From: Gemmobacter fulvus
GTDB taxonomy: Bacteria > Pseudomonadota > Alphaproteobacteria > Rhodobacterales > Rhodobacteraceae
Assembly: GCF_018798885.1 (NCBI RefSeq)
Contig: NZ_CP076361.1
Span: 1,649,501 to 1,713,500, forward strand
DNA length: 64,000 nt
Direction of reading: 5' to 3'
This document shows positions 1-64,000 of the stretch, in pieces. A program made the translations under genes and the position numbers. The notes beneath the pieces are model-generated. The model did no database searches. It was given only the letters and a program-made list of their open reading frames with translations, and was not told where the DNA came from. Positions within the stretch are counted from its first letter, which is position 1. Every line of letters starts with the position of its first letter.

Positions 1-1
1 G

Positions 2-478
2 CATCTGCGGCTCAAGGAACATCCCTCGGCCAAGACCCCGCTGACCCCGCTGCTGGCACCGCTGATGGCCTCGGGCCGCGTCGTGCTCGACAATGCCAGT
101 GACAGCTTTGCCCAGATCGCAGCCTCGCGCGGGGTCGTCACGCTCAATTCCTCGATGGGGTTGCAGGCGTTTTTCCATGACAGGCCGGTGATCACGCTGG
201 GCCGCGCCTTCTTTGCCTTGCCCGGTCTGGTTCAGGTGGCAGACAGCCAGACCGCGCTGGACAGCCTGTTCGCCGATCCCGCAGGGCTGCACTATGACGA
301 ACCGCTGCGCGCCGCCTTCCTGACCTGGCTTGACCGGGTCTATTACCCGCGTTTCAGCCATGCCGCAGGCCAGCCCGCAGCCTTCGACCGTGACGCATTC
401 GCCGCAAAGCTGGATCAAGCGCGCACCATAGCCCGGCTGCGCGCAGAAACCCTTCCCCCCCGCCCCCCTTTGCGGTAA
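2..478 (+). CDS. Capsule polysaccharide export/biosynthesis protein, C-terminal fragment
   Basis: The frame is open from base 2, so the gene begins upstream of the window and only the last ~158 residues are seen. The fragment starts with a K-E-H-P element and then has a T-L-N-S-S-M-G-L-Q-A block followed by R-P-V-I-T-L-G. This resembles the nucleotide-sugar binding half of the Capsule_synth family (KpsC/KpsS-like glycosyltransferases), in which the N-S-S-x-G-x-x-A-L signature is typical. Such proteins act at the cytoplasmic face of the inner membrane in surface polysaccharide assembly. A methionine at base 65 is internal to the homologous region and is not the start. The gene ends 37 bp before asd. 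The family call is fairly firm; the exact role is not. Confidence 0.7.
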   Translation, partial: HLRLKEHPSAKTPLTPLLAPLMASGRVVLDNASDSFAQIAASRGVVTLNSSMGLQAFFHDRPVITLGRAFFALPGLVQVADSQTALDSLFADPAGLHYDEPLRAAFLTWLDRVYYPRFSHAAGQPAAFDRDAFAAKLDQARTIARLRAETLPPRPPLR

Positions 479-515
479 GGGGCAGCGTCACTTTTGACAC
501 TTAGGAGGGTCCCCG

Positions 516-1538
516 ATGGGCTACAAAGTCGTCGTCGTTGGTGCCACGGGCAACGTGGGCCGCGAAATGCTGAACATCCTCGCCGAGCGCGAGTTTCCGG
601 TGGATGAGATCACTGCGCTCGCATCGCGCAATTCTCTGGGCACTGAAGTCAGCTTCGGGGACAAGACTCTCAAGACCAAAGACCTTGCCGATTTCGATTT
701 CACCGGCTGGGACATCGCCTTTTTCGCCGTTGGCTCCGAAGCGACCAAGACCTATGCGCCCAAGGCCGCAAGCCAGGGCTGCGTGGTGATCGACAATTCG
801 TCGCTCTACCGCTACGACCCTGATGTGCCGCTGGTCGTGCCCGAAGTGAACGCGGCGGCGGTCGATGGCTACAAAAAGAAGATGATCATCGCCAACCCCA
901 ACTGCTCCACCGCGCAGATGGTTGTGGCGCTGAAGCCGCTGCATGACCGCGCGCGCATCAAGCGGGTGGTCGTGGCCACCTATCAATCGGTGTCCGGCAC
1001 CGGCAAGGAAGCGATTGACGAGCTGTGGAACCAGACCAAGGGCATGTACGTCCCCGGTCAGGAAGTGGCCCCGAAGGTCTATCCGAAGCAGATCGCCTTC
1101 AACGTGATCCCGCATATCGACGTGTTCCTGGACGATGGCTCGACCAAGGAAGAATGGAAGATGGTCGCTGAGACGAAAAAGATCCTCGACAAGAACATCA
1201 AGTTGACCGCGACCTGCGTGCGCGTGCCGGTGTTCGTCGGCCATTCCGAAGCGATCAATATCGAGTTTGAAGAGCCGCTGGACTGGCAAGAGGCGCAGGA
1301 CATCCTGCGCGAAGCGCCGGGCATCCTCGTGGTCGACAAACGCGAGGCCGGTGGCTACATCACCCCGGTCGAATGTGTGGGCGAATATGCCACCTATATC
1401 AGCCGGATCCGGCAAGACAGCACCGTGGAAAACGGCATCTCGCTGTGGTGCGTGTCGGACAACCTGCGCAAGGGCGCGGCGCTGAACGCGGTGCAGATCG
1501 CCGAAGTTCTGGGCAACCGCTGCCTGAAAAAAGGCTGA
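516..1538 (+). CDS. asd: Aspartate-semialdehyde dehydrogenase
   Basis: NADPH-dependent reduction of aspartyl-4-phosphate to aspartate semialdehyde, the branch point to lysine/diaminopimelate, threonine and methionine. The 340-residue protein has the usual length. The N-terminal dinucleotide-binding loop G-A-T-G-N-V-G is at residues 9-15, and the active-site N-P-N-C-S-T block places the catalytic Cys at residue 130. The start is supported by AGGAGG at 503-508. The gene is followed directly by a strong bidirectional terminator and converges on hutD, so it is probably monocistronic. dapB, the other lysine-pathway gene here, lies 13 kb away. Confidence 0.96.
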   Translation: MGYKVVVVGATGNVGREMLNILAEREFPVDEITALASRNSLGTEVSFGDKTLKTKDLADFDFTGWDIAFFAVGSEATKTYAPKAASQGCVVIDNSSLYRYDPDVPLVVPEVNAAAVDGYKKKMIIANPNCSTAQMVVALKPLHDRARIKRVVVATYQSVSGTGKEAIDELWNQTKGMYVPGQEVAPKVYPKQIAFNVIPHIDVFLDDGSTKEEWKMVAETKKILDKNIKLTATCVRVPVFVGHSEAINIEFEEPLDWQEAQDILREAPGILVVDKREAGGYITPVECVGEYATYISRIRQDSTVENGISLWCVSDNLRKGAALNAVQIAEVLGNRCLKKG

Positions 1539-1557
1539 CGCCCCGCCATCTGACAGC

Positions 1558-1586
1558 AAAAAGCCCCGCTTTGCGGGGCTTTTTTT
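1558..1586. terminator. Bidirectional intrinsic terminator between asd and hutD
   Basis: Perfect 8-bp stem AGCCCCGC (1562-1569) / GCGGGGCT (1573-1580) with a 3-nt loop. Seven T follow on the plus strand and five A precede it, which gives a T run on the minus strand. It sits in the convergent gap between asd and hutD and can serve both. Confidence 0.9.
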
Positions 1587-1596
1587 CATGGGCGGT

Positions 1597-2085
1597 TCAA
1601 AACCCCAGCTGCACCGCGATGGAGAGGCCCGGTACCCGCAACTCCGCGTCGGAAATCCACAAATCGCCACTGTCCAGCGCCAGCAGGCAGACTCGCCCGC
1701 CTTGCGGGGCCGCCACCTTGCCCTGCCGCAACACCTGCACCTGCGGCGCAGGCAGACCGCGCGCCACCATCACGTTGAAATCCATCGACGGCGCGCTCAC
1801 CCGCTCGGCCCGGATCGGCACATCCCCCGGAAACGCCACCGGCAGCAGCGGATCACAGCGCAGAAGCAGCCCATCGCCGTGCAGATCAAAGCCCGGCCCG
1901 TCGATCACCGTCAGCACCCGTTCGATCCCCGGAAAGATCGAAAACGCGCCCGGTTCCACCACCGCCGCCATGGAGAGGCGCAGCCGCATCCCCTCGGGTC
2001 CGTCCTCGCGCAGCATTTCAACCGTCTGCCCCTTGCCATTGGCCCAAGGCATCACCCGATAATCGGCCCGTGTCAGATGGATCAT
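1597..2085 (-). CDS. HutD family protein
   Basis: A 162-residue protein beginning with M-I-H-L and containing the W-x-N-G-x-G-x-T segment near the N-terminus, which is characteristic of the HutD/Ves cupin family. These small bicupin proteins are linked to histidine utilisation in some bacteria, but their biochemical role is unsettled. No other hut genes are present here, so a histidine role is not supported by context. The start overlaps the rmuC stop by 4 nt (ATGA), so translation is probably coupled to rmuC. It is the last gene of the minus-strand mutL-rmuC-hutD block and ends at the shared terminator. Confidence 0.8.
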   Translation of the reverse strand: MIHLTRADYRVMPWANGKGQTVEMLREDGPEGMRLRLSMAAVVEPGAFSIFPGIERVLTVIDGPGFDLHGDGLLLRCDPLLPVAFPGDVPIRAERVSAPSMDFNVMVARGLPAPQVQVLRQGKVAAPQGGRVCLLALDSGDLWISDAELRVPGLSIAVQLGF

Positions 2086-3233
2086 TCCGCCGCCCCAATC
2101 ATTTGCGCCGTTTCGGGCGCGAGTTCCTCGAAATCAAAATTATCCAGACGCCGCGCCCGCTTGCCAGCCTTTTCGGACGAAATCTTGATCTCTTCGATAT
2201 CCTTGGCCGCCTGCCCGAAGTGCCGGTCCAGATTGCCCACCCGATCGCCCAGACGCTGCACATCCTTGTAAAGCTCGGCCAGTTCCCTGCGGATGGCCCC
2301 AGCCTGCTCGCGCATCCGCGCATCTTTCAGCACCGCCCGCATGGTGTTCAGCGTGGCCATGCAGGTGGTGGGCGAGACGATCCAGACCCGCGCGGTAAAG
2401 CCATCGCGGATCAGTTCGGGGAAATTGGCGTGTAACTCGGCATAGACGGCTTCCGACGGCAGGAACATCAGTGCCCCATCCGCCGTTTCGCCCTCCAGAA
2501 TGTATTTCTCTGAAATCGCCTTGATATGCGCCCGAACCGAGGTGCGCAGCAGCCGGGCCGCTGCCTCCATCTCGGCCGGGGTCTGCGCCCGGCGCAGCGC
2601 CTCATAGGCCTCCAGCGGGAATTTGCTGTCGATCACGATGGGCCCGGGCGGATTGGGCAGATGGATCAGGCAATCGGCGCGCTTGCCGTTGGAAAGCGTG
2701 GCCTGCATCGTATAGGCATCTGCGGGCAGTGCCTTCAGCACGATGTCGTGCAGCTGAATTTCGCCAAAGGCGCCACGCGTCTGTTTGTTCGACAGAATAT
2801 CCTGCAAGGACAAGACGTTGCCCGACAGTTTCTCGATATTGGCCTGCGCCTTGTCGATGGTTTCCAGCCGCTGATGCAGATCGCCAAGACTGCGCGCCGT
2901 GCGCACCGAATTGCCTTGCAGGCTTTCGCCCATCTGGCGCTGCACCTCGGCCAGACGCTGTTCCATCACCTGCAACATCGCGGTCTGGCTGACCGCCTGC
3001 GCCTCGGACACATGATGCAGGCCGCCGGCCAGCCGCTCTTGCCCGTCAGACAGCGATTGCACCCGCTGGCCCAGCCAGCCCATTTCGCGCAACAGCGGTT
3101 CGGTCGATTGCGCCGACCGGCCTGCCGCGCGCAATACCAGCAGCAGCAGGCCCAGCACTGCCAGCACCACCCCGGCAACGATCAGCACCAGCGGATCATT
3201 CCACGCAACCACCATATTCCCGATCCTGATCAT
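2082..3233 (-). CDS. rmuC: DNA recombination protein RmuC
   Basis: A 383-residue protein with one N-terminal transmembrane segment (about residues 15-35). A predicted coiled-coil stretch (about 45-150, rich in Gln/Glu/Leu) follows, then the conserved RmuC domain with the G-A-F-G-E-I-Q-L and D-S-K-F-P-L-E-A-Y motifs. RmuC family members limit inversion at short inverted repeats and are thought to have a nuclease-like fold. Here the protein is anchored with its domain probably in the cytoplasm. The gene overlaps mutL upstream and hutD downstream by 4 nt each, giving a tightly coupled operon with the mismatch-repair gene. Confidence 0.93.
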
Positions 3234-5077
3234 CTGCGCCCGAACAGCCGTTCAATATCGGCCAGTTGAAGTTCCACATAGGTCGGGCGGCCATGGTTGC
3301 ACTGGCCCGACAACGGCGTCGCCTCCATCTCGCGCAGTAGAGCGTTCATCTCTTCGGCGCGCATCTGGCGGCCCGAGCGGACCGAGCCATGGCAGGCCAT
3401 CCGGCTCAGCACCGCGTCGATCCGGCCTTTCAGCCGGTCCGATGTGCCCAGATTGGCCAGATCATCCACGATGTCGCGGATCAGCGCCGCTGCATCCACC
3501 CGGCCCAGAATCGCCGGGGTTTCACGCACGGCCACCGCGCCGCCGCCAAAGGCCTCGACCACCAGACCCAGCGCCGCCAGATCCTCGGCCACGTCCAGCA
3601 GCCGGGCCGCATCGGCCACCGACAGTTCGACAATCTCGGGGATCAGCAGCGCCTGTGCGGCAATGCCGCTGTCCGCCGCCTGCGCCTTCAGCCGTTCATA
3701 GACCAGCCGCTCATGCGCGGCGTGCTGGTCGACGATCACCATGCCCCGCGCCGTCTGCGCGATGATGTAGTTTTCATGCAACTGCGCCCGTGCCGCCCCC
3801 AGGGGCCGCGCAGTCAGATCCGGCTCGGCCGGGGCCACCGCCGCCACCCGCGCCGAGGGCGCTTCGGCAAAGCCGAAATCCTGCGGGGCCTGCGCCACAT
3901 AGGCGCGGGTCAGGCTGGTCTGGCTTGGCCGGTCCATCTGATAGATGCGCGAGGCGGGTGCTGCGGGTTCAGGCTGAAACGCCGCCAGCGTTTCAGCGGC
4001 CACCGTGCTGGAGGCGCGGTGCCCTGCCCCCGCCAGTGCCTGCCGCAGGCCCGACACGATCAGGCTGCGCGCCGTGCCCGGTTCACGGAACCGCACCTCA
4101 GATTTTGCCGGATGCACGTTCACATCCACCCGCTCGGGGTCGCAAACAAGGTTCAGCACCGCCGCCGGATGCCGGTCCCGGCTCAGCACATCCATATAGG
4201 CGGCGCGCAACGCCCCGAACAACATCTTGTCCAACACCGGGCGGCCATTCACGAACAGGAACTGCGCCACCGAGGATCCGCGCGAATAGGTCGGCAAGGC
4301 GGCATAACCGACCAGCGCCAGCCCCTCGCGCTCCAGATCAATGCGCAGCGCATTTTCCGCGAAATCCGCCCCGATCACGCGGGCCAGCCGCCCATGCAGC
4401 GCATCGAAGAAATCGCCGTTTTCCGGGTCAGCCCGGAACACAACGCGCCCCTCACCGCCGCCCGACACATCGCGCAGGGTAAAGCCGACATGCGGCTCCG
4501 CCATGGCCAGCCGTTTGACCACATCGGAAATCGCGCCCATCTCGGCCCGGTCCGAGCGCATGAATTTCAGCCGCGCGGGCGTCGCGTAGAACAGATCGCG
4601 CAGTTCGACCACGGTGCCGCGCGTCAGCGCCGCAGGCCGCACCGCACCCATGCGCCCGCCCTCTACCGCAAGGCTGACGCCCTCATGCCCTTCGGCGCGC
4701 GAGGTCAGGCTGAGCCGACCGACCGCGCCCAAAGACGGCAGCGCCTCGCCACGAAAGCCGAAGCTGCGGATGTTCAGCAGGTCTGACCCGTCGATCTTGG
4801 AAGTGGCGTGGCGGCTGAGCGCAAGCGGCAGATCCTCTGCCGTCATGCCGCAGCCATCATCGGTGACACGGATCAGCGTCTTGCCACCATCGGCATAGTC
4901 CACCGTGATCCGCCGCGCGCCCGCGTCCAGCGCGTTTTCCACCAATTCCTTCACGGCAGAGGCCGGACGTTCCACAACCTCACCCGCCGCGATGCGGTTG
5001 ATCGCGGCCTCGTCCAATTGTCGGATCACCGGACGCGCGCCGTCGGGCCGCGTTATCTTGGGGGTATCAAGCATCAT
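3230..5077 (-). CDS. mutL: DNA mismatch repair protein MutL
   Basis: A 615-residue protein of normal length. The N-terminal GHKL ATPase has N-R-I-A-A-G-E-V-V, the [11 protein letters not shown] Mg/ATP motif, D-D-G-C-G-M and R-G-E-A-L. The C-terminal dimerisation domain carries the metal-dependent endonuclease motif DQHA-x2-E-x4-E and a C-x-H-G-R-P element. It is therefore the nicking type expected in bacteria without MutH. It couples MutS mismatch recognition to strand incision. Two adjacent ATGs exist; the first (5077) follows a G-rich ribosome-binding site. It is first in the mutL-rmuC-hutD block. Confidence 0.96.
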
Positions 5078-5118
5078 GCCCCCACAGCTAGCATGGGGGC
5101 ACAGATTCGGCCACAGGC

Positions 5119-6423
5119 TTAGGGGCCGGTCACCACACCATCCGGCTGCCCCACCACCACGATGCGCAGGCCGTCCGGGCGCACCAGACGCTTCGCCACG
5201 CGGGCCACATCCGCCAGCGTCACCGCCTCGATCCGGGCGTTGCGTGTGGCCGGATAGTCGGTGCCAAGGCCCTGCATCTGCATCCCCACAAGGATATTGG
5301 CAATCGTGCCATTGCCATCAAACCGCAGCGGATAGGCGCCGGTCAGATAGGTCTTGGCGGCAGCGAGTTCATCGGCGGTGATGCCCTCAGCGGCTTTTGC
5401 CCATTCCGCGCGCAGAATCGTGATCGCCTCGGCGGCGGTGCGGTTGTCGGTGGCAAACTGGCCCATCATCAGATCGGCCTGATCGTAATCGGCCAGATAG
5501 GTGCCAACCCCATAGGTCAGGCCACGCTTTTCGCGCAGCTCGGTCATCAGGCGCGATGAAAACCGGCCGCCGCCCAGCACTTCGTTCAGGATGAAGGCCG
5601 CGAAATAGTCGGGGTCATCGCGGGGGATCCCCTCATGCCCGAACATCAGCACCGCTTGCGGGGTCGGAAAGTCCTGCACCGTCACGCCGCCGCTCAGCGC
5701 CACGGGTGCGGGGCCCGGCAAAGGGGCGCCCGTGGCGGGCAGCCCGCCCAGCAGATGATCCAGCAGCGCGCCCAGCTCCTCTGCAGTGATATCGCCCACC
5801 GCCGAGACATAGATGCGGTCGCGGGCCAGCGTGCCCTGATGTGCGGCCAGAATGTCATCTCGGGTCAGCGCCGTGACCGAATCGACCGTGCCATCCCCTG
5901 ACGACCCGTAGGGGTGATCGCCAAAGGCCAGCCGCGCGAAAGCATCGCCCGCAATCGTGCCTGGATCCTTCAGATTGGCCCGGATGTTGGACAGAACCTG
6001 CCCGCGCACCCGCTCCACCGCGTCGGCGTCAAAGCGCGGATGCGTCAGCGCAAGCCGCAGCAGTTCCGCTGCCTTCGCCCGGTTTTCGGTCAACATCCGC
6101 GCCGACACCGAAATGGCATCGGTCGAGGCGCTGAACTTGAACTCCGCCGCCAGCGCATCGCGGCTTTCGGCGAATTTCTGCGCCGACATTTCTGCCGCGC
6201 CCTCTTCGATCAGCGCCGTCATCAGATTGACCGCGCCGCGCTTGCCCGGCGCATCGGTGGCCGTGCCGCCCTGAAAGCGGATCTCCAGCGCGGTAAAGGG
6301 GATGCCGTGTTCCTCGACCAGCCAGGCCTTGATGCCCCCCGGCGAGGTCACCTCCTGAATGGCGATTTCGGCCCGGAGCGGCAGGGCGATCAGCGCGAAC
6401 AGCGCGAACAGACGCCAGATCAT
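5119..6423 (-). CDS. M16-family peptidase-like protein, non-catalytic subunit
   Basis: A 434-residue protein with a signal peptide (cleavage around L-R-A, residues 16-18) and two M16-like lobes, including the C-terminal [10 protein letters not shown] block typical of the family. The zinc-binding H-x-x-E-H motif is absent: the corresponding region reads K-R-G-A-V-N-L-M-T. It is therefore most likely the inactive partner of the catalytic M16 protein encoded directly upstream, with which it overlaps by 4 nt. Such pairs form heterodimeric or clam-shell periplasmic peptidases. Whether it degrades or processes a specific peptide cannot be told from sequence. Confidence 0.88.
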
Positions 6424-7751
6424 TGGGTTTCCTCCGTCAGCAGCCAGCCGGTCACGGCGCGGCGGCGGTCCAGCACCTTGCGCGCGGCCTCCATCACCGC
6501 ATCCGGCGTCACCTGTTGCAGCGCATCCGGCCAGGACTGCACATCCTGAACGGTCAGGCCGGTGGTCAGCGCCTCGCCATACATCCGCGCCAGCCCGTCC
6601 ACATCATCCTTGGCATAGACCTGCGCCGCGCGCAGTTGCGTCTTGATCCGGTCAAACGCCGCCGGTTCGGGGCCGGTGGTCAGAAAATCGGCCAGAACCT
6701 TGTCCAATGCGGCCTCGGCCTCTTCCGGGCTCACCCCCGGCAGCGGCGACAGGCCCAGCCCGAAGGTGCCACTGTCCAGCCCACCGCCATCATAATAGGC
6801 ATAGGAATAGACGGCTTTCGGATCGTTGAATTGCAGCGCCTTGGCCAGCAGGCTGGTGGTGCTTGATCCGCCCAGCAATTCCGCCAGAACCGTCAGCGCC
6901 GCCGCTTCGCCCTGATCGCCGCTGCGACGGGCGGGCGCAAGATAGCTGCGCTGCATGAACGGCTCCGACACCCGCGCATCTGCCATGGTCAAACGACGCT
7001 CGGCCAACTGCGGCGGCTCCATCGGGCGCTTGCGGGGAGGCAGGTCGGCAGTGGGCGTGATCGGACCATAATGGGTCTGCGCCATCTCGCGCACCTTGGC
7101 CGGATCCACATCGCCCGCCACGATCAGCACGGCATTGTTGGGCGCATAGAAGGTTTTGTAGAAAGCTTCGGCCTCGGCCCGGCCCAGACCCTCGATCTCG
7201 TGCCGCCAGCCGATGATCGGGATGCCGTAGGGGTGATTGAGGTATTGCGCCGCGCGGGCCTGTTCGGAAAACAGCGCGCCGGGATCACTGTCGACCCGCT
7301 GATTGCGCTCTTCCAGAATCACGCCGCGTTCGGTCGCCACGACATCATCGGTCAGTTGGAGGTCGCGCATCCGCTCGGCCTCAAGCCCCATCATCAGATC
7401 GAGCCGGTCTGCCGCAACACGCTGAAAATAGGCGGTGTAATCCCAACTGGTAAAGGCGTTGTCATTGCCGCCCTGCGCCTCGACCGTGTCGGAAAACTCG
7501 CCCGCCGCCAGATCGTCGGTGGCCTTGAACATCAGATGTTCAAAGAAATGCGCGATGCCGGAATGGCCTGCGGGTTCATCGGCTGCGCCCACGCGATACC
7601 AGATCATCTGCACGGCCACAGGGGCGCGGTGATCCTCGATCACCACCACCTGCAAACCATTGTCCAGCGTGAAATCCGTCACAGTTTCGGCCAGCGCCCC
7701 GCCTGCCCCGCATACGGCCCAGACCAGACTACCCCACAAGAATTTACGCAT
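6420..7751 (-). CDS. M16-family zinc metallopeptidase, catalytic subunit
   Basis: Periplasmic peptidase of the pitrilysin/processing-peptidase family. The start at 7751 is chosen because GGAGG sits 5 nt upstream on the coding strand; the longer frame begins with an in-frame GTG inside that ribosome-binding site. The 443-residue product has a signal peptide ending near A-L-A (residues 19-21). The inverted zinc motif H-F-F-E-H is at residues 68-72, with a third ligand Glu at about 147, the spacing expected for H-x-x-E-H-x74-E. It overlaps the inactive M16 partner by 4 nt, which implies a coupled pair. It lies 75 nt downstream of the DUF3035 lipoprotein gene. Confidence 0.93.
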   Translation of the reverse strand: MRKFLWGSLVWAVCGAGGALAETVTDFTLDNGLQVVVIEDHRAPVAVQMIWYRVGAADEPAGHSGIAHFFEHLMFKATDDLAAGEFSDTVEAQGGNDNAFTSWDYTAYFQRVAADRLDLMMGLEAERMRDLQLTDDVVATERGVILEERNQRVDSDPGALFSEQARAAQYLNHPYGIPIIGWRHEIEGLGRAEAEAFYKTFYAPNNAVLIVAGDVDPAKVREMAQTHYGPITPTADLPPRKRPMEPPQLAERRLTMADARVSEPFMQRSYLAPARRSGDQGEAAALTVLAELLGGSSTTSLLAKALQFNDPKAVYSYAYYDGGGLDSGTFGLGLSPLPGVSPEEAEAALDKVLADFLTTGPEPAAFDRIKTQLRAAQVYAKDDVDGLARMYGEALTTGLTVQDVQSWPDALQQVTPDAVMEAARKVLDRRRAVTGWLLTEETQ

Positions 7752-7826
7752 CACCGCCTCCACCCGTGTCGCCCCATAGCTACGCGGTGGGGCGGCAGGG
7801 TCAAGCGGCGCTGACGGAGTGTTTAC

Positions 7827-8348
7827 TCACTCGCCCGACGCACGCGGCGGGGCAGATGGGGTGGCCACGCCCAGCCTGCGCCAGCGTGCCAGCTCGGCAT
7901 GCTGATCCAGCGACATCGGTGCATAGGCGCGGAAATAGACGTTCACGTTGAACACCCGTTCCAGCAAACGCCCGTCATTCTTGCGCCGGTATTCCAGATC
8001 TTCGGCCGCCAATTGGCCGCGGATCCCCGAGGCCACGCCCATCCGCGTTGCCTGTGCGACCAGCGCCGCATCATTGCTGCCCGCCCCCGGACGCCCGCCC
8101 AAGGCGACGATGGCGTCGGCCTCTGGCGTGGGGTCGGTGCGGTTGACACCGCCGGGCGTGGGCACAGGAAGCTGGGCCAGCGTTTCGGGCATTTCCAGCG
8201 GCTTGGGCGGCAGGATGGCAAATTCATCCGGGCCGTTGCCGGTGGATTGCAGGTTCATCAGCTCTGGCGCGGCATCGCTGCCACAGCCCGCCAGCGTCAG
8301 AGCAAGCGCTGTGGCTCCTGCCAGAATGGCCCCCCGTGCTGCCTGCAT
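7827..8348 (-). CDS. DUF3035 family lipoprotein
   Basis: A 173-residue protein with a hydrophobic N-terminus and the lipobox L-A-G-C (Cys22), so it is predicted to be processed by signal peptidase II and lipid-anchored. The rest is Pro-rich (P-P-K-P-L-E-M-P-E-T-L motif) and matches the DUF3035 family that sits beside lspA and M16 genes in Rhodobacterales. Function is unknown. A GGGAG ribosome-binding site precedes the ATG. It is encoded just after lspA, the enzyme that would process it, and before the M16 pair. That suggests a shared envelope role but does not prove one. Confidence 0.85.
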   Translation of the reverse strand: MQAARGAILAGATALALTLAGCGSDAAPELMNLQSTGNGPDEFAILPPKPLEMPETLAQLPVPTPGGVNRTDPTPEADAIVALGGRPGAGSNDAALVAQATRMGVASGIRGQLAAEDLEYRRKNDGRLLERVFNVNVYFRAYAPMSLDQHAELARWRRLGVATPSAPPRASGE

Positions 8349-8401
8349 CGTCTACTCCCGAAACTGCGTCCCATTGTCTTTAGCGCAAAGGCGCGGGCGC
8401 G

Positions 8402-8899
8402 TCACGGGGTCTTTCGGCGCTTGGTGGTTGCCGGCTTGTCGGTGCCGGTAAACAGCACAAGCCCCGCTGCCCCCGCGAAAATCGCAATATCCGCCACGTT
8501 GAACGCATAGGGGTTTTCAAAGCCGCAGCAGGACATGTTCAGAAAATCCGCGACGGCCCCATAGGCCACGCGGTCCACCACATTGCCCAGCGCCCCGCCG
8601 ATCAGCACGCCCGCCGAAGCCCGGGCCCAGGGGCCGTGCTTTGACCGCGCGGTCCAGCGCCAGACCCAGGCCACGATCACCAGCGACAGGGCGATCAGCA
8701 CCCAGCGCATGACCCCTGCGCTGCTGGCAAACAGCCCGAAATTCACACCCTGGTTCCACGCCATGCGGAAATTGAGCAAGGGCGGGATCACGTCGATCTC
8801 GCCCCGCTCGCGCAAGTTCAGCCCGAAAACCACAGCAAGTTTCGTGGCCTGATCGACCACGAAAATCACCAGCGCAATCAGTGCGACCCGTTTCATCAT
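8402..8899 (-). CDS. lspA: Signal peptidase II (lipoprotein signal peptidase)
   Basis: Inner-membrane aspartyl protease that removes signal peptides from diacylglyceryl-modified prolipoproteins. The 165-residue protein has four hydrophobic segments. The conserved G-A-L-G-N-V-V-D-R block carries Asp109 and the F-N-V-A-D block carries Asp137, together the catalytic dyad. The N-x-G-V-N-F-G segment of the family is also present. It starts at the purH stop with a 1-nt overlap (TGATG on the coding strand), so it is translated with purH. The C-terminal tail is basic (K-R-R-K). Confidence 0.95.
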
Positions 8900-10506
8900 C
8901 AGTGCCGGAAATGCCGCTGGCCGGTGAACACCATCGCCAGCCCCGCCGCATCCGCCGCCGCGATCACCTCGTCATCGCGCATGGAGCCGCCGGGCTGAAT
9001 GATCGCGGTCGCCCCCGCCTCTGCCGCCGTGATCAGACCATCCGCAAAGGGGAAGAACGCATCGGATGCCACGACCGAGCCTTGGGTCAGCGGCCCCGGA
9101 AGGCCCATCGCCTCGGCCATGTCCTGCGCCTTGCGGGCAGCGATTCGCGTGCTGTCGACGCGGCTCATCTGGCCCGCGCCCACGCCGACGGTGGCCCCGT
9201 CCTTCACATAGATGATCGCGTTGGACTTGACGTGTTTCGCCACGGTCCAGGCAAACAGCAGATCACGCAATTCGGCCTCGGTCGGGGCGCGTTTGGTCAC
9301 GACCTTCAGGTCGGACAGCGCCACATGGCCATTGTCGCGGTCCTGCACCAGAAAGCCGCCCGCAACCTGCCGCCAGGCAAGGCCCTTGGCTTTCGGATCG
9401 GGCAGGCGGTCGGTGGTCAGCAGGCGCAGGTTCTTCTTGGCCGCAAACACCGCGCGCGCGGCCTGATCGGCGCCGGGAGCAATCACGACTTCGGTGAAGA
9501 TTTCCACGATCTTTTCGGCGGTCGGCCCGTCCAGCGGCTGATTGAGCGCGATGATCCCGCCAAAGGCCGAGGTGCGGTCGCAGTCAAAGGCGCGGGCATA
9601 GGCTTCGGCCAGCGTTGCGCCTTGCGCCACGCCACAGGGATTGGCGTGTTTGATGATGGCGCAGGCCGGGCCTTGCGCCGGATCGAATTCGGCCACCAGC
9701 TCGAACGCCGCGTCGGTATCGTTGATATTGTTGTAGGACAGCTCTTTGCCCTGCCATTGCCGCGCCGTGGCCACACCAGGGCGCAGCGTGCCATCGGTAT
9801 AGAAGGCAGCCTTCTGATGCGGGTTTTCGCCATAGCGCAGGGTCTGGGCCAGCGTGCCCGCAAAGGCGCGGCGGCGCGGGGCCTCATCCTTGATCGCGCC
9901 CGCCATCCAGGCGGAAACAGCGGCGTCATAGGCCGCCGTGCGCGAATAGGCGGTCAGCGCTAGCTTCTGCCGGAACCCGTAAGAGGTGGCCCCGCCATGC
10001 GCCTTCATCTCGGCCAGCAGCGCGTCGTAATCCTGCGGATCGGTGACGACATTCACAAACTTGTGGTTCTTCGATGCGGCGCGGATCATCGCCGGGCCGC
10101 CGATGTCGATATTCTCGATGCAATCGGCATAGGAGGCGCCGCGCGCCACGGTCTGTTCAAACGGGTAGAGGTTGACCACCAGCAGATCAATCGGCTCGAT
10201 CCCATGCGCGGCCATGGCGACCAGATGTTCATCATCGTCGCGCAGCGCCAGCAGACCGCCGTGCACCATCGGATGCAGGGTTTTCACCCGGCCATCCATC
10301 ATCTCGGGGAAGCCCGTCACCTCAGCCACATCGCGCACCTTCAGCCCGGCGGTGCGCAGTGTCTGCGCGGTGCCGCCGGTAGAGATCAGCTCCACCCCCA
10401 TCGCGGCCAGCGCACGGGCCAGATCCAACAGGCCTGTCTTGTCGGAAACCGACAACAACGCCCGCCCGATATGGACAAGGTTCACAGAGGCAGCGGGGTT
10501 GTGCAT
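8899..10506 (-). CDS. purH: Bifunctional AICAR transformylase/IMP cyclohydrolase
   Basis: Catalyses the last two steps of de novo IMP synthesis: formylation of AICAR with 10-formyl-THF, then ring closure. The 535-residue product has an N-terminal MGS-like cyclohydrolase domain (S-V-S-D-K-T-G near residues 19-25). The AICARFT domain follows, with Y-G-E-N-P-H-Q and the catalytic K-H-x-N-P-C-G motif. The start is placed at 10506 because a GGAGGG lies just upstream; the frame continues 16 codons further, into the intergenic gap and the heparinase gene. It overlaps lspA by 1 nt and follows the heparinase-like gene after 16 nt. Confidence 0.96.
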
Positions 10507-10513
10507 GGGCTTT

Positions 10514-10519
10514 CCCTCC
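10514..10519 (-). promoter_or_regulatory. Ribosome-binding site fixing the purH start
   Basis: GGAGGG on the minus strand, 7 nt before the ATG at 10506. It favours this start over the upstream in-frame methionine at 10554. Confidence 0.75.
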
Positions 10520-10522
10520 AGA

Positions 10523-12259
10523 TCACGGGCGGGATGTGGGATCATCCCTGTCAAGGTCGCGGATGGCGAGCGGAGTATCCTGTGCTTTTGCCAAGGTCCA
10601 GCCGATCCGGGCCTGAAAATCCTGTAAAACAGCGGTCAGCATGATCTGTTTTGCCGCACGCGGCATCAATCGGCCTTTCTCAAGGTAAACCGATGGCTCC
10701 AGCGACAGTTTCGCCAGCCCGTCATGGCGCAGAACCCAGATCTCACCCGAGCGCAGCGCCATCGAAACCGCCGCACCGCCCATGTCGATTTCGGCATCCA
10801 CGTCGGGATGCAGATGAAAGCGCAGGGCAAAGCGAATCCCCTCGCCCGCGCGTTTCAGCACCGAGGAGAGGCGGGCCTTGTCCTCGGCGGTTTCCGCCGC
10901 CAGCAGGTCAAGCCCGGCCAGATGCCGGCCATCGGTGCTGAGCGTGAGATCGCGGAAATGCACCAGCCCATGCGTGGAACGCCAGCCCGCATGCCCGGCC
11001 AGCAGGTGCTGGCCTTCGGCGGCGGCGCCTTGCCGCATCATCACCACCCGCGCCCGATCCTCCAGCACCTCGCGCCCGTCATGGGCAAAGCGCGACGAGG
11101 AAAACCCCTCGATCGCCAGGGTGGAATGGCTTTGCGTGGCGCGGCTGGCGCGGTGCCAATCGGCCCCGAACGGCGCGCCGGTGCCGCAGCTGACAATCAG
11201 CGGCCTGCGCCCCGAAGTCAGCTCGAACGCCAGTGTCGCCGCATGGGCCGAGGCCCCGGCCCGCCCCGCCGGGGGATCGGCGGCATCCACGATCACTGTG
11301 CTGCGACCGCCTGCAAGGCGCGCAAACCCCATCGACAGGCCCGGATGCGGCAGCGGTTTGACCCCGGCGCTGGCCAGAGCATGATCCAGCCGCCCTTCCA
11401 GCCCACGCCCGCCACCATGAAACCGTGCGAGGCCCCCATCCGCATGGCGCAGCGCGCGCAGCGTCGGTGCAATCCGCTCGATCGCCGCCAGATGCGCCGC
11501 AGGTACGATGCGCCCGGCATCGGTCAGCGCCTGCGCGGCCCAGGTCAGCAGGGTGAAAACTTCCAGCAATTCTTCGGGATTGCGCGTCGGGATACCGCCT
11601 TCGGCATCCACCTCGCGTTCACATTCCCGCGCCAGCGCCGCCGCCGCCGGATCCACATGGCCCTCCATGCCGATCAGGGCGAGCCCGGCATAGATCAGCC
11701 CGGTCAGCGCCTCGAACCGGGGCAGCCCCGGCGAGGCCGCCTGCCAGCGCGCCGCCAGAAACACCGTCTGATGCGACAGCGCGTGATAATAGGCCAGCGC
11801 CCGCGCCCGATCCTGCCCGCCCAGCAGCAGAATGGCGTGGTTGATCCAGCGGATCAGCCGTCGCCCGGTCAGATCCGGCGACCAGCCCGGCCCCTGCCCG
11901 CGGCCATAGCGCGCAATCCAGCCAAAGGTCCAATCCTGCGCCCGTTTCCTGGCCCCCGGATCGCCCACTGCCGCCAGATCATCCAGCCAGCCATAGCCCT
12001 GCAACTCCGCCTCGAACGCCGGGCTTGGTTTTGCAATGTCCCAGATGTCCAGCCCCGGCGCTTCGACGAGATGCCCGGCGAACAGGAAATTCCCGGCGAC
12101 AAGCTGTTTGCCACGCGCATAGAGCCCGATGGTGCGTGGCTCCGGCTGCGAGACGAAGCCCGCCGCAGGCTCGGCCCGCGCAGCACGCCGGGCCGCAAGG
12201 CGGTTCATCGCCTGCACCCAAGCCTCCGCCCACCATGCGCTCCGAGCGACGCCCGTCAT
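10523..12259 (-). CDS. Heparinase II/III family protein
   Basis: A 578-residue protein with an alpha-helical N-terminal region and a C-terminal beta-rich Hepar_II_III domain. Features are R-L-I-R-W-I-N-H-A in the helical part, then [11 protein letters not shown] and [12 protein letters not shown]-like stretches with Ser/His-rich segments (T-Q-S-H-S-T-L). Family members are polysaccharide lyases, but the copy next to purH in Rhodobacterales is widespread and its substrate is not known. No obvious signal peptide is visible. The gene leads a probable operon with purH and lspA and diverges from gph across a 153-bp gap. Confidence 0.82.
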
Positions 12260-12412
12260 GCCCTACTCACCTGTTCTGATACCGCCTGTCGCCCAATGCC
12301 GGGTCTTGGCCGCACCATAGCCGCCATGTGCCGCGCTGTCACCGCAAAAGCCCGCGAGGGGGCTGGACCTTGCCTGCCGGTGCCGCCAAACTCAGCACAA
12401 CAGGAGCTGCCA

Positions 12413-13081
12413 ATGACCCTTTCGCTGATCTTTGACCTTGATGGCACGCTGATCGACAGCCTGCCCGACATTCACGCGGCTATGAACCGTGTGCTGGTGG
12501 CGCGGGGTTCGGCCCCGCTCAGCCGGGCGCAGGTGCAGGGGTTTGTCGGCAAGGGTGCCCCCAACCTTGTCGCGCGCTGCGTCGAGGCCGGGGGGGATGC
12601 GCCGGATGGCCCGGTCTATGCCGAGGTTCTGGCCGCGTTTCTGCGGGAATATGAAGATGCGACCGGCCTGACCACGCTCTATCCCGGCGTCGTTGCGGCG
12701 CTGGAGGCCCTGTCGCGCGCCGGATATGCGCTGGGTCTTTGCACCAACAAGCCGCTGGCCCCGACCATGGCCATCCTGCGCCATCTGGATCTGGCACGAT
12801 TCTTCCCGGTGGTGATCGGCGGCGACAGCCTGCCGCAAAAGAAACCCGATCCCGCGCCGCTGTTCGAAACCCAGCGCCGCATGGGCCGCGCCGACATGAT
12901 CTTCATCGGCGACAGCGAGGTGGATGCGGCCACGGCGCAGGCGGCGGGTGTGCCGTTCCTGCTTTACACCGAAGGGTATCGCAAAGGTCCGGTCGACACG
13001 CTGCCGCACAGCGCCAGCTTTGCCGATTTCAAGGATCTGCCGGGCCTGATTGCGCAGATCACCGCGCCAGCCGCACCATGA
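12413..13081 (+). CDS. gph: HAD-family phosphatase, probable phosphoglycolate phosphatase
   Basis: A 222-residue HAD hydrolase. Motif I is D-L-D-G-T with the nucleophile at Asp8 and the acid/base at Asp10. A helical cap follows. The later motifs are L-C-T-N-K-P, the Lys-containing Q-K-K-P-D-P and G-D-S-E-V-D. The length and the K-P-D-P block fit phosphoglycolate phosphatase (Gph), which removes 2-phosphoglycolate produced by oxygenation or DNA repair. Substrate assignment within HAD enzymes is uncertain. The start is fixed by AGGAG at 12402-12406; upstream in-frame sequence is antisense to the heparinase gene. Its 3' end overlaps the convergent rsmB by 23 nt. Confidence 0.85.
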   Translation: MTLSLIFDLDGTLIDSLPDIHAAMNRVLVARGSAPLSRAQVQGFVGKGAPNLVARCVEAGGDAPDGPVYAEVLAAFLREYEDATGLTTLYPGVVAALEALSRAGYALGLCTNKPLAPTMAILRHLDLARFFPVVIGGDSLPQKKPDPAPLFETQRRMGRADMIFIGDSEVDAATAQAAGVPFLLYTEGYRKGPVDTLPHSASFADFKDLPGLIAQITAPAAP

Positions 13082-14297
13082 AAAACCCGTCCATGCCGCC
13101 GCGCCCGGCCCAATAGTCGGGGCGAAGGCGCAGGGCACCGGCCTCGGTCAGCCATGCCGGATCCATGCCGGGCACCGCCGCAGGCTCGACCCGCAGGCCA
13201 GGATGACGAGCCAAGGCGGCGGCCAGTTGCGCCTCGCCCTCGTCGGGCAGCAGCGAACAGGTGCAATAGACCAGCCGCCCGCCGGGTTTCAGCCAGCCCA
13301 AGGCGCGATCCAGCAGCGCCGCCTGCAAGGGCACCAGCTCCGCCAGTTCCGAGCCATCCTTGATGAAGGGCAGATCGGGGTGGCGGCGGATCGTGCCGGT
13401 GGCGGAACAGGGCGCATCCAGCAGAATCGCATCAAACTGCCGCTCTGGCTGCCAGGTCAGCGCATCGGCCACCACGACCTGCGCCGAAAGTCCCGTGCGG
13501 GCCAGGTTTTCACGCAGACGGCCCAGCCGCGCCTCGCTGATGTCCAGCGCCGTCACCTCGGCCCCGGCAGCGGCGAGTTGCAGCGTCTTGCCACCGGGGG
13601 CCGCGCAGAGATCCACCACCGCCTCGCCCGGCTGGGGTGCGAGCAATGGCACCGCAAGCGCTGCCGCCGCATCCTGCACCCACCACGCCCCTTCGGCGTA
13701 ACCGGGCAGGGCCGACAGCTGCCCCGCCGAGGCCAGCCGCAGGCTGCCGGTCGGCAGGGGTTCGCCTGCCAGATCGCCCTGCCAGCCGGGTTTCACGCTC
13801 AGATCCACCGGCGGCACCTGCGCCTGAACCGCCTCCATCGCGGTCACGGCCTCGCGCCCCCAGGCATCGACCAGCGGTTTGCGCAGCCAATAGGGCAGGC
13901 GCTGCGGCGGCAGTTTGGCAAAAGGGGCCTCCAGTGCCGCAACCTTGCGCAGCACCGCATTGACCAAGCCCGAGAAGGCCCCGGCATGGCGGTCATTGCG
14001 CACCAGCGTCACCGCTTCGTTCACCACACCATGCGCCGCTTCGCCCTGTACCAGCTCGACCACCGCCAGCCGCAGCACATTGACCACCAGCAGCGGCGGG
14101 GTCTTGCGCAGGAAGGGTTTCAGCACCCGGTCGGCCTGTTCGACATGGCGCAGCACCAGCGCGGCAAGCCGTTGCGCCCGGGCGCGATCTGCGGGCGACA
14201 GGGCCGCCAGCGGGGCATCCACCTGCCCCAGCAAAGCCCCTTCGCCCAGCACCTCATTCAGCAGATGAACTGCCGCCGCCCGCGCCGTTTTCGCCAT
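13059..14297 (-). CDS. rsmB: 16S rRNA (cytosine-5)-methyltransferase, RsmB/NOP family
   Basis: S-adenosylmethionine-dependent methyltransferase for a cytosine of 16S rRNA. The 412-residue protein begins with a NusB-like RNA-binding domain (residues ~1-130, with L-x-V-L-R and G-V-V-N-E-A-V). It ends in the Fmu/NOP catalytic domain with C-A-A-P-G-G-K-T, D-A-P-C-S-A-T-G (one catalytic Cys) and Y-C-T-C-S-L-L (second Cys). The start at M-A-K-T-A-R is chosen because upstream codons lack family similarity and run antisense to the DUF1674 gene. The 3' end overlaps gph by 23 nt. Confidence 0.92.
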   Translation of the reverse strand: MAKTARAAAVHLLNEVLGEGALLGQVDAPLAALSPADRARAQRLAALVLRHVEQADRVLKPFLRKTPPLLVVNVLRLAVVELVQGEAAHGVVNEAVTLVRNDRHAGAFSGLVNAVLRKVAALEAPFAKLPPQRLPYWLRKPLVDAWGREAVTAMEAVQAQVPPVDLSVKPGWQGDLAGEPLPTGSLRLASAGQLSALPGYAEGAWWVQDAAAALAVPLLAPQPGEAVVDLCAAPGGKTLQLAAAGAEVTALDISEARLGRLRENLARTGLSAQVVVADALTWQPERQFDAILLDAPCSATGTIRRHPDLPFIKDGSELAELVPLQAALLDRALGWLKPGGRLVYCTCSLLPDEGEAQLAAALARHPGLRVEPAAVPGMDPAWLTEAGALRLRPDYWAGRGGMDGFFMVRLAR

Positions 14298-14369
14298 GAT
14301 CCGCCCAAACCTTGTTGCCTTGCCCCCGCGCCGTATATCATGGCCAAGGCCCAAGCAAGGAATCCGCAG

Positions 14370-14549
14370 ATGAGCGATACGTCCCACCCCGATCTTCCCG
14401 CCGCCGCCCTGCGCGCGCTGGCCGAAGCTGAAGAGCGCCGCCGCGCCGCCGAGGCACAGCCCCTGCCGACCGAACTCGGCGGTCGCAAGGGGCCGGAGCC
14501 CGTGCGTTATGGCGATTGGGAAAAGAAGGGTCTGGCGATCGATTTCTGA
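14370..14549 (+). CDS. DUF1674 / SDHAF4-like protein
   Basis: A 59-residue protein. The charged, Ala/Glu-rich N-terminal helix is followed by the invariant C-terminal block G-P-E-P-V-R-Y-G-D-W-E-K-K-G. This block defines DUF1674, the bacterial counterpart of the mitochondrial succinate dehydrogenase assembly factor SDHAF4. By homology it may bind flavinylated SdhA during complex II assembly; that is inferred from the eukaryotic family. No sdh genes lie here. It diverges from rsmB (73 bp between starts) and converges on the small secreted protein gene with a 7-bp gap. Confidence 0.85.
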   Translation: MSDTSHPDLPAAALRALAEAEERRRAAEAQPLPTELGGRKGPEPVRYGDWEKKGLAIDF

Positions 14550-14556
14550 TCGCGGC

Positions 14557-14916
14557 TCAGCGCAGCCGGAACTCTGCCGAATCGCCTGCCCCCTGATCGA
14601 CGGTAAAGCGCATCTCGTTGCCGCGCGCCTCGACCAGCTGGCAGTTGTAGGGGATGGGCTTGCCGCTCCAATCCATCTCGCGGCAGAAATACCCGTCCTG
14701 CCAGCGCCAGGTGCCGGTGATGCCCCAACCCAGCGCAGAGCCTTCGATCCGGCCATCGGGCAGCACTTTCAGCCCGATTTTGAACAGGCCAAGACGCAAT
14801 TCCCGGCCTTCCAGCAGCCGCAGGAACTCCGCCTTGTCGCGCACCGGCTGAAACTCGTCTGCCAATGCGGGAAAGGCGAAGGCCGAAACCATACAGACAA
14901 CACTCCAGCGAACCAT
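14557..14916 (-). CDS. Small secreted protein of unknown function
   Basis: A 119-residue protein with a clear signal peptide (hydrophobic core to A-L-A, residues 1-19) and a well-placed AGGAGGGG ribosome-binding site. The mature part is a compact beta-rich domain with G-x-W-x-W-x-D-G-Y-F-C-R and a terminal G-A-G-D-S-A-E-F-R. Two Cys in the mature part could form a disulfide in the periplasm. I recall this Rhodobacterales family being labelled dihydrodipicolinate reductase in databases, probably by transfer from the neighbouring dapB. Nothing in the sequence supports that enzyme activity. It lies 90 bp downstream of dapB on the same strand. Confidence 0.75.
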   Translation of the reverse strand: MVRWSVVCMVSAFAFPALADEFQPVRDKAEFLRLLEGRELRLGLFKIGLKVLPDGRIEGSALGWGITGTWRWQDGYFCREMDWSGKPIPYNCQLVEARGNEMRFTVDQGAGDSAEFRLR

Positions 14917-15006
14917 GGCAACCCCTCCTGTATCCTTGCAACCATACGCAGCAAGGCCAGAAACGGTTCACATCCGGCAGAGGCCCATCGGTTCACGAAA
15001 AAGCGA

Positions 15007-15816
15007 TCAGAGGCCCAGAACATGCATCATGTCATAGGCGCCCGGCCCCTTGTCCTGCCCCCAGAGTGCGGCCCGCAGCGCGCCCCGCGCGAAAATACTG
15101 CGATCCGTCGCCACATGGCGCAGAATGATCCGCTCGCCCTCGCCCGCGAACAGCACATCATGTTCCCCCACGATGTCGCCGCCACGAATCGCGGAAAACC
15201 CGATGTCGCCCCGCGTCCGCGCGCCGGTGATACCGTCGCGGCCCGCATCGCGCACGGCGTCCAGATCAACGCCACGCCCTTCAGCAGCGGCCTGCCCCAG
15301 CATCAGCGCGGTGCCCGAGGGCGCATCGACCTTGCGGTTGTGATGGGCCTCGATCACCTCGATGTCCCAATCGGCATCCAGAGCCTGCGCCACCTTTTTC
15401 GTCAATGTCACCAGAAGGTTGACGCCAAGGCTCATATTGCCCGCCCGCACGATCACCGCATGACGCGCTGCGGCGTTGATCTTGGCCAGATGCTCCGGCT
15501 CCAGCCCGGTGGTGCCGATCACATGCACCGCCCGCGCCTGTGCGGCCAACGCTGCAAAGGCCACCGTCGCGGCGGGCGTGGTGAAATCAATCACCGCCTG
15601 CGCCTTGGCAAAGGCCTCCAGCGGGTCATCGGTCACCACGACGCCCAGCGCCGCACCGCCCATGGCCTCGCCCACGTCGCGGCCCACCCAGGGGTTGCCG
15701 CTGCGCTCCACACAGCCGACCAGCCGCGCCTTGTCCGAGGCCAGCACGGTGCGGATCAGCATTTGCCCCATCCGCCCCGATGCGCCCGTGATCACGATCC
15801 CCGGCATGTCGCCCAT
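15007..15816 (-). CDS. dapB: 4-hydroxy-tetrahydrodipicolinate reductase
   Basis: NAD(P)H-dependent reductase of the diaminopimelate/lysine pathway. The 269-residue protein has the N-terminal nucleotide loop G-A-S-G-R-M-G-Q, the V-I-G-T-T-G motif, and the signature [13 protein letters not shown] with the catalytic Lys and substrate-binding residues. The start at 15816 (M-G-D-M-P) is preferred because AGGAG lies about 8 nt upstream; the frame extends 10 codons further without an SD. It diverges from rbfA with a ~97-bp promoter gap. Confidence 0.94.
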
Positions 15817-15913
15817 GGCCCTGTCTCCTCTGGTTTTCCTGCCCATACCGCGCCCGGACGCGCCGGAAAAGCCCGCCGTTGCAGGCGCGCGCCAAAAGCC
15901 CTACATGAAGCGC

Positions 15914-16342
15914 ATGTCGAAAAACCGTTCCTCCTCGGGCGAAGGCCCCTCTCAGCGCCAGTTGCGCGTCGGCGAATTGATCCGCCGCACGCTGTCTGAT
16001 GTGCTGTCGCGCGGCGAGATCCATGACCCGGATCTGAACCGCATGTCGATCACCGTGGGCGAAGTGCGCCTGACCCCCGACCTGCGGGTGGCCACGGCCT
16101 ATGTGATGCCGCTGATGGGCACTGTTACGGTGGAAGAGGCGATTACCGCCCTTGCCCGCAACAAATACGATCTGCGGATCCGCGTGAGCCGCGAACTCAC
16201 CCTGAAATATGCCCCCGATCTGCGTTTCCGTGCCGATGACACCTTTGACCGGCTGGATGAAACGCGACGGCTGTTTTCGGACGAAACCGTGCAGCGCGAC
16301 ATCGCCGCAAAGCCGGAAGCCGATGACGGGGACAATGCGTAA
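15914..16342 (+). CDS. rbfA: 30S ribosome-binding factor A
   Basis: RbfA binds the free 30S subunit and assists 16S rRNA 5'-end maturation, notably in the cold. The 142-residue protein has the G-P-S-Q-R-Q-L-R-V-G-E-L-I-R-R-T-L start typical of alphaproteobacterial RbfA and a KH-type fold including P-D-L-R-V-A-T-A-Y. Two in-frame ATGs (15905 and 15914) compete and neither has a clear SD; I chose the one giving the usual M-S-K-N-R start. It is the first gene of an rbfA-glycosidase-truB run, with the next gene overlapping its 3' end. Confidence 0.9.
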   Translation: MSKNRSSSGEGPSQRQLRVGELIRRTLSDVLSRGEIHDPDLNRMSITVGEVRLTPDLRVATAYVMPLMGTVTVEEAITALARNKYDLRIRVSRELTLKYAPDLRFRADDTFDRLDETRRLFSDETVQRDIAAKPEADDGDNA

Positions 16343-17063
16343 GCTTTTGCTGGCATTGGCCTTTCTGGCCACACCTGCGGTTGCGGCCCCGTGCCAGGAA
16401 ACCCGGTTTGACGGCGCGCGCTTCACGCTGTGCGAGGTGCCGTTCGGCGCGGATCTGCGGCTGTTCCACAGCGATGCCGCAGGCACGCTTTATGGCGGCT
16501 TTGGCAGCATCAACGCGGCCCTCGCCTCCGAAGGCAAGGCGCTTGGCTTTGCGATGAATGCAGGCATGTATCATCCGGGGCGCGAGCCGGTGGGCCTGTT
16601 CGTCGAAAACGGGGAGGAGCGGACCCCGATCGTCACCGCCGGGTCGCAGGACAATTTCGGGATGCGGCCCAATGGCGTGTTCTGCATTTCCGACAGCGGC
16701 TTTTCGGTGATCGAATCACGGGCCTTTGCCGCGAATCCCCCCGCCTGCCGCTTTGCCACCCAATCGGGGCCGATGCTGGTGATCGACGGTGCCCTGCATC
16801 CGCGTTTCATCCCCGGCAGCGACAGCACCTATATCCGCAATGGCGTGGGCGTTTCGGCCGATGGTCAGCGCGCTGTTTTCGTGATCTCGGAAAACCGGGT
16901 GAATTTCGATCAGTTCGGGCGGCTGTTCCGCGATGCGCTGAAGCTGCCCAATGCGCTGTATTTCGATGGCAAGATCTCGCGCCTTTATGCGCCCGCGCTG
17001 AACCGCGATGATCTTGGCTTTCCGATGGGGCCGATTGTCGGGCTGGTTGTCGCCAAACCCTGA
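16335..17063 (+). CDS. Phosphodiester glycosidase family (NAGPA-like) secreted protein
   Basis: A 242-residue protein with a short signal peptide (M-R-K-L-L-L-A-L to A-V-A-A, residues 1-17). The body matches the phosphodiester glycosidase domain (DUF2233/NAGPA): N-A-G-M-Y near residue 60, G-S-Q-D-N-F, R-P-N-G-V-F, Q-S-G-P-M-L-V and a late F-D-G-K-I-S-R-L-Y block. Eukaryotic relatives remove N-acetylglucosamine from phosphodiesters; the bacterial substrate is unknown, possibly an envelope or wall glycan. It overlaps the rbfA stop by 8 nt. An earlier in-frame ATG at 16323 is possible. It is followed by truB after 67 bp. Confidence 0.83.
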   Translation: MRKLLLALAFLATPAVAAPCQETRFDGARFTLCEVPFGADLRLFHSDAAGTLYGGFGSINAALASEGKALGFAMNAGMYHPGREPVGLFVENGEERTPIVTAGSQDNFGMRPNGVFCISDSGFSVIESRAFAANPPACRFATQSGPMLVIDGALHPRFIPGSDSTYIRNGVGVSADGQRAVFVISENRVNFDQFGRLFRDALKLPNALYFDGKISRLYAPALNRDDLGFPMGPIVGLVVAKP

Positions 17064-17130
17064 GAGCTGCGCATCTTGACGCGCCAAGGCCCGCCCGATA
17101 GCTGGCGGGCTTCGGATTGAGGAGGCGGGC

Positions 17131-18039
17131 ATGGCACGCAAGAAAAAAGGCCGGGTCGTCTCGGGCTGGGTTGTGATCGACAAACCGGCGGGCATCACCT
17201 CCACCTCTGTGGTGAACAAGGTGAAATGGGCGTTTGATGCGCAAAAGGCGGGCCATGCCGGCACGCTCGATCCGGCGGCGACGGGGGTTCTGGCCGTAGC
17301 CTTGGGCGAAGCGACCAAGACCGTGCCCTATATCACCGATGCGTTGAAATGTTACCGCTTCATGGTGCGGCTGGGGCAATCCACCACCACCGACGATGCG
17401 GAAGGCAGCGTGATCGCGCAATCCGATCTGCGCCCCAACGATGCACAGATCGAGGCGGCATTGGTCGCGTTCCGCGGTGACATCCAGCAAGTCCCGCCGC
17501 AGTTTTCCGCCGTCAAGGTCGAGGGCGAGCGCGCCTATGATCTGGCGCGCGAAGGCGAACAGATGGATCTTGCCGCGCGCCCGCTCTGGGTGGACAGCCT
17601 TGTGTTGATCGCGCGGCCCGATGCCGATCACGTGGAGCTGGAAATGGTCTGCGGCAAGGGCGGTTATGTGCGCGCCATCGCCCGCGATCTGGGCGAGGCG
17701 CTCGGCTGCCATGGCCATGTGCAATGGCTGCGGCGCACCTGGTCCGGCCCGTTTGATGCCGATCAGGGCCTGAGCCTTGAGACCCTGGATGCCGGGGCCA
17801 AGACCGACGCGCTGGACGCGCATCTGTTGCCGTTGGAACTGGGTCTGGCCGATCTGCCGGAACTGCCCGCCACGCCCGAAGGGGCGGCGCGGCTGAAGAA
17901 CGGCAATCCGGGCATGGTGATCGCCTCCAGCGCCGGATATGGCGATGAAGCCTGGGCCAGCTATCGGGGCCGCGCCATCGCGGTGGGCGTCTATAAATCC
18001 GGCGAATTGCACCCCTCGCGCGTGTTCAACCGCGATTGA
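17131..18039 (+). CDS. truB: tRNA pseudouridine(55) synthase
   Basis: Converts U55 in the T-loop of tRNAs to pseudouridine. The 302-residue protein has an N-terminal basic stretch, then [11 protein letters not shown] and the catalytic motif [12 protein letters not shown] with the nucleophile Asp47. The C-terminal part carries the R-S-x-x-[14 protein letters not shown] element. The start is supported by GGAGG at 17121-17125. It lies in the common rbfA-truB-rpsO-pnp neighbourhood, although here an RTX gene on the other strand separates truB from rpsO. Confidence 0.95.
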
Positions 18040-18058
18040 GACCTGCGGGGCGGCCGCC

Positions 18059-19093
18059 TCAGGCCGCCGCTGCCGGGGTCAACACGATGTCGGACAGGTT
18101 CAGCCCTGCCCCGCCCGCCACCACGGCCAGCGGCAGGCCGTCCAGATAGACCTCCACATCCTCGCTGCCCTCGGGCGTTTGCAGTGACAGCACCGGATCG
18201 GGATGCGTGGCCGGATCATACAGGATTTCGATCCGGTCCTGACTGCTGTCAAAATCCATGATGCGGGCGCTGTCGCCCTCGGCCAGCCAATCGCCCAGGG
18301 TGAATGTGTCGGCGCCCTGATTGCCGCTGGCATAATCTCCCGCGCCGATCACCAGATGATCGTCGCCCGTACCGCCATTGAGGAAATCGACCGAGGTATC
18401 GCTTTGGCCAGCCTCATGCCCGATCAGCGTATCCGCGCCAAAATCACCGTCGAGCGTATCGCTGCCCGCGCCGCCCGACAACACATCGTCGCCGTAACCG
18501 CCCTGCAACCAGTCATCGCCCCGGTCGTCTGACAGGCTGTCATTGCCACTGCCGCCCAGCATGCTGTCAGCCCCGCTACCCCCGGTCAGCGTATCGGCCC
18601 CGAAATGCCCGGCGAGCAGGTCATTGCCTGCGCCGCCCTCCATCACATCGGCCCCCGCTTCGCCCTGCATCACATCATCCCCGGCGCGCCCCAGCAGGGA
18701 ATCCGCACCCGCCCCGCCATAAAGATGATCCTGCCCGCGCCCGCCATCCAGCGTATCGGCCCCGCCGCGCGACACAAGCTGATCGTCGCCGCCGCGACCA
18801 TGCAGACTGTCTGCGCCACCCCCGCCGGTCAGTTTGTCATTGCCTTTCGTGCCGGTGATCTCGTGCTGTGCGGCGGCGTCACGGGCAGCCTCCGTGCGGG
18901 CAACCTCATCGGGGCCTGCATCATCGGCATCTGCGGCGGCATGGTCCAGAAGGTCGCCTTCGGGCCTTTCTTCGTCGTCCTCTTCTTCGGGCGGGCGGTC
19001 GTCATTGTCCGCCGACTCCGGGCTTTTGGCCATCAAGCTATCCAGCATCAGGCCGGCGCTCAGCGCGCCCAGCAATCCGATCAGTCCCAACAC
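18059..19093 (-). CDS. RTX-type calcium-binding repeat protein with N-terminal membrane anchor
   Basis: A 344-residue protein starting at GTG. Residues 1-17 form a hydrophobic signal/anchor segment. An acidic linker (~30-70, many Asp/Glu/Pro) follows, and then about 18 glycine/aspartate-rich nonapeptide units of the G-G-x-G-x-D type (~80-260) that form a calcium-binding beta-roll. The last ~80 residues resemble the D-F-x-x-x-x-D-R-I-E-I capping region seen after RTX arrays. RTX proteins usually leave by type I secretion, but no ABC/MFP genes are nearby and the N-terminal hydrophobic segment is atypical for that route. Repeat decay (for example L-S-D-D-R-G-D-D) is visible. It is inserted between truB and rpsO. 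Confidence 0.82.
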   Translation of the reverse strand: MLGLIGLLGALSAGLMLDSLMAKSPESADNDDRPPEEEDDEERPEGDLLDHAAADADDAGPDEVARTEAARDAAAQHEITGTKGNDKLTGGGGADSLHGRGGDDQLVSRGGADTLDGGRGQDHLYGGAGADSLLGRAGDDVMQGEAGADVMEGGAGNDLLAGHFGADTLTGGSGADSMLGGSGNDSLSDDRGDDWLQGGYGDDVLSGGAGSDTLDGDFGADTLIGHEAGQSDTSVDFLNGGTGDDHLVIGAGDYASGNQGADTFTLGDWLAEGDSARIMDFDSSQDRIEILYDPATHPDPVLSLQTPEGSEDVEVYLDGLPLAVVAGGAGLNLSDIVLTPAAAA

Positions 19094-19407
19094 GGCACAC
19101 CCCCGCCATAACCCCCGTCACAGCGCCAGGTTGCGTTAACCAATATCGCGGCCAAGCCTCTGTGAATGTTGAAGAATATTGCCCAGCATCATGGCACAAT
19201 GGCGGCAGCCGGGCCATAGAGCTGCGGCGTTTCTTTCCAATTTAGGTAAATGTCGCGGCATCTGCGGGGCCTGTCAGGGAATCAGCCTTTTCTTTTTGGG
19301 CAATTTCCCGTATAGGCGCGCATCCGCAGCCTTCTGCGGAGCTCAAGGGCCTTGCTGGACGACATCCCGGCTCGCGCCGTCACACCAGCCCTGAAAAGGA
19401 GATCTCG
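19094..19407. promoter_or_regulatory. Intergenic region with promoters of the RTX gene and rpsO
   Basis: A 314-bp gene-free stretch between divergent genes. On the plus strand a TATAGG box (19311-19316), without a good -35 element, would place transcription just before a 7-bp hairpin TCCGCAG-cctt-CTGCGGA (19323-19340). This hairpin could be a structured 5' leader of the rpsO mRNA. The region is more A/T-rich than its surroundings around 19130-19310. No ORF with family features is present. The promoter call is weak. Confidence 0.35.
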
Positions 19408-19677
19408 ATGTCGATCACCGTGGAAGAAAAAGCCCGCCTGATCAAGGAATACGCAACGAAGGAAGGCGACACCGGTTCGCCCGAAGTTCAGGTTGCGATC
19501 CTCAGCTCGCGTATTGCAACGCTGACCGAGCACTTCAAGACCCACCGCAAGGACAACCACTCGCGTCGCGGTCTTCTGATGCAGGTCGCCCAGCGCCGCA
19601 AGCTGCTCGACTATCTGAAAGGCAAGGATGAAGGCCGCTATCAGACGCTCATTGCGCGTCTTGGTCTGCGTCGCTGA
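19408..19677 (+). CDS. rpsO: 30S ribosomal protein S15
   Basis: An 89-residue primary 16S rRNA-binding protein, full-length for S15, with the family motifs [16 protein letters not shown][10 protein letters not shown] and R-R-K-L-L-D-Y-L. An excellent AAGGAG ribosome-binding site precedes the ATG. It is followed by a strong intrinsic terminator, then pnp on the same strand, the classical rpsO-pnp order. Expression of pnp may depend on read-through or its own promoter. Confidence 0.98.
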
Positions 19678-19683
19678 TCCATC

Positions 19684-19716
19684 AAGACGCGCCCTGCGGG
19701 GCGCGTCTTTCTTTTC
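19684..19716 (+). terminator. rpsO intrinsic terminator
   Basis: An 11-bp perfect stem AAGACGCGCCC (19684-19694) / GGGCGCGTCTT (19699-19709) with a 4-nt loop, followed by a T-rich run (ttcttttc). It lies 7 bp after the rpsO stop. Confidence 0.9.
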
Positions 19717-19871
19717 GAGCCTCGTCACTGCGCGGGGGGAGGGTCTTGTCCCACCGGGTTCCATGGGGCGGGAATGAGGAAAGAAAAGGGGCCGCAGGCA
19801 AGGGGCCTGCCCGAACCGAATGATGAAACCGCAGCCGGGTGGAGGGTCCCCCGGCAAGTTTAGGATACGAC

Positions 19872-22013
19872 ATGTTCAACGTGACGAAAAAATCGATCCA
19901 ATGGGGCAAAGAGACGCTGACGCTGGAGGCCGGCAAGGTCGCGCGTCAGGCCGATGGCTCCGTGATCGCCACGCTTGGGGAAACCAGCGTGATGGCCAAC
20001 GTGACCTTTGCAAAGGCCGCAAAGCCGGGGCAGGATTTCTTCCCGCTCACCGTGCATTATCAAGAGAAATACTATGCCGCCGGGAAAATTCCGGGCGGTT
20101 TCTTCAAGCGTGAAGCCCGTCCGTCCGAAAAAGAGACGCTGACCTCGCGCCTGATCGACCGTCCCTGCCGCCCGCTGTTCGTCGAAGGCTTCAAGCACGA
20201 AGTTCTGGTGATGTGCACCGTGCTGTCGCATGACCTCGTGAACGAGCCCGATATCGTGGCGATGATCGCCGCCTCGGCAGCGCTGACCATTTCCGGCGTG
20301 CCGTTCATGGGCCCGATCGGGGCTGCCCGCGTCGGCTTCGTCAATGGCGACTATGTGCTGAACCCCGATGTCGAAGACCTGCAAAAGCTGCGCGACAACC
20401 CGGAGCAGCGTCTGGATCTGGTCATCGCCGGCACCAAAGACGCGGTGATGATGGTGGAATCGGAAGCTTACGAGCTGACCGAAGCCGAAATGCTGGGTGC
20501 CGTGAAGTTCGGCCATGCCGCCATGCAGCCTGTGATCGACATGATCATCGACTTTGCAGAAGCCTGTGCCAAAGAACCTTTCGACTTCCAGGCACCGGAC
20601 TATTCCGATCTCTATGCCCGCGTCAAAGCCGCTGGCGAAACCCAGATGCGCGCAGCCTTTGCGATCAAGGACAAGCAAGAGCGGACCAACGCCATTTCCG
20701 CCGCCGTGGCCGCCATCAAGGGCGCGCTGTCGGAAGAAGATCTGGCCGATGGCAACCTCGGCTCGGCGATCAAGAAGCTGGAAAGCTCGATCCTGCGCGG
20801 CGACATCATCAATGGTGGTGCCCGCATCGACGGCCGCGACAACAAGACCGTGCGTCAGATCATCGGTGAAACCGGCATCCTGCCGCGCACCCATGGCTCG
20901 GCCCTGTTCACCCGTGGCGAAACCCAGGCGCTGGTCGTGACCACGCTGGGCACCGGCGAAGATGAGCAGATCATCGACGCGCTGCACGGCAATTCGCGCT
21001 CCAACTTCCTGCTGCACTACAACTTCCCGCCCTATTCGGTCGGTGAAGTGGGCCGCGTCGGTTCGCCCGGTCGTCGTGAAATCGGCCATGGCAAGCTGGC
21101 ATGGCGCGCGCTGCAAGCCGTGCTGCCCGCCGCGACCGATTTCCCCTACACCATCCGCGTCGTGTCCGAGATCACCGAATCGAACGGCTCGTCCTCGATG
21201 GCGTCGGTCTGCGGTGGGTCGCTCGCCATGATGGATGCGGGCGTGCCGCTGAAAGCCCCGGTGGCTGGCGTGGCCATGGGTCTGATTCTGGAAGATGACG
21301 GCCGCTTTGCCGTGCTGACCGATATTCTGGGCGACGAGGATCACCTCGGCGACATGGATTTCAAGGTGGCTGGCACCGAGAACGGCATCACCTCGCTGCA
21401 AATGGACATCAAGATTGCCGGGATCACCCCGGAAATCATGGAACAGGCGCTGGCACAGGCCAAGGATGGCCGTCTGCACATCCTGTCCGAGATGAACAAG
21501 GCGCTGTCGGCCCCGCAAGGCTTCAGCGAATACGCTCCGAAGATCGAAACGCTGTCGATCCCGACCGACAAGATCCGTGAAGTGATCGGCTCGGGCGGCA
21601 AGGTGATCCGCGAGATCGTGGAAGTTTCGGGCGCCAAGGTCGATATCAACGACGATGGCATGATCAAGATCGCCTCGAACTCTGCCGAAGCCATCAAGAA
21701 GGCCTATGACATGATCTGGTCGATCGTGGCAGAGCCGGAAGAAGGCCAAGTTTACACCGGCAAAGTGGTGAAACTGGTCGATTTCGGCGCTTTCGTGAAC
21801 TTCTTCGGCAAGCGCGATGGTCTGGTGCACGTCAGCCAGATCGCCAACAAGCGCCTGAACCACCCGAACGAGATCCTCAAAGAGGGTCAAGAAGTGAAGG
21901 TGAAGCTGCTGGGCTTTGACGACCGTGGCAAGGTGCGCCTTGGCATGAAGATGGTCGATCAGGAAACCGGCGCTGAAATCACCGAAAAGAAAGAAGAATC
22001 CGCCGAAGGCTGA
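19872..22013 (+). CDS. pnp: Polyribonucleotide nucleotidyltransferase (PNPase)
   Basis: 3'-5' phosphorolytic exoribonuclease of the RNA degradation machinery. The 713-residue protein has two RNase PH-like domains separated by a helical linker. The second contains the [16 protein letters not shown] and [10 protein letters not shown] segments of the phosphate-binding active site. A C-terminal KH domain (I-G-S-G-G-K around residue 570) and an S1 domain ([15 protein letters not shown]) follow. The ATG at 19872 matches the conserved M-F-N-V start; an ATG 11 codons upstream is not conserved. It ends at an intrinsic terminator. Confidence 0.97.
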
Positions 22014-22037
22014 TCTTCTTTTGTCCTGACGGAAATG

Positions 22038-22067
22038 AGGCCCCGGTGGAAACGCCGGGGCCTTTTC
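22038..22067 (+). terminator. pnp intrinsic terminator
   Basis: A 9-bp perfect stem AGGCCCCGG / CCGGGGCCT (22038-22046 and 22055-22063) with an 8-nt loop and TTT after it, 24 bp past the pnp stop. Confidence 0.85.
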
Positions 22068-22157
22068 ACGTCAATCCTGCGTGACATCCGCTCTGCCCAC
22101 TGGAACCGAATCCCGTCTGCGGCGATTCTTTCCCGAGCAGACAAAACAGGAGCCGTC

Positions 22158-22745
22158 ATGCGCCCGATTCTGACGCGACGCCATTTCATCGCCAGCGCCG
22201 CCATCGCCCTGGCCGCGCCAACCGTACTGCGCGCCACGCAGGAGGATTGGGTGCTGCCACCGGAATACGAACCGCTGACCCTGTCGCTGCAAGACGCCTA
22301 TGTGCCGGGCATGATCCTGGTCGATCCCGACAGTTTCTCGCTGTATTTCACGCTGGAGAGCAATCTGGCGATGCGCTTTGTCGTCGGTGTCGGGCGCGGC
22401 AATCTGTATGAGGCCGGGCAGTTCACCGTCGGGGCCAAGAAGGAATGGCCAAGCTGGACCCCGACGCAGGACATGATTGCCCGCAACCCCGATCACTATG
22501 CCCAATATGCCGACGGGATGCCCGGCGGCCCCGACAATCCCTTGGGCGCGCGGGCGCTGTATCTGTTTGACGAGGCGCGCGGCGATACGTTCCTGCGCAT
22601 CCATGGCACGCCGGAACCCTGGACGATTGCCTCTGCCGTGTCGAATGGCTGTGTGCGTCTGGTCAATGAACATATCGAAATGCTCTATGACATGGTGCAA
22701 CTGGGCGCCCCGGTCGTGCTTTATACCAAAACCACCGAAAGCTGA
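22158..22745 (+). CDS. L,D-transpeptidase (YkuD family), probable Tat substrate
   Basis: Periplasmic enzyme that forms 3-3 crosslinks in peptidoglycan or attaches proteins to it. The 195-residue protein has an N-terminal T-R-R-H-F-I segment and hydrophobic stretch resembling a twin-arginine signal. The YkuD domain follows, with H-G-T (His149) and the catalytic S-N-G-C-V-R-L motif (Cys165). It belongs to the short type without a separate peptidoglycan-binding domain. The ATG at 22158 follows an AGGAG. It is flanked by terminators on both sides, so it is likely monocistronic. Confidence 0.92.
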   Translation: MRPILTRRHFIASAAIALAAPTVLRATQEDWVLPPEYEPLTLSLQDAYVPGMILVDPDSFSLYFTLESNLAMRFVVGVGRGNLYEAGQFTVGAKKEWPSWTPTQDMIARNPDHYAQYADGMPGGPDNPLGARALYLFDEARGDTFLRIHGTPEPWTIASAVSNGCVRLVNEHIEMLYDMVQLGAPVVLYTKTTES

Positions 22746-22748
22746 GAT

Positions 22749-22770
22749 GGCCCCCTTGCGGGGGGTCTTT
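22749..22770 (+). terminator. Probable terminator after the L,D-transpeptidase gene
   Basis: A 7-bp GC-rich stem (GGCCCCC with GGGGGTC, one G-T pair) and a short T run, immediately after the stop codon. The T tract is short, so efficiency is uncertain. Confidence 0.6.
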
Positions 22771-22781
22771 CTGGCCGATAA

Positions 22782-22801
22782 TGTAATAGTATCACATTAC
22801 A
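22782..22801. promoter_or_regulatory. Zur-like palindromic operator upstream of the CobW-family GTPase
   Basis: TGTAATAGTATCACATTACA: half-sites TGTAAT and ATTACA separated by 8 bp, in the only A/T-rich stretch of this intergenic gap and 10 bp before the GTPase start. Half-site, spacing and target gene fit the zinc uptake regulator Zur, whose sites precede zinc-responsive COG0523 GTPases in many proteobacteria. The match to the alphaproteobacterial Zur motif is approximate and no zur gene lies in the window. Confidence 0.6.
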
Positions 22802-22811
22802 TGAGGCCGCC

Positions 22812-24011
22812 ATGCCAGATACCCGCCTGCCTGTCACCGTGCTTTCCGGCTTTCTCGGGGCCGGAAAGACCACGCTGCTCAATCACATCCTGAACAATCG
22901 CGAGGGTCGCCGCGTCGCGGTGATCGTCAACGATATGTCAGAGGTGAATATTGACGCCGATCTGATCCGCGATGGCGCGGACCTGCACCGCACCGAAGAA
23001 AAGCTGGTCGAAATGACCAATGGCTGCATCTGCTGCACGCTGCGCGACGATCTGCTGACCGAAGTGCGGCGGCTGGCCGATGCGGGTCGGTTTGATTATC
23101 TGCTGATCGAAAGCACCGGCATTGCCGAGCCGTTGCCCGTCGCCGCCACCTTCGATTTCCGCGATGCCGAGGGCAACAGCCTGTCCGATGTTGCCCGGCT
23201 GGATACGATGGTCACCGTGGTCGATGCGATCAATCTGCTGAACGATTTTTCCAGTCACGACTTTCTGGCAGACCGGGGCGAAAGTCTGGGTGAATCTGAC
23301 ACGCGGACGTTGGTCAACCTGCTGACGGATCAGATCGAATTTGCCAATGTGATCGTGCTGAACAAATGCCGCGATGCCGGGCCAGCCCGCGTGGCCACGG
23401 CGCGCAGCATCATCCATGCGCTGAACCCGGATGCGCGGGTGATTGAAACAGATCAGTCGCGGGTGGCCCCGGATGCGATCTTTGACACCGCCCTGTTCGA
23501 TTTCGACCGGGCGCAGGAACATCCGCTCTGGGCCAAGGAGCTTTATGGTTTCGCGCATCACACCCCCGAAACCGACGAATATGGCATCACCAGCTTTGTC
23601 TATCGCGCCCGCCGCCCGTTTGACCCGACGCGCATCCATGCGGTGCTGAACGGCGATCTGCCGGGGGTGATCCGTGCCAAGGGGCATTTCTGGCTGGCGA
23701 CGCGGCCAAACTGGGTGGCCGAGTTTTCATTGGCCGGGGCGGTATCGACCGTCAGCCCCTTGGGCGGCTGGTGGGCGTCGGTGCCGAAAGAGCGTTGGCC
23801 CACCCATCCCGACGCCCTGAGCGAAGTGGCGACGAAATGGCAGGAGCCCTGGGGCGACCGGCGGCAAGAGATCGTGTTCATCGGCACCGGCATGGACGAG
23901 GCGGCGCTACGCGCCCGGCTCGATGCCGCCCTGCTCCCCGATTCGGCATTCACCCCAGAAAGCTGGGCCGGGCTGGCCGATCCCTTCCCCGGCTGGCGTC
24001 GCGCCGCATGA
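22812..24011 (+). CDS. CobW/COG0523-family GTP-binding protein, probable zinc metallochaperone
   Basis: A 399-residue G3E GTPase. The Walker A loop G-F-L-G-A-G-K-T-T is at residues 13-21. The family metal-binding motif G-C-I-C-C-T-L (Cys72, 74, 75) and E-S-T-G-I-A-E-P (switch/Walker B) follow, then N-K-C in place of NKxD. The C-terminal CobW_C domain spans ~255-385 and includes the F-W-L-A-T-R and G-x-W-W-A motifs typical of the ZigA-like zinc subgroup. Such proteins deliver Zn to client enzymes under zinc limitation. A Zur-like operator just upstream supports zinc, rather than cobalamin, function. No cob genes are nearby. The downstream DUF6525 gene overlaps by 4 nt. Confidence 0.88.
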
Positions 24012-24274
24012 GCCGCAATCTTGTCTCGCCCCGCGCCCGCTGGCGCCGGGGCAGCCCGATGGCGCGGCATGATCAACTGCCCGCGCCGTTGCGGCACTGG
24101 CTGGCCCATGCTGCCCTGCCCTGGAGCCTGCGGTCCATCCTGCCGCTGTGGCAGAAGGCGCTGCGCGACACGGGCTGCGAAACCGCGGCCCTCGCGCGAT
24201 TGAGTGCGGCCGAAGCCGCCACCCTGCGCCGGGATGCGGCCCAGGTCTGGGGCACGGATTACCCGGCACGCTGA
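24008..24274 (+). CDS. DUF6525-like small protein
   Basis: An 88-residue basic protein whose core (L-R-x-W-L-A-x-A-A-L-P-W-S, then [10 protein letters not shown]) matches short Rhodobacterales proteins I recall as DUF6525. There is no signal peptide or membrane segment. It is translationally coupled to the zinc-type GTPase by an ATGA overlap, so it may act with it or be a GTPase client or adaptor. That is guilt by association only. A terminator follows 10 bp after the stop. Confidence 0.7.
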
Positions 24275-24277
24275 CAG

Positions 24278-24307
24278 CAAAAAGCCCGAGGCAGAGCCTC
24301 GGGCCTT
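24278..24307. terminator. Terminator between DUF6525 and DUF1127 genes
   Basis: A 9-bp perfect stem GCCCGAGGC / GCCTCGGGC with loop AGA (24284-24304). The A run before it gives TTTTT on the minus strand; only CTT follows on the plus strand. It can end transcription from both sides but is stronger for the minus-strand DUF1127 transcript. Confidence 0.8.
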
Positions 24308-24399
24308 GATGCGGCGGCGCACAGGGTTTCTGGGGAGGAACCTGCACCGCCAACCCTGCCTTCCCCACGAGGGAGGAGAGAGAAGGCCGGAGAGAAACC

Positions 24400-24615
24400 T
24401 TATTTGTAACCGGCGGACTGACGGGCGATGTCGACGATCTGCGAGCGATGCACGCCCAGATCAGCCAGATCACGGTCGGTCAGATTTTCCAGTTCACGCA
24501 GAGTGCGGGTGAATTCGGCCCGACGCTCCATCGCAGCTTTCACCGATGCGACCGCAGTGGCGAAGACGCCTGCAAAGCCGGTGTGAAGAACGCGGTCGGA
24601 AGAAACGTAAGCCAT
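24400..24615 (-). CDS. DUF1127 domain protein
   Basis: A 71-residue protein. The C-terminal half has the DUF1127 pattern T-L-R-E-L-x-N-L-T-D-R-D-L-A-D-L-G-V-x-R-S-Q-I, a short arginine-rich helical element. Larger relatives of this group have been linked to RNA binding and to phosphate or carbon metabolism in alphaproteobacteria. The N-terminal ~30 residues are moderately hydrophobic. The gene stands alone between a terminator and a ~200-bp gap. Confidence 0.85.
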   Translation of the reverse strand: MAYVSSDRVLHTGFAGVFATAVASVKAAMERRAEFTRTLRELENLTDRDLADLGVHRSQIVDIARQSAGYK

Positions 24616-24763
24616 TTCATATGCCTCTTTTGCGGATCAACAGCGTCTGGCCTATTCCTCGCGCTGGTGACCCTTAAATGGGGCAAATGCTGCACCTGCA
24701 CAATCCGGTGCTTTGCCATTGCCGCCATGCAGAAACCGCATGGCTCGGCGGCAGGCCCCTCAA

Positions 24764-24795
24764 ACGAAAACAGCCCCGGAAGACCGGGGCTGTCT
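24764..24795 (-). terminator. Terminator of the peroxiredoxin gene
   Basis: A 10-bp perfect stem ACAGCCCCGG / CCGGGGCTGT (24770-24779 and 24784-24793). It is followed on the minus strand by TTTT and a second T-rich stretch, about 20 bp after the peroxiredoxin stop. Confidence 0.88.
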
Positions 24796-24812
24796 GGGTC
24801 TGATACCTGCGC

Positions 24813-25469
24813 TTACTGCGGGGCTTTTGCAAAGCGCAGATAGGGCAGCTTGATATCCAGCGGGCCGAACTTGGCCTCGGCCTGTTCGTTGTTCAGGCTC
24901 AGCGCCACGATCACATCCTGCCCCGGAACCCAGTTGGCAGGCGTCGCAATCGGCACGCCATCGGTGGCCTGCACGGCGTCGAGCGCCCGCAGGATCTCGG
25001 CGAAGTTGCGGCCCACCGACATCGGATAGGTCATGGTCAGCCGGACCTTCTTGTCAGGCCCGACTATATAGACAGTGCGCACGGTGGCGGTATGCGCGGG
25101 CGCGCGCCCTTCGGTGGGCAGGTAATATTCGGCGGGCAGCATGTCATAGGCTTTGGCGACCGTCAGCGAGGTGTCATCAATGATCGGAAAATCCGCCGGG
25201 CTGCCGGCGAAGGCTTCGATATCGCGCTTCCATTTGCCGTGATCCTCGACCGAGTCGACCGAAACGCCGATCACCTTGGTTTTGCGCTTGGCAAATTCCG
25301 GGATCAATTGCGCAACCGCGCCGAATTCCGTGGTGCAGACCGGCGTGAAATCGCGCGGGTGGCTGAAAATGATGGCATAGCTGTCGCCCAGCCACTCGTG
25401 AAAGCGGATCTGGCCCGCCGTGCTGTCGGCGGTGAAATCAGGCGCGATGTCATTGATACGAACGGACAT
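24813..25469 (-). CDS. 1-Cys peroxiredoxin (Prx6 type)
   Basis: Thiol peroxidase reducing H2O2 and organic hydroperoxides. The 218-residue protein has the Prx active site F-T-P-V-C-T-T-E with the peroxidatic Cys45 and no other cysteine. This defines a 1-Cys enzyme that needs an external reductant. The long C-terminal extension (P-A-N-W-x-P-G-Q-D-V-I) is typical of the Prx6/AhpC-like subgroup. It is cytosolic by sequence and monocistronic, with a strong terminator. It diverges from the sulfotransferase gene across 213 bp. Confidence 0.93.
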   Translation of the reverse strand: MSVRINDIAPDFTADSTAGQIRFHEWLGDSYAIIFSHPRDFTPVCTTEFGAVAQLIPEFAKRKTKVIGVSVDSVEDHGKWKRDIEAFAGSPADFPIIDDTSLTVAKAYDMLPAEYYLPTEGRAPAHTATVRTVYIVGPDKKVRLTMTYPMSVGRNFAEILRALDAVQATDGVPIATPANWVPGQDVIVALSLNNEQAEAKFGPLDIKLPYLRFAKAPQ

Positions 25470-25682
25470 GAAAAGCCTCCTCGGCGGGATCTGGTTCGCT
25501 GTTCAAGATAGACAATCGGAACAGAAGTTTCACCCCGCCACGCACAGATGCGGCAAAAAAGGACAGGAACCCATCGTAGGGAGACAAGACAGAACACTGT
25601 TCCATTCCGGCCCAAGGGCCGCAGGCAGTGGACGATCCGCGCCCTGCCTGCTAACCAAGCCCCACCCCGACCGGAGCCTGCC

Positions 25683-26462
25683 ATGCTTCTGCCCAACCGC
25701 CATTTCAGCCCGTTCAAACTGTTCCTTGACCGGAACAGCCATACCGCGCTGATGCTGAATCCGAAGGTGTTGACCACCTTCACCCGTGCCCTGCTGACCG
25801 AAGGCTACCGTGATCATCTGGGCCATGCCGATCCGTCGGATGGGCGCTGGTCGTTCCTGTCGGTGCCGCGCCGGTTTCCGATGGCGCCGCTGCATCATTA
25901 TCTTGGCTTCCTGCGTGATCCCGCCGCCTATGCGCTGTTTGGTTTTGTGCGCAATCCCTATGGGCGGCTGACCTCGGCCTGGAAGAACAAGTTTCTGGAC
26001 GGCCATCACCGTAGCCCGGATGGCAGCGATGCAGCCTATGCCCGCTCCATGCGCAAACACGAATTGCCGCCGCTGCGCGCCTTTGCCCGCAAGCAGGGCC
26101 TGCCAGGCGGCACCCCGAACACGCTGGTGCCGTTTGAAACTTTTCTGCGCTATATCGCCGCCCAGCCCGAGGGCCGCCGCGATCATCACTGGGAAAGCCA
26201 GTCCGTTGTGCTGATGTGCGACCGCCTGCGCTACAGCCGCATCTTCCGCATTGAGACAGAGCTGGAGGAAGGGTTTCTGACCCTTGGCCGCAGGCTCGGC
26301 TTTCCTGACCCTTGGGTCTCGGCGCGGATGGATCGGCGCACCAACCCCAGCAAACGACAGGCCGCGACCTATACGCCAGAGCTTGCTGCACTGGCGCAAA
26401 GCCTGATTGCGCAGGATCTGGACCGCTTTGGCTATGATCCCGAAAGCTGGCGCGACTACTGA
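25683..26462 (+). CDS. Sulfotransferase family 2 domain protein
   Basis: A 259-residue protein with the F-V-R-N-P-Y-x-R-L-x-S-A-W segment (about residues 81-93) that is the 3'-phosphate PAPS-binding loop of the sulfotransf_2 group. A C-terminal N-P-S-K and Y-x-P-E-L-A-A region is also typical. The expected 5'-phosphosulfate loop near the N-terminus is degenerate (H-T-A-L-M-L-N-P-K instead of a G-x-x-K-T/S pattern), so the catalytic state is uncertain. Acceptors in this family are glycans or lipids. The start at 25683 is chosen by similarity; the frame is open upstream. Confidence 0.75.
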   Translation: MLLPNRHFSPFKLFLDRNSHTALMLNPKVLTTFTRALLTEGYRDHLGHADPSDGRWSFLSVPRRFPMAPLHHYLGFLRDPAAYALFGFVRNPYGRLTSAWKNKFLDGHHRSPDGSDAAYARSMRKHELPPLRAFARKQGLPGGTPNTLVPFETFLRYIAAQPEGRRDHHWESQSVVLMCDRLRYSRIFRIETELEEGFLTLGRRLGFPDPWVSARMDRRTNPSKRQAATYTPELAALAQSLIAQDLDRFGYDPESWRDY

Positions 26463-26466
26463 TCAG

Positions 26467-26480
26467 AATTTGATCAAATT
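26467..26480. promoter_or_regulatory. Perfect 14-bp palindrome upstream of the aldehyde dehydrogenase gene
   Basis: AATTTGATCAAATT is a perfect inverted repeat, 70 bp before the ATG at 26550. It could be an operator or overlap a -35/-10 region. It differs from the TetR-type palindrome of the downstream cluster. Confidence 0.4.
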
Positions 26481-26549
26481 ATCGGGATTTCCGCTTGCGC
26501 CGCTCCGCGCCGGATGTAAGCTGCGCCCGCATCCCCCGGAGGAACAGAC

Positions 26550-27995
26550 ATGCTGATCAAACGCGATTTCTATATCAACGGCGCTTGGGTGGCACCGCTC
26601 GCCCCGCGCGATTGCGAGGTGATTGATCCGTCAACCGAAGAGCCCTGCGCCGTCATCTCGCTCGGCAGCGAGGCGGATTGCGACCGGGCCGTTGCTGCCG
26701 CCAAGACAGCCTTCGAGAGCTGGTCGGTGACGCCACCCGAAACCCGTCGCGCCTATGTCGAGGCGATCCTTGCACAATATGAAGCCCGCGCCGAAGAAAT
26801 GGCGCAGGCCATTTCCATCGAAATGGGCGCGCCGATCAAACTGGCGCGCGAAAGTCAGGCGCCCTGCCTGCCCTGGCACCTGAAAAACTTCCTGACCGCG
26901 TTTGATCAGATCGAATGGGTGCGCCCGCTTGGCCCCCATGCGCCGAATGACCGGATCGCGCTGGAACCGATCGGCGTTGTCGGCCTGATCACGCCGTGGA
27001 ACTGGCCGATGAATCAGGTCACGCTCAAGGTGATCCCGGCGCTGCTGGCAGGCTGCACCTGCGTGCTGAAACCATCGGAGGAAAGCCCGCTGTCCTCGAT
27101 GCTGTTCGCGGAATTCGTGCATGACGCGGGCGTGCCGCCGGGCGTGTTCAACCTGGTGAATGGCGATGGCATGGGCGTGGGCAGCCGCCTGTCGGCGCAC
27201 CCGGATGTGGAGATGATCAGCTTCACCGGCTCGACCCGCGCCGGCCGGGCCATTTCCAAGGCTGCCGCCGAAACCCTGAAACGGGTCACGCTGGAGTTGG
27301 GCGGCAAAGGCGCCAATCTGGTGTTTGCCGATGCCGATGACCGCGCGGTGGAACGTGGCGTGCGGCATATGATGAACAACTCCGGCCAAAGCTGCAACGC
27401 GCCGTCGCGGATGCTGGTAGAGCGGCCCTATTACGACCGGGCGGTGGAAATCGCCGCCGAGGTTGCGGCCTCGATCCCGGTCGGCCCTGCCGCCGAAGAG
27501 GGCAAGCATATCGGCCCGGTGGTGAACAAACGCCAGTGGGAGCAGATCCAGTCCTACATCCAGAAGGGCATCGAAGAAGGTGCGCGGCTGGTGGCGGGGG
27601 GCCTTGGCCGCCCCGAGCATCTGAACCGGGGTTTTTACGTCAAACCCACGGTTTTTGCCGATGTGACCCCGGGCATGACCATCGAACGCGAAGAGATCTT
27701 CGGGCCGGTGCTGTCGATCCTGCCCTTTGACACCGAAGACGACGCCGTGCGCATCGCCAATGATACGCCCTATGGCCTGACCAACTATGTGCAAAGCAGC
27801 GATGGTGCCCGCCGCAACCGGCTGGCGCGCAAGCTGCGCTCGGGCATGGTGGAAATGAACGGCAAGGCGCGTGCTGCCGGATCGCCGTTCGGCGGGGTCA
27901 AGGCTTCGGGCCGGGCGCGGGAAGGCGGCCATTGGGGGATTGAAGAATTCCTCGAGGCCAAGGCGATCTCGGGCTGGGACAGCGACGCAGAGTGA
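26550..27995 (+). CDS. NAD(P)-dependent aldehyde dehydrogenase
   Basis: A 481-residue member of the ALDH superfamily. The catalytic nucleophile is Cys282 in N-S-G-Q-S-C, the general base Glu249 lies in L-E-L-G-G-K, and I-T-P-W-N-W-P and F-T-G-S-T form the cofactor site. The overall pattern resembles bacterial ALDHs for small aliphatic or semialdehyde substrates; the substrate is not deducible. A GGAGGAAC ribosome-binding site precedes the ATG. It stands alone on the plus strand and ends in a long hairpin facing the isomerase gene. It may feed the catabolic cluster but lacks the cluster's operator. Confidence 0.9.
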   Translation: MLIKRDFYINGAWVAPLAPRDCEVIDPSTEEPCAVISLGSEADCDRAVAAAKTAFESWSVTPPETRRAYVEAILAQYEARAEEMAQAISIEMGAPIKLARESQAPCLPWHLKNFLTAFDQIEWVRPLGPHAPNDRIALEPIGVVGLITPWNWPMNQVTLKVIPALLAGCTCVLKPSEESPLSSMLFAEFVHDAGVPPGVFNLVNGDGMGVGSRLSAHPDVEMISFTGSTRAGRAISKAAAETLKRVTLELGGKGANLVFADADDRAVERGVRHMMNNSGQSCNAPSRMLVERPYYDRAVEIAAEVAASIPVGPAAEEGKHIGPVVNKRQWEQIQSYIQKGIEEGARLVAGGLGRPEHLNRGFYVKPTVFADVTPGMTIEREEIFGPVLSILPFDTEDDAVRIANDTPYGLTNYVQSSDGARRNRLARKLRSGMVEMNGKARAAGSPFGGVKASGRAREGGHWGIEEFLEAKAISGWDSDAE

Positions 27996-28001
27996 ACCGA
28001 C

Positions 28002-28038
28002 GCGCACCGCCCTTGTCGCCATGACAAGGGCGGTGCGC
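28002..28038. terminator. Long hairpin between convergent genes
   Basis: A 16-bp perfect stem GCGCACCGCCCTTGTC / GACAAGGGCGGTGCGC with a 5-nt loop in the 51-bp gap between the aldehyde dehydrogenase and isomerase genes. There is no T run, so it may be a Rho-assisted terminator or an mRNA 3'-end stabiliser for both transcripts. Confidence 0.7.
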
Positions 28039-28046
28039 CTGCCCCG

Positions 28047-28904
28047 TCAGCACAGGCTGCGAAACCGCGCCACCATCGTGTCCAAGACCTCTGCCGGATC
28101 ACGCCGCCACCAGTTCTGCGCCGAAAACACCTCGACCTCGCAGGGCCCGGCATAACCCGCGCCCTCGACCCCGGCGCGAATGGCGCGCAGATCGGCCACG
28201 CCATCGCCCATCATGCCCCGGTCCAGCAGCACATCCGCGGTCTCGGCCAGCCAGTCGCAAAGGTGATAGCCGAAGATCCGCTGCCCGGCGCGGGCAAGCT
28301 GGCGTGGCAGATCGCAATCCCACCACACATGATAGACATCAATCGCCACCCCCAGATTGGGCGCGGCGATGGCATCGCAGATGTCCAGCGCATCGCGGGT
28401 GGTGGTCAGGCAAGAGCGGTTGCCCGCATAGACGGGGTTGAGCGGCTCCAGCGCCAGCTTCACCCCGCGCGCGGCGGCATAGGGCGCAGCTTCGGCCACA
28501 CGCTCGGTCACGCGTTTCAGGCTCTCGGTCACGCCCTTGCTGCCCGGCTCCACCCCGCCGACAACGATGGTCAGCACCGGGGCCTGCAAATCGGCCGTCA
28601 TGTCGATGGCGGCCTGAAACTCATCCATAACGGCAGCGCGCCCTGCCGGGGCAAGCGGCCCCACCAGAAACGGGGCGCGGCAGAGGCCGACCACCGGCAC
28701 ACCTGCCGCCAGCGCCCGCGCGCCGATCTGCGCCGCACGGCTGCCGATCTCACGCCGCCAGAACACGATCCCGCCAAAGCCGCGTTCGGCACAGGCGTCT
28801 ATCACACGTTCGGGCGACCACCCGGCCCCATGCCCCTCAAGATTGTGGCCCAAGCTTGCGGTATTGAGCGCCAGGGCCGAGTGGTCAGTCGTGAAGTCCC
28901 GCAT
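28047..28904 (-). CDS. Sugar phosphate isomerase/epimerase family protein (TIM barrel)
   Basis: A 285-residue AP-endonuclease-2-type TIM barrel. The pattern K-L-A-L-E-P-L-N-P (metal Glu), I-D-V-Y-H-V-W-W (metal Asp/His) and E-V-E-V-F-S (last metal Glu) is that of xylose-isomerase-like epimerases and dehydratases. It probably interconverts a sugar, keto-sugar or polyol acid. It is the last gene of the minus-strand unit acyl-CoA dehydrogenase - SDR - DUF993 - isomerase and starts 1 nt after the DUF993 stop, so it is co-translated. The unit's promoter carries the cluster palindrome at 31998-32013. Confidence 0.83.
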   Translation of the reverse strand: MRDFTTDHSALALNTASLGHNLEGHGAGWSPERVIDACAERGFGGIVFWRREIGSRAAQIGARALAAGVPVVGLCRAPFLVGPLAPAGRAAVMDEFQAAIDMTADLQAPVLTIVVGGVEPGSKGVTESLKRVTERVAEAAPYAAARGVKLALEPLNPVYAGNRSCLTTTRDALDICDAIAAPNLGVAIDVYHVWWDCDLPRQLARAGQRIFGYHLCDWLAETADVLLDRGMMGDGVADLRAIRAGVEGAGYAGPCEVEVFSAQNWWRRDPAEVLDTMVARFRSLC

Positions 28905-28905
28905 C

Positions 28906-30054
28906 TCAGACCCCGTAAAGGACCAGCAGGCGCTTCATCCGTGTCACCGCCATGTCGGGGTCACGCAGCAGGCCGCACCCGTCGGCACTGCGGAACACCT
29001 CGGTGAAATAGGGCAAGGGGCGCATCGCTTGCGCACCGTTCAGCATGATGAAGTGATCCTGAAAGCCATTGAGCCAGGCCAGAAACACCACACCCGTCTT
29101 GTAATATTGCGTCGGCGCCCGGAAGATCAGCCGGGCCAGCGGCACCGTGGGATCCAGCGTGGCGCGAAAGCCCGCCCGATCCCCCTGCCCCAGTTGCGCC
29201 ACCGCATAGGCCGCCGCCGGGGCCAGCGGGTCGAAGATACCGAGCAAGGCATGGGAATGGCCCTGCGCATCACCCTCGATCAACTCGGGATAGTTGAAGT
29301 CATCGCCGGTATACATCTTCACGCCCGCAGGCAGGCGACGGCGCAGCACGATCTCCTTGTCCTTGTCCAGCAACGAGATCTTGATGCCATCCACCTTGGT
29401 GACGTTTTCGGTGATGATCTGAAGCACCGTCTCCAGCGCCTGATCGAAGGTTTCGGCCCCCCAGTATCCCGCGAGGGCCGGATCGAACATCTCGCCCAGC
29501 CAATGCAGGATCACCGGCTGATCGCAGGCGGCCAGCACATCGGCATAAAGGCGGATGTAATCGCCGGGGCCACGGGCGGCCGGGACCAGCGCGCGCGACG
29601 CCATCAGGATGATGCGCCCGCCCAGCGCCTGTATCGCCTCCACCTGCGTCAGATAGGCCCGGCGCACATCTTCCAGACTGTGCGCCTGCCCTGCCGCCAG
29701 ATGATCCGTGCCACAGCCATTGGCAATCAGGGCATCCGGCAGCTCTGCACGGGTGCGGCGGATCAGTTCCAGCGCGCCGGGCCAATCCAGCCCCATGCCG
29801 CGTTGCGCCGTATCCATCGCCTCGGCAATGCCAAGCCCCAGCCCCGCCAGATGGCGGCGGAAGGCCAGCGTCCGGTCCCAATCGACCGCCGCCCGGCCCG
29901 AAGGATCGGCGGCGGCGAAGGGGTCTGCCACTACATGCGCAGCGGAATAGACGATCCGCGCCGGATCTGGCCCCAGCACGGCCTCGGGCACCATCTTGCC
30001 GGAGAGGGTGTAATCGACCAGACGGCCTTGCGTATCGGGAAGCGCGATTTTCAT
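28906..30054 (-). CDS. DUF993 family protein (dihydrodipicolinate synthase-like barrel)
   Basis: A 382-residue protein matching the DUF993 family, which is distantly related to the DapA/N-acetylneuraminate lyase TIM barrels. A probable Schiff-base-type Lys occurs in D-G-I-K-I-S-L-L-D, and G-D-D-F-N-Y-P and Y-Y-K-T-G follow. Its reaction has not been established; an aldolase or dehydratase acting on a keto-acid is plausible from the fold. The ATG at 30054 has a GAGG ribosome-binding site and lies 8 nt after the SDR stop; upstream in-frame codons overlap the SDR gene. It belongs to the four-gene minus-strand unit. Confidence 0.83.
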   Translation of the reverse strand: MKIALPDTQGRLVDYTLSGKMVPEAVLGPDPARIVYSAAHVVADPFAAADPSGRAAVDWDRTLAFRRHLAGLGLGIAEAMDTAQRGMGLDWPGALELIRRTRAELPDALIANGCGTDHLAAGQAHSLEDVRRAYLTQVEAIQALGGRIILMASRALVPAARGPGDYIRLYADVLAACDQPVILHWLGEMFDPALAGYWGAETFDQALETVLQIITENVTKVDGIKISLLDKDKEIVLRRRLPAGVKMYTGDDFNYPELIEGDAQGHSHALLGIFDPLAPAAAYAVAQLGQGDRAGFRATLDPTVPLARLIFRAPTQYYKTGVVFLAWLNGFQDHFIMLNGAQAMRPLPYFTEVFRSADGCGLLRDPDMAVTRMKRLLVLYGV

Positions 30055-30062
30055 GCGGGGCC

Positions 30063-30842
30063 TCAGAAACGGGGAACCAGCATCCCGGCATCCGCCGAGA
30101 TCACCTGTCCGGTGGTATAGGGAAATCTGCCCGAGGCCAGAGACGCGATGATGCGCCCCATGTCCTCGGGCTGGCCGACGCGGGGGAAGAGCGTTAACCC
30201 GTCGGCGGCACGCCTTGCATAGGCCTCGATCACCGGCGCGGTCATATCGGTGGCGATCAGGCCCGGCTGCACATCGTAAACGGCGATATCCTCTGGCCCC
30301 AGACGCACGGCCAGCGCCTTTGACACCATGGCCGCCGCAGCCTTGGAGGCACAATATTCCGCGCGCTGCACCGCCACGGCCACCGCATTGGACGAGGTGA
30401 CATTGACAATCGCATGAAACAGCTCCGACCTTTCGCGCGCCAGCAACCGCCGCGCAAAGGCTTGGCTGAGGAAAAACACCGCCTTGCTGTTCACCGCCTG
30501 ACAGCGATCCCAGCTTTCTTCGCTGACCTCCAGCAAATCGCCGCGCTGCATCACGCCGACACCGGCATTGTTGACCAGCGTGGTCAGCGGCCCCAGCGCC
30601 GCCTCGATCCCGGCCAGATGCCGGTCATGGGCGGATATATCGGTCACATCAAAGGCCGCTGCCACAACCGGCACGCCCAGCGCCGCAATCCGCGCCACGG
30701 CGGCCTGCAACTCGACATCCTCTGCCGGGCCATTCACCGCGATGGCAAAGCCTTCGCGGGCCAGTGCCTCGGCGGCGGCAAGGCCTATGCCGCGTGACGA
30801 TCCGGTGACCAGCGCCACTGGTCTTGCATCCGCCCCGCTCAT
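30063..30842 (-). CDS. Short-chain dehydrogenase/reductase
   Basis: A 259-residue classical SDR: cofactor loop T-G-S-S-R-G-I-G, N-N-A-G-V, catalytic Ser in V-T-S-S-N, and Y-C-A-S-K as the Tyr/Lys pair. The last residues G-Q-V-I-S-A-D-A-G-M are the usual C-terminal signature. Databases often call this type 3-ketoacyl-ACP reductase, but in this setting oxidation of a sugar, polyol or hydroxyacid is more likely. The start overlaps the acyl-CoA dehydrogenase stop by 4 nt. Confidence 0.88.
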   Translation of the reverse strand: MSGADARPVALVTGSSRGIGLAAAEALAREGFAIAVNGPAEDVELQAAVARIAALGVPVVAAAFDVTDISAHDRHLAGIEAALGPLTTLVNNAGVGVMQRGDLLEVSEESWDRCQAVNSKAVFFLSQAFARRLLARERSELFHAIVNVTSSNAVAVAVQRAEYCASKAAAAMVSKALAVRLGPEDIAVYDVQPGLIATDMTAPVIEAYARRAADGLTLFPRVGQPEDMGRIIASLASGRFPYTTGQVISADAGMLVPRF

Positions 30843-31990
30843 GCCCGTGCGCCTTTTTTCAGCAGCTCGCGGGCGATGATCATGCGCTGGATCTGGTTCG
30901 TGCCCTCATAGATCTGGGTGATCTTGGCATCGCGATAAAGCCGCTCCACCTCGAACCCGCGAATATAGCCGGAACCGCCGAACACCTGCACCGCATCCGC
31001 CGTGCGCGCCACCGCCATGTCACCGGCAAAACACTTGGCCATCGAGCAGGCCTTGGTGGCATCCTGCCCATGGTCGATCTTGCTGGCGGCGGAATGAACC
31101 AGCAGCCGCGCCGCCTCGATATCCTTGGCCATATCGGCCAGCAGCCATTGCACCCCCTGAAACTCGGCAATCGCCTTGCCGAATTGCTTGCGGGTTCCGG
31201 CATAGTCCACCGCCGCCTCCAGCCCCGCCTGCGCGATGCCGACCGCCAGCGCGGCAATGCCGACGCGGCCCTTGTCCAGCACCGACATCATCATGTGAAA
31301 ACCACGCCCGGCCTCGCCCAGCAGGGCGTCGGGGCCAAGATGCACATCATCGAAATTCAGCGCCCCGACCTGACTGGCGCGCTGCCCCATCTTGTGTTCC
31401 TTCGGGCCGCGCTCCACCCCTTTGGCGTGCAGATCGACGATGAAGATCGACATGCCGCGATTGCCCGCCTCGCGGTCGGTGCGGGCCAGCACAAACCCAA
31501 GATCGGCCACCGGCGCGTTATGGATCCAGATCTTGCCGCCATTCAGCCGCCAGCCCGCGCCATCCGCAACGGCGGTGGTGCGGATGCCCGACACATCGGT
31601 CCCGGCGTCGGCTTCGGTGATGCAATAAGCCACGCGCGTCTTCATCGCCAGAATATCGGGCAAGAGCCTGCGCTGCGCCGGCGTGCCATGGCGCACCAGC
31701 AGCGACGAGATCAGTTCCAGCAATCCGCATTGATCGGCGACCGAGGCATAGCCCCGGCTCAGCTCTTCCATCACCACGGCATAGGTCAGGGTATCAAACC
31801 CCGGCCCGCCCATGTCTTCGGGCACGCCGATGCCGAACAGGCCCAGCTTGGCCATCTCGTCATAGATCTCTGCGGGAAAGCGTTCTTCGTGATCCAGCGC
31901 CTCGGCGGCGGGGCGGATCACCTCGTCGGCAAAGGCGCGGGCCATATCGCGGACCTGATGCTGGGTGTCGGTCAGATACATTGCTTCCAT
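30839..31990 (-). CDS. Acyl-CoA dehydrogenase
   Basis: A 383-residue FAD flavoenzyme with normal domain order (helical, beta, helical) and the family signatures A-Y-C-I-T-E-A-D-A-G-T-D-V-S and Q-I-Y-E-G-T-N-Q-I-Q-R-M. It introduces an alpha-beta double bond into an acyl-CoA and passes electrons to ETF. The chain specificity is unclear. The first ATG (31990) has no clear SD, and a second lies at 31981. The palindromic operator ends only 7 nt upstream, so the mRNA is probably very short-leadered. It heads the minus-strand unit that continues with SDR, DUF993 and isomerase. Confidence 0.9.
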   Translation of the reverse strand: MEAMYLTDTQHQVRDMARAFADEVIRPAAEALDHEERFPAEIYDEMAKLGLFGIGVPEDMGGPGFDTLTYAVVMEELSRGYASVADQCGLLELISSLLVRHGTPAQRRLLPDILAMKTRVAYCITEADAGTDVSGIRTTAVADGAGWRLNGGKIWIHNAPVADLGFVLARTDREAGNRGMSIFIVDLHAKGVERGPKEHKMGQRASQVGALNFDDVHLGPDALLGEAGRGFHMMMSVLDKGRVGIAALAVGIAQAGLEAAVDYAGTRKQFGKAIAEFQGVQWLLADMAKDIEAARLLVHSAASKIDHGQDATKACSMAKCFAGDMAVARTADAVQVFGGSGYIRGFEVERLYRDAKITQIYEGTNQIQRMIIARELLKKGARA

Positions 31991-31997
31991 CCGATTA

Positions 31998-32013
31998 GTA
32001 ACTATCCAGTTAC
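31998..32013. promoter_or_regulatory. TetR-type operator copy A (acyl-CoA dehydrogenase promoter)
   Basis: GTAACTATCCAGTTAC: 6-bp perfect inverted arms GTAACT/AGTTAC around 4 bp. It fits the motif shared by five promoters of this region (GTAACTAAMTGGTTAC) and sits directly upstream of the acyl-CoA dehydrogenase start. Confidence 0.75.
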
Positions 32014-32098
32014 ATAAATCGCGACTCGCGTTTGCGTCAAGTGCGAATCTCGTGTCCTGTGCAAAGACCTTGCACCCGGGCCGCAGATCCGCCTATTA

Positions 32099-32114
32099 TT
32101 CACCAAATGGTTAC
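32099..32114. promoter_or_regulatory. TetR-type operator copy B (aldo/keto reductase promoter)
   Basis: TTCACCAAATGGTTAC: the right half matches the shared motif exactly and the left half is degenerate. It ends 16 bp before the aldo/keto reductase ATG, touching the ribosome-binding region, 101 bp from copy A in the same divergent promoter gap. Confidence 0.65.
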
Positions 32115-32130
32115 TTTAGGGAGGACCACC

Positions 32131-33147
32131 ATGCACCCAGATGACAAGCGCAAGTTCGGCCGCACCGACTTGCACGTGACGCCGTTCGGCTTTGGCACCG
32201 CCCCCGTGGGCAACATCTTCCACGAGATTGACGAGACCACATCGGATGCGATGTTCCAGAACGCATGGGATGCCGGGGTGCGCTATTTCGATACCGCGCC
32301 GATGTATGGGCACGGGCTGTCAGAGCTGCGCACCGGCCAAAGCCTGCGGTGGAAGCAGCGGGACGATTTCGTGCTGTCCTCCAAGGTCGGGCGGCTGCTG
32401 AAACCAGCGCGGCGCGACAGCATCGACTTTGCCCCCTGGACCAATGCCGCGCCCTTCACCATGCAGTTCGATTACAGCTATGATGGCACGATGCGTTCCA
32501 TCGAAGACAGCCTGCAACGGATGGCGCTGGAGCGGCTGGACATCTGCTTCATCCATGACATCGACGTGTTCACACGCGGGGCTGATCAGCCAGAGGTGTT
32601 CCGTCAGGCCATGGACGGCTGTTACAAGGCGCTGGACAGCCTGCGCAGTCAGGGCGTGGTCAAGGCGATCGGCGTCGGCGTGAACGAATGGGAGGTCTGC
32701 CACGCAGCGCTGCAACAGCGCGATTTCGACTGTTTCCTGCTGGCAGGGCGCTACACGCTGCTGGAACAGGATGCGCTGAATGACTTCCTGCCGCTGTGCG
32801 AGGCGCGTGGCGCAGCCGTGGTTGTCGGCGGGGGGTTCAACTCCGGGATTCTGGCAACCGGGGCCAAACCGGGGGCGAAATACAATTACGCCCCTGCGCC
32901 ACAGGCGATTCTGGACAAGGTGGCCCGCATCGAAGCCCTGTGCCGCGCGCATGAGGTGCCGCTGCCCGCCGCAGCCCTGCAATTCGTGGTCGCGCATCCG
33001 GCGGTGCCTTGTTTCATGGCTGGCACGCGCACGGTGGCCCAGCTGCAACAGAACCTCGCCTGGTTCAGCCACCCGATTCCCGCTGCCTTCTGGGCCGATC
33101 TAAAAGCACAGGGCCTGCTGCGCGAGGATGCGCCGGTGCCGGTCTGA
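32131..33147 (+). CDS. Aldo/keto reductase, aldose 1-dehydrogenase type
   Basis: A 338-residue (beta/alpha)8 oxidoreductase. The AKR tetrad is visible: Asp and Tyr in Y-F-D-T-A-P-M-Y-G, Lys in L-S-S-K-V-G-R, and His in C-F-I-H-D-I-D. The extended form (R-K-F-G-R-T-D-L start, F-G-F-G-T-A-P-V-G) resembles D-threo-aldose/L-fucose dehydrogenase and pyridoxal dehydrogenase, so oxidation of a free sugar to its lactone is plausible. The ATG at 32131 follows AGGGAGG. It is transcribed alone, divergently from the acyl-CoA dehydrogenase unit, with operator copy B at its promoter. Confidence 0.88.
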   Translation: MHPDDKRKFGRTDLHVTPFGFGTAPVGNIFHEIDETTSDAMFQNAWDAGVRYFDTAPMYGHGLSELRTGQSLRWKQRDDFVLSSKVGRLLKPARRDSIDFAPWTNAAPFTMQFDYSYDGTMRSIEDSLQRMALERLDICFIHDIDVFTRGADQPEVFRQAMDGCYKALDSLRSQGVVKAIGVGVNEWEVCHAALQQRDFDCFLLAGRYTLLEQDALNDFLPLCEARGAAVVVGGGFNSGILATGAKPGAKYNYAPAPQAILDKVARIEALCRAHEVPLPAAALQFVVAHPAVPCFMAGTRTVAQLQQNLAWFSHPIPAAFWADLKAQGLLREDAPVPV

Positions 33148-33155
33148 CACCTCCC

Positions 33156-33189
33156 GGCCCAAGGCGCGGCGCTGGCTGCGCCTTGGGCC
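33156..33189. terminator. Long hairpin between aldo/keto reductase and glycerate kinase genes
   Basis: A 12-bp perfect stem GGCCCAAGGCGC / GCGCCTTGGGCC, extendable inward by 3 pairs, with a short loop and no T run, in the 48-bp convergent gap. It is probably a shared Rho-aided 3' end. Confidence 0.65.
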
Positions 33190-33195
33190 CGCGCC

Positions 33196-34455
33196 TTAGC
33201 GGATCAGGATTGCGCGAAAATCATTCACATTGGTGCCGGTGGGGCCGGGCACAAACAGATCCCCCAGCACATCAAAGGCCGTCCAGGCATCATTGCCCGC
33301 CAGCAGCGCTGCCGGATCATGCCCCACCGCCCGCAGGCGCGCGGCACTGGTGCCATCGGCAAAGGCACCGGCATTGTCCTCGGATCCGTCGATGCCATCG
33401 GTATCAGCCGCCAGCGCCGCAAACGGCACGCCTTCGGCTGCCAGCGCAAAGGCCAGCAGGAACTCACTGTTCCGCCCCCCCTTGCCCCTGGCCCTGAGCG
33501 TGACCGTCGTCTCACCCCCCGACAGGATCACCACCGGGCGGGTAAAGGGCCGGTTGCGCAGGGCCACCTCGCGCGCAATCGCCGCATGCACCCGTGCGAC
33601 ATCGCGCGCCTCGCCCTCGATGGCATCCGACAGGATCACCGCAGGCAGGCCCATCGCTTCGGCCTGTGCCGCCGCCGCCTCAAGCGACAGCCGGGCCGAG
33701 GCGATGACCCGCACCTCATGCCCGGCAAAGACCGGATCGTCGGGCAGCGGCGGCAGGCCCAGATCACCGGCCAGCCAATCGGCCACGCGCGGTGGCAACG
33801 CGATGCGCCAGGCCGCCGCCATCGCCCGCGCCTGCGCCCGACCCACCGCATCCGGCACGGTCGGGCCGGATGCCACCTGCGCCGGATCGTCGCCGGGCAC
33901 ATCCGACACCACAAGCGACACCACCCGCGCCGGATGGCAGGCCGCCGCCAGCCGCCCGCCCTTGATCTGCGACATCTGCTTGCGGATCGCATTCATCACC
34001 GAAATCGGCGCACCGCTGGCCAGCAGCGCCTGATTCAGCGCCACCTCATCCGCCAGCGTCAGGCCATCGGGCGGGGCGGGCAACAGGGCAGAGCCGCCGC
34101 CGCAGATCAGGGCCACCACCAGATCATCGGGGCCAAGCCCGCGCACCGCCTGCATCAGCGCCGCCGTCGCCGCCAGCCCGGCGGCATCCGGCACCGGATG
34201 CGCCGCCTCCATCACCCGGATGCGGGCGCAGGGCGCGGCATAGCCATAGCGCGTCACCACCACACCCTCCAGCGGCCCCGGCCACAGCTGCTCGAACGCC
34301 GCCGCCAGCTGCGCCGCCCCTTTACCCGCCCCGATCACCACGGTGCGGCCCTTGGGAGGCGCAGGCAGATGCGCGCGCAGGGCAAGGGCCGGATCTGCGG
34401 CGGCAACAGCGGCAGAAAACAGCCCGGTCAACAGACCGCGATCATCAGATGTCAT
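33196..34455 (-). CDS. Glycerate 2-kinase (MOFRL/DUF4147 family)
   Basis: A 419-residue protein of the TtuD/GckA family, which phosphorylates D-glycerate to 2-phosphoglycerate (older annotation: hydroxypyruvate reductase). Features are V-I-G-A-G-K-G near the N-terminus, [15 protein letters not shown], and the C-terminal MOFRL block [10 protein letters not shown] with D-T-D-G-I-D-G-S. It implies that glycerate is an end product of the pathway encoded around it. It is last in the CoA-transferase - enoyl-CoA hydratase - Dabb - kinase unit and overlaps Dabb by 4 nt. Confidence 0.9.
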
Positions 34456-34766
34456 TCCAGCTCCACATCGCAGACAAAAACCCCCTCGGCCCCGCCCTCC
34501 AGCTCTGCCACAAGGGCCGCGCCGATTTCCTGATGCCGTGCATCGACAAGATACCGATCCCGCGTGGCGCTGTCTTGAAAATCGAACCAGAACATATCGT
34601 TGAATCCGCGCGCCAGCGGCGTTTCAACAGAGACATTCGCGAAATGGCGGAAATCGCGGATCCCGGCGATATGCCCGGTGAGCCCGGCCAGATCGCGGTA
34701 AAGGGCGGCCTTGCGCGCGGCGCTGACCTCCGGGCGAAACCGAAGTGCGACGATATGGCGGATCAT
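34452..34766 (-). CDS. Dabb (stress-responsive A/B barrel) domain protein
   Basis: A 104-residue protein with the Dabb pattern: I-R-H-I-V-A-L-R-F at the start, a central G-x-x-H-x-A-G-I-R-D-F segment, and F-W-F-D-F-x-D near the end. Ferredoxin-like dimers of this family occur as cyclases, monooxygenases or proteins of unknown function in catabolic operons. The start at 34766 has a GGAAGGA ribosome-binding site; the longer frame overlaps the hydratase gene and lacks family similarity. It is co-transcribed with glycerate kinase (4-nt overlap). Confidence 0.82.
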
Positions 34767-34789
34767 GGTCTGTCCTTCCCGACGGGCCC

Positions 34790-35557
34790 TCAATATTCCG
34801 GCGGGCGCTTGTGCCGGTGGGCCGCAAGCCCTTCTTGCAGATCGGGCGATGCGGCGGCAATCCGGCCCGCCAGCGCCTCCAGAACCCGCTCGCGCTCTTC
34901 GCCCTCGGCGGCATTGATCAGCATCTTGGTCAGGCTGGTCGCGGCGGGGCTGCGCGCCAGCACCCGTGCGGCAACCACCTCGGCGGCGGCAAGGCCCGCG
35001 CCTTCGGGCACCACCTGATCCACGATGCCCAGTTGCAGCGCCGCCTCGGCGCTCAGCACCTCGCCGCATAGCGCCATGCGGCGCACGGCCTGTGCTCCGA
35101 ACCGCCGCACCGCGCGTTGAGTGCCGGACCAACCCGGAATGATGCCCAGACCCGGCTCGGGCTGGCCGATCATCACATGGGCCTCGGCGATGCGCAGATC
35201 AGCACAGGCCGCCAGTTCCAGCCCGCCGCCCAGCGTCTGCCCGTTCAGCACCGCGATGACTGGCACCGTCAACCGCGCCAATGCGTCAAAGGCGGCATGG
35301 CCATCGCGCACCCAGTGCTGCCCAAAGGCCTCGGGCGACAGCGCGCTCCAGCCCGCAATGTCACCCCCGGCGCAGAAGGATTTGCCACCTTCCCCGGTCA
35401 CGATCAGCACCCGTGCTGCCGAACGTTCGATCTCGCGGCACAGCGGCAGTAGCGCATCAACCATGGTCGCATCCAGCGCGTTGCGTTTTTCCGGCCGCCG
35501 CAGCACCAGCCGCGCCACGCCATCGCGCAGGGTCAGCACCAGCCGCGGGTCCGTCAT
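34790..35557 (-). CDS. Enoyl-CoA hydratase/isomerase family protein
   Basis: A 255-residue crotonase-fold protein. The oxyanion-hole segments S-F-C-A-G-G-D-I and G-G-G-L-E-L-A-A-C-A-D, and Glu in E-P-G-L-G-I-I-P, are in place. It most likely hydrates an enoyl-CoA, which is consistent with an acyl-CoA dehydrogenase and a CoA-transferase in the same regulon. Other crotonase reactions (isomerase, dehalogenase, hydrolase) cannot be excluded. It overlaps the CoA-transferase gene by 4 nt and precedes Dabb by 23 nt. Confidence 0.9.
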   Translation of the reverse strand: MTDPRLVLTLRDGVARLVLRRPEKRNALDATMVDALLPLCREIERSAARVLIVTGEGGKSFCAGGDIAGWSALSPEAFGQHWVRDGHAAFDALARLTVPVIAVLNGQTLGGGLELAACADLRIAEAHVMIGQPEPGLGIIPGWSGTQRAVRRFGAQAVRRMALCGEVLSAEAALQLGIVDQVVPEGAGLAAAEVVAARVLARSPAATSLTKMLINAAEGEERERVLEALAGRIAAASPDLQEGLAAHRHKRPPEY

Positions 35558-37125
35558 AGCGCCAGCCCCATGACCGCGGGCGCGAACAGCCGCGCCTCCA
35601 TAAGGCGCAGATCGGGCGAAACCCGGATCGGCGTGGCGGCCTGATCCAGAATATCGCGCTGCAGATCAATGCCGGGCGCAATTTCGGTGATCACCAGCCC
35701 CTCTGCATCCAGCCGCATCACGCAGCGTTCGGTCACATAGGTGATATGCTGCCCCTGCGCCCGCGCGCGGCGGCCCGAAAAGCTGATCTGATCGACTTTT
35801 TCCACGATCTTGGCCACCCGGCCTTCGCGGTCGATCACCAGTTGCCCGCCCTCGATCCGCATCTTGGCCCCGGCGTTGAAACTGCCCGAAAAGACGATCT
35901 TGCGCGCTCGGGCCGTGATATCGACAAAGCCGCCCGCGCCCGCCGTGCGATGCGGCGTTGCGGCAAGGCGGCTGACATTGACAGATCCTTCCCGGTCGAT
36001 TTCCAGAAAGGACAGCAGCGAACAGTCAAACCCGCCGGCCTGAAAATAGCTGAACTGATGGGGCGAGGCGACAAAGGCTTCGGCATTGGCGGCACAGCCG
36101 AACTTGAAATCCAGCAAGGGCACGCCGCCGACAGCGCCCTGTTCAATCACCCAGGTCACCGCGCCATGCAGCCCTTCCTCAATCAGGACACGCGGCACAT
36201 TGGCCGAAATGCCAAAGCCGATGTTCACCGCCCAGCCGGTCTGCAATTCCTGCGCCACCCGCCGGGCGATCACCTTACCCACATCCAGCCCCGGCAGGCG
36301 GAACGTGTGCAGCGGGCGGAACAACTCGCCCGAAATCGCCGGATCATATTGTGTGGCCGTGGTCTGCAACTGGTCGGGTGCCTCGACGATCACATCCACC
36401 AGAATGCCGGGCACGCGCACATCATGCGGGCGCAGGCTGCCCAAGGCCGCCACGCGCTTGACCTGCGCAATCACGAGGCCGCCGGAATTGCGGGCCGCCA
36501 GCGCCATTTCCATCGCGCCAAGCGTCGCGCCTTCATGCTCAAAGGTCAGATTGCCGTTTTCATCGGCCGTGGTGGCGCGGATCACCGCAACATCGGGGCG
36601 CAGCGCCGGAAAGTGCAGCCATGTCTCGCCGTCAAACTCCACCCGCCGCACCAGCGGCGATTGCCGCGCCATTGCATTCATGGCGCAGCCCTCCTGTTCG
36701 GGATCGACGAACGTGTCCATGCCGACCTTCGTCAGCACACCGGGACGTTTGGCCGCGCCTTCGCGCAGCATGTCGAACACGATGCCAGAGGGCACATTCC
36801 ACGCCGCCAGATCCTCGTTCAGGATCATCTGCCAGATCAACGGCGGCTCTGCCGCACTGGGCCCCGACGGGTAGGATCCGCCGATGATGCGGGAAAGCAA
36901 GCCGGGCTTTGCGATATGATCCACGCCTTTGGTGCCGAAGAAATCACCCGCTGCGATGGGATGCACAGAGGTCAGACCGCGCGGATGGCCTTCGCTGTCA
37001 AATCGGGCACCAAGTGCCGCCAGAACGGCATCCGGGCAGCACAGGCCCGATGAGGAATTCACCGCGACCACCGCACCATCCTTGATCAGCCGAACGGCTT
37101 CCGCTGCGGTTCTGACCTTCGACAT
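35554..37125 (-). CDS. Family I CoA-transferase, fused alpha/beta (acetate/3-ketoacid or propionate CoA-transferase type)
   Basis: A 523-residue fused enzyme. The N-terminal half carries the first CoA-transferase domain. The second half has V-I-E-Q-G-A-V-G-G, where the Glu is the predicted catalytic residue forming the glutamyl-CoA intermediate. The architecture matches propionate-CoA transferase (Pct)/YdiF. It would activate a free acid by CoA exchange and so start the acyl-CoA branch. The AGGAGAT ribosome-binding site precedes the ATG. It heads the minus-strand unit and has operator copy C 32 bp upstream. Confidence 0.9.
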   Translation of the reverse strand: MSKVRTAAEAVRLIKDGAVVAVNSSSGLCCPDAVLAALGARFDSEGHPRGLTSVHPIAAGDFFGTKGVDHIAKPGLLSRIIGGSYPSGPSAAEPPLIWQMILNEDLAAWNVPSGIVFDMLREGAAKRPGVLTKVGMDTFVDPEQEGCAMNAMARQSPLVRRVEFDGETWLHFPALRPDVAVIRATTADENGNLTFEHEGATLGAMEMALAARNSGGLVIAQVKRVAALGSLRPHDVRVPGILVDVIVEAPDQLQTTATQYDPAISGELFRPLHTFRLPGLDVGKVIARRVAQELQTGWAVNIGFGISANVPRVLIEEGLHGAVTWVIEQGAVGGVPLLDFKFGCAANAEAFVASPHQFSYFQAGGFDCSLLSFLEIDREGSVNVSRLAATPHRTAGAGGFVDITARARKIVFSGSFNAGAKMRIEGGQLVIDREGRVAKIVEKVDQISFSGRRARAQGQHITYVTERCVMRLDAEGLVITEIAPGIDLQRDILDQAATPIRVSPDLRLMEARLFAPAVMGLAL

Positions 37126-37157
37126 GGCCCGATCTCCTTTGTCCCATTGCGCATCAA

Positions 37158-37173
37158 GTAACTAACTGGTTAT
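37158..37173. promoter_or_regulatory. TetR-type operator copy C (CoA-transferase / aldo-keto reductase promoters)
   Basis: GTAACTAACTGGTTAT, matching the shared motif at 15-16 positions, in the 136-bp gap between the divergent CoA-transferase and second aldo/keto reductase genes. It can control both. Confidence 0.75.
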
Positions 37174-37261
37174 AAGAATAAGCACGGCAGCGCCCCGCCC
37201 GCAAGGGCCATTTTCAGGTGCCCTTCTGCCGCCGATCCCTTTCCACGCTCCGAGGACAGCC

Positions 37262-38080
37262 ATGAATATCTGCTTTCAGAACACCTATCAGCGCGGCTTT
37301 GGCACCTACCCCCTGAAGGGGGATGCCCTGAAGGACGCCATCGCCACGGCGCTGGACGCGGGATACCGCGCCTTCGACACCGCCCAGATGTATGGAAACG
37401 AGGCCGAAACCGGCGCCGCTCTGGCCGAAGGCCCGGTGCCGCGCGCCGATCTGTGCCTCACGACCAAGGTGCATCCCGATCAGTTTGGCGAGGCGGCCTT
37501 CCTGCCTTCGGTCGAGGCCAGCCTGACGGCCCTGCGCACCGATTATGTCGACATCCTGCTGCTGCATTGGCCACCAATCGGCGGCGACATCGCGCCGTCG
37601 TTGCGGTTGCTGCAAAAGGCACGCGATCTGGGACTCGCGCGGCATATCGGCGTGTCGAACTACACGGCGCAGATGATGCGCGATGCCAAAGCCATCGTCG
37701 ATGCGCCACTGGTGACCAATCAGGTGGAGTTTCACCCGCTGCTCAATCAGGACCGCCTGCTGCAGGCGGCGGCGGAAACCGGCATCCCGCTGTCATCCTA
37801 TTCGTCGGTCGCACGCGGCGAGGTGTTCAAATACCCGCTCTTTGCCGAGATCGGCGCGGGCTATGGCAAATCCGCCGCACAGGTGGTGCTGCGCTGGATC
37901 CTGCAAAAGGGGGTTTCGCTGAACACCATGTCCACCAAACCCGAAAACATCCGCGCCAATTTTGACCTGATGGATTTCACCCTGTCCTCGGTCGACATGG
38001 CCCGGATCGACGCGATGACGCAGACCGGCTACCGCATTGTCTCCAAAGGGCTTGTGCCCTGGGCCCCCGATTGGGACTGA
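37262..38080 (+). CDS. Aldo/keto reductase (2,5-diketogluconate reductase-like)
   Basis: A 272-residue AKR of the short 2,5-didehydrogluconate reductase class. Asp and Tyr occur in [11 protein letters not shown], Lys in L-T-T-K-V-H, and His in L-L-L-H-W-P; I-G-V-S-N-Y and N-Q-V-E-F-H-P are standard family motifs. It is NADPH-dependent by family and probably reduces a keto-sugar or aldehyde. Divergent from the CoA-transferase unit and sharing operator copy C, it is part of the regulon. It converges on the GMC gene. Confidence 0.9.
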
Positions 38081-38083
38081 CAG

Positions 38084-38107
38084 CAAAAGGGGCGGCCTTG
38101 CCGCCCC
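38084..38107 (-). terminator. Terminator of the ABC/dehydrogenase operon
   Basis: An 8-bp perfect stem GGGGCGGC / GCCGCCCC (38089-38096 and 38100-38107) with loop CTT. The AAAA before it gives a TTTT run on the minus strand, 16 bp after the GMC stop. Plus-strand function is weaker. Confidence 0.75.
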
Positions 38108-38122
38108 CGTTCCCCCTCTGGA

Positions 38123-39721
38123 TCAGCGATTGCCGCGGATCATGTCAGCCGCCCTTTCCGCAATCATGATCGTCGGCGCATTGGTGTTCGATCCGACAAG
38201 GCTGGGCATGACAGAGCTGTCGCACAGGCGCAGCCCATCCACCCCATGCACCCGCAGTTGCGGATCGACCACCGCCATCGCATCCCGCCCCATCTTGCAG
38301 GTGCAGGTCGGATGATACGAGGTGCGGCCATATTGCCGGGCATAGGCTTCATAATCGGCCTGCGTGCGCACCGAGGCATCGGGAAAGCGCAGTGTGCGGA
38401 TGTATTTCTGCAAGGCGGGCTGGCTGAAAATCTCGCGGCTGATCTTCACGCCCTCCACCGAGCAGCGCCGATCATCGGGGTGGGACAGGAAGTTCGGGTC
38501 CACCACCGGCTGCGCCCGTGGATCGGCCGACCGCAGCGTCACCGAGCCCCGCGATTTGGGCCGCAATGTATAGGAGTTGAGCGTGATCCCCGAAGACCCT
38601 TTCGGCACGCTGGGCACCCCCGCCTCGGCCCCGGCCCCGGCCAGAAAGTGGAATTGCAGATCCGGGCAGGGCTGGCTGCGATCCGCATACCAGAAGGCCC
38701 CGCCCTCCACCACGTTGGACGTGACCGGCCCTGCATTGAACAACGCATATTGCAGCCCGGCCCACAGCATCCAGTGCGGTTTGTTGTATTTGTCCAGACT
38801 GTCATGCCCGGTCAGTTCGGCCACGATATCAATGCCGAAATGGTCCTGCAGGTTCTGGCCCACGCCCGGCAGATCCTGCACCACCTCAAGCCCGTGGCTG
38901 CGCAGATGATCCGCCGGACCGATGCCGGACAATTGCAAAAGCTTGGGCGTGCCGATGGCGCCCGAGGTGACGATGACCTCACACTCTGCCTGCACCCGGT
39001 GCGGCGTGGCACCGATGGCATAATCCACCCCGGTTGCGCGCCGCCCCTCGAACACCACACGCAACACCAGCGCCCCGGTGATCAGCGTCAGGTTCGGGCG
39101 TTTCAGCGCGGGGCGCAGATAACCCACCGCTGCCGAACAGCGCCGGTTGCGCAGGGTGGTGGTCTGATAAGGGCCGGCCCCGTCCTGAACCGGGCCGTTG
39201 AAATCGGGGTTATAGGGCATCCCGATCTGCTGGCAGCTTTGCACGAAGGCGCGGGTCAGCGGCTGCGGGGCGGGGATGTTCGATACGCCCAGCGGGCCTT
39301 CGGTGCCATGCCATTCCCCCGCCAGCGTGGTATTGCCTTCAGAGCGCAAAAAGTAGCGCTGCACCTCGGCAAAGCTCCAGCCCTCTGCGCCCTCTTCAAC
39401 CCAGCGGTCATAATCCGACGGATGGCCACGGGTGAAAATCTCGGCATTGATCGACGAGCCGCCGCCCAGAACCCTGGCCTGCGCATAGGGAATTTCGCGG
39501 TTGTTGGCGTGGCGCTGCGGGGCGGTGGTCAAGCCCCAGGTCATCGGACCGGTGGTCATCTTGGCAAAGCCGACCGGCATATGGATCAGCGGATGGGTAT
39601 CGCGCCCGCCCGCCTCGATCAGGCAGACCCGGGTGGCGGGATCTTCCGACAACCGCGCCGCCAGAACGCAGCCAGCCGACCCGCCGCCCACGATCACATA
39701 ATCAAACGCCGCTGCCATCAT
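38123..39721 (-). CDS. GMC-family FAD oxidoreductase (choline dehydrogenase-like)
   Basis: A 532-residue flavoprotein. The N-terminal ADP-binding fold is [12 protein letters not shown], the FAD attachment region L-G-G-G-S-S-I-N, and the C-terminal catalytic block [11 protein letters not shown] with N-x-N-A-P-T. There is no signal peptide. It oxidises a primary or secondary alcohol to the aldehyde or ketone. It is close to the choline/alcohol dehydrogenase group, but choline is unlikely without bet genes. It is the last gene of the ABC operon, 25 nt after the aldehyde dehydrogenase, which would take its product. Confidence 0.9.
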
Positions 39722-39746
39722 ACGATCCCCCCTTCCGCAAGCCCGG

Positions 39747-41237
39747 TCATCCTGTGACCCAATGCGCGCGTTTGCCAAGCTCGACATGCACGGATTTCGT
39801 CTGGGTATATTCCTCCACACCCGACATTCCGGCCTCGCGGCCCCATCCCGATTGCCTGAACCCGCCCAGCGGAATCTCCGGCCCGCCCGCCATGATGGTA
39901 TTGACCCAGAACCGCCCGGCCCGCACCCGCCGGGTGACGGTCAACGCCTTGTCGATGTTCTTGGTCCAGACCGAGGCGGCCAGCCCATAGACCGTGTCAT
40001 TGGCCAGGGCGATAGCCTCTTCCACCGTGTCAAAGCGCAGCGAACACAGAACCGGGCCAAAGATCTCTTCGCGGGCAATCGCCATATCGGGCGTCACGCC
40101 CGCAAACAGCGTCGGCGCGATATACTGGCCGCGCCCCAGATCGACGGCTTGCCCCCCGGCAAGAAGCTGCGCGCCTTCGGCCGTGCCGCGCGCGATATAT
40201 CCCAGGATCGTGTCGTTTTGCGCCGCGGTGGTAATCGCCCCGACCTGCGTTGCCGCATCCAGAGGATCCCCCACCCGGATTCTGGCCATCTTTGCCGCCA
40301 CCAGCGCCTCGAACTCTGCCGCGACAGAGCGTTCCACGATCAACCGGCTGGAGGACACGCAGCACTGCCCGGTGTTGAAGCTGATGCCGAACGCAGCACC
40401 ATCGGCCGCATCTTCAAGGTCGCTGTCGGCAAAGACGATGATCGGATTCTTGCCGCCCAGCTCCAACCCCAGCTTCTTGAAATTGCTGTCCGCCGCCGCG
40501 TGAACGCAAGACCGGCCCACCGCCGTGGAGCCGGTAAAAGACAGCATGTCAACATCCGGGTGTTCGGTCAGCGCCTGCCCGATGCTGCGCCCCGATCCGG
40601 TGATGACGTTGTAAACCCCATTGGGCAGCCCGGCTTCGGCCAGAACCTCGGCCAGAAGCAGCGTCGTGGCGCTGGTGACCTCCGACGGTTTCACCACCAT
40701 GGTGCAGCCGCTGGCCAGAATGAACGGCACCCGTTCACACAGGATCAGGAACGGGAAGTTCCACGGGGTGATCAGCCCCACCACCCCCACAGGTTCGCGC
40801 AGCACCATGCCGAACAGGGAATCGCCCAGATTGTTGAAACTGTCGCCATGCAGCAGCCGCGCCGCCCCGGCGCCCACCTCGAAACAGGCAATGCAATGGT
40901 CGATCTCGCCGCGCGCCTGACTGATGGGTTTGCCGTTTTCCAGCACCTCCCAATAGGCGATCTCATCGCGGCGGCGGCGCAGGATGTCGGCGGCGCGCAG
41001 CAGCACCGCCCCACGCGCCGCGCCGGACAGCCCGGCCCAGCGCCGGTCCTCAAAGGCGCGGCGGGCGGCGACCACCGCCGCCTCCAGATCGGCAACCGTG
41101 CATTTCGGAATACGGCTGACCGGCACGCCATGGGCAGGCGAGGCCCGCTCGAACAGAGGGCGCCCACCATGAAACGCGCCATCGAGATAAAAGCCGAACT
41201 CGCGCGGGCTGTGCGGAAGGGAAAGCAGGGTCGTCAT
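39747..41237 (-). CDS. Aldehyde dehydrogenase
   Basis: A 496-residue ALDH-superfamily enzyme with Glu259 in L-E-L-G-G-K and the nucleophile Cys293 in N-T-G-Q-C-C. I-T-P-W-N-F-P and F-T-G-S-T form the NAD site. It is similar in type to betaine-aldehyde/aliphatic aldehyde dehydrogenases. The ATG at 41237 has GGAGG 7 nt upstream; the in-frame extension of 24 codons is not conserved in character. In the operon it follows the zinc alcohol dehydrogenase and precedes the GMC enzyme, giving a full alcohol-aldehyde-acid set. Confidence 0.92.
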   Translation of the reverse strand: MTTLLSLPHSPREFGFYLDGAFHGGRPLFERASPAHGVPVSRIPKCTVADLEAAVVAARRAFEDRRWAGLSGAARGAVLLRAADILRRRRDEIAYWEVLENGKPISQARGEIDHCIACFEVGAGAARLLHGDSFNNLGDSLFGMVLREPVGVVGLITPWNFPFLILCERVPFILASGCTMVVKPSEVTSATTLLLAEVLAEAGLPNGVYNVITGSGRSIGQALTEHPDVDMLSFTGSTAVGRSCVHAAADSNFKKLGLELGGKNPIIVFADSDLEDAADGAAFGISFNTGQCCVSSSRLIVERSVAAEFEALVAAKMARIRVGDPLDAATQVGAITTAAQNDTILGYIARGTAEGAQLLAGGQAVDLGRGQYIAPTLFAGVTPDMAIAREEIFGPVLCSLRFDTVEEAIALANDTVYGLAASVWTKNIDKALTVTRRVRAGRFWVNTIMAGGPEIPLGGFRQSGWGREAGMSGVEEYTQTKSVHVELGKRAHWVTG

Positions 41238-41317
41238 CTGGGCCTCCGCCCGGTCTAGGGCAGTTGAAAGGTGTGAGGGAAAGGCAGACGCCGCAGCGCC
41301 CGCACGCATTGGCCGGA

Positions 41318-42349
41318 TCAGACCAGAAGGATCTGGGTTTTCAGATCGGCGGGACGGCTGGACAGGGATTCAAACGCCTCCTGGATCCGGCCGAGCGGGA
41401 AACTCGCCCCGGTAAAGGCCCCGGTCTGAAAGCGGCCATGCGCCAGCAGGGTCAGCGCATCCTGCATATCCTCGCCCATCCCGGCGACCGATCCTTTCAG
41501 GCTCGTCTCCTCCAGCACGGTGCGCAGGATGTTGACAGGCACCGCCTCGCCAGGTCCGGTCAGGCCAAAGAACGCCACATGGCCGCCCTTGCGGATCAGT
41601 TCGAACGCCTGCGCGTAAAGATGGGCATTGCCGACGCTTTCGATCACCAGATCCGCGCCACGCCCGCCGGTCATGGCCAGAACCTGCGCCTTTAGCGCCG
41701 CGGGATCCGAGATCGCCGCATCCGCGCCAGTGGCCAGCGCCATGCGGCAACGATCCTCTGACAGATCGGCCACAATGATCGGGGCCGCCCCGACAAGGCG
41801 CATCATCTGCACATGCAGATTGCCCACCGGCCCGGCCCCGAACACCACCACCGATTGCCCGAACCCGGCGCGGGCCTTGCGCGCCGCGCGCACCACGCAG
41901 GCGACGGGTTCCGTCAGCGCCAGCACCGCATCGGGCACATCCTGCGGCGCTTCGATCACCAGACGGGCGGGAAGCGCCACATATTCGGCAAAGGCCCCGT
42001 CGCGTCCGATACCAACCTGCGTCATCGCCGGGCAGTTCAGCACCTCGTTGCGGCGGCACCAGTAGCAGCTGCCGCAACCGATGTTGATATCGGCCACCAC
42101 CCGCGCACCCGGCGCAACCGAGGTGACATTGGCCCCGACTGCCGCCACGGTGCCACAGAATTCATGGCCGGGGATCAGCGGCAGGCGATCCGCCGCATAA
42201 TGGCCGTTGAACATATGCACATCCGTGCCACAGATCCCGGTGCGCGCCACCCGGATCAGCGCATCCTCCGGCCCGATTGCGGGCAGATCCACCTCGCGCA
42301 GCGCAAACTGCCGGGGCGCCACCAGAACCGCCGCCTGCATCTTCTGCAT
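41318..42349 (-). CDS. Zinc-dependent alcohol dehydrogenase (MDR family)
   Basis: A 343-residue medium-chain dehydrogenase. The catalytic-zinc site is C-G-T-D-V-H plus G-H-E, the structural zinc site is the four-Cys lobe G-C-G-S-C-Y-W-C...C, and the Rossmann loop is G-A-G-P-V-G. Sugar/polyol and threonine dehydrogenases share this layout, so a sugar alcohol is a reasonable substrate. Two starts compete: 42349 with an AGGGA site (used here) and 42364, which overlaps the permease stop by 4 nt. It is co-transcribed with the ABC importer. Confidence 0.9.
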   Translation of the reverse strand: MQKMQAAVLVAPRQFALREVDLPAIGPEDALIRVARTGICGTDVHMFNGHYAADRLPLIPGHEFCGTVAAVGANVTSVAPGARVVADINIGCGSCYWCRRNEVLNCPAMTQVGIGRDGAFAEYVALPARLVIEAPQDVPDAVLALTEPVACVVRAARKARAGFGQSVVVFGAGPVGNLHVQMMRLVGAAPIIVADLSEDRCRMALATGADAAISDPAALKAQVLAMTGGRGADLVIESVGNAHLYAQAFELIRKGGHVAFFGLTGPGEAVPVNILRTVLEETSLKGSVAGMGEDMQDALTLLAHGRFQTGAFTGASFPLGRIQEAFESLSSRPADLKTQILLV

Positions 42350-42360
42350 GGCCCGTCCCT

Positions 42361-43302
42361 TCATTTCACAGTGCGCAGTTTGGCGCGGTCAATCGTCAGG
42401 GCGATGGCGGCGATCAGCACGATTCCGAACACCATCTGCTGTTGCGTCGCGTCGATCTCGAAATACAGCATCGAGGCGCGGATCACTGCCACGATCAGGG
42501 TGCCGATCAGCGTGTTCAGCACACCGCCCACCCCGCCCGTCAGCGGCGTGCCACCGACCAGCACCGCCACGATGGCCGGCAGCAGAAACCCGTTCGCAAT
42601 CGTCGGGGCCCCGCCCGAAAGCTTGACCGCGAACAGCAGGCCCGCAACCGCCGCCAAAGCCCCGGAAATGGCAAAGGCGAGGATCTTGTAGCGCGCCACG
42701 TTCAACCCCGAGGCCGCCGCCGCCTGTTCGCCCGCGCCCACCGCCTTCAGCGCCCGGCCAAGCGTGGTGCGGCGTTCGATGAACAGGCACAGCGCCAGCA
42801 GCAGCGCCGCGATGAACAGCTCGTTCGGGATGCTGCCGGTATGGCCGATCATCCAGCCGAATGTCTCGTTGCGCTGCGCCGCATCCATGTTCAGCGCCCG
42901 CTGCCCCGACAGCAACTGCGCCACCGAAAAGGCGATGCCACCGACGGCGAGCGTGGAGATGAACGACGGCACCAGCAGCTTTGTAGTGACATAGCCCGAC
43001 ACCATGCCCAGCACGAACCCCGCGCCGATGCACAGCACCGCAACCCCGGCCCCGAGCGAGGCGAGATAGATCGAGGCGATGACCGTGACCATATTCGCCA
43101 TGGATTGCGCCGACAGGTCGATCCCGCCGATATAGATGGCGAAGGTCAGACCCAGCGCCATGATGAACAGCGGCACGATATCGCCCGCAAGGCTCATCAG
43201 ATTGGCGGGTTTCAGAAACCCCGGATCGGTGATGCCCACGATGGTGACCAGCACCAGCAGGGTGATCCAGGGCAAATGCGGTTTAAGACGCTGAAAATCC
43301 AT
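42361..43302 (-). CDS. Sugar ABC transporter permease (RbsC type)
   Basis: A 313-residue integral membrane protein with about 8-10 hydrophobic segments. It has the family features G-G-I-D-L-S near residue 60 and the cytoplasmic coupling region R-R-T-T-L-G-R-A-L-K-A-V-G. It is one of two homologous permeases in this operon, so the importer is probably a heterodimer. It imports the sugar or polyol delivered by the periplasmic binding protein. It starts 8 nt after the ATPase gene. Confidence 0.93.
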   Translation of the reverse strand: MDFQRLKPHLPWITLLVLVTIVGITDPGFLKPANLMSLAGDIVPLFIMALGLTFAIYIGGIDLSAQSMANMVTVIASIYLASLGAGVAVLCIGAGFVLGMVSGYVTTKLLVPSFISTLAVGGIAFSVAQLLSGQRALNMDAAQRNETFGWMIGHTGSIPNELFIAALLLALCLFIERRTTLGRALKAVGAGEQAAAASGLNVARYKILAFAISGALAAVAGLLFAVKLSGGAPTIANGFLLPAIVAVLVGGTPLTGGVGGVLNTLIGTLIVAVIRASMLYFEIDATQQQMVFGIVLIAAIALTIDRAKLRTVK

Positions 43303-43310
43303 GTCCTGCC

Positions 43311-44816
43311 TCAGATCATGTAATGCAAAAGATCGTAGAGTGTCGGCTTTGCCCCGGGCACGCAGTCGAACCGCTGCCGGATCTCGCCGTCTTTCACCAC
43401 GATGATGCTGTGTGACAGGCCGATCGCCTCTTCCAGCGTGTCGGCCACCAGAACGATGCCCACACCCGCCGCGCTCATGTCGCGGATCATGTCATAGACA
43501 TCTTCCTTCGCGCCGATATCCAGACCGCGCGTCGGATGATCCAGCAGCATGATGTCCGATCCACCCGAGCGCCACTTGGCCAGCACCACCTTCTGCTGAT
43601 TGCCGCCCGACAGATTGCCGCAATCGGCAAATTCGGAATGCGCCTTGATCGACAGCTTGCGGATCCAGTCACGCGCCAGCGCCCGTTCGCCCGCAATGCG
43701 CAGCACGCCCGCCGTCGCATGTTTGCCCATCTGCGACAGGGTCATGTTTTCATAGACATTCATCCCGGCAACGATGCCCTCCACCTTGCGTTCGCGCGGC
43801 ACATACCCCACGCCCAGCGCAACGGCAGTCTGCGGTGAAAAGCGCCGGATCACCTGCCCTTTCAGCGCCACCTCGCCCGAGGTCGGCGTCAGCATGCCAT
43901 AAAGGGTGCGCAAGATCGCCTCGCGCCCCGACCCTTCGGTGCCGACCAGGCACAACACCTCGCCGGGATGCAGCGCCAGCGAAATGTCGCGGATGCGCCC
44001 TGGCAGGCTGACACCCGTCAAGGTGGCCAGCGTGCGGCCCGCATCATAGGGCAGCTGCCGGTGTTCGCGGTAATATTCCTTGTCGACGTTGCGCCCCACC
44101 ATCTTGTGCTGGATCGCCTCGACCTGTGCCGCCCCCCGCTGCACCACATCCACCACCTGCCCGTCCTTCATCACATAGATGCGGTCGGACAGGTCCATCA
44201 CCTCGTCCATGCGATGCGACACGAAGATGAAGGAGGCACGCGAGGTCAGCTCCCGCACCAGCTTGAACAGAAGCTGCACCTCTTCCTTGCTCAGCACCGA
44301 GGTCGGCTCGTCCAGCAGGATGACCAGATCGCCCTCCACCCGCTCCTCCAGTGTCAGCACCTTGGCCAGTTCGACCAGTTGCCGCTGCGCGAAGGACAAA
44401 TGCGAGGTGACGGTGGCCGGATCTATGTCCAGCTTGACCTTGGCAAGCTGCGCCCGCGCGGCGGTGGCCATCGCCGCCCAGTTGATCACGCCAAAGCGCA
44501 CGAACTGCTGCTCGTAACCCAGAAAGATGTTTTCCATCACGGTCAGGTTGGCAATCAGCGACTGCTCCTGAAACACCATGCCGATGCCCTTTTCCATCGC
44601 CTGCCGCGGGTTGGAAAAGCGGACGGTCTTGCCGTCAATCTGGATCTGGCCGCCATCGGGTTGATAGGCGCCATAGATCACCTTCATCAGCGTGGATTTT
44701 CCCGCGCCGTTTTCGCCCACCAGACCCACGATCTCGCCACGCTTGATGTGGAAATCCACGGCCTTGAGCGCATGGACGCCGGGGAATTTCTTGTCGACGG
44801 CTTTCAGTTCATACAT
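43311..44816 (-). CDS. Sugar ABC transporter ATP-binding protein (RbsA type, duplicated)
   Basis: A 501-residue ATPase with two nucleotide-binding domains. The first has the full Walker A G-E-N-G-A-G-K-S-T and signature L-S-F-A-Q-R-Q. The second has a degenerate Walker A (G-T-E-G-S-G-R-E) but a normal L-S-G-G-N-Q-Q-K signature. This asymmetry is usual for the RbsA/MglA/XylG carbohydrate class. It energises import through the two RbsC-type permeases flanking it. It lies 10 nt after the upstream permease. Confidence 0.95.
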   Translation of the reverse strand: MYELKAVDKKFPGVHALKAVDFHIKRGEIVGLVGENGAGKSTLMKVIYGAYQPDGGQIQIDGKTVRFSNPRQAMEKGIGMVFQEQSLIANLTVMENIFLGYEQQFVRFGVINWAAMATAARAQLAKVKLDIDPATVTSHLSFAQRQLVELAKVLTLEERVEGDLVILLDEPTSVLSKEEVQLLFKLVRELTSRASFIFVSHRMDEVMDLSDRIYVMKDGQVVDVVQRGAAQVEAIQHKMVGRNVDKEYYREHRQLPYDAGRTLATLTGVSLPGRIRDISLALHPGEVLCLVGTEGSGREAILRTLYGMLTPTSGEVALKGQVIRRFSPQTAVALGVGYVPRERKVEGIVAGMNVYENMTLSQMGKHATAGVLRIAGERALARDWIRKLSIKAHSEFADCGNLSGGNQQKVVLAKWRSGGSDIMLLDHPTRGLDIGAKEDVYDMIRDMSAAGVGIVLVADTLEEAIGLSHSIIVVKDGEIRQRFDCVPGAKPTLYDLLHYMI

Positions 44817-44826
44817 CTCCGTCCCC

Positions 44827-45792
44827 TCACTTCACCACCGAGACAGCCCGGCGGTCGGTTGACAGCACCACAGCCACGATCACCAGCAGGCCCAGCACGC
44901 CGTCTTGCAGGAAATCCGGCAGGCCGATCACCACCATGCCATTGTTGATCACGCCGACGATCAGCACCCCGACCAGCGCGTTCCACACGCCGCCGATGCC
45001 GCCCCACAGGGCCACGCCGCCGACCACGACCGAGGTGATCGACACGAACATGAAGTTTGCCCCCGTCACCGATTCCGCCTGACCGATGCGGCCCACGACA
45101 AGGATCGCTGCGATGGCATAGAACACCCCGGCCAGCGCAAAGCCGGTGACCCGGACCCGCTTCACATTCAGACCCGAAGCATGGGCCAGATCTTCGCCAC
45201 CGCCCACGGCATAGAAGTTGCGCCCCAATGTGGTGTGCGACTGAATGAACCAGGCCAGCAGCAGGAACGCCACTGCCACATAGACCATGATCGGAAAGCC
45301 CAGCCAGCGCACCGTCAGCAGGCCCCGGAAGGCGGGATCGCTGATCTTAACGATGTCACCGCCGGTCAGCAGGATCGCCGCCCCGGTGCCGACAAAGCCC
45401 ATCGCAAGGCTCGCCATGAACGAAGGGATGCGCAGCTTCACATGGATCAGGCCGTTCAGCAGGCCGATCAGCCCGCCGACCAGCAGCACCAGCGGCATGG
45501 CAAGCCAACCCATATCGCCCAGCGCGCCACCGAATTTGACGAAGGCAAAGGAAAAGATCACGGCCGTCAGCGAGATCACCCCCTCCATCGACAGGTCGAT
45601 GGACCCCATGATGATGATGAATGTCACCCCCACCGCGACCATCAGCGCCGGGGCCGAGGCGATGGCGATGCGGGCAAAGTTGCGGACCGAAAAGAAGGTC
45701 GGGTTCAGCAGGGTGAAAAAGATCACCAGCGCCATCAGCACCAGAAGCGGTGCCCATTTGATCAAGGTTTCACGCGAGATGTTCCGCGTCAC
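44827..45792 (-). CDS. Sugar ABC transporter permease (RbsC type)
   Basis: A 321-residue permease with about 8-10 transmembrane segments and the motif G-S-I-D-L-S-M-E-G. A coupling loop S-H-T-T-L-G-R-N-F-Y-A-V-G-G is also present. It is the first of the two permeases and lies 72 nt downstream of the binding-protein gene, a common position for processing or partial attenuation between the abundant binding protein and the membrane parts. Confidence 0.93.
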   Translation of the reverse strand: MTRNISRETLIKWAPLLVLMALVIFFTLLNPTFFSVRNFARIAIASAPALMVAVGVTFIIIMGSIDLSMEGVISLTAVIFSFAFVKFGGALGDMGWLAMPLVLLVGGLIGLLNGLIHVKLRIPSFMASLAMGFVGTGAAILLTGGDIVKISDPAFRGLLTVRWLGFPIMVYVAVAFLLLAWFIQSHTTLGRNFYAVGGGEDLAHASGLNVKRVRVTGFALAGVFYAIAAILVVGRIGQAESVTGANFMFVSITSVVVGGVALWGGIGGVWNALVGVLIVGVINNGMVVIGLPDFLQDGVLGLLVIVAVVLSTDRRAVSVVK

Positions 45793-45864
45793 GTCAGGCC
45801 CCCCTTTTTGCCCACATGGCCGTGCATGGCGCGGCGACCCCGGACGGGCCGCCGCAAGCTTGCA

Positions 45865-46977
45865 TCATTTGTATTGAATCTGCCCGTTCGACGGGCCCCA
45901 GAAGTCGGTCCAGTCATAGCTGGGCACCGCATCCTGGAACTTGGCCTTGAACTCGGCAGCGTCCTTGGCGGTGACGAGGATGGTCGGGCCATAGAACTCC
46001 CGATGCTCCTGCGGCTCTTCCGAAGGTTTGAACGTGCCGATGGCCGCGTGATAGGCCAGCGCCGCCGAAATGCCGCCGCCCCAATGCGGGTTGGTGAACA
46101 CGGTCGCCAGCAGTTGCCCGTCCATCACCATCTGCACCGCTTCGGGGTTGCCGTCATAGGCGACGATCGGCATGCCCTCGATGCCTTCGGCGCGCAGCGC
46201 CTCGATCACGCCATAGGCGATGTTGTCATTGGCGCAATGCACACCTTTGATCCTGTCGCCATAGCGGGTCAGGAACGAGGCCATCAGCTCTGCGCCCTTC
46301 TGGGTATCCCAGTCGGCGGGCTGGGCATCCAGCAGTTCGATATTGGGGAAGTCCTTCAGCGCGTTCATCAGGCCGTTCAGACGTTCGACCGCCGGATTGT
46401 TCGCGCCGATACCGCCCAGATGCACGATCCCGCCTTCGCCGCCCATCGCCTCGAACAGGATCCGCGCGGTTTCTTCGGCGGGTTTCTCGTCGCTCCAGGT
46501 CATGTGGCTGACGTAATTGTCGCCGAAATCCCAGGGGTGCAGGTCATCCGTCTTGTTCCAGATGGTCGAGATATAGCCGCCCGCCGCCGCAACCGCCTCG
46601 ACCACCGGGCGGGCATTCGGACTGTCATTCGCATCGCAGGCAATGGCGCAATTGCCATTGTTCTTGGCCAGGAAGGCCTTGATATCCGCCAGAGATTTTT
46701 CCGACGATCCTTCGTTGATCAGGCTGACCAGAAAATCCTTCGGCTTGCCAAGCGATTCCACGAAGGCCTCGCCGCCAGACACGACCGAGTTCCAGTAGGC
46801 CGAGGCGCGGTCACGATAGCTCCAGGCCAGCGCCGGATCGGTCAGCGCGGCATGGGCCGCCCCGCGCCCGAATACGGCCGGCGCGGCCAGGGCGCCGACA
46901 CCCGCCGCGCTGGCCAGCAGGAAGTTGCGGCGGTTGATCGTTTCCCGCGCGATGAAGTCCTTGATGAATGTCGACAT
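45865..46977 (-). CDS. Sugar ABC transporter substrate-binding protein, Tat-type signal
   Basis: A 370-residue periplasmic binding protein of the ribose/galactose class (Peripla_BP_4). The N-terminus has I-N-R-R-N-F-L-L-A-S-A-A-G, a twin-arginine signal with cleavage near A-H-A-A (about residue 43). Folded-export targeting is unusual but not rare for such proteins. Later motifs are C-A-N-D-N-I-A and V-A-Y-D-G-N. The ATG at 46977 has GGAGG upstream. It is the first gene of a seven-gene operon (binding protein, permease, ATPase, permease, ADH, ALDH, GMC) with operator copy D upstream. Confidence 0.92.
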   Translation of the reverse strand: MSTFIKDFIARETINRRNFLLASAAGVGALAAPAVFGRGAAHAALTDPALAWSYRDRASAYWNSVVSGGEAFVESLGKPKDFLVSLINEGSSEKSLADIKAFLAKNNGNCAIACDANDSPNARPVVEAVAAAGGYISTIWNKTDDLHPWDFGDNYVSHMTWSDEKPAEETARILFEAMGGEGGIVHLGGIGANNPAVERLNGLMNALKDFPNIELLDAQPADWDTQKGAELMASFLTRYGDRIKGVHCANDNIAYGVIEALRAEGIEGMPIVAYDGNPEAVQMVMDGQLLATVFTNPHWGGGISAALAYHAAIGTFKPSEEPQEHREFYGPTILVTAKDAAEFKAKFQDAVPSYDWTDFWGPSNGQIQYK

Positions 46978-47088
46978 GGCTTTCCTCCCTTTACATGCAG
47001 GTTCGTTGCAGGTGGCCCGAAGGGCTGTACGCAGGGCCGGTTTCTCCGCGCCCCGTGCTTGCCACCGCACCACCTTCCACCCATTTAA

Positions 47089-47104
47089 TGCACTAACTGG
47101 TTAC
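47089..47104. promoter_or_regulatory. TetR-type operator copy D (ABC operon / tetR promoters)
   Basis: TGCACTAACTGGTTAC, sharing the ACTAACTGGTTA core with copy C, in the 272-bp gap between the divergent binding-protein gene and the TetR regulator gene. The position suits control of the transporter operon and autoregulation. Confidence 0.7.
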
Positions 47105-47237
47105 TTCTGTGCGCCCCCATGAGTCAAGAGATTTCCTGCGCCTCGTTTCACAATGGCAGGCCGATTGGACCGCAATGCGCTTTGACCTTGCCCCCCCGGA
47201 ACGGTTAAGAAGGGCCAGCGCCACGTCGCGCAGCTTT

Positions 47238-47242
47238 GGAGG
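47238..47242 (+). promoter_or_regulatory. Ribosome-binding site fixing a TTG start for the TetR gene
   Basis: GGAGG, 7 nt before TTG at 47250. No comparable site precedes the in-frame ATGs at 47109 or 47175, and the residues they would add lack family similarity. Confidence 0.65.
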
Positions 47243-47249
47243 ACAGGCC

Positions 47250-47915
47250 TTGACCGACGCCAGTGACGCGCCAGCACCCCCCGCGCCGAAACCGCGCATC
47301 CGCGACGCCGAAGCGACGCGCGCGCGCATCCTTGATGCCGCGAAGAAAGAGTTTGCAAAGAACGGTCTGGGCGGGGCCCGCGTCGATGTGATCGCGGAAA
47401 AGGCCAAGGCCAACAAGCGGATGATCTACCGCTATTTCAACAGCAAGGAGGGGCTGTTCCAGACCGTGCTGGAAGATGCCTATCTTGATATCCGCACCGC
47501 CGAACAGAAGCTCAATCTCGATCATCTGGAGCCGCGCGAGGCGCTGGAAAAGATGGTGCGCTTCACTTGGGATTATTACCTGAAGAACCCGGAATTCATC
47601 ACACTGGTGAACAGCGAAAACCTGCACCGCGCCAAACATCTGAAGAAATCAGAAGTCATCAAGGTGGCCAGCCGCAAGTTCGTCGACCGTATGTCGTCGC
47701 TGCTGAACCGGGGGGTCGCAGCAGGGGTGTTTCGCGCCGATATTGATCCGGTGCAACTGAACATCACCATTGCCGCCATCGGCTATTATTACCTGACCAA
47801 CCGCTTTACCGGCTCGATCATCTTTGACCGCGATCTGATGGCGAAAGAGGCGCTGGACGAACGGCTGCGGTTCAACATCGGCACGATCATGCGCATGGTC
47901 TGTGTGGCGCCCTGA
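47250..47915 (+). CDS. TetR/AcrR-family transcriptional regulator
   Basis: A 221-residue repressor-type protein, read from a TTG start with a good SD. After a Pro/Ala-rich lead, residues ~20-65 form the TetR helix-turn-helix (A-R-I-L-D-A-A, F-A-K-N-G-L-G-G-A-R-V-D-V-I-A, K-R-M-I-Y-R-Y-F-N-S-K-E). A ligand-binding/dimerisation domain with N-P-E-F-I-x-L-x-x-S-E-N follows. The recurring palindrome at 31998, 32099, 37158, 47089 and 49993 is the obvious candidate operator, including one at its own promoter. The ligand would be the substrate or a pathway intermediate. It converges on the GlcG-like gene. Confidence 0.9.
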   Translation: MTDASDAPAPPAPKPRIRDAEATRARILDAAKKEFAKNGLGGARVDVIAEKAKANKRMIYRYFNSKEGLFQTVLEDAYLDIRTAEQKLNLDHLEPREALEKMVRFTWDYYLKNPEFITLVNSENLHRAKHLKKSEVIKVASRKFVDRMSSLLNRGVAAGVFRADIDPVQLNITIAAIGYYYLTNRFTGSIIFDRDLMAKEALDERLRFNIGTIMRMVCVAP

Positions 47916-47921
47916 CGGGCA

Positions 47922-48350
47922 TCACAGCTCCCAGCCCAGACCTTCGGCGCGCAGGGCCAGCTCGGCGCAGGCGATATCCTCGAAATCCTGCGCCCCCGAC
48001 ACGCCGATCCCGCCGACCACGCTGCCCTCATGGGTGATTGGCAGGCCGCCGCCCCAGACCATCAGCCGCGCCCGGTTGGAAAAGCCCAGCTTCAACGCGG
48101 GGCTGCTGTGCATGCGCTCTGAAAAGGCGGCGGTGGCGCGGCGCATGGTGGCCGCCGTAAAGGCCTTGTCCTGCGCGAACTCCAGAATGGGCGGCGTTGC
48201 ATGGTCCATCCGCGCGGCGGCAAGCACCTGCCCGTGCGGATCCACGACGCAGACCGCAACGGACCAGCCATTGCGCTTCGCCTCGGCCACGGCGCCCTGC
48301 ACCAGCCGCAACGCGGTCTCAGAGGAAATCATCGGTCGGGTCACGATCAT
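47922..48350 (-). CDS. GlcG/HbpS-family protein
   Basis: A 142-residue GlcG/HbpS/PduO-C-type protein: A-V-C-V-V-D-x-H-G-Q-V-L-A-A-x-R-M-D near residue 35 and G-G-L-P-I plus G-G-I-G-V-S-G at the end. Members bind heme or cobalamin, or are found with glycolate and diol operons; the role is generally unclear. It has no signal peptide, so it is cytosolic. It is the last gene of the VOC - MDR - GlcG minus-strand unit, 45 bp after the MDR gene, and part of the operator-bearing regulon. Confidence 0.82.
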   Translation of the reverse strand: MIVTRPMISSETALRLVQGAVAEAKRNGWSVAVCVVDPHGQVLAAARMDHATPPILEFAQDKAFTAATMRRATAAFSERMHSSPALKLGFSNRARLMVWGGGLPITHEGSVVGGIGVSGAQDFEDIACAELALRAEGLGWEL

Positions 48351-48395
48351 CGGAAAGCTCCATATCTTGTGGGCAAGGCGGTGCGGCGCAAAGGG

Positions 48396-49412
48396 TCATC
48401 CCTGCGCCGTCCAGTCGAGAACAATGAACGGCGCGGCGATCCGCCGGGCCATGATATCGGCATAAAGCTGGGCCGGATCCTCTGGCAGCGCCACATGCAC
48501 CAGCCCGGCCAGAGGAATCCGCCCCTGGGCCAGCCAATCCATCGCGCGGGCAAACCCGCCCAGGATGCTATGCGGCGCGTTGTTGTAGCCGTCCAGCAGG
48601 CTCTCCCACTGAAAGCCGCGGCCCTGAACCGGCAGTTCCCACTCCCAGCCAGAGCGCAGCGTCACCAGATTGAAGAACACCGGGCCGAGCAGGTCATGCG
48701 CCGAAAGGTCGGTCAGCTTGCGCCAGGGCACCCCGACCAGAACCACCTCGCCGCGTGGGCGGACCATCTGGCAGCCCTCCCGCACGGCGGCCTCATGGCC
48801 GGAACAGTCGACCACCAGGGCAACCTGTCCGCGCAGCGCCGGATCCTCCAGCGGCATTGCCGCCCGGCAATCCGTCAGCCCGCTGTGCCCGGCCTGTGCG
48901 CGGCGTAGCGGATCCGGGTCCACCAGCGTCACGCGATAGCCGCCGATCCGAAACAGATGCGCCGCCAGCAACCCAACTGGCCCTGCGCCGGTGATCACGA
49001 CTGCATCCCCCGGCCGGGCCTGTGTGGTCATCAGGGTGGACATCGACACCCCCATCAACCGCGCCACCACCGCCATCTGCGGATCAAGGCCCTGCGGCAG
49101 CGGCAGCGTGTGCTGCGCCAGATGGGTCTGCGTGGCGCGATGCGCGCCCATGGCAAAGCGCAGCATCCCCGGCGTGATCCCCCGGACAGCGGCCCCCACC
49201 GCCGTCACCTCGAAAACCGCCGCATAGCCGGGCCGGATCGGGAAGGTCTCGCCATTGGCCCAGCCGATTTCGGTGCCCTGGCTGATCAGGGTGCAGAGTG
49301 TGCGGCCACGGATCTCGTCGGGCTGCAACAGCGCATCGGTATAGGTGGCAAGGGTGAATGTCTGTTTGGCGGGAAACAGGATTTCAGTCGGCAGAGTCGC
49401 TCCACTGTGCAT
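48396..49412 (-). CDS. MDR-family (alcohol-dehydrogenase-like) oxidoreductase lacking the usual zinc ligands
   Basis: A 338-residue medium-chain dehydrogenase-type protein with a Rossmann loop I-T-G-A-G-P-V-G-L. The N-terminal domain carries S-Q-G-T-E-I-G where zinc enzymes have C-G-T/S-D, and P-G-Y-A in place of P-G-H-E; no structural four-Cys lobe is present. It resembles the BchC-like/zinc-less MDR group. It is likely an NAD(P)-dependent dehydrogenase of a pathway intermediate. Between VOC (3 nt upstream) and GlcG, it is probably co-transcribed under operator copy E. Confidence 0.82.
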   Translation of the reverse strand: MHSGATLPTEILFPAKQTFTLATYTDALLQPDEIRGRTLCTLISQGTEIGWANGETFPIRPGYAAVFEVTAVGAAVRGITPGMLRFAMGAHRATQTHLAQHTLPLPQGLDPQMAVVARLMGVSMSTLMTTQARPGDAVVITGAGPVGLLAAHLFRIGGYRVTLVDPDPLRRAQAGHSGLTDCRAAMPLEDPALRGQVALVVDCSGHEAAVREGCQMVRPRGEVVLVGVPWRKLTDLSAHDLLGPVFFNLVTLRSGWEWELPVQGRGFQWESLLDGYNNAPHSILGGFARAMDWLAQGRIPLAGLVHVALPEDPAQLYADIMARRIAAPFIVLDWTAQG

Positions 49413-49415
49413 GTG

Positions 49416-49934
49416 TCACACCCCGGTCTTCGGCGACCATTGCGCAGGTGCCCCTGCGCGTTCCGCGCCCAGCGGCCCGTCCATGCTGACAATCTCCAGA
49501 AACTGCCCCCAGGGCGCCTTCAGATAACACCATGTCAGGCCCGCCATCGGCCCGGCCTCCACATGGTTCGGCCCATCCAGCACCTCGACCCCGGCGGCGC
49601 GCAGGCGGTCTGCGGCCACCAGACAATCCTCCACCTGAAAGGCCAGATGAAAGCCGCCCGGTTCGCTGTTGCGTTTCAGCGGGGCGTCGGGGTCCGGTTC
49701 GCCGGAATACTGAAACAGCTCCAGATTGGTGCCATTGCCGACGCGCAGCACCGTGATGTCCTCGATCCGCCTATCCCCCGGCACCCCCAGCTTGCGGATC
49801 ATGTCAGCATCCGTGAGGTCAAGCCGCCCGGTCGACAGGCAGACGACCGCGCCGAACATCGTCTCGAAAAACCGCACGGCCTGCGCCATGTCGGGCACGG
49901 TGAGGCCAATATGCTGAAGGCCAAAAACGGTCAT
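49416..49934 (-). CDS. VOC (glyoxalase/dioxygenase-fold) protein
   Basis: A 172-residue protein with two beta-alpha-beta-beta-beta units of the VOC superfamily. The first begins L-Q-H-I-G-L-T-V-P-D-M and the second G-G-F-H-L-A-F-Q-V-E-D. His in each and Glu in N-L-E-L-F and F-L-E-I-V are candidate metal ligands. It could be a lactoylglutathione-lyase-like isomerase, epimerase or ring-cleavage enzyme. It is the first gene of the VOC - MDR - GlcG unit, with operator copy E 58 bp upstream. Confidence 0.85.
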   Translation of the reverse strand: MTVFGLQHIGLTVPDMAQAVRFFETMFGAVVCLSTGRLDLTDADMIRKLGVPGDRRIEDITVLRVGNGTNLELFQYSGEPDPDAPLKRNSEPGGFHLAFQVEDCLVAADRLRAAGVEVLDGPNHVEAGPMAGLTWCYLKAPWGQFLEIVSMDGPLGAERAGAPAQWSPKTGV

Positions 49935-49992
49935 CTTGCCTGTTCTCCCTATGTGCGGCGCGGCCCCTCTGGCCCGCCGGATCGCCCGATAT

Positions 49993-50008
49993 GTAACTAA
50001 ATGGTTAC
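49993..50008. promoter_or_regulatory. TetR-type operator copy E (VOC operon promoter)
   Basis: GTAACTAAATGGTTAC, the best-conserved copy; with flanks ATGTAAC...GTTACAT the inverted repeat extends to 20 bp. It lies between the VOC unit (minus) and the YcaO unit (plus). Control of the latter is possible but not implied by function. Confidence 0.75.
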
Positions 50009-50036
50009 ATCCGGACGATTGAACAGCCGCACCCGC

Positions 50037-50069
50037 TTGTCAAGCACCGATGCGCGCCCGGCTTGACAA
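50037..50069. repeat. Inverted repeat upstream of the YcaO operon
   Basis: Perfect 8-bp inverted repeat TTGTCAAG (50037-50044) and CTTGACAA (50062-50069). Both arms contain a TTGACA hexamer pointing outward to opposite strands, so they may be the -35 elements of divergent promoters. No convincing -10 box is spaced correctly. Confidence 0.35.
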
Positions 50070-50122
50070 CCCGCAGCCGCAGCGCCCCAATGGGCTGCCT
50101 GTTTCAGGCGCAGGGCATTGCC

Positions 50123-51064
50123 ATGACCTCATCCCCGTCCCCCTCCAGCTATGACGCCATCGCCTGCCAGATGGACCTGCGCAGCATGGCATCGCCCTGG
50201 GCCCCGGGGCTGGTTCTGGCCTTTGGCCGCTGGACCGGGGCCGGGCGGCCCCTGTCCATGCTGGCCACCGGAACCGGCCGCAGCGTGCCGGAGGCCGGTC
50301 TGCGCTGCTTGGGCGAGATGGCCGAGAATCTGTCGATCAGCGACAGCGCCCATGCTGCGCCCGTCGCCGCCCATGACGCGCAGGGGCAGAGCCTTGTGGC
50401 CGATGCCCGCGCCCTGCCGGATCAGCCAGCGCTGAACCTGGGCAGCGAAGGCTGCGCCGCGCATCCCGACCCCGACCACGCCCGACTTGCCGCCGCCTGC
50501 GAACGGATCGAACGCGCGGCGCTTGCGCTGTGGTGGCATGGCAAGATGGAGGCGCAGGCCCTGCCGATCCCCGAAGATCAGCTGCGGCCCTATCGTCAGG
50601 CCATCAGCCATCGCCGCACCCGGGGCTGGCTGTTGCCGGTGCTGCCCGGCATGACCTCGGTTCTGATGCTGAGCGATTCCGGCGACGGCAGCCTGATTGC
50701 CTTGGGCAGTGCCGCACATCCGGATCCGTTGACGGCGCTGGACAGCGCGCTGCGCGACACGCTTCAGGCCGAAATTGCCTGGCTCGCGCCGCCTGACCAC
50801 CCGGATGTCGCCTATCGCAACCGGGTTGATCACGCACTGCGCCCGCGCCTGCCACAGCTTGCCATGGCACCGGAAGCCGCGATGCCCGCCGCCAAGGCCG
50901 AGCCGGCGACAGACAGCCTGCACAGGATCCACGCGGCGTTTGCTCAGGCCGGGCTGCGCTTCGGTTATGCGGATCTGACGAATCCGGCGCTCAATATCCC
51001 GGTCTATCGCTGTGTCTGCCCTGACTGGCCGCGCGCGCGGCCCCTGTGGGAAGCCGGGCAATGA
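50123..51064 (+). CDS. YcaO-domain protein
   Basis: A 313-residue protein that I assign to the YcaO fold from ordered motifs. C-L-G-E-M-A-E-N occurs near residue 70 (normally G-E-A-x-E-R). G-S-E-G-C-A-A-H-P-D with E-R-I-E-R-A-A-L-A-L-W-W follows near 110-140, then G-S-A-A-H-P-D-P-L-T-A-L near 200. D-L-T-N-P-A-L-N-I-P-V-Y-R is close to the C-terminus. YcaO proteins use ATP to activate peptide backbone amides, making azolines, thioamides or amidines. The first motif has Asn where Arg is usual, and no E1-like partner is nearby, so activity is open. It is first in an operon with a heme peroxidase and an unknown protein. Confidence 0.7.
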   Translation: MTSSPSPSSYDAIACQMDLRSMASPWAPGLVLAFGRWTGAGRPLSMLATGTGRSVPEAGLRCLGEMAENLSISDSAHAAPVAAHDAQGQSLVADARALPDQPALNLGSEGCAAHPDPDHARLAAACERIERAALALWWHGKMEAQALPIPEDQLRPYRQAISHRRTRGWLLPVLPGMTSVLMLSDSGDGSLIALGSAAHPDPLTALDSALRDTLQAEIAWLAPPDHPDVAYRNRVDHALRPRLPQLAMAPEAAMPAAKAEPATDSLHRIHAAFAQAGLRFGYADLTNPALNIPVYRCVCPDWPRARPLWEAGQ

Positions 51065-51113
51065 CGATCCTGTGACGCAGCACCGGGCACAGTATCCGCG
51101 AAGGGGGAGAACG

Positions 51114-52664
51114 ATGCAGACACCCGAGACACGACGGAATCCCTATATCGCGTGGCTGGAAAGCGTGGATGCCAAACTGCCACCCGAAATCCTGCCCTCG
51201 GGCCGGTGCAGCTTTGCACATAGTGGCAAGGCCGATGCGGCGGCGCTCTATTCCGGCGGATTGAATCTGCAGCAGACCGTCAGGACCATGGTGCCGGTCG
51301 CCGCTGCCGTGGGCAGCGCCGCGCCCGCCGATGGCAGCATCCCGGCCGGGTTCACCTATTTCGGGCAGCTTGTCAGCCATGATTTCAGCCGTCGCACCGA
51401 AGGCGTGTTCACCATGGATCTGCTGACCGACGGGATGGCCACCCGCGCGCGCAAACGGATCAACCGGGCACGTGGCGATGCCGGGCTGATGCTCGACAGT
51501 GTGCTTGGGCCGATTGAGGCACCGGCGGATCCGCCTGAGATCTGGCGGTTTCCGCCGCCCGACCCCGATTTCCCTATGGCCAGTGTCGATCTGCGCCGCA
51601 CCCATCCCGAGAATGGCAGGCTGATCGCCCCCCTGCCCGACACCCGCAATGATGACAGCCCGATGCTGGCGCAGCTTGCGGCGCTGTTCATCGCCTATGT
51701 TCAGCGCGCCACCCAGATTCTGCAGGCGCAGGGCAGCACAGAAGCACCGTTCTGGGCGAGGCTGCTGACTGTGCGCATGTTCCACCGCATCATCCGGCAG
51801 GACTATCTTCCCCGCATGGTCTTGCCCGCGCTTGTGCAGGCCTATGGCCATTTTGACACCTCGCTGATCGGGCTGGCAGCACCGCACAGCGCCCCGCATA
51901 TGCCGGTGGAGCTGACAAACGCGGTGCTGCGCTGCGGGCATTGGATGATCCGGCCCCAATATGCGCTGAACGGCACCCCCGAAGGCCGGGTGCGGATTGC
52001 CGAGCTGCTCCACGGTATTGCGGATATCGAAACCAAGCGGCGCACCGAAAACCCGAACTTCTGGCGCATCGACTGGCGGCAGTTTTTCCCGCTGGAAGAC
52101 AGCCCGACCGGCATCGCCCCGCAAATGGCGCTGGCCTTCGGGCAGGGCCTGACCCGGCTTGTCGGCTCCAGCCATTCCCTGCCCGACTCCATCCGCATTC
52201 CCGAACATCTTGTCAGCACCAATGATGATTTTGCCCTGCGTGATCTGGCGCGCAGCACCTGTGGCGGGCTGATGTCGGTCGCGGCCCTGACCGATCTGTT
52301 GCGCCCGCATCTGGCACAGTGCTTTCCCGACTGGACGCTGTGGGATCAGACGGCACGGCAGCGCATGGTGACGGCATGGTGCGGACAGCACATGGCCGCC
52401 GCCGATATTGCCGACCATCTGATCCTTGATCCGCCGCTATACCTCTATAGCCTGATCGAATCAGGCGGCAGCGCGCCGGGCGAGGGCAACCGGCACAGCC
52501 TTGGCGCACTGGCCTCGGTGATCCTTGCGGAATCGCTGATGGCACGCATCGCCCATTGCGAAGGCTTTCTGGACCCCGTGCCCGAAGCCTGTCGCAGCGC
52601 GGTTGAAGGTGCGGCCCCGATCACGTCAATGGCTGCATTGATCCGTTTTCTGACCCTTGAATGA
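51114..52664 (+). CDS. Animal-type heme peroxidase family protein
   Basis: A 516-residue protein of the An_peroxidase superfamily. The distal heme motif F-G-Q-L-V-S-H-D-F gives His89 with the neighbouring Ca-type Asp90. The conserved helix V-R-M-F-H-R-I-I-R-Q-D-Y-L-P spans 220-233, and R-C-G-H-W-M-I-R places the proximal His276. No signal peptide or extra adhesion domain is seen, so it is probably cytosolic or exported by an unusual route. The family oxidises halides, phenols or tyrosyl groups with H2O2. AAGGGGGAG precedes the ATG. It lies 49 nt after the YcaO gene and 17 nt before the 184-residue protein gene. Confidence 0.85.
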   Translation: MQTPETRRNPYIAWLESVDAKLPPEILPSGRCSFAHSGKADAAALYSGGLNLQQTVRTMVPVAAAVGSAAPADGSIPAGFTYFGQLVSHDFSRRTEGVFTMDLLTDGMATRARKRINRARGDAGLMLDSVLGPIEAPADPPEIWRFPPPDPDFPMASVDLRRTHPENGRLIAPLPDTRNDDSPMLAQLAALFIAYVQRATQILQAQGSTEAPFWARLLTVRMFHRIIRQDYLPRMVLPALVQAYGHFDTSLIGLAAPHSAPHMPVELTNAVLRCGHWMIRPQYALNGTPEGRVRIAELLHGIADIETKRRTENPNFWRIDWRQFFPLEDSPTGIAPQMALAFGQGLTRLVGSSHSLPDSIRIPEHLVSTNDDFALRDLARSTCGGLMSVAALTDLLRPHLAQCFPDWTLWDQTARQRMVTAWCGQHMAAADIADHLILDPPLYLYSLIESGGSAPGEGNRHSLGALASVILAESLMARIAHCEGFLDPVPEACRSAVEGAAPITSMAALIRFLTLE

Positions 52665-52681
52665 ACAGACAGGAGAGCAAA

Positions 52682-53236
52682 ATGCCGGATGTCAAATACC
52701 ACACAACGGGCTTTACCGAACTGGGGGCCTTCATGGTCGCGCTGTCGCGGCAATCACCGGACACCTATCCAAAGACCGTTGAAGACTTCATGCAGATGCT
52801 CGCGGCCTATGTGAACCACTTCTTCTACGGTGCCGCCGCCAATGAGATCGACAAAAGCAAACCCTCGCCGGACATTCCGCCCGGTCTTGCCTCAAAGGGT
52901 CCGGGTCAGGCCAAGTTCATACCGCACGCGGGCGATGAGAAGGATGCCATCGGCTCCTGGGTTCTGGACGGCATTCTGGAAGTGCAGAATGTGCAGCGCA
53001 ATGCCACGATGCAGCTGTTCCAGAACAGCGCGCAGCATGTGAACATCCGCCTGCCCGAGCGGGAAAATATCGCCAACAAGGAACAGGATGCCGTCAAGAA
53101 GATGGCGCAGACGCCGCCGGGCAAGTTTGAAAAGATGACCTATCTGGATGCCTATTTCAGCGACAGCCCAACCATGACCGCGATGGAATTCGTCTGGGCC
53201 AATGTGGGGGACTATACCACCCGTTCCTGTCGCTGA
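52682..53236 (+). CDS. Unknown 184-residue protein encoded with YcaO and peroxidase
   Basis: I do not recognise this family. It starts with M-P-D-V-K-Y after an AGGAGAG ribosome-binding site, 17 nt past the peroxidase stop. Residues 1-50 look helical and partly hydrophobic (F-M-Q-M-L-A-A-Y-V-N-H-F-F-Y-G). The middle (55-80) is Pro/Gly/Lys-rich and probably flexible, and the rest is helical and charged. It has no signal peptide or transmembrane segment. The only cysteine is second from the end, in the C-terminal D-Y-T-T-R-S-C-R. The position after a YcaO enzyme and the Thr/Ser/Cys-rich tail make a modified-peptide substrate conceivable, but a structural partner is equally possible. The 3' end overlaps the regulator gene by 25 nt. 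Confidence 0.75.
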   Translation: MPDVKYHTTGFTELGAFMVALSRQSPDTYPKTVEDFMQMLAAYVNHFFYGAAANEIDKSKPSPDIPPGLASKGPGQAKFIPHAGDEKDAIGSWVLDGILEVQNVQRNATMQLFQNSAQHVNIRLPERENIANKEQDAVKKMAQTPPGKFEKMTYLDAYFSDSPTMTAMEFVWANVGDYTTRSCR

Positions 53237-55173
53237 ACCGGGGCGGCAATCTCGGACAGGACGGGCACCACCCATTCCAGCCCCAGCCCCCAGCGCATCG
53301 AACTGGCCGAGATGAACCACTCCACCGGGTCGGGCAAAACTTCGCCCTGCCATTTGTCGGCCAGATCGGTGGTGAACCTGTGCCACAGGGCGCGCGCGCG
53401 ATCATGCGCGCCCATCAACTGCGCGGCGGCGGCACCATAGGCAAAGCCGAAGATGATCGCCCCGTCGGCCCGTTCGGCCAGATCGGCAGCGGCGGCATAC
53501 TCATGCGACAGCAGCGCCACCGGGATGCGGTATCCCATCGTCACCCGGCAGGTGCCTGGATCCAGGATGCCCACCATGCGCGACAGTTCGGCCCCGCGGG
53601 CGACATCGCCGCAGAGCGCCAGCATTTCGGCGGCGGCGGCCAGTCGGCGCGGGTTGCTTTGCGACACCGCCACCACCATCTCGGCGGCCTCTTGTGCGGC
53701 ATGCGTATCGTTCAGCAACAACGAGCTCCAGCCAAAGGCCAGACGGGCATCGCCGCGCTCCGGCGCTTCGGCCACGCAGGTCTTGGCAATCTCCAGCGCC
53801 TCGGGCACCCCGCCGTGCGGCGGCCCCAGACCCGGAAAGATCAGCTCGCGGCTGTTCAGGATTTCCACCAGACCGATGCGCGCCCGCAGGCCCAGATCGC
53901 CCACGGGGGTCACGCTGCGCAGCAGGGTTTCGGCACGCCGGTCCGATACGGCAGACCAGTCCTTCATCAGCCAGCGCGCCCGCACCAGCTTGGTGTAATC
54001 GGCCAGCGCACTGTCGTCGATCGCGCCGACCTCGCCCAGATAATGCGCCTCCACCTTGCCGGTCAGCCGGGTTCCGATGCGCTGCACCGCAAATTCGCTG
54101 TTGCGGATCCAGTCGGTGCGGTTCATCGGCAAGGGCCATGTCCAGATCAGCTGGCCGCTGCACAGATCCTTCAGCGTCAGGATCAGGCGCATCTCACCCA
54201 GACCCGGCGACAGCGCGCCACGCAATTCGTAGTTGCCCGGTGTCTTGGGCAGCGGCATGTCGGGGCTGGCCTCGATGGTCACCCAATCCTCGACCGCGAA
54301 CAGCGCCGAGACCAGTTCGGCCTGCACCCCGCCGACCGCGATCTGATCCTCATAGGGCAAGGATATGATCGGGAAAGGATAGAGGAAGATCGTGATCCGC
54401 CGTTGTTCCACTGGTGCGGCCACCGGCACACTCGCAGGCCCTGCGGTTTGCAGCTTGATCGCCACGGCAAGCGACTGCGTTTCTTCCGAGGGTTCGATGT
54501 CGAAATCCTGATCCAGCACCGCCCAGAGCCGGTCGTAATGCGACAGCGCGGCGGCATTGTTGCCCGCCGCAATCTCCAGCAGCATCAGATGCCGCGTCGC
54601 CAATTCGTCCTGCGGCTGCAATTCCCGCAGCCGTTCCGCCAGAATGCGGCTGTGCTCCGACGGCGCTGCGCAGGCGCGCAACCGGGTGCGAAACGCCTCG
54701 GCCATGGTTGCCAGATACAGCCTGCGCTGATCGGCCAGAAACTGATCGAACTCAGCATCCAGCCCCCAGAGATCGGCGGCAAACCGGGTTTCGGCATCGC
54801 CAAGGCCCATGCGCAACAGGCCGGAGGCATCGCCATCGTCCCAGGCCCGCAGCGCAGAGGTGATGTTGCAGGGGGCCGCGCGAAAATTGGCATGAAGGCT
54901 CGCGCGGTCAGAGCGCAGCATGTCTTGCGGGGTTTCAAGTTCAGGCAAACCGGGCAACAGATGAAGCGTGTTGCGCAACGAGCCGCGCGATTTGTCAGAG
55001 GCCGCCCCCGACCACAGCAGATCGGCCATGCGCTCGCGGGTGATGCTTGCCTCGCCCGTCAGCAGAAACCACGCCAGAATTGCCTTCTGTTTCTGCACTC
55101 TGAGCGGCACTTCCCGGTCGCAATGCGTTATGGAAAATCGGTCAAGGACACGAAAAGACAGCCCCTCAATCAT
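53212..55173 (-). CDS. BTAD/SARP-type transcriptional regulator with TolB-like and repeat domains
   Basis: A 653-residue regulator. Residues 1-100 form an OmpR-like winged helix (L-R-V-Q-K-Q-K-A-I-L-A-W-F-L, then D-L-L-W-S-G, R-G-S-L-R-N-T-L). Residues ~110-235 are a bacterial transcriptional activation domain (E-F-D-Q-F-L-A-D-Q-R-R-L-Y, Y-D-R-L-W). Residues ~260-390 look like the TolB-N/FlgO-like domain found after BTAD in proteobacteria, and the remainder is helical TPR-like. Such proteins often control secondary metabolism or surface functions. It converges on the YcaO operon and lies 53 bp downstream of the membrane protein gene, so it may regulate either or both. Confidence 0.83.
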   Translation of the reverse strand: MIEGLSFRVLDRFSITHCDREVPLRVQKQKAILAWFLLTGEASITRERMADLLWSGAASDKSRGSLRNTLHLLPGLPELETPQDMLRSDRASLHANFRAAPCNITSALRAWDDGDASGLLRMGLGDAETRFAADLWGLDAEFDQFLADQRRLYLATMAEAFRTRLRACAAPSEHSRILAERLRELQPQDELATRHLMLLEIAAGNNAAALSHYDRLWAVLDQDFDIEPSEETQSLAVAIKLQTAGPASVPVAAPVEQRRITIFLYPFPIISLPYEDQIAVGGVQAELVSALFAVEDWVTIEASPDMPLPKTPGNYELRGALSPGLGEMRLILTLKDLCSGQLIWTWPLPMNRTDWIRNSEFAVQRIGTRLTGKVEAHYLGEVGAIDDSALADYTKLVRARWLMKDWSAVSDRRAETLLRSVTPVGDLGLRARIGLVEILNSRELIFPGLGPPHGGVPEALEIAKTCVAEAPERGDARLAFGWSSLLLNDTHAAQEAAEMVVAVSQSNPRRLAAAAEMLALCGDVARGAELSRMVGILDPGTCRVTMGYRIPVALLSHEYAAAADLAERADGAIIFGFAYGAAAAQLMGAHDRARALWHRFTTDLADKWQGEVLPDPVEWFISASSMRWGLGLEWVVPVLSEIAAPVQRQERVV

Positions 55174-55226
55174 CGTCCCGTATTCCCCAATCCTGCGCAG
55201 GCAGAGTCAAAGGGATACGTTAACCT

Positions 55227-56774
55227 TTACGCTGCGTCCAGTTGCTTCACAGCCGGGCTATCATTTCGGAATCGCTCGTTCGGCAAGGCCGTTTCGGCGA
55301 ACTTGTCGCGGATCTGCGCCCAGACCTGCCGCAAGCGCAGCACATGCAGATCATCCAGAATGACCCGGGCAAGCCGGTCCAGCGTGGCCGCCTCGCTCAG
55401 CGGGGCAGGCGCAGCGCCCAGACCAAGGGCGGTGCGGGTCTTCGTGCTGCGGGTGCAATCCGTGGCAAGCGCCGCCGCCATGGCCCCGCGCAGGGCCGGA
55501 TCGGCCTGCGCCATCTGGCCATCCAGCTCCATCGGCAGCATGGCACGTTCCAGATCAAAGATTGTGCGGATGTTCATGCTTTTCAGCAGCAGGAACCGCT
55601 CTGGGCCCACCACGGTGCAGAGCTGCGCCTGTGCGATCCAGTCGATACATTGATAGATCCCATAGGGGCTTTCGACATGCAGCATGATCGGGTTGAAGGT
55701 GGCCAGATTCTGCACATCAAAGACATTCGCCTCTTCCAGACGGAAGGCGATCTGGTGGTCGATGCCGTCCAGCACCGTCAGCGGGATCTGTCGGCAATGC
55801 ACTTCCAGCTCCGAATAGACCGATTTGTGGACGATGCGGGACAGGCGCAGCAGGTAGTTCAGCGCACTGTCGGGCACAAAGCCAAAGGCAAAGGCAATCG
55901 CAACCCAACCATAGCCCAGACTGGTTGCCTCGACCGGGGTCTGCGCTTGCGCCCCGCCGCTGGCGGCACCCGTCGCCGGGGCCTCGGACCACGGCATCAC
56001 CCCCCAGATCGTCGCAGCATCCGGGGCGGTGCGATACACGACAAGGGCTATCGCCACCGACAGCACCATATGCGCAAAGGCCCGCAGAAAGGTCAGCGGC
56101 GACAGATCGAACACCGCAACCGCGCGCAGGAACATGCGCAGCGTGAAGCAATAGGCCCCGGCAAAGGCCAGCGCCGCAACGGTCAGCGCATTGGCATGAT
56201 AGGCGGCCAGCGCAGGCTTATCTGCCAGAATATCCGCGGGCGCGCCGCCCAGCAGCAGCAAGCTCGGCTCGAACCAGGCGACATCCGTTCCCAACCCCAG
56301 CGCGACCTGCGCGGGCAGGAACACCAGATACATGCCAAAGCAGGTCAGCAGCATATAGGGCAATGAACACAGCAACAGCATCCAGTCCGACGACACCGAC
56401 ATGGCAAACATCGGGATGCGCGACAGAACCTGCGGCTCTTTCGGATCCAGAAACAGATCGGCAAAATACTTGCCGCGCACGAATTCGAACGACACATTGT
56501 CGCTGCTGCCGCCGGGCGGCTTGTCACCTCCCTGCGGCGCGCGATGCAGAAAGCCAAAGCTTTCGGCAAAAAGCTCGATCATCGCCACCCGGGTCCGGCG
56601 GATCTGATGGCGGATCATGATGATGATCATCGGCGTCGCAATCGCCAGAAATGAACAGGCAAGCACCGGCAGCGTCGGGCGGATCCGCCCCATATGGATC
56701 AACAGCCAGAGCACCACGACCAGCACCGCAAAGGGCGCCAGCAGGCGCAGCAATCCGACGCTTGCCGCTTTCAT
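55227..56774 (-). CDS. Polytopic membrane protein with long C-terminal cytoplasmic part
   Basis: I do not recognise a named family. The 515-residue protein has about six hydrophobic segments: 8-27, 33-52, 125-155, 190-210, 220-240 and 282-300. A ~200-residue soluble C-terminal part follows, with helix-hairpin-helix-like stretches (D-G-I-D-H-Q-I-A-F-R-L-E-E-A-N-V-F-D-V-Q-N-L-A and F-L-L-L-K-S-M-N-I-R-T-I-F-D-L-E-R-A). These repeats look like domains that read protein or nucleic-acid partners. The start overlaps the alpha-oxoamine synthase gene by 4 nt, so the two are made together. A transport, sensing or export role for the synthase product is a guess. Confidence 0.72.
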   Translation of the reverse strand: MKAASVGLLRLLAPFAVLVVVLWLLIHMGRIRPTLPVLACSFLAIATPMIIIMIRHQIRRTRVAMIELFAESFGFLHRAPQGGDKPPGGSSDNVSFEFVRGKYFADLFLDPKEPQVLSRIPMFAMSVSSDWMLLLCSLPYMLLTCFGMYLVFLPAQVALGLGTDVAWFEPSLLLLGGAPADILADKPALAAYHANALTVAALAFAGAYCFTLRMFLRAVAVFDLSPLTFLRAFAHMVLSVAIALVVYRTAPDAATIWGVMPWSEAPATGAASGGAQAQTPVEATSLGYGWVAIAFAFGFVPDSALNYLLRLSRIVHKSVYSELEVHCRQIPLTVLDGIDHQIAFRLEEANVFDVQNLATFNPIMLHVESPYGIYQCIDWIAQAQLCTVVGPERFLLLKSMNIRTIFDLERAMLPMELDGQMAQADPALRGAMAAALATDCTRSTKTRTALGLGAAPAPLSEAATLDRLARVILDDLHVLRLRQVWAQIRDKFAETALPNERFRNDSPAVKQLDAA

Positions 56775-58078
56775 GAGGCCGCCTCGATCAGCGAATAGGG
56801 CTCCATCTGCATCCGGGCGGCTTCGGCAATGGCCACGAAGGCGTCAATGTCATCGGCGCTGTGATCGGCCATGATCTGCAACTGCCAGCGGCAGCCATTG
56901 CGCGCCACCACAGGATGTTCCACCAGATTGACCAGCGCCCCATGCGCCAGAACATCCGCCGTCAGACGGCGCGCCCGCGAATGGCGGCCCAGCCCGACCG
57001 GCACGATGGCGCTGGGCTGGCCCAGCACCTGAAAGCCGCCCTTGGTCAACCCGTCGCGCAGCCGCAGGCTGTTGTCCATCAGCCGCGCCCGCCGTTCGGC
57101 CCCTTCGGCGCTTTCCACGATGTCGAGTGCCGCCAGCACCACCGCCGCCTGCACCGGCGACAGCGCATTGGTCAGCGTATGGGTGCTGCACGCATAGCGC
57201 AGCGCCAGCTTCAGCGCCGGGTGATTGCTGGCCACAAAGCCGCCATTTGACGCGAAGGCCTTGGAAAAGCTGCCCATGACCACATCAATCTGTCCGGTCA
57301 TGCCTTGCATTTCGATCACGCCGCGCCCGGTTTCGCCCATCACCCCCAGATCATGCGCAACATCGACACACAGCGTGGCGTCGTGGCGGCGGCAGATCGC
57401 CTGAAGGGCGGCCAGATCGGGCATGTCGCTGTTCATCGAAAACACGCCCTCCGTCACCACAAGAATACCGGCAAAGGGTTCATTCTCGCGCAGCCAGTCC
57501 AGCCGCGCGGCCACCGCCTCGGTCGAGCAATGCGAAAAGCGGTGGACCAGCGCGCCTGATGCGCTCGCCGCCTCGTGCAGGCAGGCATTGGCCAGAACGT
57601 CGATCAGGACATGATCCCCTTCGCGCACCAATGTGCGGATGGCCCCATAGCCCGCGCCCCAGCCGGTCGAAAACACCGTGGCATCGGCCAGCGACAGAAA
57701 CTCTGCAATCCGCTCTTCCAGCGAGGTGGCCAGCGTCGTCAGCCCCATCTGTGCCGGCGATCCGGCCGAATGCACGCCAAAGCGGCGGGCTGCTGCCGCC
57801 GCTGCCGCCAGAAGCTTGGGGTGCGAGCCGAGGCTCAGATAATCCTGCGACGCCATGTTGATGCCCGACAGCCCGCGCCCGGCGCGATCCCGGCCCAGCA
57901 CGCGCGGCCCGATCCGCCCGACATTGACCTTGCAATACGGCTCCAGCTTGGCCGCCAGACGCGCATCGGCCCAATCGGTCATCGGCTGCCAGCGATCCAT
58001 CAACCCGACCGGCTGCGCATCGTAATAATCCGTGCTGACACCGTTCAGCACATCCTGGGGCATCGGTTCAAAGGGCAT
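56771..58078 (-). CDS. Alpha-oxoamine synthase family PLP enzyme
   Basis: A 435-residue fold-type I PLP enzyme of the 8-amino-7-oxononanoate/serine palmitoyl/5-aminolevulinate/CqsA group. N-M-A-S-Q-D-Y-L-S-L occurs near residue 74, A-C-L-H-E-A carries the PLP-stacking His, V-D-V-A-H-D-L-G-V-M-G holds Asp239 and His242, and the PLP lysine is Lys273 in G-S-F-S-K-A-F. These enzymes condense an amino acid with an acyl-CoA, releasing CoA and CO2. Without bio, hem or sphingolipid genes nearby, the product may be a specialised amino-ketone; biotin synthesis is not supported. It is encoded between a peptidase gene (54 bp upstream) and the overlapping membrane protein. Confidence 0.87.
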   Translation of the reverse strand: MPFEPMPQDVLNGVSTDYYDAQPVGLMDRWQPMTDWADARLAAKLEPYCKVNVGRIGPRVLGRDRAGRGLSGINMASQDYLSLGSHPKLLAAAAAAARRFGVHSAGSPAQMGLTTLATSLEERIAEFLSLADATVFSTGWGAGYGAIRTLVREGDHVLIDVLANACLHEAASASGALVHRFSHCSTEAVAARLDWLRENEPFAGILVVTEGVFSMNSDMPDLAALQAICRRHDATLCVDVAHDLGVMGETGRGVIEMQGMTGQIDVVMGSFSKAFASNGGFVASNHPALKLALRYACSTHTLTNALSPVQAAVVLAALDIVESAEGAERRARLMDNSLRLRDGLTKGGFQVLGQPSAIVPVGLGRHSRARRLTADVLAHGALVNLVEHPVVARNGCRWQLQIMADHSADDIDAFVAIAEAARMQMEPYSLIEAAS

Positions 58079-58132
58079 GGGGTTCTCCGTTCTGTATGTC
58101 TGGCTGTTTTGTGCGGATGAGGCTGGGGCCGA

Positions 58133-58921
58133 TCATGTCAGCCCCAGCGCGGTCAGCATCTTGCGGCTGGCAATGCCGGTGGTCGCAACGCCGTTGCGGC
58201 GCTGCCACTCGATCACGGCACCGCGCGTGTCTTTGCCAAAGATGCCATCCTCGGCGATCTGGAGGCCCAGCCGCGCGTTCAGCGCCGCCTGAAGCGCCAT
58301 CACCTCGGCGCTTCTGTCGCCATAGGTCAGCCCTTGGGTCAGCTTGCCGGTGTGCGCGGTGCCAAAGGCCCCCTCGGCGGCCCATTTGCGCACCAGTTGA
58401 TCCGAGGCCTCGAAATGCATGGCGTCTTCGCGCCCGAAGGCGGCGCCCCAGAAGAACCCGTGGCGCAGGAAAACCGGATAGATGTCCAGCAGACCGCGCT
58501 GCACCGTGCCGTCATCATAGGGGTCAATCCGGTCGATGCCGATGTCGATGGCGATACCCCAGCTGTGGTTGGAAATCGCGCTGGCCGATCCGCGCACCAG
58601 ACGGCAGCACAGCATTCCAGCCGTGACCAGCCGGTCATGAACCTTGGCATGCGCGGCCTTGATGTCAGTCATGATTGCCTGCAACGCCGCGACCGCCGGG
58701 CGGATGCCCGTTGCACGGAACGGCCCCAGATCGGCAGTGACCAGAAGCGACCGGAATGCGGGCACCGAGGGATCACGGCAAGCCTGATCGAACTGGCCAC
58801 GCGGCAAGCCAATCAGATTGCGGCAGGTGTCATTGCGCGCGCCGCGCAGCGCACCATTCACGCGGAGGCGGTCAAACTGCGAAAGGCTGGAAAACGGGAT
58901 CAGATCTGCAAGATCAGGCAT
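58133..58921 (-). CDS. M15-type peptidase with C-terminal peptidoglycan-binding domain
   Basis: A 262-residue protein. The N-terminal ~190 residues have the zinc peptidase pattern S-N-H-S-W-G-I-A-I-D-I (His119, Asp126) and a later A-M-H-F (His169), as in D,D-/L-alanoyl-D-glutamate carboxypeptidases and endolysins. The C-terminal part is a PG_binding_1 domain (G-D-R-S-A-E-V-M-A-L-Q-A-A-L-N to T-R-G-A-V-I-E-W-Q). No signal peptide is seen, which is typical for endolysin-like enzymes but odd for a housekeeping wall enzyme. The start at 58921 follows AGGAGAG. It is the first gene of the unit with the PLP synthase and the membrane protein. Confidence 0.83.
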   Translation of the reverse strand: MPDLADLIPFSSLSQFDRLRVNGALRGARNDTCRNLIGLPRGQFDQACRDPSVPAFRSLLVTADLGPFRATGIRPAVAALQAIMTDIKAAHAKVHDRLVTAGMLCCRLVRGSASAISNHSWGIAIDIGIDRIDPYDDGTVQRGLLDIYPVFLRHGFFWGAAFGREDAMHFEASDQLVRKWAAEGAFGTAHTGKLTQGLTYGDRSAEVMALQAALNARLGLQIAEDGIFGKDTRGAVIEWQRRNGVATTGIASRKMLTALGLT

Positions 58922-59140
58922 GACGCTCTCCTCTGGATCCGGGCGCCCTGATGGTGCACCGTTACGGACATCAGACACCCACAGGCGTCAGGGCAGCGTC
59001 ATTGCCCCGTCATTTGCGCGCGTCGGCACCAACGCGGCACTGACGATAGAGGTTTGCGACATTTCGGGGCGCGCAGATGTCGCCCGCCCGCCATCAACCA
59101 CCGGGCAGCGGATCTAGGCTTGATCCAAACCGGAGGCCGC

Positions 59141-61126
59141 ATGAATCCTGTGACACGCCACCCCCGCCTGATGCAGCCGCTGACGCTGCGCAATCAGACC
59201 CTGCGCAACCGCATCGTGTTCGGTGCCCATACCAACAACATGGCCGATCAGGGCCTGCCCGGCCCGCGCACGCATGGCTATCTTCTGGAACGGGCACTGG
59301 GCGGCGCGGGCATGATCGTGGCCGAACCGATGCCGGTGCATCGCACGGGTGTTCTGACCCGGGGCAATTTCCGGCACGGGTCCGACGACGTGATCCCGCA
59401 TTTCCGCCGCATCACCGAAGAGGTGAAGGCCGCCGGATCGGTGATCCTGCAACAGCTTTATCACATTGGCGCGCATGGCGATTCCGATCTCAGCTTTGCG
59501 CCGCACTGGTCGCCCTCGGGCGGGCCGAGCTACCACGATTCCGATGGCTCGCATCGCATGACAGAGGCCGAGATCGAAGAGCTGATCACCGCGCATGTTG
59601 CCGCCGCGCACCGCTGCAAGGCCGCCGGATTTCAGGGCGTCGAGGTCTGGGCCGCCTATCACTCGCTGCTGGATCAGTTCTGGACCCCATGGAGCAACAG
59701 CCGCGATGACCGCTGGGGCGGCAGTCTGGAAAACCGCACCCGCTTTTCCCGCAGCATCATCGATGGCATCCGCCGCAGTTGTGGCGAGGATTTCATCATC
59801 GGACTCGCCGTCTCCACCTCGGATGCGCAGGATGTGCTGCTCTCGGTCGAAGCGCTCAGCGAGATCATCGCCCTGCATGACGCGACCGGCCATGTGGATT
59901 ATGTGACCGTCGGCCATGGTGGCTATCTGGATTTTGAACGGCTGATGCCGACCTTCCTGTTTGCGGAAAAGCTGACCGCGCCAGTGACTGAGCTGTTGAA
60001 AGGCGTGGTGAAACACGCCGCCCTCACCTCGGAGGCGCATGTCAGAACGCCAGACAATGCCGAAAGCATCATCGCCTCGGGTCAGGCGGATCTCGTCTCC
60101 ATCGTGCGCGGGCAGATTGCCGACCCGCATCTGGCGCGCAAGACCGCCGAGGGCCGGGCCGAAGACGTGCGCGGCTGCATTTCCTGCAATCAGATGTGCT
60201 GGGGGCGGCGGTCGCGCGACTACTGGATTTCCTGCCTGATCAACCCTTCGGCGGGGCGCGAATTTGAATGGGATGGCGACCGTTTCACCGCCTCGGCCAC
60301 GCCGCAGCAGGTTCTGGTGGTCGGCGCAGGTCCCGCAGGGCTGGAAGCCGCCCGCGCTGCCGCCGAACGCGGCCACCGGGTAGAGCTTGCAGAAGCCGCG
60401 CCCCAGATCGGCGGGCAGTTCCGGCTGGCCGGGATGCAACCGCGCCGGGCGCAGATTCTGGATCTGCTCGACTGGTATGAACGGCAGTTCACAAATCTGG
60501 GCGTCACCCTGCGCCTGAACAGCTTTCTGGAGGCCGACGATCTGGCCGCCCATCCGGCGCAGACCATCCTGCTGGCCACCGGATCGCTGCCCGATCCACA
60601 GGCGCGGCAACGCTGGCTGCCCGGTGCGGCGCAACTGCCGGGGCTGGAGGCGGGCCATGTCTGGTCGCCAGAAGAGGTGATGCGCCGCGAGGCACGGCTG
60701 GGCGATACCGTGATCGTCTATGACGAAGGCGGCAACTGGCGCGGCGGTGGCACGGCGCTGGCCTTGGCCGAACAGGGCAAGCAGGTGATCCTCGTCACAC
60801 CAGACCCCTATGTCGGCAAGGAGATCACCCGCACCTCGGCTGATGGTCCGCTGCGGGGGCGTCTGGCGCGGGCCGGGGCGCAGTTTCACACCGAACACAT
60901 CATCGCGCGCTGGCACGGTAATGGCGCGACGCTGCGCAGCCTGCTGACCGGGGCGGAGGTCACGATTGCGGCCTCGGGCCTTGTGATGGCCACCACCAAT
61001 ATCGCCTTCGATCCCTTTCCCGAAACCCTGCCCGGCAAGACCCTGCACCGCATCGGGGATTGCGCCGCCCCTCGTCTTGCCGCGTATGCCTTTCACGAAG
61101 GGCGCAAATGGGCGCTGGCGCTGTAA
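59141..61126 (+). CDS. NADH:flavin oxidoreductase with Fe-S cluster (dienoyl-CoA reductase/TMADH-like)
   Basis: A 661-residue protein. The N-terminal ~370 residues are an old-yellow-enzyme TIM barrel (L-M-Q-P-L-T-L-R-N, Q-L-Y-H-I-G-A, D-D-R-W-G-G-S-L-E-N-R). A 4Fe-4S motif C-x2-C-x3-C-x11-C (C-I-S-C-N-Q-M-C...C) follows, then a pyridine-nucleotide disulfide oxidoreductase-like part (V-V-G-A-G-P-A-G-L-E-A-A). The layout is that of 2,4-dienoyl-CoA reductase and trimethylamine/dimethylamine/histamine dehydrogenases. The H-x-Y-x-D-x-type pocket was not resolved, so the substrate is open. GGAGG precedes the ATG. It diverges from the peptidase unit over 219 bp. Confidence 0.9.
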   Translation: MNPVTRHPRLMQPLTLRNQTLRNRIVFGAHTNNMADQGLPGPRTHGYLLERALGGAGMIVAEPMPVHRTGVLTRGNFRHGSDDVIPHFRRITEEVKAAGSVILQQLYHIGAHGDSDLSFAPHWSPSGGPSYHDSDGSHRMTEAEIEELITAHVAAAHRCKAAGFQGVEVWAAYHSLLDQFWTPWSNSRDDRWGGSLENRTRFSRSIIDGIRRSCGEDFIIGLAVSTSDAQDVLLSVEALSEIIALHDATGHVDYVTVGHGGYLDFERLMPTFLFAEKLTAPVTELLKGVVKHAALTSEAHVRTPDNAESIIASGQADLVSIVRGQIADPHLARKTAEGRAEDVRGCISCNQMCWGRRSRDYWISCLINPSAGREFEWDGDRFTASATPQQVLVVGAGPAGLEAARAAAERGHRVELAEAAPQIGGQFRLAGMQPRRAQILDLLDWYERQFTNLGVTLRLNSFLEADDLAAHPAQTILLATGSLPDPQARQRWLPGAAQLPGLEAGHVWSPEEVMRREARLGDTVIVYDEGGNWRGGGTALALAEQGKQVILVTPDPYVGKEITRTSADGPLRGRLARAGAQFHTEHIIARWHGNGATLRSLLTGAEVTIAASGLVMATTNIAFDPFPETLPGKTLHRIGDCAAPRLAAYAFHEGRKWALAL

Positions 61127-61218
61127 AGGTTTTTCCAGACAGGTGGAAACCGCTGCGCTAGCATCGGCGTTGTCGTAAGTGGTGCCCCGCCGCGTTCTCT
61201 GTTCAGCAAGGTGTTCCG

Positions 61219-63228
61219 ATGCCAAATGCCGCCCTGCGGATCACTGCCGCCACCCCCGCCACAGCGCAGGGGCCCGCGCAGGGCGATGACGCACCGCATA
61301 CCCGCCGCATCACCCTGCCGCGCCTTGCCACCATCGCCGCGGTCGCCGCGGTGCTTTATGTCGGGCAAGAGGTGTTCCTGCCGCTGGCCATCGCCATGCT
61401 GCTGACCTTTGCCCTGTCGCCGTTGGTCAGCCGCATCCGCGCCTTCGGGGTGCCGATGACGGCCACGGTCCTGATCGTGGTATTTGCCGCCTTTACCGCC
61501 ATTGCGCTGTTTTCGCTCGTGGTGGCGGGGCAGCTGTCGACGCTTGCGCGCAACCTGCCGGAATTCCAGTCCAACATCATCACCAAACTGGAAGGCCTTC
61601 AGGCCGAAGGCGATGAGCTGGGCATCATTGGCCGCATCACCAATATGGTCACGGCGATCAATGCCGAAATCGGCGCCGCCCTGCCCTCCGAAGAGGCCCC
61701 AGCCCCTGAAGGCGCACCGGCGGCGACCAATGCACCGTTGAAGGTGCAGGTGGTGGAGCCACAAAGCCCTGTCACCACGCTGACCGAACTGGTCGTGCCG
61801 CTGGTCAGCCCGATTGCCACAACCGGGCTGATCATCGTTGTTGTGGTCTTCATGCTGCTGGAACGCGAGGAGCTGCGCGACCGTTTCATCCGGTTGATCG
61901 GCTCCAACGATCTGCACCGCACGACGCAGGTGCTGGAGGAAGCCGGATCCCGTGTGGCCAATTACCTGCTGATCCAGCTTCTGGTGAATGTCATCTATGC
62001 CTTGCCCATCGGCATCGGGCTATGGCTGATCGGGGTCCCCAACGCGCTGCTCTGGGGGCTTCTGACGCTGGTGTTGCGCTTTGTGCCCTATATCGGCTCG
62101 GTCCTGTCGGCGGCGTTCCCGCTGTTTCTGGCCTTTGCCGTCAGCCCCGAATGGTCGGCGCTGTTGTGGACGGCGGCCCTGTTCATCGTGGTGGAGCTGA
62201 TCACCTCGAATATGATCGAGCCTTGGCTCTATGGCTCGCGCACCGGGGTCAGCCCGCTGGCCATCATCGTATCGGCGATCTTCTGGACCTGGATCTGGGG
62301 GCCTTTGGGGCTGGTTCTGTCAACCCCGCTGACGGTGTGTCTGGTGGTGCTGGGCCGACATATTCCGCAGTTCGAACTGTTCGACATTCTGTTTGGCGAT
62401 GAACCCGTGCTGGCCCCCCATGCCCGGCTCTATCAGCGCTGGCTGGCGGGCGACACGATCGAGGCGACCTTCCGCGCTGAAGAAGCGTTAGAGGAAAACT
62501 GGCTGGCCGATTATTACCGCGATACCGGCATTCCGGCGCTGATCCTCGCTCAGGCGGATTGGTCGCGCGGGGTTCTGACCACGGAACAGGAAACCCGACT
62601 GGCGGGCATCGCCATGGGCATGGTGGACAATTTGCAGGTGGTCGTGGGCGAGGAGCTGGAAGAGGCCAGCACCACCGCCCCCTCGGATGATGCCGATGCC
62701 CCGCCGCCCTTGATCGGGGCCGGGAGGCGCATCTTGTGTATCGGCGGCCGGTCAGCACTGGATGATGTGACGGCGGCGATGCTGTCGCAGGCCTTGGCCG
62801 CAGAAGGGGCCGAAACCGATCACCGCCCGCACAGCGATCTGTCCCCCGCGCGGATTGCGGCGCTGGATCTGGAAACCCGCGACAGCGTGGTGATGTGTTT
62901 TCTCGATCCTGCGCCGTCGCGCGCGTCGCTGCTGCATATCCGGCGGCTGAAGCGGGCGATGCCGCATCTGCGCGTCGGTGTGGTGATCTGGCAAATGCCC
63001 GAAACCGCCGCAGGCAATGGCGAGGATCAGGTGCTGCTGAAAAGTGTGCAGCCCGCCAAACTGTCCGAGGCCGAAGAGATCGGTGCCGATTTTGCCGCCA
63101 CTGCGATGGAGCCGCTGATGCTCGCCGCCGTGGCCGAGGACGCGCCGCGCCCCCTGCCCAAACCCGACCCCAAACCCAGTCGCGCCAAACCGCGCAGTCG
63201 CAGCGCACGCAGCGCCGTGCCCAGTTAA
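61219..63228 (+). CDS. AI-2E family transporter with C-terminal alpha/beta domain
   Basis: A 669-residue protein. Residues ~30-400 carry about eight hydrophobic segments of the AI-2E transporter (PerM) family, with the characteristic R-F-V-P-Y-I-G and N-M-I-E-P-W-L-Y-G-S-R-T-G-V-S-P motifs. A soluble part follows, and residues ~505-620 look like a Rossmann-like domain (R-R-I-L-C-I-G-G-R-S-A-L-D-D, later S-V-V-M-C-F-L-D). The last 30 residues are Pro/Lys/Arg-rich. The family name reflects one member linked to AI-2 export; other members act as Na+/H+ or unknown transporters. DUF883 follows 10 bp later in the same direction. Confidence 0.87.
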   Translation: MPNAALRITAATPATAQGPAQGDDAPHTRRITLPRLATIAAVAAVLYVGQEVFLPLAIAMLLTFALSPLVSRIRAFGVPMTATVLIVVFAAFTAIALFSLVVAGQLSTLARNLPEFQSNIITKLEGLQAEGDELGIIGRITNMVTAINAEIGAALPSEEAPAPEGAPAATNAPLKVQVVEPQSPVTTLTELVVPLVSPIATTGLIIVVVVFMLLEREELRDRFIRLIGSNDLHRTTQVLEEAGSRVANYLLIQLLVNVIYALPIGIGLWLIGVPNALLWGLLTLVLRFVPYIGSVLSAAFPLFLAFAVSPEWSALLWTAALFIVVELITSNMIEPWLYGSRTGVSPLAIIVSAIFWTWIWGPLGLVLSTPLTVCLVVLGRHIPQFELFDILFGDEPVLAPHARLYQRWLAGDTIEATFRAEEALEENWLADYYRDTGIPALILAQADWSRGVLTTEQETRLAGIAMGMVDNLQVVVGEELEEASTTAPSDDADAPPPLIGAGRRILCIGGRSALDDVTAAMLSQALAAEGAETDHRPHSDLSPARIAALDLETRDSVVMCFLDPAPSRASLLHIRRLKRAMPHLRVGVVIWQMPETAAGNGEDQVLLKSVQPAKLSEAEEIGADFAATAMEPLMLAAVAEDAPRPLPKPDPKPSRAKPRSRSARSAVPS

Positions 63229-63238
63229 GGAAAAGACC

Positions 63239-63598
63239 ATGGCCCGTTCCCCCGCCGAAAAAGCCGCCGAAACCGTGAAAGACGCCGCTGCCGCCGCGCA
63301 GGACAGCCTCGCCGGATCCGAGGCAGAGCGCCTGCATGGCCAGATTGCCGATCTGCAAAAGGATCTGGCCCGCATCGTGCAAAGCCTGGCCGATCTGGGT
63401 GCCAACCAGGGAGCTACCATCGCGGATACCGTTAAGGCCGAGGCGCAGCGGATCTATGCGCAGGGCGAGGCGATGGCAGGCCGCGCCGAGGATGGTGTGG
63501 AGGAGGCCCGCGCCTATGTGCAGGCCAATCCCCTGAAATCACTGGGCATTGCGGCAGGGCTTGGCCTGCTGTTCGGGTTGTTGCTGGGACGCCGCTGA
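63239..63598 (+). CDS. DUF883/ElaB-like membrane-anchored protein
   Basis: A 119-residue protein with a long amphipathic, Ala/Glu/Lys/Gln-rich helix (residues 5-95). It ends in the conserved P-L-K-S-L-G-I-A-A-G-L-G-L-L-F-G-L-L-L-G-R-R tail, a C-terminal transmembrane anchor. This is the ElaB/YqjD/DUF883 type; E. coli relatives are inner-membrane, stationary-phase proteins that associate with ribosomes. It sits between the AI-2E transporter gene and the holin-like gene (1-nt gap), like the yqjD-yqjE arrangement. Confidence 0.87.
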   Translation: MARSPAEKAAETVKDAAAAAQDSLAGSEAERLHGQIADLQKDLARIVQSLADLGANQGATIADTVKAEAQRIYAQGEAMAGRAEDGVEEARAYVQANPLKSLGIAAGLGLLFGLLLGRR

Positions 63599-63599
63599 G

Positions 63600-64000
63600 A
63601 TGTTTGCCCTGATGCGGCTTCTGGCGCAGATCGCCACACAGTCGGCGGCCCGCCGGGCCGAACAGACCGCGCGCAAGTTTGCCCTGATGGTGGTGGCGCT
63701 GCTGCTGTTGCTGATCGGTGCGGGTTTCCTGACCGCCGCAGGCTGGAGTGCCTTGCACCACTGGCTCGGGCCGGTGCAGGCCTCGCTCTGGATGGGCGGC
63801 GGCTTCGTGGTGCTGGCGCTGATCCTGCTGGCGCTGGCCAGCCGCAAGCCGCGCCCCTCTGATGCGCTGGCGCTTCAGGTCGCACGGGCCGAGGCCGAAG
63901 CGCGCAAGGCACAGGCCGAAGCCGCCAACTTGTTGGCACAGCTGCCCAAAACCATCGCGCGGGCCCCGGCCCTGCCACTGCTGGGCGCGTTTATTGGCGG
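63600..64000 (+). CDS. Holin-superfamily/YqjE-like membrane protein, 5' part
   Basis: The frame opens with ATG at 63600, 1 nt after the DUF883 stop, and stays open to the window edge, so the C-terminus is missing. The 133 visible residues have two hydrophobic segments (about 28-48 and 62-82). An Ala/Glu/Lys-rich helical tail follows. Size, topology and position after a DUF883/YqjD-like gene fit the YqjE/phage-holin superfamily III-like inner-membrane proteins. There are no other phage genes, so a lytic role is unlikely. Confidence 0.7.
   Translation, partial: MFALMRLLAQIATQSAARRAEQTARKFALMVVALLLLLIGAGFLTAAGWSALHHWLGPVQASLWMGGGFVVLALILLALASRKPRPSDALALQVARAEAEARKAQAEAANLLAQLPKTIARAPALPLLGAFIG

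Follow-up and report, generated by a model that had tools for sequence, protein, structure and literature searches.

The window, by which we mean the whole stretch of 64,000 nucleotides of the Gemmobacter fulvus genome analysed here, contains a catabolic cluster of 20 genes. On the minus strand, genes for an acyl-CoA dehydrogenase (ACAD), an SDR, a DUF993 protein and a xylose-isomerase-like (AP_endonuc_2) protein occupy positions 28047–31990 and, judging by their adjacency, probably form one operon. Beyond them lie aldo/keto reductase 1 (AKR1; 32131–33147, plus strand), a glycerate 2-kinase-like (MOFRL) gene (33196–34455, minus), the CoA-transferase (CoAT) and enoyl-CoA hydratase genes (34790–37125, minus) and aldo/keto reductase 2 (AKR2; 37262–38080, plus). 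Adjacency also suggests a long transporter operon on the minus strand, with GMC oxidoreductase, aldehyde dehydrogenase and Zn-alcohol dehydrogenase genes (38123–42364), the permease, ATPase and permease genes of a CUT2-type transporter (42361–45792) and its sugar-binding protein (45865–47073), and a further presumed operon of HbpS-like, ADH-like and glyoxalase-superfamily genes (47922–49934, minus). The best solved-structure relative of the sugar-binding protein is 2rjo (267 bits), and that of the DUF993 protein is 4dnh, the only one found; neither these relatives nor the literature identified the substrate. The DUF993 enzyme of the cluster was named in no paper retrieved by the literature search, and a search by S. 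meliloti locus tags was empty, which is weak evidence because the tags were guesses.

Of the genes from 28047 to 49934 that were searched, tetR (47250–47915, plus) alone was recognised as coding for a regulator; it has a TTG start and a ribosome site GGAGGA at 47238–47243. Its product belongs to the TetR family by its TetR_N domain (PF00440, 49.4 bits against a curated cut-off of 24) and carries a C-terminal TetR_C_29 domain (PF17938, 144.8 bits against 26.2).

The sequence-only reading had placed five copies of a 16-bp palindrome in promoter gaps and outside genes, at 31998, 32099, 37158, 47089 and 49993. All five are found there with the letters it gave, and all are intergenic with respect to the genes called in this analysis. 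Operator 1 of the predicted set (31998–32013, minus; GTAACTGGATAGTTAC) serves the acyl-CoA dehydrogenase operon, with a -35-like TTGACG at 32035–32040 and a putative -10 element overlapping the operator's first bases. Assigned to AKR1, operator 2 (32099–32114, plus) overlaps the last base of a -10-like TATTAT (32094–32099), which is preceded at 18 bp by TTGCAC (32070–32075). Operator 3 (37158–37173, minus; ATAACCAGTTAGTTAC) belongs to the CoA-transferase operon, lies in the gap common to that operon and AKR2, and has a -35-like TTGCGG at 37199–37204. The sugar-ABC-transporter operon has operator 4 (47089–47104, minus), a conserved lopsided variant, GTAACCAGTTAGTGCA, with GTGCR in place of GTTAC in one half-site; TTGACT (47122–47127) is found 17 bp upstream, and the operator stops 15 bp short of the GTG (47073) called as the operon's start. 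Operator 5 (49993–50008, minus), a perfect consensus copy with TTGACA at 50038–50043, is assigned to the glyoxalase/ADH-like/HbpS operon, a YcaO gene being located on its other side. In the promoters of ACAD, AKR1, CoAT and the transporter, the -10 region is overlapped or immediately followed by the site, and it is therefore likely that the predicted operators act by steric repression.

The claim that every unit possesses its own copy holds for most units and fails for two genes. AKR2 has a site in common with the CoA-transferase, a second copy near AKR2 being present in 10 of the 25 AKR2 upstreams of relatives sampled, and the glycerate 2-kinase-like gene is preceded by a 334-bp gap without a site, which makes its membership in the CoA-transferase operon uncertain.

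Within three mismatches of the consensus first proposed, the window holds exactly five places, counted as six matches since 31998 is hit on both strands; shuffled windows gave 0.03 matches on average and at most 1. A genome-wide scan, proposed along with the motif, was carried out with the symmetric 16-bp consensus GTAACYANNTRGTTAC. The 4.68-Mb genome has five places within two mismatches, four of which are the cluster sites at 49993, 31998, 37158 and 32099. The fifth, on contig C5, adjoins another TetR gene and an HlyD-type gene; we rejected it as a further member of the regulon, since it is probably the other regulator's own site, and at this threshold the organism's own genome yielded no additional member outside the cluster. 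Site 47089 differs from GTAACYANNTRGTTAC by three mismatches and is one of 53 such places (58 places at three or fewer). A backward-read control pattern matched at least 200 places at three or fewer mismatches against 58 for the real motif, and 1 against 3 at no more than one mismatch; as the control is the commoner of the two at the looser threshold, raw three-mismatch counts mean little. We nevertheless accept site 47089 despite its degenerate letters because it is validated by conservation upstream of the transporter operon, where 69 of 74 distinct upstreams carry a site with at most three mismatches, compared with 1.45 in mononucleotide shuffles.

The cluster is found in Rhodobacteraceae, on Sinorhizobium pSymA, and in Ensifer, Shinella, Mesorhizobium and Gluconobacter. 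Conservation before orthologous units, on which the original proposal had been made to depend, is evident: among distinct upstreams of relatives, sites with at most two mismatches precede ACAD in 26/26, AKR1 in 22/23, CoAT in 29/32 and AKR2 in 25/25, counts that are not independent given that the loci include close relatives and the shared ACAD/AKR1 and CoAT/AKR2 gaps are counted twice. The glyoxalase gene has such a site in 5 of 15 upstreams (window included), and no upstream of the nine internal genes (AP2, DUF993, ECH, MOFRL, ADH, PermA, ABC, PermB, ADH2) has one. In other genera the sites occupy similar promoter positions while their flanks differ, and the same operator is found before several orthologous units across genera, as a multi-operon regulon demands.

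We surveyed 394 genomes, nearly one per genus, counting as an orthologue any TetR of at least 59% identity and including the organism's own genome and two partial genes. A site with at most one mismatch occurs in 23 of 25 genomes with an orthologue versus 44 of 369 without, and two or more such sites in 17 of 25 versus 5 of 369. Among the 32 genomes with a CoAT at least 69% identical, a CoAT site within two mismatches is present in 23 of the 24 with tetR and in 1 of the 8 without; six of these eight have no CoAT site or a three-mismatch remnant, such degenerate sites being found before CoAT in G090, G105 and G183. Two genomes, G151 and G152, carry site-bearing catabolic units on contigs other than that of tetR, far from contig ends. 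The presence of operators tracks that of the regulator with three exceptions. No tetR was found in G190 and G253, yet both have strong sites in the cluster; their contigs break off within the transporter genes, short of the place where tetR is expected, and the gene may be missing from the assembly only. The third exception, G254, encodes a TetR (59%) but has no site within three mismatches nearby, and no cluster beyond the glycerate-kinase gene. Of intermediate cases, G052 combines cluster and TetR with sites at two to three mismatches only, and G127 (52% TetR) has two-mismatch sites near tetR and lacks the cluster layout. Paralogous TetRs of 40–50% identity had no site within three mismatches at 7 of 8 loci checked, while one 41% paralogue (L019) does carry a two-mismatch site. 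Genomes without the orthologue hold 49 sites; the 22 examined outside G190 and G253 were never near cluster genes above 50% identity, and 4 others, in G190 and G253, do fall in the cluster.

Could the palindrome also control its own regulator, as the earlier reading supposed from the copy in the gap beside 47250? Control of tetR by its own product through site 47089, the arrangement of textbook TetR systems, would fit the position of this site within the tetR/transporter gap and the presence of a site with at most three mismatches within 200 bp in 67 of 95 tetR upstreams. However, a putative separate tetR promoter, TTTGAC-N17-TTAAGA (47181–47209, plus; TTTGAC at 47181–47186), lies nearer the tetR start, and exact TTTGAC recurs in 49 of 95 tetR upstreams. 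Counted from its first base, the site stands 161 bp ahead of the tetR start, and it lies about 75 bp beyond this promoter-like element. The operator appears to serve the transporter start, tetR is apparently transcribed from a separate promoter at some distance, and autoregulation is thus unsupported and, in our estimate, unlikely. Chance recurrence or a mobile repeat without regulatory role might be invoked for so short a motif, which reaches a match with at most one mismatch in 44 of the 369 genomes lacking the regulator, but this is scarcely credible against the five places in the window, the empty upstreams of internal genes, the differing flanks at similar promoter positions and conservation across orders.

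A different objection is that another regulator, encoded elsewhere, binds the palindrome, tetR being a mere neighbour of the cluster. Binding by TetR is so far a prediction, degenerate sites persist in three genomes without tetR and strong ones in two; sites and tetR nevertheless co-occur across genera, most CoA-transferase genomes deprived of tetR have lost or degraded the CoAT site, and no other regulator gene was recognised among the cluster genes searched, which renders this explanation very improbable. A few TetR-family proteins activate transcription, and TetR might likewise be an activator or dual regulator at these sites, for which one can cite the lack of a TTGA/TTGC element 10–32 bp before the site in 8 of 10 cases for AKR2 and 14 of 20 for ALDH2. 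The sites of ACAD, AKR1, CoAT and the transporter, however, are situated where a bound protein blocks polymerase, and we regard activation or a dual role as very improbable.

The original suggestion that a single TetR regulon spans the six catabolic units is thus supported by conservation, co-occurrence with tetR, the off-contig units and the loss or decay of sites without tetR, all of which were computed, as were the sites themselves and their position relative to promoter-like elements. We consider it highly probable that the local TetR repressor encoded at 47250 controls the catabolic cluster through the five predicted operators and is released by an inducer; the binding, repression rather than activation, the operon boundaries, the inducer and the role of the lopsided operator are what we infer. 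Without inducer, a TetR dimer or a pair of dimers would occupy the palindrome at the five operators and sterically block RNA polymerase at, or slightly past, the -10 region. The CUT2 transporter would import the substrate, which itself or as an early product might bind the TetR_C_29 domain, and the ligand-bound TetR would leave the DNA. The units presumably switched on are acyl-CoA dehydrogenase/SDR/DUF993/isomerase, AKR1, CoA-transferase/hydratase, AKR2, transporter/ADH/ALDH/GMC and glyoxalase/ADH/HbpS. The deviant half-site of the transporter operator probably keeps a little transporter made, so that inducer can enter.

We also entertain, tentatively and as rather less than an even prospect, a joint reading that combines an operator hierarchy with an undescribed catabolic route and a sister cassette. 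The transporter operator GTAACYANNTRGTGCR deviates in one half, a feature kept across genera, and the enzyme operators are symmetric; uptake might be primed or derepressed first. A polyol or sugar-like compound might undergo oxidation, be converted into a CoA thioester and be split with the help of DUF993, and the sister cassette would have the same enzyme kinds under a LacI-type repressor with another palindrome. The control system as a whole is a well-supported but conventional on/off one, a putative TetR regulon. It gives a widespread alphaproteobacterial cluster a concrete, testable regulon whose operator also links units lying on other contigs and so helps to define the pathway, and its conserved lopsided transporter operator provides a natural example in which graded repression can be studied.

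A literature search over titles and the beginnings of abstracts found no description of this regulon. The best NCBIfam match of the cluster TetR is RutR, the TetR-family repressor that governs the use of pyrimidines in E. coli, whose core CCAnnTGG resembles the YAnnTR core of the cluster motif. The protein is not RutR, as it scores 61.2 bits against a TIGR03613 cut-off of 368; unlike RutR, it matches TetR_C_29 in its C-terminal domain, and its target genes differ. RutR binds a palindrome of about 16 bp at several promoters, as predicted for the cluster motif (PMC10891134). Deoxyribonate catabolism in Klebsiella michiganensis offers an analogy only: the sugar-acid pathway proposed in the accessible part of that report, with acyl-CoA intermediates, shares a CoA-transferase and a glycerate kinase with the cluster and differs by its CoA-synthetase, beta-hydroxyacyl-CoA dehydrogenase and thiolase, and acyl-CoA dehydrogenase, DUF993, a GMC enzyme and a CUT2 transporter are not named in that part (PMC6365646). 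The TetR regulons of LiuQ, FadP and PsrA, among others, were inferred by comparative genomics in Proteobacteria; there too a single TetR is assigned predicted sites at a number of degradation units and followed through different taxa, whereas the cluster's targets are distinguished by the combination of a sugar-type transporter, alcohol and aldehyde oxidation, and CoA-thioester enzymes (PMC5343134).

The five 16-mers at 31998, 32099, 37158, 47089 and 49993, which the sequence-only reading had presented as a palindrome at the promoters of six catabolic units and hence as one putative TetR regulon, proved correct in both coordinates and letters, and all five lie, as it had placed them, between called genes. 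The palindrome occupies five places in the window against 0.03 expected from shuffles. The 16-mer family is real, but the one-sided consensus proposed for it is not the best description: the symmetric GTAACYANNTRGTTAC fits the five sites better. With at most two mismatches, GTAACYANNTRGTTAC occurs at five places in the whole genome, four of them window sites and the other on contig C5. Judged on its score, the site at 47089, with three mismatches, does not stand out from 53 such places, itself included; up to three mismatches, the backward control pattern yields at least 200 matches in this genome against 58 for the real one, and because the control outnumbers it there, only low-mismatch sites and conservation count. 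The place on C5 (26489; locus L264:4869-5505) is the two-mismatch palindrome GTAAGTAAGTAATTAC, which adjoins a different TetR gene (TetR_C_6), with an HlyD-type gene nearby, and is probably the operator of that regulator itself.

By adjacency, the minus strand carries an operon of acyl-CoA dehydrogenase (ACAD), SDR, DUF993 and AP_endonuc_2 (AP2) genes, one of CoA-transferase (CoAT) and enoyl-CoA hydratase (ECH) genes, with a MOFRL glycerate-kinase gene past a 334-bp gap, one of the CUT2 transporter with alcohol (ADH) and aldehyde (ALDH) dehydrogenase and GMC genes, and one of glyoxalase, ADH-like and HbpS genes. The aldo/keto reductase genes AKR1 and AKR2 and tetR (47250..47915; TTG start, preceded by GGAGGA) lie on the plus strand. 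A possible unusual peptide- or protein-modification locus lies at 50123-55173: a YcaO-domain gene is followed by two reading frames that match no Pfam family, at about 51012-52664 and 52661-53236, and by a BTAD-domain gene.

For footprinting, 200 bp upstream plus the first 20 bp of the gene were taken for orthologues of at least 55% identity with complete upstreams, identical sequences being collapsed, from 22 blocks (the window among them), 17 of 20 loci of one set and 83 further loci. Conservation before orthologous units, a check attached to the earlier proposal, held at two mismatches or fewer before ACAD (26/26), AKR1 (22/23), CoAT (29/32) and AKR2 (25/25), counts that are not independent within the gaps shared by ACAD with AKR1 and by CoAT with AKR2; mononucleotide shuffles gave 0.1 at most, whichever the gene. 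The upstreams without a site at this level were those of AKR1 in L228 and of CoAT in G052, L129 (genome G253) and L227. The internal genes AP2, DUF993, ECH, MOFRL, ADH, PermA, ABC, PermB and ADH2 had none at this threshold; SDR had 3/26, all in loci without an ACAD match between site and SDR (L113, L118, L124), and GMC 2/81. Counts were 15/75 for ALDH2, 5/15 for the glyoxalase-superfamily gene, 1/12 for HbpS, 6/95 for tetR and 7/74 for the transporter. Some relatives have additional operators before ALDH2 (G189, G166, G295, L157, L158), in the tetR gap (L185, L197) and near a second GMC gene (G356, L235). The layout of the regulon differs among relatives.

At three mismatches or fewer, the transporter count rises to 69/74 against 1.45 shuffled. 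Its best symmetric-pattern site begins GTAAC in 60 of the 74 upstreams; 55 of these end GTGCG or GTGCA, and two end GTTAC. This lopsided form recurs within two mismatches in 72/74, directly followed by TTA in 56 of the 72 and preceded by TTGAC at 17 bp in 52, 16 bp in 17 and 28 bp in one (absent in two). Because the form is constant across orders, the sequence comparison argues for a function of the lopsided operator; our guess is that weaker binding might leave basal uptake. In most upstreams of ACAD, AKR1 and CoAT, the operator is preceded at 20-27 bp by a TTGA/TTGC element, so that the -10 region overlaps or directly precedes the operator. Placement at or after the -10 region fits steric repression at the predicted operators. 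The tetR-gap site fares otherwise as tetR's own operator: a TTTGAC-N17-TTAAGA element begins 69 bp before the start codon (exact TTTGAC in 49/95 tetR upstreams), and autoregulation is doubtful because the operator lies some 75 bp beyond that element.

Among 394 genomes sampled across the family, 25 encode a TetR orthologue with 59% identity or more, a count that takes in the own genome and two partial genes. The distribution is patchy, since the ten same-genus genomes searched have none, the best matches there reaching E-values of 1e-10 to 2e-8. A site with at most one mismatch is found in 67/394 genomes: 23 of the 25 with the orthologue (all save G052 and G254) versus 44 of the 369 without (Fisher p about 1e-17), and two or more such sites in 17/25 versus 5/369. 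The orthologue-less genomes hold 49 sites; of 26 inspected, four lie in the cluster (G190, G253) and 22 outside. Regulator and site-bearing units can be on different contigs. In G151, C6 carries tetR and C18 the units; in G152, tetR shares C9 with the transporter, and the units are on C6. G356 and G012 show the same kind of arrangement, which in their case could simply reflect a contig break. One genome (G024:C33; L018, L102) has a TetR match with an in-frame TAG and a second, broken copy ~13 kb off, apparently decaying duplicates.

The association also holds at a single promoter. CoAT of at least 69% identity is present in 32 genomes (31 from the search plus G186, where a contig end cuts the gene), and a site within two mismatches precedes it in 23/24 with tetR versus 1/8 without (p about 2e-5); the lone tetR-bearing exception, G052, has three mismatches. 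None of the eight has a TetR match above 40% identity. G190 keeps its CoAT site. In G253 the CoAT gap is divided between contigs, and strong sites occur at other places in the cluster; in both genomes, contigs end inside transporter genes. Three-mismatch remnants precede CoAT in G090, G105 and G183, and no site does in G268, G135 and G172 (five or more mismatches).

Of 188 relatives found, 80 loci were retained, including Rhodobacteraceae, Ensifer, Shinella, Mesorhizobium, Ochrobactrum, Labrys, Kaistia and Gluconobacter. S. meliloti pSymA encodes TetR (79% identity) and retains the operator before ACAD (one mismatch) and CoAT (two). On pSymA of strain ml28 (L234:23108-25331), the GMC and aldo/keto reductase genes of the cluster are separated by a transposase of the ISRm17 type and a toxin-antitoxin pair of the ParDE type. 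In Roseateles sp. XES5 (L235:1-977) electron-transfer flavoprotein genes follow the ACAD operon, as expected if the acyl-CoA dehydrogenase is active.

A second CoAT group, of 59-64% identity, occurs in 47 genomes. None of the ten sister loci fetched has the TetR palindrome ahead of CoAT (five or more mismatches). All ten (L245-L254, 20 kb each; raw count) contain TGGAACGTTCCA with at most one mismatch, mostly as two copies 22-34 bp apart; in five the motif is exact and no more than 200 bp upstream of CoAT, and in the other five it is some 1 kb upstream. In G081 (L263:1246-2342), the sole locus extended, the cassette includes a LacI-family gene further downstream, and one more TGGAACGTTCCA copy sits in the interval separating that gene from the following one. 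We infer that the LacI protein would bind TGGAACGTTCCA; it looks as if related catabolic cassettes have exchanged regulator, TetR versus LacI. The literature searched yielded no mention of 'DUF993', and no description of this TetR regulon appeared among the best matches for chosen terms in one literature library, as judged by title and start of abstract. TetR regulons of comparable type are already known (PMC5343134).
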